DNA from: Gemmatimonadota bacterium
GTDB taxonomy: Bacteria; Gemmatimonadota; Gemmatimonadetes; Longimicrobiales; Longimicrobiaceae
Length of the DNA: 24,911 bases
Direction of reading: 5' to 3'
Assembly (NCBI GenBank): GCA_019348475.1
Contig: JAHWJJ010000005.1
Span: forward strand, 1-24,911
Shown: positions 1-24,911 of the stretch, one piece after another
Position numbering within the stretch: position 1 is the first letter of the stretch
Layout of the letters: each line of letters begins with the position of its first letter
Notes under the pieces: model-generated
Databases searched by the model: none
What the model was told of the DNA's origin: nothing
The model's input: only the letters and a program-made list of their open reading frames with translations
Program-made: the position numbers and the translations under genes

Positions 1-1
1 C

Positions 2-1111
2 ATCACCTCCAACGCCCACGCCAACACCGGGGACGGGGTGGCGATCGCGTACCGGCGCGGCATCGCGCTGGAAGACATGGAGTTCTACCAGTTCCACCCC
101 ACGGGCATCTACCGCCTGGGGATCCTGATCACCGAGGGCGCGCGCGGCGAGGGCGGCATCCTGCGCAACGACCTGGGCGAGCGCTTCATGGAGCGCTACG
201 CGCCGACGATGAAGGACCTGGCGTCGCGCGACGTGGTTTCCCGCGCCATCAGCAAGGAGATCCGGGAGGGGCGGGGGATCAACGGCAAGAAGATGGTCTA
301 CCTGGACGCCACGCACCTGGGGTCGGAGGTGATCGAGGGGAAGCTTCCCGACATCGCCGACTTCTGCCGGACGTACCTGGGGATCGACCCGGTGAAGGAG
401 CCCATGCCGATCCAGCCCACGGCGCACTACGCCATGGGCGGCATTCCCACCGACGTCAACTGCCGCGTGCTGCGCGACGGGACCGAGGTGCTCCCCGGCT
501 TCTACGCGGCGGGCGAGGTGGCGTGCGTTTCGGTGCACGGCGCCAACCGGCTGGGCACCAACTCGCTGCTGGACCTGGTGGTCTTCGGGCGCCGCGGGGG
601 GCTGGCGATGGCGGATTTCTGCCAGACGGCGGAGCTGCCGCCCCTGCCCGCCAACCCCACGGAGTTCGCGGAGGAGCAGTTCTCGCGTCTGCTCAGCGTG
701 CAGAAGGGCGAGCCGGCCGCGAAGCTGCGCGAAGAGATGCAGGACGTGATGCAGGACGACGTGGGCATCTACCGCACCGGCGACGGGATGGCGGCGGCGC
801 TGGAGCGGGTGCGCGGGCTGAAGGAGCGCTACCGCGGTGTGGCCGTGGGCGACCGGGGGACGCGCTTCAACACCGACCTGCTGGAGGCGTGGGAGCTGGG
901 GAACCTGCTGGACCTGGCCGAGGTGACCACGGCGGCCGCGCTGAACCGCAAGGAGAGCCGCGGCGCCCACATGCGCGAGGACTACGAGAAGCGCAACGAC
1001 GAGGAGTGGATGAAGCACACGCTCACCACGCGCACGGCGGACGGCGGCATCGACATCACCTACAAGCCGGTGACGGTGACCCGGTTCGAGCCCAAGGAGA
1101 GGGTGTACTGA
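2..1111 (+). CDS. sdhA: Succinate dehydrogenase/fumarate reductase flavoprotein subunit (3' part)
   Basis: This is the FAD-binding catalytic subunit of complex II, which oxidises succinate to fumarate at the inner membrane. The window cuts off the N-terminus: the frame is open from base 2. Visible family motifs are HPTG (nt 95-106), the RGEGGIL stretch, ASRDVVSRA with its catalytic-type Arg, TAHYAMGG and the FAD-proximal HGANRLGTNSLLDLVVFG. The C-terminal capping region runs to a TGA that overlaps the sdhB start (TGATG), so the two genes are translationally coupled in one operon. No membrane-anchor gene (sdhC/D) is visible and it is presumably upstream. Nothing is unusual in the gene itself. 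However, a decayed copy of its nt 520-735 region lies at 17881-18070, inside the distal part of the cassette array. Identification is firm; the SdhA versus FrdA assignment is by general similarity only. Confidence 0.97.
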   Translation: MTSNAHANTGDGVAIAYRRGIALEDMEFYQFHPTGIYRLGILITEGARGEGGILRNDLGERFMERYAPTMKDLASRDVVSRAISKEIREGRGINGKKMVYLDATHLGSEVIEGKLPDIADFCRTYLGIDPVKEPMPIQPTAHYAMGGIPTDVNCRVLRDGTEVLPGFYAAGEVACVSVHGANRLGTNSLLDLVVFGRRGGLAMADFCQTAELPPLPANPTEFAEEQFSRLLSVQKGEPAAKLREEMQDVMQDDVGIYRTGDGMAAALERVRGLKERYRGVAVGDRGTRFNTDLLEAWELGNLLDLAEVTTAAALNRKESRGAHMREDYEKRNDEEWMKHTLTTRTADGGIDITYKPVTVTRFEPKERVY

Positions 1112-1935
1112 TGGCCGCCCCCACTCCCCGGCCGCGCCGCGACACCATGGGCGCCGCGGCCACCCGCGCGGCGAACACGTTCAACCAGCGCATCACGCTG
1201 CGCATCCTGCGCTATGACGCGGAGACGGGCGGCAAGCCGGAGTACCGCGAGTACACGGTGGACGCGGACCCCACGGACCGCGTGCTGGATGCGCTGAACA
1301 CGGTCAAGTGGTACCAGGACGGCACGCTCACCTACCGCCGCAGCTGCGCGCACGGCATCTGCGGATCGGATGCCATGCGCATCAACGGGGTGAATCGGCT
1401 CGCCTGCAAGGTCCTGATCCGCGACGTGGGGAACCACGTGACCATCGAGCCGCTGATGGGGTTCCGGGTGCTCAAGGACCTGGTGGTGGACATGGAGCCG
1501 TTCTTTGCGCAGTACCGCTCCGTGCTCCCCTTCCTGGTGAGCGACGCAGCGGTGCCGCCGGACGGCCGCGAGCGCATCCAGTCCGTGGACGACCGCGAGC
1601 GCTTCGACGACACGACCAAGTGCATCCTGTGCGCGGCGTGCACCACCAGCTGCCCCAGCTTCTGGGCGGACGAGAACTTCGTGGGCCCCGCGGCCATCGT
1701 GAACGCGCACCGCTTCATCTTCGACTCGCGGGATGACGCGGCGGACGAGCGGCTGGAGATCCTGAACGACCGTGAAGGCGTGTGGCGCTGCCGCACCATC
1801 TTCAACTGCACCGAGGCCTGCCCCCGCGAGATCCGCATCACCAAAGCCATCGGCGAGGTGAAGAAGGCGATCCTCAAAGGCAGCGCCCGCGCCGAGCCCA
1901 TCCGCCACGTGACGGGCGCGCACGCCCACGGCTAA
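1111..1935 (+). CDS. sdhB: Succinate dehydrogenase iron-sulfur subunit
   Basis: This 274-aa electron-transfer subunit of complex II passes electrons from the SdhA flavin to quinone. The N-terminal plant-type ferredoxin domain has C79, C84, D87 and C99; Asp replaces the third Cys of the 2Fe-2S site, as in E. coli SdhB. The C-terminal domain has CILCAACTTSCP (C171, C174, C177, C181) plus C227, C233 and C237 for the 4Fe-4S and 3Fe-4S clusters. The start ATG overlaps the sdhA stop (TGATG). A hairpin terminator follows at 1965-1992. The last roughly 65 codons and the terminator recur in diverged form at 3229-3506, after the RelA/SpoT gene, and a smaller relic of the C227/C237 region is at 19148-19197. 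The intact copy here is complete and looks functional. Confidence 0.97.
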   Translation: MAAPTPRPRRDTMGAAATRAANTFNQRITLRILRYDAETGGKPEYREYTVDADPTDRVLDALNTVKWYQDGTLTYRRSCAHGICGSDAMRINGVNRLACKVLIRDVGNHVTIEPLMGFRVLKDLVVDMEPFFAQYRSVLPFLVSDAAVPPDGRERIQSVDDRERFDDTTKCILCAACTTSCPSFWADENFVGPAAIVNAHRFIFDSRDDAADERLEILNDREGVWRCRTIFNCTEACPREIRITKAIGEVKKAILKGSARAEPIRHVTGAHAHG

Positions 1936-1964
1936 GCGCGTGGGTTGCATCGGGGCACGAGACC

Positions 1965-1995
1965 GGCCCTGCGGCGATGATGCCGCGGGGCCTTT
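1965..1995 (+). terminator. Intrinsic terminator after sdhB
   Basis: GGCCCTGCGGC pairs with GCCGCGGGGCC (11 bp, one G-T pair) around a GATGAT loop and is followed by a short TTT run. It lies 29 bases after the sdhB stop. A near copy with a 12-bp stem follows the partial sdhB at 3477-3506. Confidence 0.75.
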
Positions 1996-2020
1996 ATCGC
2001 CACAATAGGGAGGGCTGAAC

Positions 2021-3169
2021 ATGCTCGACAAAGCCGCTTTTCTCGCCGAATATCGCATCAGCGACGAGCAGTTTGCCGAATCCAAGCTGGATTGGGGCGA
2101 ACTGGTGGCGATCCACGATGAGTTCCTCGCAAACCGGTCGGAGTATCTGGCCGTCGCTAACTTCATCAGTGAGCGCTTGCAGACGTTGCCGGGCGTCCAC
2201 TCGATCAAGCTGCGCGTCAAGGACCCGGCCCACCTGATAGAAAAGATCGTTCGGAAACGGATTGCTGATCCAACTCGCGACATCGGCAGAGACAACTACA
2301 CGACAGCCTTGACGGATTTGATCGGCCTTCGCGCCCTCCATCTGTTCAAGGACGGGTGGCTGCCCATCCATGATGCGATTTCGGGCACATGGGATTTGCA
2401 CGAGCCTCCAGTGGCGAACATCCGAAGAGGTGATCCGGAGGAACTGGTGGAACAGTTTCGATCTGCCGGGTGCGAAATCAACGAGCACGAGTTTGGCTAC
2501 CGCTCCATCCACTACCTTGTTCGTTCCAGGCCGTCGAAGCATGAGTACATCGCCGAAATTCAGGTCCGCACGATCTTTGAGGAAGGGTGGAGTGAAATTG
2601 ATCATCAGATCCGATACCCATATGAGATGGACAACTCCATTCTTGCGCAATTCTTGGTGGTGTTCAATCGTCTAGCAGGTTCTGCGGATGAAATGGGTTC
2701 GTTCGTCCAGCGACTGAAACGTGATTTGCACGAACGGGAAGCGGCAGCGGCCTCTGCACTTTCAGAAAAGAACGCGCTGATCAACACGCTTCAGGAGCAG
2801 ATTGAGCAATTGAAGGTGACCAGGCCGGAGAAAGAGAAGTTGAAGCGTAGCGTTAAGGATATCGAACGCTCAATCAGTAGTCCGACCACGCTTTCGCTTC
2901 TAGAATCTGCAATGGGGAAGTTCGCAGAGTGGTCCGACGGGGTCCAACTCGGGTCCATCGCGGCTTCGCGCTTACCACCCGAAGCTCGGCTTATGCGTGC
3001 GGATCTGCCCCTGACCGCTTCGGGCGTTGCCGCGGCGCAAGCTGCTGCCGGTGTTGCACGGCTGACCATGCCGCAAGAGCGCCTCGCGCCGAAGCCCGAA
3101 AAAGTTCCAGATGAGAAGCGTTCTGGTCAAAGCCCATCTGAATCGTCTGGGGACGGCAACGGCGAATGA
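2021..3169 (+). CDS. Stand-alone RelA/SpoT-domain protein with C-terminal coiled coil
   Basis: This 382-aa protein has a (p)ppGpp-synthetase-type nucleotidyltransferase domain. Motifs are DLIGLR (99-104), GYRSIHY (159-165), EIQVRT (179-184), and W190 with H195 in the EEGWSEIDHQ segment. Proteins of this family transfer pyrophosphate to GDP/GTP, and some toxic relatives modify other nucleotides or tRNA. There is no HD hydrolase domain and no TGS/ACT region, so it is not a full-length Rel. About residues 225-290 are heptad-rich (coiled coil), and the tail is low-complexity and Pro/Ser/Glu rich. A GGGAGGG ribosome site lies about 7 bases before the ATG. The gene is visibly less GC-rich than sdhAB, which suggests acquisition. 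It is bracketed by two copies of the sdhB 3' end and its stop overlaps the next ATG (ATGA). Whether it is a small alarmone synthetase or a defence/toxSAS-like effector cannot be told from sequence; no antitoxin gene is obvious. Confidence 0.85.
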   Translation: MLDKAAFLAEYRISDEQFAESKLDWGELVAIHDEFLANRSEYLAVANFISERLQTLPGVHSIKLRVKDPAHLIEKIVRKRIADPTRDIGRDNYTTALTDLIGLRALHLFKDGWLPIHDAISGTWDLHEPPVANIRRGDPEELVEQFRSAGCEINEHEFGYRSIHYLVRSRPSKHEYIAEIQVRTIFEEGWSEIDHQIRYPYEMDNSILAQFLVVFNRLAGSADEMGSFVQRLKRDLHEREAAAASALSEKNALINTLQEQIEQLKVTRPEKEKLKRSVKDIERSISSPTTLSLLESAMGKFAEWSDGVQLGSIAASRLPPEARLMRADLPLTASGVAAAQAAAGVARLTMPQERLAPKPEKVPDEKRSGQSPSESSGDGNGE

Positions 3170-3447
3170 CATCCACGTTGCTTGACGTTTGTCAGGGGCC
3201 TGCGGGGTCCTGGCTGAACCGCATGCGGGAGCACGGCGGCGGCGAGCGTGCGGAGGAGCGGCTGGACATCCTGAACGACCGCGAAGGTGTGTGGCGCTGC
3301 CGCACCATCTTCAACTGCACCGAGGCCTGTCGCCGCGAGATCCGCATCACCAAGGCCATCGGCGAGGTGAAGAAGGCCATCCTCAAAGGCAGCGCCCGCG
3401 AAACGTCCGTCCGGCACTCGGCCGCCGCGCACGCGCACGGCGGCTGA
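3166..3447 (+). pseudogene. Truncated second sdhB: C-terminal fragment
   Basis: This open frame (93 codons) is homologous to the last roughly 65 residues of SdhB from about 3229 onward, including the WRCRTIFNCTEAC segment. It lacks the 2Fe-2S domain and the CxxCxxC cluster, and the Pro after the last cluster Cys is replaced by Arg, so it cannot make a working iron-sulfur subunit. Differences from the intact copy are mostly at third codon positions, which indicates a diverged paralogue or foreign allele, not a recent copying event. The frame opens with an ATG overlapping the RelA/SpoT stop (ATGA), so it might still be translated by coupling. The first roughly 20 codons (3166-3228) do not match sdhB. 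A decayed fragment is the simplest reading; an expressed small protein is possible. Confidence 0.8.
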
Positions 3448-3506
3448 CCGGCGGATTTCGCATCACGGCACGAGACCGGCCCCGCGGCGACGATGCCGCG
3501 GGGCCG
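3229..3506 (+). repeat. Diverged direct repeat of the sdhB 3' end and terminator
   Basis: This segment repeats 1739-1994 in the same orientation: about 150 bases with only about 8 differences, then a more diverged tail, then a conserved CACGAGACCGGCCC block and the terminator hairpin. The pair flanks the RelA/SpoT gene and resembles the outcome of integration into a gene 3' end, or of a partial tandem duplication. Confidence 0.85.
3477..3506 (+). terminator. Terminator-like hairpin after the partial sdhB
   Basis: CGGCCCCGCGGC pairs perfectly with GCCGCGGGGCCG over 12 bp around a GACGAT loop. There is no T-tract. It corresponds to the hairpin behind the intact sdhB. Confidence 0.6.
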
Positions 3507-3530
3507 CCGTACATCCGCACCTCACCGTGC

Positions 3531-3550
3531 AGCCGAGAATTGTCTCGGCT
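3531..3550. other. Short perfect hairpin downstream of the integrase
   Basis: AGCCGAGA and TCTCGGCT form an 8-bp perfect stem with an ATTG loop. It lies between the sdhB-type hairpin and the 3' end of the convergent integrase gene and may act as a terminator for the latter. Its role is inferred. Confidence 0.35.
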
Positions 3551-3598
3551 CGAGGTCGGTAGAGCGCGCAAGGTGAGCGCGGCCTGTGAATCCCGGCG

Positions 3599-4478
3599 TC
3601 AGTGGTCCAGCGGACTGCGTACGCCGCGGCCGCCGCGGTTCAGCACGTGGGTGTAGATCATCGTGGTGCGCACGTCCGCGTGGCCGAGCAGTTCCTGCAC
3701 GGTGCGGATGTCATACCCGTCTTCGAGCAGGTGCGTGGCGAACGAGTGGCGGAGCGTGTGGCACCCGGCGGGCTTCACGATAACCGCCCGGCGGACGGCG
3801 CTCCCCACCGCCTTCTGGATGGATGACTCGGAGAGGTGGTGGCGGCCCCGGCGGCCCGAGCGGGGATTTGTGGACAGGCGGCCCGAGGGAAAGACGTACT
3901 GCCATGCCCACTCCCGCTCAGCCCCGGACTTCTTCCGGTCGAGCGCATGCGGAAGCGCGACGGCTCCGAACCCCGCAGCCAGGTCGCGTCGGTGCAGCGC
4001 GCGGCCCTTCTCCAGGTGCGCCATCAGCGGCTCGCGCAGCCGTTCAGGGAAGCATCGTGGTGCGGTCCTTGTCACCCTTACCCTGCCGCACCACCACGGC
4101 GCGCCGGTCGAAGTCGATGTGTTTTACTCGCAGCCGCAGCGCCTCCAGCAGTCTGAGGCCGCCGCCGTAGAGCAGGCCGGCCACCAGCGCGTGGACTCCG
4201 GTTAGTTGCGCCATCACCATCCGCACTTCGTCGCGAGTGAGGACCGTCGGCACGCGTCGCGACCACCGGGCGCGGACCGCCTCCTCGATGCGCGGAAGCT
4301 CGATCTCCAGCACGTCGCGGTACAGAAACAGGCGTCCGGAGAGCGCCTGGTTCTGCGTGGACGCGGCCACGTTCCGCTCAACGGCGAGCCACGTGAGGAA
4401 CGCCTGGATCTCACGCGCACCCATGTCGCGAGGGTGCCGCTTGCCGTGATGCACTATGGCCACGTGGGAGCCGCACAT
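3599..4478 (-). pseudogene. intI: Integron integrase, frameshifted and N-terminally truncated
   Basis: This is a tyrosine recombinase of the integron class, the enzyme that inserts and excises cassettes at attI and attC. It is in two frames. The first (4478 to 4044) has [16 protein letters not shown], box I with [13 protein letters not shown] (catalytic Arg) and the GKGDKDR lysine region. The second (to 3599) has the IntI-specific insert with the [11 protein letters not shown] and DPRSG-like [13 protein letters not shown] region, box [30 protein letters not shown] (His and nucleophile Tyr) and the GVRSPLDH end. Dropping one base (A at 4046) joins them as [10 protein letters not shown], matching the family, so this is a single +1 insertion. 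The start is also damaged: the roughly 45 N-terminal residues normally ahead of HGKRHP are not found in frame, only degenerate sequence at 4479-4585. The gene points away from the array, as usual for integrons. It is probably inactive unless the frameshift is an assembly error. Confidence 0.9.
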
Positions 4479-4697
4479 TGGTTCCCGGTAACACGCGGAA
4501 CAAGAGCGCTATCCCGCCACCGTGCGTACATATCCGCTCAACATCCCGCGGCAGATGACGCATCGGGTTACGTGCGCGCGATTTAGTGCCGCTTGACGAT
4601 TGCGTGGCCGAGTATTATCTGGATCTGAGCGGATTCGGCCTAAACCCTCCGGCCGTGGTGTTGGCCGGACTTCCGTCCACTGAACAACCAGTTAGGC
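4479..4697 (+). other. Candidate attI region with first GTTAGGC core
   Basis: This stretch lies between the integrase remnant and the first cassette gene, where attI and Pc normally sit. A GTTAGGC core is at 4691-4697, and a GCCTAAA lies 60 bases upstream at 4638-4644. Between them is a small hairpin (CCGGCC/GGCCGG, 8-base loop). It could be attI or a short first attC. No direct repeats typical of class 1 attI were seen. The upstream part holds only degenerate integrase sequence. Confidence 0.45.
4593..4618 (+). promoter_or_regulatory. Weak candidate Pc-like promoter
   Basis: TTGACG (4593-4598) and TATTAT (4613-4618) face the cassette array, but the 14-base spacer is shorter than the usual 16-18. 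The position would suit a cassette promoter; activity is uncertain. Confidence 0.3.
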
Positions 4698-4722
4698 CGC
4701 TGGATAAGCATCGCAGGGGCAC

Positions 4723-5715
4723 ATGGTGGGCATCTTCACAGAGCAGTCCGAACTCCTGTCTCAGCAAGCCAACGTGCGAGAAACCGACGGCAACCCCACA
4801 GCGAACTCTCTTCCAGAAGGCATCTCGGAGAGTGCTTTGAAGGAAGGCATTGCCCGCTCGGGCTATCCGGTCCAAGGACTGGTGGCAGCCGAGCTCCTCA
4901 AACACTGTCATGTTTCTGAGGAATGGGGATTTCGTGACCAGCAGACGGGAGATCATCGATCTCTCGATGTCCGTGCGTCATTCTTCACGCAGCCGCCGGA
5001 GGGCCGACAGATCCAGCAGCTCCTGTACCTCCTAATTGAATGTAAGCGCTCGACGAAGCCGTTTATCTTTTTCAAGACAGTGACTGATCGCCAACTGCCG
5101 GGCATCCAGATCAGCGGGATCGGCGGGCGTCTTGAGCTCAAGGATGAACGTGGGCGGACGCGAATTGAGACCCCCGTTGCTGAGATGCTTGGTCTTGAGG
5201 ACCTCGAGTGGTTTTCCACAGCGACTCCCGTAGTAACGTCGTTCGCGGTGGCTCATCCGAAGGGAAAGAGTCCAGTGGAGTTATCCGGTACTGAGGCGTA
5301 CAACGGTGCAGTTCTTCCACTGTGCAAAGCGTTGGACTTTGCCCGGTCTCGCGCACCCGATGGAGACCGTAAAAGCTTTATCTATCCCACAGTTCATATA
5401 CCGGTGCTTGTCTTAGACGCGCCCATGCTTTTGGTTGAGGACCCGTCGCATGCGGATGATCCGTTGCTCGTGCCAAGGCTCAGGATATTGAGGCATGAGG
5501 CCTCCGCCGAGAACAAGGCGTGGGCACGTGACAGGATATATCAGATCGAGGTGGTACACCTCGCCCACCTTGACCGATTTATCGAGGAAGTCACCTCGCT
5601 CAAAGATCGGCTATGGGCAGCCGTGTTGGAGAAGGAGCCGATCTTGCGGTCTGGTGGCGGGATCGTGCCAGACTTGGCTAACTGGTCCGCTTCTGATGTG
5701 CGCCCACTGTCGTAA
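4723..5715 (+). CDS. Cassette gene: hypothetical protein with PD-(D/E)XK-like motif
   Basis: This 330-aa protein is the first cassette gene after the integrase. No named family is certain. Residues about 55-115 look like a restriction-endonuclease-like core: E57 in a helix, D82 in RSLDVRAS, then a hydrophobic strand ending in IECKRS (E106, K108) followed by TKPFIFF, so the D...ExK spacing fits a PD-(D/E)XK nuclease fold. The rest (residues 120-330) has no motif I recognise. It has no signal peptide or membrane helix and is probably cytosolic. Codon use is clearly less GC-rich than sdhAB, as expected for a captured cassette. The ATG at 4723 lies 26 bases after the GTTAGGC core, and a full attC follows 94 bases after the stop. 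DNA cleavage or defence is a hypothesis resting on three residues. Confidence 0.7.
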   Translation: MVGIFTEQSELLSQQANVRETDGNPTANSLPEGISESALKEGIARSGYPVQGLVAAELLKHCHVSEEWGFRDQQTGDHRSLDVRASFFTQPPEGRQIQQLLYLLIECKRSTKPFIFFKTVTDRQLPGIQISGIGGRLELKDERGRTRIETPVAEMLGLEDLEWFSTATPVVTSFAVAHPKGKSPVELSGTEAYNGAVLPLCKALDFARSRAPDGDRKSFIYPTVHIPVLVLDAPMLLVEDPSHADDPLLVPRLRILRHEASAENKAWARDRIYQIEVVHLAHLDRFIEEVTSLKDRLWAAVLEKEPILRSGGGIVPDLANWSASDVRPLS

Positions 5716-5808
5716 AGCCGCAGCCGCCTTCCGTCCATCGCTGGGGAGCGGACACGTCAACCATAGCTGACTCAGGTCGCTGAAGGACGACACACGAACG
5801 TAGTAGCG

Positions 5809-5907
5809 GCCTAACAATCGGCTGCAGGGGATGCGGGGCCGTCCACGATTTCGCCGGTTGAAAGATTGTGCGCCGGCCCCGCACCCCTGACCCGTGGGGC
5901 GTTAGAA
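5809..5907 (+). repeat. attC site, family 1, complete
   Basis: R'' GCCTAAC is at 5809-5815 and R' GTTAGAA at 5901-5907. CAGGGG(A)TGCGGGGCCG at 5825-5841 pairs with CGGCCCCGCACCCCTG at 5874-5889: 16 bp with a single unpaired A at 5831, the extrahelical base typical of attC. The apical TTTCGCCGG...GAAA part can fold on itself. This is the model copy for the family. Confidence 0.92.
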
Positions 5908-5932
5908 TGCACACCAGAATACGCGCAACCGG

Positions 5933-6865
5933 ATGACGGATTCTCCTGAGCCGACAGTACCGCCGACGGCAGTTTCAACTCAGGGACCCTCCACGGTTCC
6001 TGGCAGCCCGGTGTTTGACTACCGCGGCTTGACGCGCATGTCGCCTATCGCGTCGTGTGTTCTGTCAATACAGGATCTCCAGCGACTCTATCGAGAACTC
6101 GATGCCAAGGCACAGCAGGCGATGGAGAAGCACCTCGCGGCTCTGAAGCGGGCCCCGGATACAAGTGAGGAGGAGTGGGATGCTCTCTTGGCCGAGGGGC
6201 GCCGCGTAGGACACGTAACCGTCTCCGTCCTCGGTAGTCGTGGTGAGCAGATCATGGCAAGCTCGATCGAGGCTTTAGATCCCACGGGTCTCCCCGCCCA
6301 GATCCAACAAATTACGTTCGACAGCGCGGCAGGACCGAAGCAGGCGTACAATATCTTCATGATGAACCGGTTCGTTGTGGAACTCGACTTCACCGAACCG
6401 CCCGGGTTCAACAGTTACAACCCGTGGGATCAGCCAACACCGAATGCGAGCCGAGTTGAGGTGATTGGAGCCGATGATACATGGGTGCTTGGAGTGTACG
6501 AGTCTATTCTTGGGTTCTTCACGCACCGTCAGAAAAAGCGAACATGGCTACACTCGTCAGAGGCGTTTAACCTGCTGAACTGGTTCGTAGGCTTCCCAGT
6601 CGCCCTCTGGACGATTTTCCGGGTTGATAGCGCCGCCGACTTTCTCCAAGGTGCACATCCGGCCTTAAAAGGTGCGTTTTACGTATACCTGTTCTTGGTG
6701 GTACTACTGTTGTTTCGTGCTGTCATTTGGGCGGCCCGATGGCTCTTTCCGATGGTGGAGTTGGAAGAAGCGCGGAGTACCCGAGCGCGAGCCGTGTTTT
6801 GGGTTGTCGTCGGCGGCTTGATTACCGGCCTTCTGTACGATGTACTGAAAACAGTCCTGACCTGA
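5933..6865 (+). CDS. Cassette gene: hypothetical membrane protein
   Basis: This 310-aa protein is not recognised. The N-terminal 25 residues are Pro/Thr/Ser rich. Residues about 45-200 look like a soluble domain with a helical stretch (SIQDLQRLYRELDAKAQQ) and a segment of alternating hydrophobicity. Three hydrophobic segments follow near residues 213-232, 243-266 and 285-305, so a soluble N-domain is tied to the membrane by a C-terminal three-helix region. It has moderate GC, unlike the flanking chromosome. It starts 25 bases after the preceding attC core, and its stop lies 34 bases before the next attC. No ribosome site is evident, which is common for cassette genes. A role in sensing or defence is conceivable, but nothing in the sequence shows it. 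Confidence 0.75.
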   Translation: MTDSPEPTVPPTAVSTQGPSTVPGSPVFDYRGLTRMSPIASCVLSIQDLQRLYRELDAKAQQAMEKHLAALKRAPDTSEEEWDALLAEGRRVGHVTVSVLGSRGEQIMASSIEALDPTGLPAQIQQITFDSAAGPKQAYNIFMMNRFVVELDFTEPPGFNSYNPWDQPTPNASRVEVIGADDTWVLGVYESILGFFTHRQKKRTWLHSSEAFNLLNWFVGFPVALWTIFRVDSAADFLQGAHPALKGAFYVYLFLVVLLLFRAVIWAARWLFPMVELEEARSTRARAVFWVVVGGLITGLLYDVLKTVLT

Positions 6866-6898
6866 CTGGCATCTCGACCTCGCTGCGGCGCTCGCGCG

Positions 6899-6999
6899 TT
6901 CTAACAATCGGCTGCAGGGGATGCAGGGCCTTGCATGCTTGCGGGCGAGGCGAAGTCTTGCGCGCCGGCCCCGCACCCCTGACCCTTGTGTCGTTAGGC
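6899..6999 (+). repeat. attC site, family 1, complete
   Basis: R'' is TTCTAAC (first base off consensus) and R' is GTTAGGC at 6993-6999. The conserved stem AGGGG(A)TGC...GCACCCCTGACCC is present. The left arm reads GCAGGGCC against GGCCCCGC, so it has one extra mismatch relative to the family. Confidence 0.88.
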
Positions 7000-7068
7000 G
7001 CCTCCGGACCAAGCTCTGGCGCGGCGCGCACACCACGTCTCATCTATTCACCAGAACCCCGAGCCACA

Positions 7069-7320
7069 GTGTCCGATGAAGATAGGAAGTACTACCTGCC
7101 TCCAGAGTTCGGAACAGAGGTGTACCGGACGGAGAAGGACCTCGTGGCAATCCGCCAAGAGGACCTGCTCGGCAACGACGACGCAGTCGTGCTTATCTCG
7201 CCAGAGCGCGTCGACCGCCTGATCCTGATGCTCCGCGCAGTGAAGGACGAGATCCTGACGGATCGTGCGGATGCCGCTGAGGCACGCTCTACCGAACATC
7301 CCCCCGTCTCGAATGGGTAA
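7069..7320 (+). CDS. Cassette gene: small hypothetical protein (83 aa)
   Basis: The GTG start at 7069 (MSDEDRKYYLPPEFG...) is chosen because it is the first plausible start after the attC core at 6993-6999; the longer open frame would read through the attC. The product is a small, acidic, probably cytosolic protein with no Cys and no membrane segment. A central VVLISPERVDRLILMLRAVKDEIL part should form a strand followed by a helix. No family is recognised. The next attC starts 50 bases after the stop. Such short cassette ORFs are common, and coding status is supported by the intact frame filling the space between two attC sites. Confidence 0.65.
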   Translation: MSDEDRKYYLPPEFGTEVYRTEKDLVAIRQEDLLGNDDAVVLISPERVDRLILMLRAVKDEILTDRADAAEARSTEHPPVSNG

Positions 7321-7369
7321 CTTGTTCGAGGCGCGAACGAAGCGCCGCGCGACGGTCGCGCTGGCTGGC

Positions 7370-7412
7370 GCCTAACAATCGGCTGCAGGGGATGCGGGTC
7401 CGTCCATGCTTG
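7370..7412 (+). repeat. attC family 1, left half only
   Basis: R'' GCCTAAC (7370-7376) and CAATCGGCTGCAGGGG(A)TGCGGG follow the family to about 7412. The right arm and R' are missing. What follows is unrelated, very GC-rich sequence leading to the serine hydrolase gene, so a deletion or insertion broke this site. Confidence 0.8.
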
Positions 7413-7737
7413 TTGGTGAGGGCGGGGTGAGTTTGGTCCGGCGGCCCCGGCGCCGGTAGGGTAGACCGGTCGCCGACCCCTACCCCCCTGCGCATGACCG
7501 CCGCCAGTACGACCGGGGGCCCGGCCCTTCGGCGCCCGCCACGAGGTCGCGCCGGAAGCGGTCCCACTCGGAGACCCGGAGCCCGTTCTCCCGCGGGGGC
7601 AGGGGGGGACAGCGGCACCGCGACCACGGCGAGGACCGCGACCCGAGGGCGAGCCAACGTTGAAACTTGCGTCCCGGGCGTCCGTAGGTGGCGAGCGCTC
7701 CTTCGCGCTCCACCTTCCCCCGGCCCCGACCCGCGCG
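7413..7737. other. Non-coding high-GC stretch before the hydrolase
   Basis: No supported gene lies here. Open frames exist on both strands, but they are GC-driven and show no family features. It begins at the broken attC and ends at the hydrolase start, so it was probably brought in with that gene. Confidence 0.4.
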
Positions 7738-9099
7738 ATGCCCATGCAGCCCCGATTTCGCCCCACTGTCCTCGCCCTCGCGCTGACCACCCTCGCGGCC
7801 GCGGACGCCGCCGCGCAGACCGGCCGGACGCTCGCGCAGCGCCTCGACTCCCTCGCCGGCGCCGGCGTGCTCGAGAATCGCGCCGTCGGCACCGTCGCCG
7901 CCGTCGTGAAGGGGACCGACACCCTGCTCTTCAACGGCTACGGCAGGGCGAACGTCGAATGGGACGTGCCGATGCCGGCCGACGCGATGTTCGAGATCGG
8001 CTCCGTCACCAAGCAGTTCACCGCCGCGGCGATCCTGCAGCTGCGCGACGAGGGGAAGCTGAGCCTGGACGACGAGATCACGAAGTGGCTCCCCGACTTC
8101 GACACGCGCGGCAACAAGGTCACCGTGCGGCAGCTGCTAGACCACACCTCGGGGATGGTGGGGCTCACCGAGATGCCGGAGTTCGACCTGCTCGTCTGGA
8201 ACCAACGCTTCCCGCGCGACTCGGCCTACGCGCTCATCAAGCGCTACCCCTTCCAGTTCCCCACGGGGACGGCGCAGATGTACAACAACTCCGCCTTCTG
8301 GCTCGCGGGGCTGATCGTCGAGAAGGCGAGCGGGATGACGTACGAGGACTACGTCGAGCAGCGGATCTTCGCGCCGCTCGGGATGACGCGCAGCATGTAC
8401 TGCGACAGCGGCGAGCACGTGCCGCGGCGCGCGAACGGCTACCGCGTGCGGGACGGGGTGATCCGCCGCGCGCCGACCAACGTGCACACGTGGCCCTTCG
8501 CCGCGGGGTCGATCTGCTCGACGGCGGGCGACCTCGTGACGTGGGTCACGGCGCTGCACGGGGGCAAGGTGCTCTCGCCCAGGTCGTACCGGGAGATGAC
8601 CACGCCGTCGACGCTGGCCGACGGGACCCCGCTGCGGTACGGGCTCGGCATCGGCGTCGGCAAGGACTCGCGCGGGCTCACCTACATCGGCCACGGCGGC
8701 TCGATCAGCGGGTTCACCGCGGAGGCGGGGTGGTACCCCGACGCGCAGCTGGCGGTGGTGGTCCTGGTGAACAGCAACGGCAACGTCGACCCGGGGGACG
8801 TCGGCGGTGAACTGGCCGCGGAGCTGCTGCCGTGGCAGCGCCCGACCGTCGCGCCGTTCACCGGCGACGCGGCGCCGCTGGTCGGCACGTACAGGGGACC
8901 CGGACGCGGTCGCGACATCGTGGTCCAGGTGACGCAGGCGCCGCAGGGCATCGCCGTCTCGATCAACGGCGGCTCGCCCCGCCCCGCCCCGTGGGTCGAG
9001 GGGATGACGTTCCGCGTGGGCAGCACCTTCCTGACCTTCCGCGGCGGCGACCTGCACCTCTCGGGCGGCTCGGCGTACTCGGTGCTGAAGAGGCAGTAG
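7738..9099 (+). CDS. Exported serine hydrolase, beta-lactamase/PBP-like family
   Basis: This 453-aa exported protein has a signal peptide (residues 1-27, cut near AAAQ-TG). The penicilloyl-serine transferase signatures are all present: SVTK at 89-92 (nucleophile Ser and Lys), YNN at 182-184 and HGG at 319-321 in place of KTG, which is usual for the Beta-lactamase (PF00144)/class-C-like esterase group. Residues about 375-453 form a small all-beta C-terminal domain like those in DUF3471-type relatives. Substrate could be an ester, a D-amino-acid peptide or a beta-lactam; antibiotic resistance should not be assumed. ATG 7738 gives a proper signal peptide; 7744 is an alternative. Its very high GC contrasts with the neighbouring cassettes. 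The gene follows a broken attC and precedes a different attC type, so it may be a late insert or a chromosomal gene picked up as a cassette. Confidence 0.9.
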   Translation: MPMQPRFRPTVLALALTTLAAADAAAQTGRTLAQRLDSLAGAGVLENRAVGTVAAVVKGTDTLLFNGYGRANVEWDVPMPADAMFEIGSVTKQFTAAAILQLRDEGKLSLDDEITKWLPDFDTRGNKVTVRQLLDHTSGMVGLTEMPEFDLLVWNQRFPRDSAYALIKRYPFQFPTGTAQMYNNSAFWLAGLIVEKASGMTYEDYVEQRIFAPLGMTRSMYCDSGEHVPRRANGYRVRDGVIRRAPTNVHTWPFAAGSICSTAGDLVTWVTALHGGKVLSPRSYREMTTPSTLADGTPLRYGLGIGVGKDSRGLTYIGHGGSISGFTAEAGWYPDAQLAVVVLVNSNGNVDPGDVGGELAAELLPWQRPTVAPFTGDAAPLVGTYRGPGRGRDIVVQVTQAPQGIAVSINGGSPRPAPWVEGMTFRVGSTFLTFRGGDLHLSGGSAYSVLKRQ

Positions 9100-9202
9100 A
9101 AGGGCACTGCCTGATGCGAAGGCGCTGTCTTAAGGACGTCCCAGAGCCGGGGGGCTAGTCTTACTTCTTCGGGCCAACCGGGAAAAGTGGTAGCCTCCCG
9201 TG

Positions 9203-9299
9203 ACCTGACGAATCGTTGCAGCTGACGAACGCGCGCAGCGCCCGGACCACATCCAGAGCTCCAGCTCCGCGCGTTCGCAGCTGAACTCTGGCGTTACCC
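9203..9299 (+). repeat. attC-like site, divergent type
   Basis: CAGCTG(A)CGAACGCGCG at 9219-9235 pairs with CGCGCGTTCGCAGCTG at 9268-9283: 16 bp with one unpaired A at 9225, the attC pattern with a sequence unrelated to family 1. ACCTGAC at 9203 and GTTACCC at 9293-9299 would be R'' and R', but they are poorly complementary, so it may be degenerate. Confidence 0.6.
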
Positions 9300-9312
9300 C
9301 GCTGGGCAACCA

Positions 9313-9348
9313 TCGCGGTAGCCGCAGGCTTGCCCGCGGCTGCCGCGA
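9313..9348. other. Strong hairpin between two attC remnants
   Basis: TCGCGGTAGCCGCAGG and CCCGCGGCTGCCGCGA pair over 16 positions, with G-T pairs at two of them and a four-base loop. No T-tract follows. It may be a terminator for the hydrolase or part of a further recombination site. Confidence 0.4.
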
Positions 9349-9473
9349 CCCTTCACGCAATCGGTCCCCCACCCCCGCTCGCGTCCCGTACCAGCTTGCC
9401 TGTCAACAGGTGTCGTACCACGTACCGGAGAGGCTGTGGACTTCAAGGCAGCGACCGATGTTCTCACCTCTTG

Positions 9474-9547
9474 GGGGGGCCGTTAATGCTTTTTGCCGCG
9501 ACAGGCTTGCGCGCCGGCCCCGCACCGCTGACCCTGTGTCGTTCGGC
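9474..9547 (+). repeat. attC family 1, right half
   Basis: GACAGGCTTGCGCGCCGG and CCCCGCACC...GACCCTGTGTC lead to R' GTTCGGC at 9541-9547. The left arm is reduced to GGGGGGCCGTTAATGC, so R'' and the AGGGG(A)TGC half are lost. Confidence 0.8.
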
Positions 9548-9638
9548 GCGGGGATCGGCGACCTGCGGCCGCCCCGGGATATACTCGCGTTCAGCGACCT
9601 GCGTGCGACAAACGGGCACACCCTGTCTCGAGAGCTTG

Positions 9639-10586
9639 ATGACCGCACCCGAAGATGCACTCGTGGCGCTGCCTGATCCGGCGGACCGGACGCATCCTCC
9701 CATGCCGCTCGTTTCCATCGTCATCCCGTGCTACGTCACAACGCCGAAGCACGCGGAACTGCTCGACGAGACGCTGCACACGGTCGGTGCACAGACGTGC
9801 CGCGACTTCGAGATCGTCGTCGTGGACGACGGATCGCCCCTCGACGTCGGCGCCATCACCGCCCGGCACGCCGGCACGGTCACGCTGCGGCAGGCCAACG
9901 GCGGATCGGCCGTCGCTCGCAACACCGGCATCCGTGCGAGCCGCGGCCGGTACTTCGTCTTTCTCGATGCCGACGACCACCTGCTGCCACACGCCGTGGA
10001 GGCGGGGCTCCGTGCCTTCGCCGAGCATCCCGAGTGCGGATTCGTCATCGGACGGCGTGAGGAGATGACGTACGAGGGAACTCCCGTCCCGTGGAGCGTG
10101 GCCAGCCTGCCGCGCGAAACCTGGCTGTACAACACCCTGCTCGGCTTCGACTGGTACATCATCCCGCCGTCATCGGCGATGTTCCGGCGTGAGGCCGTGG
10201 AGGCGGTGGGCGGCTTCCGCGATCCCTGGGGCGCGGACGACCTCGACTTCTACCTGCGGGTGGCGCGCGAGTACCCAGCCTGGTGTTACGAGGAGCCCGC
10301 AGTGACGCGCTACCGCCGCTACAGCGCCAGCTCGTCGCGCGACGGGGAGCGCATGCTGCGTAGCATTCGTGCCGTCTACGACCGTCAGTGGCCGCTGGTG
10401 CAGGGGGACCCGGCGGCGGAAGCGGCCTTCCAGCGCGGGCTGGCGCTGCTGACGAAGATCTTCGTCGACTGCCTGGCGGAGAACTTCAGCGACAGCGTGC
10501 GAGCGAGGAATTGGCGCCGGGTACTGCGGACCGGATTCTTGTTCGCGGGTGAAAAGGGTCGTGCTGCCCTGGGGCTACGCTCGTGA
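9639..10586 (+). CDS. Cassette gene: family 2 glycosyltransferase
   Basis: This 315-aa GT-A-fold inverting glycosyltransferase transfers a sugar from a nucleotide-sugar donor, probably for surface polysaccharide or glycan decoration at the cytoplasmic face. Seen: PLVSIVIPCY at the start of the fold, VVDDGS (61-66), NGGSAVARNTG (87-97), the DxD-type FLDADD (108-113) that binds metal and nucleotide, and a GADDLDFYLR acceptor/catalytic segment (198-207). There is no membrane helix. The upstream frame is open through the attC half site, so the start at 9639 (MTAPEDALVA) is chosen as the first ATG after that site. It is the only glycosyl enzyme here, so acceptor and donor are unknown. A degraded DUF3500 remnant and an attC half site follow it. 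Confidence 0.9.
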   Translation: MTAPEDALVALPDPADRTHPPMPLVSIVIPCYVTTPKHAELLDETLHTVGAQTCRDFEIVVVDDGSPLDVGAITARHAGTVTLRQANGGSAVARNTGIRASRGRYFVFLDADDHLLPHAVEAGLRAFAEHPECGFVIGRREEMTYEGTPVPWSVASLPRETWLYNTLLGFDWYIIPPSSAMFRREAVEAVGGFRDPWGADDLDFYLRVAREYPAWCYEEPAVTRYRRYSASSSRDGERMLRSIRAVYDRQWPLVQGDPAAEAAFQRGLALLTKIFVDCLAENFSDSVRARNWRRVLRTGFLFAGEKGRAALGLRS

Positions 10587-10621
10587 TGCGCCGATCGATA
10601 CTCCCTTTTCCGTTTAGTTCC

Positions 10622-10735
10622 ATGGCGAACCCTCGCACGTACACCCGGTTCAGATCGGCAGGCCTGTTCCCCATGGATGCCGGGCAACGTGCAGCAGCGT
10701 TCGAGTTGCTGGGTATCGGTCTGAGTGAGCGCGGC
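10622..10735 (+). pseudogene. Deletion relic of a DUF3500 lipoprotein gene
   Basis: The frame starts with MAN-RTYTRFRSAGLFP, identical but for one residue to the start of the intact gene at 13270. It then jumps in frame to MDA-QRAAAFELLG-GLSERG, which corresponds to 13546-13605 of the intact copy. The lipobox cysteine and most of the domain are gone and the frame runs on into the attC half site. It is a remnant of a second cassette of the same gene after at least two deletions. Confidence 0.88.
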
Positions 10736-10778
10736 TTGCGCTCTCTGCCCTCCGCGCCTGAGCTTGGAGGCGTTAGGC
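10736..10778 (+). repeat. attC family 2, right half
   Basis: TTGCGCTCTCTGCCCTCC, CGCGCCTGAGCTTGGAGG and R' GTTAGGC (10772-10778). The left half was lost together with the end of the DUF3500 relic. Confidence 0.75.
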
Positions 10779-10812
10779 TCAACTACACACGCCAACAGGA
10801 GCTGACGAGTAC

Positions 10813-11301
10813 ATGCCCGATACACCGGTGGCGGTTTCCCGCGCGCGCGGCGAGTGGGTTTCTGATGCTCTGTCCCGAGTACGAGTGCGGCACTTCGACC
10901 CCTTGATCGTTGACGAGCCCGCCGCGGAGGGTGGGGGCGATACCGGCCCCCGACCGACTGAGTATCTCATGGTCGCCTATGCGGGTTGCACTGCCGTCAT
11001 TGCCGAGCGGGTCGCGCGGGAGATGGCGTTCTCGTACGATGCACTTCAGACCGACCTCCGCGGCGCGCTGGACCCGCGGGGCATCGAGGGCCAACCTGAA
11101 CACGACCCGCACATCCACACGGTGACGGGATGGGTGCGGGTCACGACCAGGGAGCCTGATGAGCGGTTGCAACGCTTGGCTGGGGAGGTGGAGCGCCGCT
11201 GTCCGCTCTACCAGATGCTGGTTCGCTCCGGCACGCGGGTGGAGGTGAATTGGCGGCGGGTGGAGGCGGAGCCTACCGGATCCCCGCCCACGACGGATTG
11301 A
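10813..11301 (+). CDS. Cassette gene: OsmC/Ohr-family protein
   Basis: This 162-aa protein belongs to the OsmC/Ohr family of thiol-dependent peroxidases that reduce organic hydroperoxides in the cytosol. The two reactive cysteines are in their usual settings: Cys59 in PTEYLMVAYAGCTAV and Cys130 in ERRCPLYQML. A GGAG lies about 11 bases before the ATG at 10813. The protein is slightly longer than a typical OsmC because of a Gly/Pro-rich loop at 36-48. The gene starts 34 bases after an attC core (GTTAGGC), so it is a cassette gene. Whether it is Ohr, OsmC or a YhfA-like paralogue is not resolved by sequence. Confidence 0.88.
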   Translation: MPDTPVAVSRARGEWVSDALSRVRVRHFDPLIVDEPAAEGGGDTGPRPTEYLMVAYAGCTAVIAERVAREMAFSYDALQTDLRGALDPRGIEGQPEHDPHIHTVTGWVRVTTREPDERLQRLAGEVERRCPLYQMLVRSGTRVEVNWRRVEAEPTGSPPTTD

Positions 11302-11315
11302 TGACGAGTACAACC

Positions 11316-11393
11316 ATGCGGTTTCTGGCGTTGCTACTCGTCTCCTCCGCTGTGAACTCGCAATTCGATTCCATATCCCGATACACGTTGTGA
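11316..11393 (+). CDS. Possible 25-aa leader-like ORF or gene remnant
   Basis: MRFLALLLVSSAVNSQ... has the look of a signal peptide but stops after 25 codons. It may be the head of a deleted exported-protein cassette. Nothing else coding is seen between 11302 and 11487. Confidence 0.25.
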   Translation: MRFLALLLVSSAVNSQFDSISRYTL

Positions 11394-11486
11394 AGGCCGG
11401 CGCGATTCTGATGGAGCGCAGCGTACGCCGCTGTGCTCCAGGAAAGTGCGGTTTCAGGTCGGGCCGCAAAACTCGGGACACGCCAT

Positions 11487-11672
11487 GCCTAACGAGAGCG
11501 CTGCAGGCGACAGTTGGCCGGGCATCCTTTGGCCGCAGAGCCGAGCGGTGGGGGCGGCACCTGCTCGCGCTGCTGCCCCTTGGGCTGCAGGGAATGCGGG
11601 GCCGGCCATGCTTTCGGCTGGACGACAGTCTTGCGCGCCGGCCCCGCACCCCTGGCCCTTGTGTCGTTCGGC
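11487..11672 (+). repeat. Hybrid attC: family 2 left part fused to family 1
   Basis: R'' GCCTAAC (11487-11493) and the next roughly 85 bases match family 2 (GAGAGCGCTGCAGGCGACAG, then the internal part as in 13130-13190). From about 11582 the sequence is a family 1 site (GGCTGCAGGGAATGCGGGGC ... GCCCCGCACCCCT) ending in R' GTTCGGC at 11666-11672. The site is 186 bases, about twice a family 1 site. Confidence 0.82.
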
Positions 11673-11698
11673 GGCTCACACACTCAACTATAGGCACC

Positions 11699-12327
11699 AT
11701 GCTCTTGACCCCCGCAGCCAAGTTCCGCGCAGCGGTCGTAGTGATGCTCACGCTGATTGGCGGGGGCGGGCACCAAGTGGCAGCGCAGAATCTCTCCGTA
11801 CCGGTGACGGCCGGCGCTTTCACGCTGGTTGATAGCTCGCGTTAGGACAGGCCCGAGTTGGGTGTCCTGTACACGTATTCGAACGCCGACCGCGTGCGGG
11901 CGAATGCCTACGTGTACCCTGTGCCACCCGAAAGACTTGGGCTGGATGCAGATACTCGTGTAGCCCAAGAGGCGACGGGCTTCATGGAGGGTCTTGCTGC
12001 CGGGGTGCAGCAGGGACGATACCGTGAGGTGCGAGTAATTGTAATGAGCCCCGCAAGTTCGAGACAGCGGAGGGGCCAGTTCCTGGGCACCTTGTTGCGG
12101 CTGTCCTAGCGACGGATCGGGGACCGCACGTCACGTTCATGCATTTGGTGCTTGTTGGGGATCACCATGTGAAGACGCGCCTAACACTGCCCGCGGAGGA
12201 GTGGCGGACCAGTCTCCCCCGAACTTCGGGCTTGATCTGTTCCGAGAGATCCCGGTGCGTGCGACATCAAATCCTTGACTGGCGAGAGGTCAGGTCGGCC
12301 GTGCGGCACCCAAGGTTGTATCAGTGA
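11699..12327 (+). pseudogene. Broken cassette gene for an exported protein
   Basis: The ATG at 11699 encodes a signal peptide (MLLTPAAKFRAAVVVMLTL...QVAAQ) and continues to ...FTLVDSSR, where an in-frame TAG (11843-11845) interrupts it. The same frame resumes at once with DRPELGVLYTYSNADRVRAN and runs to a stop at 12107. The coding then continues in another frame (...LVAAVLATDRGPHVTFMHLVLVGDHHVKTRLTL), so there is also a frameshift near 12100. One original gene for a small exported protein is the simplest reading. The family is not recognised. It sits between a hybrid attC and a complete attC, so it is a decayed cassette. Suppression of the amber codon cannot be excluded. Confidence 0.7.
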
Positions 12328-12338
12328 GCATCTCCGCC

Positions 12339-12428
12339 GCCGAACTCGGCGCGCAGGCGACGTGCGGCTAGGAATTGTTCCAGAGTAGATCACCAGCGGC
12401 CGCACGCGCCTGAGCTGAAACGTTCGGG
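12339..12428 (+). repeat. attC site, family 2, compact and complete
   Basis: R'' GCCGAAC (12339-12345) is complementary to R' GTTCGGG (12422-12428). Inside, CAGGCG(A)CGTGCGGC pairs with GCCGCACGCGCCTG over 14 bp with one unpaired A. It is only 90 bases long. The spacing and bulge make this a convincing attC. Confidence 0.82.
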
Positions 12429-12461
12429 CCCGCTCCGGCAGGGTTTCCTCGGTCCGCTTAC

Positions 12462-12491
12462 TTGCACCCCCCAGTCCTCTCCTCCTATAAT
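12462..12491 (+). promoter_or_regulatory. Sigma70-type promoter inside the Cys-rich peptide cassette
   Basis: TTGCAC (12462-12467), an 18-base spacer and a consensus TATAAT (12486-12491). It starts 34 bases after the attC core and faces the 74-aa peptide gene about 240 bases downstream. Nothing else is seen coding in 12500-12738. Confidence 0.6.
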
Positions 12492-12738
12492 GTAGGCGTG
12501 AATTGAATGCGGCCGAGACGGGGTGGTTCGGAGTCTCCCCTCCAGGCAGGGGGCACATTCAAGGCAGCCGTATCGCCAGGCGAGCACTCCTGTTCTCCGC
12601 ATGCTCTGCCCTGTCGTGAAAGACTGAGTCACGCCACAGCCGCACGAGCGGTTCCTGTTTCACGCGGTCTTTGCGGCTGGCGTTCGCGCAGGCTCTACGA
12701 GTGGAGCCTGCATGGTTTCCTCGGAATCGGAGAAGATC

Positions 12739-12963
12739 ATGAGCAAGCTGCTGCGTACCACCCGGTTCATCTTCGCCCTCGCCGTCACTCTCGGACTCGG
12801 CTTCGGTGCCACAACGGCTTTCGCGGGCACCGCAGCCTCAGACTGCTCCGTCGCACCTTCCATCGGCGCCTGCACCTCCAAGGAGGACTGCCAAACCAAG
12901 TGCGAGGCGGCAGGCGGGTCGCAAGGCGACTGCTGGGACGGCTGCTGTCTCTGCGCCTTCTGA
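12739..12963 (+). CDS. Cassette gene: secreted cysteine-rich peptide (74 aa)
   Basis: This is a small precursor with a clear Sec signal peptide (residues 1-30, ending TTAFAG). The mature part of about 44 residues has eight cysteines (C36, C45, C51, C55, C65, C69, C70, C72). The even number and the C-x3-C and CC-x-C spacing suggest a disulfide-stapled fold like defensin- or knottin-type peptides, but no family is recognised. ATG 12739 is preferred over the upstream in-frame 12712 because it gives a compact signal peptide and has GGAG about 7 bases ahead. The cassette carries its own promoter (12462-12491) between complete flanking attC sites. Possible roles are antimicrobial or inhibitor peptide, or a small periplasmic binding protein; all are inference. 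Confidence 0.78.
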   Translation: MSKLLRTTRFIFALAVTLGLGFGATTAFAGTAASDCSVAPSIGACTSKEDCQTKCEAAGGSQGDCWDGCCLCAF

Positions 12964-13009
12964 ACCCGTTGCTCATTCTGCACGCTAGAGTACCTGGTCG
13001 GCCCCGCTC

Positions 13010-13105
13010 GCCTGACGATTGCGTTGCAGGCGACAAACGGCCGGCCAGGTTTTCAGCTGCGTCCGCCAATCCCTCCTCGGCCGTTGTCGTTGCGTGACTC
13101 AGGCG
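13010..13105 (+). repeat. attC-like site with degenerate right core
   Basis: GCCTGAC (13010-13016) opens it. CGACAA(A)CGGCCG pairs with CGGCCGTTGTCG with one unpaired A, and the outer arms GCCTGA/TCAGGC also pair. The expected GTT of R' reads GACTCAGGC, so the site is probably not recombinable. It lies only 5 bases before another attC. Confidence 0.6.
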
Positions 13106-13110
13106 CAGCC

Positions 13111-13246
13111 GCCTGACGAGAGCGCTGCCGGCGACAGTTGGCCCGCATCCTTTTCGGTGCGGAGCTGAGCAGCGGGGGCAAGCTCCTCGCGCGTTGCGAA
13201 CACTTGCGCTCTCTGCCAGCTGTGCGTGAGCTTGAGGGCGTTGGAG
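13111..13246 (+). repeat. attC site, family 2
   Basis: R'' GCCTGAC (13111-13117), GAGAGCGCTGCCGGCGACAG, the long internal part and the CACTTGCGCTCTCTGCC end are shared with other family 2 sites; R' is GTTGGAG (13240-13246). It is about 136 bases. Confidence 0.75.
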
Positions 13247-13269
13247 CGCTTCCCTCCCAGTCGAGTTCC

Positions 13270-14358
13270 ATGGCGAATTCTCGCACTTACACCCGGTTCA
13301 GATCGGCAGGCCTGTTCCCCGCCGTCCTCACCGTGGCGCTTCTTGGCTGCGGTGCCCAAACGCCAGCGCCTGCGGGGGGAGCATCCGTCGCTGACACATC
13401 TGCATTGGCCGGGTCCGCACGGACGTTCCTCTCGACGCTGAACGCTACGCAGCGTGCCGCCGCCTCGTTTCCCTTCGACCATCCGGAGCGCACCCGGTGG
13501 GCGTACGTGCCGCAGAGGCGCACTGGCATCCCATTGCAGGCGATGGATGCCGCGCAGCGTGCAGCAGCGTTCGAGTTGCTGGGCACCGGTCTGAGTGAGC
13601 GCGGCACCGGGCTCGTGCGTGGCATCATCGAACTCGAAGGCACTCTCCGCGAGCTGGAAGGAGGGGCGGCCAGTCCCAGGGGGCTCCAGCGCGATCCGGA
13701 GCTCTACTACCTGGCACTCTTCACCGGGCCGGGTGGTACGCACCCCTGGGGCTGGCGCTTCGAGGGCCATCACCTCTCGGTGAATGTCACGGATCTCGGG
13801 CCACACGGGCAGATCGTCGCACCGCTCTTCATGGGTGCCAACCCGGCGCGCGTCCCCAGCGGCCCCCGCGAAGGGACTCGGCTGCTCGCCGCGGAAGAGG
13901 ACCTCGCCTTCGAGCTGCTACACATGCTCGATCCTGCCCAACGCGCCCGCGCCACCATCGCCGCGCAGACGTTCGGGGACATTCTTACCCGCAGCGCTAC
14001 CGTGGTGGGACCGATGGAATTCGCCGGCCTGCCCGCGGCCGAGATGACGATTGCCCAGCAACGGCAGCTGCGCCGGCTGCTGGAATTGTACGCCGGACGG
14101 ATGGCAGATTCCTCGGCATCCAGGCAGTTGCAGCGTATCGAACAGGCCGGGTTTGAGCGCCTGCACTTCGCCTGGGCCGGTGCGCACCAGCCCCGCGAGC
14201 CGCACTACTACCGCATCCACGGACCGACCGTGCTGGTGGAGTACGACAACACACAGAGCAGCGCGAACCACGTCCACACCGTCTGGCGCGATCTAGAAAA
14301 CGATTTCGGAGGTGACCTACTGAGGAGGCACTACTCACGGCAGCCTCACCGTTACTGA
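13270..14358 (+). CDS. Cassette gene: DUF3500 lipoprotein
   Basis: This 362-aa protein matches what I know of the DUF3500 family, exported proteins of unknown activity. It has a lipoprotein signal with LLGC at 24-27 (Cys27 lipidated), so it is probably membrane-anchored outside the cytoplasm. Features seen: FPFDHPERTRWAYVP near 65-79, DAAQRAAAFELLGTGLSERG, a GWRFEGHHLSVN segment with paired His, LLAAEEDLAFELL, and a C-terminal HYYRIHGPTVLVEYDN region. The His-rich motifs hint at metal binding but no reaction is known. The frame is open further upstream through the attC, so the start at 13270 is chosen as the first ATG after it and is shared with the deletion relic at 10622. A complete attC follows 20 bases after the stop. 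Confidence 0.88.
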   Translation: MANSRTYTRFRSAGLFPAVLTVALLGCGAQTPAPAGGASVADTSALAGSARTFLSTLNATQRAAASFPFDHPERTRWAYVPQRRTGIPLQAMDAAQRAAAFELLGTGLSERGTGLVRGIIELEGTLRELEGGAASPRGLQRDPELYYLALFTGPGGTHPWGWRFEGHHLSVNVTDLGPHGQIVAPLFMGANPARVPSGPREGTRLLAAEEDLAFELLHMLDPAQRARATIAAQTFGDILTRSATVVGPMEFAGLPAAEMTIAQQRQLRRLLELYAGRMADSSASRQLQRIEQAGFERLHFAWAGAHQPREPHYYRIHGPTVLVEYDNTQSSANHVHTVWRDLENDFGGDLLRRHYSRQPHRY

Positions 14359-14378
14359 ACCGGGATTCGCACCACAGC

Positions 14379-14478
14379 GCCCAACAATCGGCTGCAGGGG
14401 ATGCGGCGCCGGGCCATGCTTTCGCCGCCGACAGGCTTGCGCGCCGGCCCCGCACCCCTGACCCTTGTGTCGTTAGGC
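14379..14478 (+). repeat. attC site, family 1, complete
   Basis: R'' GCCCAAC (14379-14385), R' GTTAGGC (14472-14478), stem AGGGG(A)TGCGGCGCCG against CGGCCCCGCACCCCT with one internal mismatch. The apical part is TTTCGCCGCCGACAGGCTTGC. Confidence 0.9.
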
Positions 14479-14531
14479 ACCTCAATTTTGTGAGTTCATG
14501 ATGCTTCTCAAGAGTCTCATCTGTTGGGCAG

Positions 14532-14723
14532 GTGCACCTGCTTACGCTTGCCGGGTGTGGTGGCGGTGTCGATCAAGAAGATATCGACGCCTGCGTTCGA
14601 CGTGGTGTCGAGTACTTTAAGGAGATTGGATCGTACCCGACGCTCCAGTCGTCCCCGAATACGGGGCGGCCGGCCGAGGACGTGGCTATCGAGCGCTGCA
14701 ACAGAACGACGACTGCGTTCTGA
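14532..14723 (+). CDS. Cassette gene: small lipoprotein-like protein, 5' end possibly frameshifted
   Basis: From GTG 14532 the frame encodes 63 aa: LLTLAGCGG, which looks like a lipobox, then an acidic stretch with CVRRGVEYFKEIGSYPTL and ...VAIERCNRTTTAF. The two remaining Cys could pair. The usual charged and hydrophobic start of a lipoprotein signal is missing in this frame. It appears as MMLLKSLI from ATG 14498 or 14501 in a frame one base off. So the gene either uses GTG with a short leader or has a frameshift near 14525. It is bounded by two family 1 attC sites. The family is not recognised. Confidence 0.55.
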   Translation: MHLLTLAGCGGGVDQEDIDACVRRGVEYFKEIGSYPTLQSSPNTGRPAEDVAIERCNRTTTAF

Positions 14724-14760
14724 GACTGCTGGATCCAGCACAGAAACGACGCCCGGTCTC

Positions 14761-14850
14761 CGCTGCAGGGGATGCGGGGCCGTGCATGCTTTCAGCTGGA
14801 CAACAGGCTTGTGCGCCGGCCCCGCACCCCAGACCCTTGTGTCGTTCGGC
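14761..14850 (+). repeat. attC family 1 lacking R''
   Basis: The stem CGCTGCAGGGG(A)TGCGGGGCC / GGCCCCGCACCCC is intact and R' is GTTCGGC (14844-14850), but the CCTAACAATCG start is replaced by unrelated bases (CGCCCGGTCTC). Confidence 0.85.
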
Positions 14851-14880
14851 GGCACGCCCACCCGTCGCTTGGAGGAAGTG

Positions 14881-15489
14881 ATGCTTGCTTGGGCGCATCA
14901 GTGGTTGATCCGGGAGTGGCACTGGCCGCCGGCGGCGCTATTCACAGCCATTTTGCTCTTCCTCCTGTTACCGGTGGTAGCGGCGACTGAAGGGCTCGTC
15001 GTTACATTGGTGTTCCTCCAGCTTCCACTCTACCTCGTTCACCAGTTCGAGGAGCACCAGGGCGACCGCTTCCGCCGCTACTTCAACGATCGACTGATCG
15101 GCATCCCCGACGGCCTCGCACCGGAGGCCACGTTCTGGATCAACGCATTGGGTGTCTGGGGGGTGATCCTGGCAGCCCTGTATCTGGCCGTCTACGCGAC
15201 CCCCGCCTGGGGGCTGATCGCTGTCTATCTGAGCGTGCTCAACGGAGTGCTCCATGTTGCCCACGGGCTGACTCGGCGGGGGTACAATCCCGGACTCTGG
15301 ACCAGCCTGGCTCTCTTGCTCCCCCTCGGTGGGTGGAGTCTCGCCCAGGTTTCCCGCGAAATCGGCGCCCCCTGGCATGTCCATGTGCTGAGCGCGGGCT
15401 TCGTCGCAGCCGCACATCTCGGCGTAGTCGCGTACGTACGTCTACGGCTCGCCCAGGCATCTCGTGCGCAGCCGAACGCAGCTGCCTGA
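14881..15489 (+). CDS. Cassette gene: HXXEE-motif membrane protein
   Basis: This 202-aa integral membrane protein has the HXXEE signature (H54-Q-F-E57-E58-H) at the end of a helix, then N121, H125 and H128 in NGVLHVAHGL and YNPG at 135-138, as in the HXXEE-domain family whose biochemical role is unknown. About six hydrophobic segments are visible (near 18-33, 36-53, 86-104, 106-124, 139-153, 165-187). The conserved polar residues in membrane helices suggest a metal site or an intramembrane enzyme; this is inference. The ATG at 14881 has a clear GGAGG six bases upstream, unlike most cassette genes here. Its attC lies 64 bases after the stop but lacks R'. Confidence 0.85.
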   Translation: MLAWAHQWLIREWHWPPAALFTAILLFLLLPVVAATEGLVVTLVFLQLPLYLVHQFEEHQGDRFRRYFNDRLIGIPDGLAPEATFWINALGVWGVILAALYLAVYATPAWGLIAVYLSVLNGVLHVAHGLTRRGYNPGLWTSLALLLPLGGWSLAQVSREIGAPWHVHVLSAGFVAAAHLGVVAYVRLRLAQASRAQPNAAA

Positions 15490-15552
15490 CACCGGTTTGC
15501 AGGCGTGGAGTGGCGCGACGCGTTCGAGACGGAGGTGTATGTCTACTATGGG

Positions 15553-15635
15553 ACGGACAATCGGCTGCAGGGGATGCGGGGCCGTCCATGCTTTCGCCGG
15601 CGAAAGCGCTTGCGCGCCGGCCCCGCACCCCTGAC
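15553..15635 (+). repeat. attC family 1 lacking R'
   Basis: The left core is changed to ACGGACAATCGG. The stem is perfect (CAGGGG(A)TGCGGGGCCG against CGGCCCCGCACCCCTG) with a TTTCGCCGGCGAAAG tip hairpin, but the CCCTTGTGTCGTTAGGC end is absent after CCCCTGAC. Confidence 0.85.
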
Positions 15636-15692
15636 GGAGCACTGACAGCAGCAGACCATGCTCAGTGCCCGCCACCGTTCACCCGGGGGCCA

Positions 15693-16331
15693 ATGATCCG
15701 AAGTCTCATCTACGACACGCTCATCCTCAGACTCACCTCCCGCTGGTACGCCGAGGTGCTCCAGCGTGTGCCGGAGGGCGCCGCGCTGCTGGACGTCGGC
15801 ATAGGCACGGCCGGAGCCCTGCTGGCGAACGCCGCCCTGGTGAAGCGAAAGGGCCTGCGCGTCACCGGCATCGACATCGACGCCGACTATGTGGAGCACG
15901 CCCGGCGAAGACTCCGGGATTCCCCGCTGCGGGATCGTGTCGAGGTACGTCTCGAATCCGTCTACGATCACCACGGCGGGCCGTACGACGCCGTGTATTT
16001 CTCCGGAAGCTTCATGCTCCTGCCCCAGCCCGAGCGGGCGTTGCGGCATTGCGGCGAGCTGTTGATCCCGGACGGACGCGTCTTTTTCACACAGACCATC
16101 CAGATGCGACGCGCCCGCTGGGTGGAACTCATCAAGCCCATGCTGAAGCAGGCAACGAGCATCGATTTCGGCCGCGTGACCTACCAGGACGAGTTCAAGG
16201 CGCAGATCCGCGCCGCCGGCCTGGAGCTGGAGGAACTCACCACCCTGGCGCGCCACGGGAGCCGGGCTTCGTGCATTGCCGTGGCAAGGCCTGCCGACAC
16301 GCGTCGAGAGCAGGAGCAGCCGCATCCCTAG
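15693..16331 (+). CDS. Cassette gene: class I SAM-dependent methyltransferase
   Basis: This 212-aa protein has a Rossmann-like methyltransferase fold. Motif I is LLDVGIGTA (32-40), the acidic ribose-binding strand end is VTGIDID (57-63), then RVEVRLESVYD and the motif IV-like YDAVYFSGSFMLL, with a helical cap after residue 140 (MRRARWVELIKPMLKQA). The substrate cannot be deduced; the short form resembles small-molecule or lipid-type methyltransferases. No membrane segment is present. The frame is open upstream, but the ATG at 15693 is the first after the attC remnant and starts the fold properly. The following attC keeps only its right half, directly after the stop. Confidence 0.85.
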   Translation: MIRSLIYDTLILRLTSRWYAEVLQRVPEGAALLDVGIGTAGALLANAALVKRKGLRVTGIDIDADYVEHARRRLRDSPLRDRVEVRLESVYDHHGGPYDAVYFSGSFMLLPQPERALRHCGELLIPDGRVFFTQTIQMRRARWVELIKPMLKQATSIDFGRVTYQDEFKAQIRAAGLELEELTTLARHGSRASCIAVARPADTRREQEQPHP

Positions 16332-16377
16332 CACTTGCGCTCCACGCCCTCCGCGCCTGAGCTTGGGGGCGTTCGGC
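16332..16377 (+). repeat. attC family 2, right half
   Basis: CACTTGCGCTCCACGCCC, TCCGCGCCTGAGCTTGGG and R' GTTCGGC (16371-16377). The left half is absent; the stop of the methyltransferase gene abuts the remnant. Confidence 0.75.
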
Positions 16378-16435
16378 GGCTCGCCGTGGCGGGCGGCCCG
16401 GCAGTCCTCTCCCCTCGCATCACCCGCTTCGCCGC

Positions 16436-17326
16436 ATGAATCCAGCTTCCCCGGGTATGGAGAACGATCCCCAGCGGGAGAAGCTGGACAGCCGCGGATC
16501 AGCCCCGGAGCGCTCCGGAGAGCCCAGCGCGCGGGACCACCCCCAGGAGGTCCCGCTCAAGGCGTACGAGACGATTCTCGCGCAACAGGTCGCGCAGGCC
16601 GAGAAGGAGATGGAGCGGCCCGCGCGCGAACTGCTGATCTCCGGCTTCGCCGCCGGCATCGAGATCGGCTTCGGCCCCTTTCTGATGGCGCTGATCCTGA
16701 CCAGCACGCGCGGGATCTATGCGGATCCCACCGTCGAACTGCTGCAAGCGGTCGCGTACTCCGTCGGGTTCATCATCGTAATCCTCGGCCGTTCGGAGCT
16801 GTTCACCGAGCACACCGCGCTGGCCATCCAGCCGGTGCTCGCCGGCCGGGCTCCCGTGGCGGGACTCCTTCGGCTCTGGGCCCTGGTCTACGTCTCCAAC
16901 ATCTCGGGCGCCGCGGCATTCGCGGCGTTTGCCGCGTGGATCGGCCCCGAGCTCGGCGAGGCGCAGAGCTGGGCCTTCGTGGAGATCGCCAGCAAGTACG
17001 TGGACCACCCGTGGTGGCTCTTGCTGATCGGCGGAATCCTGGCGGGATGGCTGATGGGTCTGCTTGCGTGGCTGGTCACGGCCGCGCGAGACACCATCGG
17101 CCAGATCGTCCTGATCGGGCTGGTCACCGTTGGAATCGCACTCGCGCACCTGCAGCACTCCATCGCCGGCACCGTGGAGGTTCTGGCGGGCGTACTCTCT
17201 GGCGATCAGGTCACATGGGCGGAGTTCGGCCAGTTCCTGCTCTGGTCCACGGTCGGGAACGCGGTCGGCGGAGTGGTTTTCGTCGCGCTCCTGAAGTACG
17301 GCCACGTACGCCGCGGTGGGGAGTAA
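16436..17326 (+). CDS. Formate/nitrite transporter family protein
   Basis: This 296-aa inner membrane channel is of the formate/nitrite (FNT, YfdC-like) type. A polar, charged N-terminal tail of about 60 residues precedes the channel. The core then has about six helices with family features: ELLISGFAAGIEIGFGPFLMA, the NISGAAAFAAFAAW re-entrant type segment, GGILAGWLMGLLAWLV and HLQHSIAGTVEVL with the central His. The likely cargo is a small monovalent anion or weak acid, not further defined. ATG 16436 is the first start; 16457 is an alternative, and neither has a good ribosome site. It is the largest distal cassette and follows an attC half site by 58 bases. No intact attC follows it, so it can no longer be excised as a unit. 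Confidence 0.88.
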   Translation: MNPASPGMENDPQREKLDSRGSAPERSGEPSARDHPQEVPLKAYETILAQQVAQAEKEMERPARELLISGFAAGIEIGFGPFLMALILTSTRGIYADPTVELLQAVAYSVGFIIVILGRSELFTEHTALAIQPVLAGRAPVAGLLRLWALVYVSNISGAAAFAAFAAWIGPELGEAQSWAFVEIASKYVDHPWWLLLIGGILAGWLMGLLAWLVTAARDTIGQIVLIGLVTVGIALAHLQHSIAGTVEVLAGVLSGDQVTWAEFGQFLLWSTVGNAVGGVVFVALLKYGHVRRGGE

Positions 17327-17384
17327 GGTCGCCCGAATTCCGGCACACGATGATTCCCGATGGCACGCCGGACAGGAGGTCGGC

Positions 17385-17499
17385 TCAGGCCGCGAGCCGT
17401 CGCGCCACCTCCCGCGTGCGCTTTCGATAAGCGGTGAGGCACACCAGCTCGTGCGTCGGGGTCGCGCACCTCCCGCCAGCGGCTGTGCTTCTGCTTCAT
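17385..17499 (-). pseudogene. Frameshifted remnant of a small gene on the minus strand
   Basis: Reading leftward, KPTYTIMKQKHSRWREVRDPD is followed one frame over by HELVCLTAYRKRTREVARRLAA and a stop at 17385. Together they make a plausible small protein ending in a basic helix, broken by one frameshift near 17447. The orientation is opposite to all other array genes. The family is not certain. The surrounding 17327-17560 has nothing else. Confidence 0.45.
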
Positions 17500-17561
17500 G
17501 ATGGTGTAGGTGGGCTTCGCGGCGACCGCATGCGCTGGGTTGTGAACTCCAATCCTCTTGA

Positions 17562-17609
17562 TGGTCCATGTTTTCGCCGCCGACAGGCTTGCGCCGGCCC
17601 CGCACCCCT
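17562..17609 (+). repeat. attC family 1 core remnant
   Basis: TGGTCCATGTTTTCGCCG, CCGACAGGCTTGCGCCGG and CCCCGCACCCCTA match the centre and right arm of family 1; both outer cores are lost. Confidence 0.75.
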
Positions 17610-17843
17610 ATCAATAGCACGGTCCAGCAATGGACAACCGGGTATACGCATATGGGCATCTATTATATCGGCGGCCGGCCGTACCTGACCATGTACAGGG
17701 GGAGCAGCGGGTATATCATTGCGTGTTCGATTGCTGATAATTTGTATGTCGATCAGTTCTGGAATGACCATTGGACAGAAGATTACACGTCGTTCACGCT
17801 GGTTCAAAGAGAACGATCTGGTGATGTTAACGCAGCACCGTAA
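17610..17843 (+). CDS. Fragment of a secreted repeat protein (lectin- or propeller-like)
   Basis: The open frame, rich in Trp/Tyr/Gly and clearly lower in GC than everything nearby, reads WTTGYTHMGIYYIGGRPYLT, MYRGSSGYIIACSI, then DQFWNDHWTEDYTSFTLVQ. The W..G.T......G.PYL..Y....G.....I pattern resembles the short beta-repeats of some secreted bacterial proteins, but one and a half repeats are too little to name a family. There is no natural start: the frame runs in from the attC core remnant, and the first internal ATG is at 17652. It is best seen as a gene fragment left by deletion, possibly still translated. Confidence 0.45.
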   Translation: MNSTVQQWTTGYTHMGIYYIGGRPYLTMYRGSSGYIIACSIADNLYVDQFWNDHWTEDYTSFTLVQRERSGDVNAAP

Positions 17844-17880
17844 GAGGTCCACATTACGGTGTCCGGTAGCTTTCCCTGCC

Positions 17881-18070
17881 GATGGCGTGCGTCTCCGTGC
17901 ACGGCGACAATCCCCCGGCATCAACTCGCTGCTGGACCTGTTGGTGTTCGGGCGGCGCGGGGGAGCGCCAGAGCGGAGTTCTGCCCGACCGCCGACCTGC
18001 CGTCCATGCCCGCGAACCCTACGGCGTTCGCGGAGGAGCGAGCCGGCTGCGAACGATCGCGAAGAAGTGA
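17881..18070 (+). pseudogene. sdhA relic
   Basis: The DNA aligns with sdhA nt 520-735: TGGCGTGCGT.TC.GTGCACGGCG, then ATCAACTCGCTGCTGGACCT and GTTCGGGCGGCGCGGGGG, then ACGGCGTTCGCGGAGGAG and GCGAGCCGGC.GCGAA. Several small indels break the frame and one deletion of about 35 bases is present. A weaker match may extend back to about 17858. It is on the plus strand, the same orientation as sdhA. Confidence 0.85.
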
Positions 18071-18237
18071 GCCCATCCGCCACGCGGCGACGTCCGGCGC
18101 GAGGTCGGCCACTGCAATCGAGGGCGCGTCCCCATGAGGCGGAGGTTCTGGACCGGCCCACCAGGGTCGTCCTCTTTGGGCCGGGAGGAGGATTCCTTTC
18201 TGCGTGTGGAGCGACTCCGGGAGTCACGTGGTCGGCG

Positions 18238-18376
18238 CGCCAACAAATGCGCTGCAGGGGACAGATCTCCCAACATCCTGCTGCCGCAGACCTGACTGCG
18301 GCGGGGGGCCCGCTGCTGCCCCGCTGCGGTCCTCTTGCCTTTATGCCCGCCGCGCCTGAGTTTGGGGGCGTTAGGC
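18238..18376 (+). repeat. attC site, family 2, complete
   Basis: R'' CGCCAAC (18238-18244), then AAATGCGCTGCAGGGGACAG, a GC-rich middle with internal pairing, CGCGCCTGAGTTTGGGGG and R' GTTAGGC (18370-18376). It is about 139 bases. Confidence 0.8.
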
Positions 18377-18412
18377 TGCTCTCGCCTGGTACTCCGGGGC
18401 TCATTCCACCGT

Positions 18413-19012
18413 ATGCAAATGCTCAGGACTCTTCTCCTGCTCCTTCTCCTCTGCACTGGTTCTGTCATATCGCTCCATGCACAGGAGGCGGTCGCCTCGC
18501 AGGACACCGATCAGCTGCGGATCTCTGGTTCGTTCCACTGGTTCGGCCTGCTCGCTGCACGCGGACAGCAGGAAGGCGGCCAACCAGAGGGCTTGCTCTT
18601 CGGCTGTTCCGGGCAGCTCGATCTTCTACCGCGCAGAGATTTACACCCGGCACTGACTGCCAGCCGGCTGAATTACACTCTGCTTGGGACCAGCGGTAGC
18701 TTCTGGACTGTGGATGCGGGCCTGCTGAAGCGCCTTCCGATGGATCCGTACAACGTCCTGGCTTCGGGTCGGGTCTGGTTGGAGAACTACGTGGGAGGAG
18801 CTATCGGTCTCGCGGTCGGGTATCCGCACCCTGGGGACGTCCGACCGACAGCGGCAGTACGCGTCGTCTCCGACGTGCTCGTCCAGCTTCCGGCGGGGCT
18901 GAGGAGCCAGATCCAGATCTTCACGATCATAGGGCAACCGAACGCCCTTGCGTTGTCACTGGCGCTCGGGCCGCGAGTTTCGATCTCTGGATCGGCTACT
19001 CCAACTCCGTAG
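18413..19012 (+). CDS. Cassette gene: exported protein of unknown function
   Basis: This 199-aa protein has a strong signal peptide (MQMLRTLLLLLLLCTGSVISLHAQE, cut near residue 24). The mature part has alternating hydrophobic stretches and Gly-rich turns (ENYVGGAIGLAVGYPHPGDV, RPTAAVRVVSDVLVQL, NALALSLALGPRVSI) that would suit beta-strands, so an envelope or outer-membrane-associated protein is possible. ATG 18413 is chosen; 18419 is an in-frame alternative. It starts 37 bases after a complete attC and is the last recognisable cassette. Only the left half of an attC remains behind it (19026). The family is not recognised. Confidence 0.7.
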   Translation: MQMLRTLLLLLLLCTGSVISLHAQEAVASQDTDQLRISGSFHWFGLLAARGQQEGGQPEGLLFGCSGQLDLLPRRDLHPALTASRLNYTLLGTSGSFWTVDAGLLKRLPMDPYNVLASGRVWLENYVGGAIGLAVGYPHPGDVRPTAAVRVVSDVLVQLPAGLRSQIQIFTIIGQPNALALSLALGPRVSISGSATPTP

Positions 19013-19025
19013 CCTGCATGTCCAG

Positions 19026-19055
19026 GCCCCTCACGAGAGCGCTGCAAGCGACGGT
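19026..19055 (+). repeat. attC family 2, left half: distal end of the array
   Basis: CCCCTCACGAGAGCGCTGCA followed by AGCGACGGTT matches the left part of family 2. No right half follows. This is the last integron trace before the chromosome. Confidence 0.65.
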
Positions 19056-19147
19056 TACCAAGTAGTCATTGCCCTGCACGCGCGCTTTGTGCGATCATCT
19101 TGATGCCGTTCAGCATGTGTCCGGCAGCCGCAGCCGGACGGAATTCG

Positions 19148-19197
19148 TGTGGCGCTGCCGCACAAACTGCGGTTGCGTCGACGCCTGCCCCGCGAGT
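19148..19197 (+). pseudogene. Short sdhB relic
   Basis: CGTGTGGCGCTGCCGCAC is identical to sdhB nt 1778-1795, followed by AACTGC and GCCTGCCCC-GCGAG in the same order as the 3' cluster region of sdhB, with small indels. It lies between the array end and the beta-propeller gene. The match is short, so some doubt remains. Confidence 0.6.
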
Positions 19198-19223
19198 GGT
19201 CCACCACGCTTTGTGAGGCTCTG

Positions 19224-20351
19224 ATGCAGAACAAGCTCGTCGCATTAGCGGCCCTGATCCTGATTCTGATACCGCTCCCTGGACCGGCGCAGACGAGCGC
19301 CGCCGGGCCGCAGGAGTTCCGGCTGCAGCGCCTGTTCACGATCGGCGGCGATGACGCGCCGGCGAACGCCGCGTTCATGGAGGTCGCGGGCGTGGCGGTT
19401 TCGCCGGCGGGGCACATCTACGTGCTGGATGGCGGCGACCGGTCCGTGCGCGTGTACGACGCCGCGGGGCGGTTCGTGCGGCGCTTCGGACGGCGGGGCG
19501 GGGGACCGGGCGAGTTCCAGGCGCCGGTCGCCATCTGGGTGGACAGCATCGTCGGCGTTTCGGACATGGCGCAGCACAGGATGAGCTACTTCACCCTGGA
19601 GGGGCGCCACCTGCGCACGCAGGGCACTCCCATGCTGGACGAGACGCCGGTGCTGCGGCTGAGGCCGCTGAGGCACGGCAGGGCCGTCGGATCCACCCCC
19701 GTCCGCATGGGCCTGACCACCGCCAGCCCCGACCCCGTGGGCACTCCCTTCGTCGCCGTGGTCGTGCTTTCCGCCGGTGCGGCCCCGGACACGCTGCTCA
19801 GCGTGCACTCGGGGGTCGCGTCATTCCATGTGCGCCGCCCGAAGGTCACGTTCGGCACCGTGCAGACGCACCTGGGGTGGGGCGGCGCCCACGCGGTGCT
19901 CGGGGACAGCATGGTCGCCACGGTGGACGGCTACACCGGCACCGTCCGCTGGTACCGCGCAACGCCGTCGGGGCTGGCGCTCGTCCGCACGCGCGAACTG
20001 CCGTCGCGCAGCCGGCCGGCCACGCCCGGCGACACGCGGCGGATCGAACGGCAGATCCGCGCCAGCGGCACCCCCCTGCCTCGCCGGCTGGAGATCCAGG
20101 CGCCCCCGCGCGTGTCCATCGCCTCGCAGGCGCTGTTTTCGGACGAAGGCTTTCTCTGGATCCGCAACACGGCGGAACCGGGCCAGGCACACGTGTGGAC
20201 GGTGTTCGGGCCAGGCGGCGACATCGCGTACCGGCTCTCGCTCCCCGCGGGCTTCGACCTGCGCCACGTCCGCGGGGATCGGCTCTACGGCAGCGCAAAA
20301 ACGGCGAACGACGCCGCGCTCGTTCGCGTATACCGGCTGCTGCGCTCCTGA
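19224..20351 (+). CDS. Exported 6-bladed beta-propeller (NHL-like) protein
   Basis: This 375-aa exported protein has a signal peptide at residues 1-26 (MQNKLVALAALILILIPLPGPAQ). Propeller blade signatures are seen: VAVSPAGHIYVLDGGDRSVRVYDAAGRFVRRFGRRGGGPGEFQAPV, and later VVATVDGYTGTVRWYRA-like and EGFLWIRN segments. Such proteins are abundant in Gemmatimonadota and their ligands are mostly unknown. The in-frame sequence upstream of ATG 19224 would start inside the sdhB relic and is not credible as coding. A strong 17-bp terminator follows 32 bases after the stop, so the gene is a single transcription unit. A related gene starts at 24322. Confidence 0.85.
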   Translation: MQNKLVALAALILILIPLPGPAQTSAAGPQEFRLQRLFTIGGDDAPANAAFMEVAGVAVSPAGHIYVLDGGDRSVRVYDAAGRFVRRFGRRGGGPGEFQAPVAIWVDSIVGVSDMAQHRMSYFTLEGRHLRTQGTPMLDETPVLRLRPLRHGRAVGSTPVRMGLTTASPDPVGTPFVAVVVLSAGAAPDTLLSVHSGVASFHVRRPKVTFGTVQTHLGWGGAHAVLGDSMVATVDGYTGTVRWYRATPSGLALVRTRELPSRSRPATPGDTRRIERQIRASGTPLPRRLEIQAPPRVSIASQALFSDEGFLWIRNTAEPGQAHVWTVFGPGGDIAYRLSLPAGFDLRHVRGDRLYGSAKTANDAALVRVYRLLRS

Positions 20352-20383
20352 AGTGGTACGCAGCCCCGCGATCCGCGCAGATG

Positions 20384-20423
20384 CACACCGGCCCCGCGGC
20401 TTCGATGCCGCGGGGCCGGTGTG
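20384..20423 (+). terminator. Strong hairpin terminator after the beta-propeller gene
   Basis: CACACCGGCCCCGCGGC and GCCGCGGGGCCGGTGTG form a perfect 17-bp stem with a TTCGAT loop. A weak T-containing tail follows. It shares the GGCCCCGCGG core with the sdhB terminators, a genome-style motif. Confidence 0.8.
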
Positions 20424-20621
20424 TACTCGTGGCTCAGGCGTGACCGAGGTCGTGAGTCAGGTCACGGTTCCGAATATCTCCGGCATCGCTGAGGGTATCG
20501 GGCATTCACGATGCGTTCGCTGACGCGTATCGAGGTTCGCCGCCGAGCTGCGAGCTGGTTCGCACCCTACGGCGGCAACCCGGCGCGTGGGCGGATGCAA
20601 CCGGCGCTCGGAAACATCTGG

Positions 20622-20650
20622 TTGCGGGCGGTTCCAACCGAGCGTATGAT
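20622..20650 (+). promoter_or_regulatory. Candidate promoter of the lipoprotein gene at 20707
   Basis: TTGCGG (20622-20627), a 17-base spacer and TATGAT (20645-20650). It gives a leader of about 50 bases. The 20424-20621 stretch shows nothing else. Confidence 0.5.
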
Positions 20651-20706
20651 GTGAGGGGGCTCATCCCCTGGTGAATGATGGCAACCCCGGTCCTGGAGGC
20701 AGCCAC

Positions 20707-21312
20707 GTGCGTGCCACTGCTCTGAAGCTGGTCGTCTGCGCGACCCTCCTGCTGGGCGCGTGCGACGGGGGACCGTCGGAACCGGCGTTCGTCCCCGAGG
20801 GCTCGCTCAGCTTTGCGTACCAGGGGCCCATCTCCGGCTCGTACGAGGCGACGGGGGTGATGGAGGTGCAGGCCGGCACGCTGCCGCAGCCGGTGACCGG
20901 CGCCACGGCGTACCGGCAGGACCAGCTGGTGAACCTGCTGGCGTTTCGGGCACAGAGCGCCACCCGCGGCGATGCGTTCCTGATGCTGCTGGGGCAGGTG
21001 GCCGGGACCGGGCAGGTGAGCCTTGACCCCATCGCGTGCCAGCAGCAGGTGCTGGAGGGCTGCCGTATCGGCTTCTTCGTTCCCGACGTCGAGGTGACGC
21101 AGCTGCAGGGGCCGGAGCTTCCGGCGGGGCTGCTGGAGTCGGCGTACGTCATGGTGCTGGGGGCGGTGAACGTCACCACGCGGACCGACCGCCGCATCAA
21201 GGGAACGTTTCAGGGAGCCGCGTTCCGCGGCGGCGAGCAGAGCCTGCAGAACGTGCTTGCCATCAGCAACGGCCGCTTCGACCTTCCCGTGCGGCCGCAG
21301 GGCGCGCCGTAG
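20707..21312 (+). CDS. Predicted lipoprotein of unknown function (201 aa)
   Basis: The GTG start at 20707 is chosen because GGAGG lies 7 bases upstream and because the product then begins MRATALKLVVCATLLLGAC, a compact lipoprotein signal with the lipidated Cys at the LLGAC box. The in-frame ATG 20671 would add 12 residues and no ribosome site. The mature protein has a Gly/Ser-rich beta style (SLSFAYQGPISGSYEATG, SGSYEATGVMEV) typical of small beta-barrel or sandwich lipoproteins; the two later Cys (QQQVLEGC region) may pair. A promoter-like TTGCGG/TATGAT precedes it and an imperfect terminator follows. The family is not recognised. Confidence 0.8.
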   Translation: MRATALKLVVCATLLLGACDGGPSEPAFVPEGSLSFAYQGPISGSYEATGVMEVQAGTLPQPVTGATAYRQDQLVNLLAFRAQSATRGDAFLMLLGQVAGTGQVSLDPIACQQQVLEGCRIGFFVPDVEVTQLQGPELPAGLLESAYVMVLGAVNVTTRTDRRIKGTFQGAAFRGGEQSLQNVLAISNGRFDLPVRPQGAP

Positions 21313-21341
21313 CGAGATGCCCCTCCGCTGTGAACACCACC

Positions 21342-21370
21342 GGCCCCGCGGCCTCGACGCCTGCGGGGCT
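21342..21370 (+). terminator. Imperfect terminator hairpin
   Basis: GGCCCCGCGGC against GCCTGCGGGGCT around a TCGAC-type loop with one bulge. It lies about 30 bases after the lipoprotein stop. The rest of the gap to 21599 holds nothing I can support. Confidence 0.5.
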
Positions 21371-21599
21371 CGCGCGCTTTCCCCAACGGTGTTCCCCTGA
21401 ACGTCGAAAAGAACACGTGCGCTCAACATCAGCGCACGGCGCCCTTCCTGGAGCAGTGGACGGACACCGGTGCTGGAGCCTGTCGGACCCGGCGGGCGTC
21501 GGTCCCGCCCACGCACGTTTCCGTTGCACTTTCTGGCCTGCCGCCGCTGATCACGAGTGCGTCCTCTTTCACGCGGCGGATCGTGACGAGCGCGCCCGG

Positions 21600-22868
21600 T
21601 TACTGCGCAGGGGCCAGCGAGCGGAGCCACTCCGCCTCGAGCTCCGCCACGCTGCCGGGGACCGAGGGCGCGGCGCGCTTCGCCTCGGCCAGCGCCTGGT
21701 CCAGGGTGCGGCCCGCGGCCAGCCGCTCGGCCAGCGTGCGCAGGGCGGGCGCACCGCCGCGCTCGTGGATGAACTCGCCCAGCGAGAGCGCCTGCGCGTA
21801 GAACAGCCCGGCGTTCATGTTGCGCAGCAGCTGCCGCGCCGCCTCGCCCCGGACAACCTGCACGTCGCCGTCGGCGGACGGCCGCGGCATGGACCCGGCG
21901 CCCTGGACCGAGACCGCCACCCGCACGGGGTGGTCCATGCGCGCGAACTCCGCCAGCGGAATGCGCAGGTCCGGGTTCGCGCGCAGGTAGGCCCGGCGCC
22001 GCTCGCGCGCGGCGTCGCCTTCGCACAGCGTGGCGGCCATCTCGTCGAACCAGTCCGGCAGGGCGGGGTGCCCGTAGCCGCGGGTGGGGGCGTCGCGCCG
22101 GGCGGCGCGGTCCGCCACCCCCGCCACCAGCTGGTGGCACACCTCGTGGCCCAGCGTCTTTCCTTCCACCCGGAACTGCGCCGCCGCCCGCTGCCGTGCC
22201 TGCGCGGCCGCCGTGTCCCGGACGCCCCTGGCGTACTCCACGCGCGCCGGTGCGCCGCCGCGCAGCACGTCCAGCCGCACGGCTCCGCCCACAGGCACCG
22301 CCTCGAAGCGGCGGGCAATGGAGTCCAGCGCGGACCCGGCCGACCCGTTCACCCCCACCACGCGGTCGCCGGCGCGCAGCCCCGCCCGGTGCGCAGCGCC
22401 GTTCCCCGCAGCCACCACCCGCGTGGTCCCGTCCACCTGCTTGAGCAGCGCGCCGCCGTCCAGGGCGAACACCTCATCCTCGCCCGTGGGCGCCGCGGCC
22501 AGGTGCGCGCGGGTGACGAACGGGAGCAGCGGGACCCCGCGGCGGCGCAGCGGCTTCAGGTCCATGGCCCGGAGCGCCGCCGGGCTGTCCGCCAGCACCA
22601 CCACCAGCCCCGCCGGCTCGGTGCCGAAGCGGGCACGGAAGGTGGCGCGCGCCTCACGGACCTCCTCCACCCCCTCACGCAGCGCCTGCGCGGAAGGCGC
22701 GTACACCGTGTACCCGCCCGAATGCGCTACCGTATATCCTTCCGGTGGGTCCGGCGTGGAGAACGAAAACGCGTCACCGCGCATGAGTGCGATGGCCAGA
22801 AAGGCGGCGGCCACGCCCCCGGCCATGCTGGCGGCGTGCAGCGCGGGGCGCCTGCGGTCCTTCTTCAT
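21600..22868 (-). CDS. Membrane-anchored PDZ/HExxH zinc-protease-like protein
   Basis: This 422-aa protein has an N-terminal hydrophobic segment (residues about 14-30) acting as signal or anchor. Residues about 150-208 are a PDZ domain (AGLRAGDRVVGVNGSAGSAL, then a VRLDVLRGG strand). HEVCH at 241-245 is the HExxH zinc motif, and LPDWFDEMAATLCEG (270-284) has the downstream Trp and Glu of gluzincin-type peptidases (E276 as a likely third ligand). A periplasmic peptidase with a substrate-gripping PDZ is the best guess; the PDZ in front of HExxH is not the usual order for well-known proteases. AGGAAA precedes ATG 22868, which is preferred over the longer frame to 23000 because that would read through a terminator. 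Confidence 0.8.
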   Translation of the reverse strand: MKKDRRRPALHAASMAGGVAAAFLAIALMRGDAFSFSTPDPPEGYTVAHSGGYTVYAPSAQALREGVEEVREARATFRARFGTEPAGLVVVLADSPAALRAMDLKPLRRRGVPLLPFVTRAHLAAAPTGEDEVFALDGGALLKQVDGTTRVVAAGNGAAHRAGLRAGDRVVGVNGSAGSALDSIARRFEAVPVGGAVRLDVLRGGAPARVEYARGVRDTAAAQARQRAAAQFRVEGKTLGHEVCHQLVAGVADRAARRDAPTRGYGHPALPDWFDEMAATLCEGDAARERRRAYLRANPDLRIPLAEFARMDHPVRVAVSVQGAGSMPRPSADGDVQVVRGEAARQLLRNMNAGLFYAQALSLGEFIHERGGAPALRTLAERLAAGRTLDQALAEAKRAAPSVPGSVAELEAEWLRSLAPAQ

Positions 22869-22905
22869 GGATTTCCTGCGGGGGAACACGGCGTGGGGAA
22901 AGAGA

Positions 22906-22944
22906 GGCCGGGCCCGGCGCGGGAGTGCCGCGCCGGGCCCGGCC
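22906..22944 (-). terminator. Strong hairpin between the 56-aa peptide gene and the PDZ protease gene
   Basis: GGCCGGGCCCGGCGCGG and CCGCGCCGGGCCCGGCC form a perfect 17-bp stem with a five-base loop. It lies just behind the 56-aa peptide gene (minus strand) and separates the two genes' transcripts. Confidence 0.75.
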
Positions 22945-22960
22945 AGGCGGTGCCGATGGA

Positions 22961-23131
22961 TCAGATCAGCGCCAGCTCGCCATCCACGAACACGAACCAC
23001 ACCTCGTCCACATCACCGTTGCTGTCCACGAAGATGATCGAGGACTCGGTGGGCGCGGCCTGGGCGGTCGAGCCCGACAGGGCGACCACGGCGAAGGCGA
23101 ACGCGGCCAGGAAGGATTTGGCGTACCGCAT
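22961..23131 (-). CDS. Small exported peptide (56 aa)
   Basis: MRYAKSFLAAFAFAVVALSGSTAQAA is a clear signal peptide, leaving a mature peptide of about 30 acidic residues (SSIIFVDSNGDVDEVWFVFV, then DGELALI). It has no cysteine and no known family. GGAGG lies about 7 bases before ATG 23131. A TAGAAT on the minus strand (23222-23227) could be its -10, but no good -35 is at proper spacing. It has its own terminator at 22906-22944. A secreted signalling or structural peptide is possible; nothing shows which. Confidence 0.7.
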   Translation of the reverse strand: MRYAKSFLAAFAFAVVALSGSTAQAAPTESSIIFVDSNGDVDEVWFVFVDGELALI

Positions 23132-23236
23132 GGGGGGACCTCCGGAGAGATGAAAGGGGTGGCGCCTGCCGGGCGGCAGGGCCGGTGACGCAGTGAACCA
23201 CCTGCGTTGCACCGAGAAGCTATTCTAGGCAGCCCT

Positions 23237-24052
23237 TTACCGACAAGGTTGGCAGAGGCGGGGTGTTGCCGCTACGGTCACGGCGCGCGGACCTCCGCCG
23301 CGGCGCGCCAGCCAGCGGTCCAGCAGCCACTCCCACCCCAGCGTGCCGCGCACGGCCGCGGGCGTCACCCCGAACGCGCGGGAGAGCTGACGGCTGAAGC
23401 CGGAGTGGTCTGCGTAGCCCAGGTCCAGCGCCAGCTGCGACAGCCGCGCCTGTGGCTGGGCCTGGATGCACAGCGCGGCGTGCAGGGCGCGGGCCGCCTG
23501 GTGCCATGCCGAGGGCGGCGGAAGCCCCTTGCCCCGAAACCGGTGGCGCGCGGTGCGCTCCGACTCTCCCAGCGGGGCCAGCAGGTCGCCGAGCTGCGGG
23601 TGGCGGTGCGCATCTGCCACGATGCGCCTCACCAGCTCGGCTACCACCGGGGACAGCGCGCGGCCGCGCAGCGCCATCCACTCCACCACGTCGTCGCCCA
23701 GGTCGTCGGGGTGCGTCAGCACCGGCCGCAGCGCGTCCGCCATCCGCTCGGACGGGCCGACCACCGCGCGAACGCGCAGCCGCGCCGCGCGCTGGGCCAG
23801 CGCCATGGTGGCCGACGTGACCTCGGGCACCTGCACCACCAGTGGCGCGGTGGGAAAGCGGCGGCGTGCGTCGGCGACGGCCTGCGGAAGGAGCAGCCAC
23901 CCCGAGGGCGAGGCGTCGGCGTCCAGCACCAGCACGGTACCGCGGGGAAAGCAGCCGGGGGCCGCGCCCCGGGCGGGGACCGGTTTCGCCTCCAGGTACG
24001 GTGGCGACATGCAGCGAAGCGCCGGCTGCTGCGGCGGGGCGTGAGTGCACAT
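23237..24052 (-). CDS. AraC-type transcriptional regulator
   Basis: This 271-aa protein has a C-terminal AraC double helix-turn-helix (residues about 165-255). The second HTH reads LGYADHSGFSRQLSRAFGVTPAAVR, the classic AraC signature; the first is less conserved (ARLSQLALDLG). The N-terminal part (VLVLDADASPSGWLLLPQAV, TAPLVVQVPEVTSATMALAQ) resembles a receiver-like alpha/beta fold without a clear phosphorylation site. ATG 24052 is chosen because GGAAG precedes it; 24010 is an alternative. It is divergent from the gene at 24322, so it may control that gene or itself. Its Arg- and Ala-rich composition is in line with local GC. Confidence 0.82.
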   Translation of the reverse strand: MCTHAPPQQPALRCMSPPYLEAKPVPARGAAPGCFPRGTVLVLDADASPSGWLLLPQAVADARRRFPTAPLVVQVPEVTSATMALAQRAARLRVRAVVGPSERMADALRPVLTHPDDLGDDVVEWMALRGRALSPVVAELVRRIVADAHRHPQLGDLLAPLGESERTARHRFRGKGLPPPSAWHQAARALHAALCIQAQPQARLSQLALDLGYADHSGFSRQLSRAFGVTPAAVRGTLGWEWLLDRWLARRGGGPRAVTVAATPRLCQPCR

Positions 24053-24176
24053 GGAGGCTTCCGTGTGGGGGCACGGGAAGAAGGGCGCGGCGGAAGTCGC
24101 CGCCCGGAAGTGCCTTCGCGGGGCGTCGAGCGGCCGGCAAGCGGCCCTCCAGGTCTGTCCGGGGATGGTCCCACCA

Positions 24177-24205
24177 TGTGTAGCGGGGGCCGGGCAGAAA
24201 GTCAA
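24177..24205 (-). promoter_or_regulatory. Candidate promoter of the AraC-type gene
   Basis: On the minus strand, TTGACT (24200-24205) and TACACA (24177-24182) are 17 bases apart. The -35 is good and the -10 poor. It lies in the divergent gap 24053-24321, where nothing else is seen. Confidence 0.35.
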
Positions 24206-24321
24206 CTCTTGACGGATTCGGTATCCCATGCACCTTTCATGGTCCCCGGCCGCGGGCTTCGCCTCGCCCCGGGCCGTCCCGCCTTCCCCCGGATCACCCC
24301 ACGCGCAGGAAAGCCTTCTCG

Positions 24322-24911
24322 ATGTCCACTCCCGCGTTCGGTCTCCCGTGGGCGTTCGCCTTGGCCGCCGTGCTCGCCGCGTCCGCCTGCCGCGACGGCG
24401 CCGCTTCGGCCAGCGACGCCCCGCCCCGCGACAGCGCCGGCGTCCGCATCGTGCAGAGCGCCCGCCCCGCCTGGGGCGACCAGCGGCCGTGGACCGTTCA
24501 GCCGGAGCCCGCCCTGCAGATCGGGACGGTGGATGGGCCCGCCGAGCACCAGCTGACCGGGGTCACCGGCGCCGTGCGCCTGGCCGGCGGCGGGATCGTG
24601 GTGGCGAACGGAGGCGCGCAGGAACTGCGCTTCTACGACGGGCAGGGGCGCCTGGTGCGCGCCGTGGGGCGGGCGGGCGGGGGGCCGGGCGAGTTCCAGA
24701 CGCTGGACGCGCTGGTGCCGTACCGCGGCGACTCGGTGGCCGCCTGGGATACGCGACAGCGCCGGCTGAGCGTGTTCGGCGCCGACGGCGGGCTGGGACG
24801 GGTGCTGACCGTGCAGCAGGTGCAGGGCGTGTCGGCGCTGCTGCGCGGCGCACTCCACGACGGGTCGGTGGTGCTGGAGCCCACGGCCACGCTGGACGCC
24901 TTTCTGCGCAT
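24322..24911 (+). CDS. Lipoprotein with 6-bladed beta-propeller, 3' end cut by window
   Basis: The frame is open from ATG 24322 to the end of the window (196 codons). It starts with a lipoprotein signal (LPWAFALAAVLAASAC, Cys23). It continues with propeller blades: GGGIVVANGGAQELRFYDGQ, then GRLVRAVGRAGGGPGEFQ, then DSVAAWDTRQRRLSVFGADG. The GRAGGGPGEFQ turn is the same signature as in the protein at 19224, so the two are paralogues. It is probably envelope-anchored. No strong ribosome site is visible (AGGAAAGCCTTCTCG lies upstream). Confidence 0.85.
   Translation, partial: MSTPAFGLPWAFALAAVLAASACRDGAASASDAPPRDSAGVRIVQSARPAWGDQRPWTVQPEPALQIGTVDGPAEHQLTGVTGAVRLAGGGIVVANGGAQELRFYDGQGRLVRAVGRAGGGPGEFQTLDALVPYRGDSVAAWDTRQRRLSVFGADGGLGRVLTVQQVQGVSALLRGALHDGSVVLEPTATLDAFLR

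Follow-up and report, generated by a model that had tools for sequence, protein, structure and literature searches.

A probable degraded chromosomal integron behind sdhB in a Longimicrobiaceae bacterium

Layout of the locus

The window, i.e. the whole stretch of 24,911 nucleotides that was analysed, belongs to a draft genome (76.55% complete, 504 contigs) of Gemmatimonadota, the phylum that an earlier note on this DNA had supposed; we infer the family to be Longimicrobiaceae. The contig starts in sdhAB, 80–85% identical to the copies of the genus, which places the locus on the chromosome (of a draft, not a closed genome). Behind a full copy of sdhB lie a gene with a RelA/SpoT domain, for which no PADLOC family scored better than E 0.006, a displaced sdhB 3' end, a broken integron integrase gene (intI), an attI-like region and an array of cassette genes and attC sites (Table 1). 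No tRNA was found in the window. The earlier note had described this arrangement of a minus-strand IntI and a plus-strand array as an integron, and that claim holds. Its figure of about 14 cassettes is fair for the gene-bearing segments of the array (about 13 to 15), but the attC model described below backs six to nine sites. As the note had also remarked, most cassette genes belong to no telling family.

Table 1. Features of the window, with evidence or state of preservation.
Feature	Position	Strand	Remarks
sdhB, full copy	1111..1935	+	left border gene
RelA/SpoT-domain gene	2021..3169	+	between full sdhB and displaced 3' end; PF04607, E 2.6e-17
Displaced sdhB 3' end with terminator	3250..3503	+	86.3% over 255 bases
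Broken intI	3599..4478	-	two ORFs, 3599-4075 and 4044-4478; profile, alignments, tree
attI-like region	4479..4714	+	core GTTAGGC at 4691; homologous stretches at other integron loci
Cassette ORF, 330 aa	4723..5715	+	no family
attC, type A	5806..5910	+	right box eroded; 99.8 bits
Cassette ORF, 310 aa	5933..6865	+	no family over cut-off
attC, type A	6896..7002	+	left box eroded; core 6993; 103.1 bits
Short cassette ORF	7069..7320	+	
Weak attC	7367..7469	+	left part only; 34.5 bits
Beta-lactamase-family (PF00144) serine hydrolase ORF	7660..9099	+	Pfam E 3.7e-74
Hairpin, possible other-type attC	9198..9298	+	z -4.14; only E 0.1 with type A model
Glycosyltransferase family 2 ORF	9330..10586	+	Pfam E 6.9e-25; true start later than listed
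Right part of type A attC	9476..9547	+	25.9 bits for 9476-9521; core 9541
Shrunken DUF3500 cassette piece with attC right half	10601..10778	+	repeat families D7, D11, D12; core 10772
OsmC-like cassette ORF	10813..11301	+	Pfam E 1.8e-15
Hybrid site	11487..11675	+	left part type B, then type A attC 11569-11675; 94.8 bits
Small cysteine-rich ORF	12712..12963	+	Pfam matches all below cut-off
DUF3500 cassette ORF	13138..14358	+	Pfam E 3e-88
attC, type A	14376..14481	+	both strict R boxes kept; 96.9 bits
attC, type A	14749..14853	+	left box lost; 88.1 bits
HXXEE-family cassette ORF	14881..15489	+	Pfam E 5.4e-15
attC, type A	15553..15649	+	both boxes eroded; 70.1 bits
Methyltransferase cassette ORF	15693..16331	+	Pfam E 2.7e-13
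attC right half	16334..16377	+	repeat D7; core 16371
Formate/nitrite transporter cassette ORF	16436..17326	+	Pfam E 2e-53
sdhA remnant within array	17883..18039	+	82.5% over 160 bases
Type B candidate site	18233..18378	+	core 18370; repeats; folds no better than shuffles
Last ORF of array	18335..19012	+	no family
Short sdhB remnant, far end	19146..19196	+	80.8% over 52 bases

Integrase gene and attC sites

Both open reading frames of intI match the integron integrase profile TIGR02249, the N-terminal one (4044-4478) over profile positions 30–166 (E 5.1e-52) and the C-terminal one (3599-4075) over positions 165–313 (E 4e-67), each half falling short of the curated cut-off of 265 bits. About 29 N-terminal positions of the profile are absent, and the remainder is split by a frameshift near 4050, as recognized in the DNA alignment. 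The N-terminal lesion is a deletion: the window has 20–25 bases where two loci of relative G015 have 145–169, and the DNA alignment agrees. The reading frame being interrupted by both lesions, the gene is, as judged from its sequence, a pseudogene. The earlier note was thus right about the type of the integrase, but it had missed that the gene is broken, as it had missed the decay of the array and the recurrence of sdhB 3' ends.

An insert of the type that marks IntI is present in the window integrase, as seen by alignment to the solved IntI 2A3V. In the tree, both halves fall inside the IntI clade, apart from the two Xer-like rows (100/100). The N half pairs with a Kovacikia IntI (95/87) and the C half with G010 (92/73); the halves do not come together, and all four lie within one six-row set (90/99). 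The tree was computed without the seven loci that lack the search motif (L023, L220, L226, L232, L236, L238 and L240), and L021 was also left out.

Remnants of intI with breaks unlike those of the window occur in G001, G003, G007 and G015, and the idea of a mishap that befell only this contig is rejected on that account. Two family members, G010 and G018, have an intact IntI; none of the ten same-genus genomes has an IntI over the cut-off, but three others have remnants. Note that, the source genome being a draft, the assembly may lack an intact integrase that the organism has, and a base error is possible for the frameshift.

A putative attI, recognized by homology and by its core, adjoins intI. 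Since our first attC covariance model (R1) contained five window rows, which made its window scores circular, we relied on a second model (R2), for which 19 sites were taken from other genomes and no window rows were used. At E up to 1, R2 gave 21 matches in the window. On the plus strand are six strong attC sites (starting at 6896, 5806, 14376, 11569, 14749 and 15553; 70–103 bits, E 6e-27 to 1.2e-17), besides three weak ones (7367, 12336 and 9476; 26–35 bits, E 1.2e-7 to 3.2e-5) and five further matches with E values between 0.1 and 0.75. The minus strand has seven matches (E at least 0.0022); six of these lie over the six strong sites, which are near-palindromes. The strong and weak sites thus form an array that runs in one direction, away from intI. 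Rfam gave no match for the window at gathering score. For a sedentary chromosomal integron, PMC9024848 uses a threshold of >10 attC sites; the window has the six strong and three weak sites of the model, and further half sites recognized by repeats.

The earlier note had described stem-loop sites with GTTRGGC-type cores and a bulged A. Such sites are seen, and the aligned attC sites have the unpaired A in their left arm (the structure being specified by hand), but many sites of the window are partial, half or hybrid. Fourteen plus-strand GTTNGGC cores (N not T) are present in the window, nine at expected junctions (4691 (attI), 6993, 9541, 10772, 11666, 14472, 14844, 16371 and 18370) and five away from them. 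One of the six strong sites has kept both strict R boxes; right boxes of relatives include GTTCGGC, so that a departure from the strict box is not always decay. Covariation is weak: the pairing does not surpass that of shuffles, 65 of 500 of which attain it, and the covariation score is reached by 24 of 500. Site types other than A are intermixed; in folding, neither the type B candidates (13108 and 18233) nor the candidate at 13006 surpass shuffled sequences.

Surroundings of sdhB and distribution of the integron

The 3' end of sdhB is repeated in and around the array. Displaced sdhB 3' ends occur in five of ten same-genus genomes: in G007, such an end bounds an AbiU gene with a 46-bp repeat, and elsewhere the units at the sdhB 3' end include a weakly HEPN/DUF4145-like gene (G001) and three units in a row (G009). 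We infer that the array is situated at an insertion hotspot at the sdhB 3' end, as part of an accessory island. When 11 relatives were searched at E 1e-20, the right-flank genes (19149-20351 and 21600-23000) had no match, which leaves the island without a fixed right border. It is conceivable, albeit doubtful, that the sdhB 3' end of this genus is the target of a recombination system that inserts short integrase-less units, the RelA/SpoT-domain gene of the window among them, and regenerates sdhB every time, the integron being one cargo and separate attI platforms of the same genomes being served in trans by a shared integrase. A search of viral contigs for sdhB 3' ends with one exact pattern, a weak negative, gave no match.

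The attC type of the window is family-wide: it was found in 16 of 21 Longimicrobiaceae genomes, including nine of the ten of the same genus, and in none of 40 others of the order. Its chromosomal place is not constant across the genus: among the ten same-genus sdhB loci, fetched at unequal lengths, only the window and G009 have attC beside sdhB, and G003, G009 and G015 have integron remains near another conserved gene. In related species, comparable integron remains are dispersed over the genome. Insertion at genomic sites that are neither attI nor attC was probed with two of the many dispersed lone attC sites in G003, C83 and C149, but their flanks are variable and gave no clean empty-site pair. 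At the level of the phylum, 138 of 395 sampled Gemmatimonadota genomes have an IntI over the curated cut-off, and passages of a review already name Gemmatimonadota among integron phyla (PMC8618304); the earlier view that integrons are much less described in this lineage is not upheld.

Interpretation and comparison with known integrons

Very probably, this Longimicrobiaceae locus is a chromosomal integron in a degraded state that forms part of an accessory island behind sdhB; we call it degraded because the integrase is dead and a single strong attC site retains both strict boxes. At attI (core 4691), an intact IntI would once have taken up circular cassettes, and recombination through folded single-stranded attC sites would have built up the plus-strand array. 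The integrase would later have been lost by the N-terminal deletion and the frameshift, and the attC sites and some cassettes would have eroded.

That the integron works and its intI looks broken through assembly errors is unlikely: the sequence comes from a draft metagenome assembly and family members have intact IntIs, but an N-terminal deletion of >100 bases is no base-call error, the attC sites are worn as well, and broken copies are also found in relatives of the genus. Still less probable is a mobile integron, borne by a plasmid or transposon. Most of the genus indeed does not share the place beside sdhB (as judged from the ten loci of unequal lengths), but the genus-like sdhAB at the contig start and the family-wide attC type speak against mobility, and Pfam reveals no transposase or plasmid genes among the main ORFs. 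To the reading that there is no integron at all, the recombinase being of Xer or phage type and the repeats next to it unrelated, we give hardly any credence: XerC and XerD profiles match the window integrase too, but far more weakly than TIGR02249, and this profile, the insert aligned to 2A3V, the tree and the attC model all contradict it. The two outcomes that the earlier note had named as fatal to its claim, a lack of attC matches and a grouping with XerC or phage recombinases without the IntI insert, are therefore both absent.

With IntI in 138 of the 395 genomes, Gemmatimonadota could provide, next to Gammaproteobacteria, another natural system in which to study how integrons evolve. The genus of the window, combining its attC type in nine of ten genomes with an IntI over the cut-off in none, represents the late stage. 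One can thus ask whether it is selection or chance that lets cassettes outlast their integrase. Single accessory genes, among them one known defence gene (AbiU), would have a route of their own in the sdhB hotspot.

The best-known integrons are those of Gammaproteobacteria. Gemmatirosa kalamazoonesis, which we take to belong to Gemmatimonadota, also has one. As described in passages of PMC9024848, the integron of strain KBS708 differs from that of the window in lying on a 1.1-Mb replicon (a comparison of descriptions). The same passages propose that attC clusters without integrase (CALIN) are degraded integrons; the window resembles these in that the array remains after the integrase was lost or died, but its integrase pseudogene can still be recognised, and it keeps an attI-like region. 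The closest precedent is the Xanthomonas chromosomal integron, whose intI, according to passages of PMC12444791, lies behind ilvD and is mostly inactivated via frameshifts, stops or deletions; roughly half of the genomes also have attC clusters at other loci. The two systems thus share an intI adjoining a housekeeping gene, an inactivated integrase and attC sites elsewhere in the genome. By their descriptions, they differ in that the window belongs to another phylum, its place at sdhB is not kept across the genus, and its attC sites are of a Longimicrobiaceae type.

The intI gene and its attachment sites

The window is one entire contig (C97; 24,911 bases). The draft genome to which it belongs totals 4.08 Mb over 504 contigs, with a completeness of 76.55%. 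The window starts inside sdhA, which is followed by sdhB. Its SdhB shows 80–85% identity to those of the nine other same-genus genomes. The phylum guessed in the earlier note, Gemmatimonadota, was upheld, and we infer that the family is Longimicrobiaceae.

Two adjacent minus-strand ORFs match TIGR02249, the integron integrase (IntI) profile, at positions 30–166 and 165–313 (of 315), and the C-terminal half can be aligned with the solved integrase 2A3V across both the catalytic block and the IntI-type insert. A 38-row tree places the two halves in one set of six rows, together with one cyanobacterial and three Longimicrobiaceae IntIs (90/99), without pairing them with each other, and splits two Xer-like rows from all IntI rows (100/100). 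At the N-terminal deletion, the window holds 20 and 25 bases where two loci of G015, a genome of another genus, have 145 and 169, so that the start of intI is gone; a DNA alignment showed this loss again. A frameshift near 4050 divides the remainder. The window intI is doubly broken, by the start deletion and the frameshift.

A GTTAGGC core lies at 4691 within an attI-like region (4479–4714), which has homologues at the two G015 loci, on contig C354 of the window's own genome, in G003 (C83) and in G001 (C85), and shorter ones at two G008 loci and in G007. A first attC model, trained on 20 sites that included five window sites, gave eight plus-strand hits in the window; a second, built against circularity from 19 sites all taken from other genomes, scored six plus-strand sites as strong and three as weak. 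In the first alignment 91.4% of the cells were paired, versus 36–54% with one side slid; 65 of 500 shuffles equalled this pairing and 24 of 500 the covariation score, so that the attC structure is supported by conserved complementarity more than by covariation. Single-site folding, which covered seven window sites, gave z-values of -1.9 to -3.2 for three sites of type A (the family-wide attC type), -4.1 for the hairpin 9198–9298 and -0.6 to +0.8 for the sites at 13006, 13108 and 18233. Strict R boxes are present at both ends in one of the six strong sites; GTTCGGC is also used in relatives. The array contains half sites, one hybrid site and one shrunken DUF3500 piece, all of which point to decay. 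A small cysteine-rich, secreted-looking ORF occupies 12712–12963; its Pfam matches are all sub-cut-off.

Integron remains in relatives

Of 99 near relatives, 13 have an IntI above the curated cut-off, as do 138 of 395 genomes sampled across the phylum; none of the 10 same-genus genomes does. Remnants with differing breaks occur in G001, G003 and G007, and two more in G015, a count that is a lower bound since the check for weak remnants was limited to fetched loci. The integrase profile matched neither on C354 of the window's own genome nor beside the attI-like region of G003 C83. An attC survey with stricter filters (64 candidates scored per genome) found the window attC type in 16 of the 21 genomes of the family, 9 of the 10 of the genus and 0 of 40 other genomes of the order. 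Draft assemblies raise the number of integrase-less attC clusters, according to PMC9024848. G009, an assembly of 60 contigs with 98% completeness, still has several places that bear attC sites, and lacks any IntI match at E 1e-30.

One conserved gene, which from its translation looks like a trehalose-synthase type, has an IntI remnant near it in G003 and G015 (two genera) and attC sites near it in G009. A strong match to its DNA is present in 19 of the 21 family genomes searched, with only a partial one in G004 and none in G020. Contig C170 of the window's own genome carries both this gene and one attC site; in G001, ~48 kb lie between it and the attC sites of its contig. Some of the cassette-borne DNA is found in different species at different loci (for example, G006 and G007 have 1,516 bases in common at 96.8%). 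One stretch of an attC-bearing locus (L153 12126–13707, also L188, L191 and L195), 82–95% alike among loci of G001, G003, G008 and G009 with differing flanks, contains an ORF that by eye resembles the beta-lactamase family. As a by-product of a DNA search, a ~50-base repeat (L181 1070–1118) was seen at many places in G002, G008 and other same-genus genomes.

Features of the window and of related loci
Feature	Location	Source
sdhB 3'-end repeats around short accessory genes	1741–3503; loci L144, L145, L147, L152	window; relatives
sdhA remnant	17883–18039	window
Short sdhB remnant	19146–19196	window
attI-like region, then two attC sites	L193 3474–4891	own genome, C354
attI-like region, then attC sites	L180 3066–3985	G003, C83
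Conserved gene, putative trehalose-synthase type (by translation)	L191 13834–15001 and its matches	

The insertion hotspot at the sdhB 3' end

Five of the 10 same-genus genomes (the window's, G009, G002, G001 and G007) carry, downstream of their complete sdhB, displaced copies of its 3' end. The window copy is 86.3% identical over 255 bases, G009 has three copies, and that of G007 consists of 46 identical bases, making a perfect 46-bp repeat that bounds an AbiU gene (8.9e-130; AIPR in Pfam). G006 appears to have the site in its empty form, lacking this insertion. No displaced 3' end was found in G003, G004, G006 or G008, nor, outside the genus, in G010, G013 or G021, the downstream stretch searched being 1.5 to 2.7 kb in G002, G004 and G010; G005 has a 43-base piece only, derived from sdhA. 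The G001 cargo gave HEPN/DUF4145 matches, all sub-cut-off, and none of the ORFs listed for the inserted units, of which some were compared with profiles, was seen to be a recombinase. The displaced copies begin 40 to 260 bases ahead of the sdhB end, and this spread of their 5' limits fits site-specific and homologous recombination alike.

The integron that the earlier note had proposed is real, but it is dead. It adds to an already known kind of system, a close parallel in anatomy and fate being the Xanthomonas integron, as portrayed in PMC12444791.
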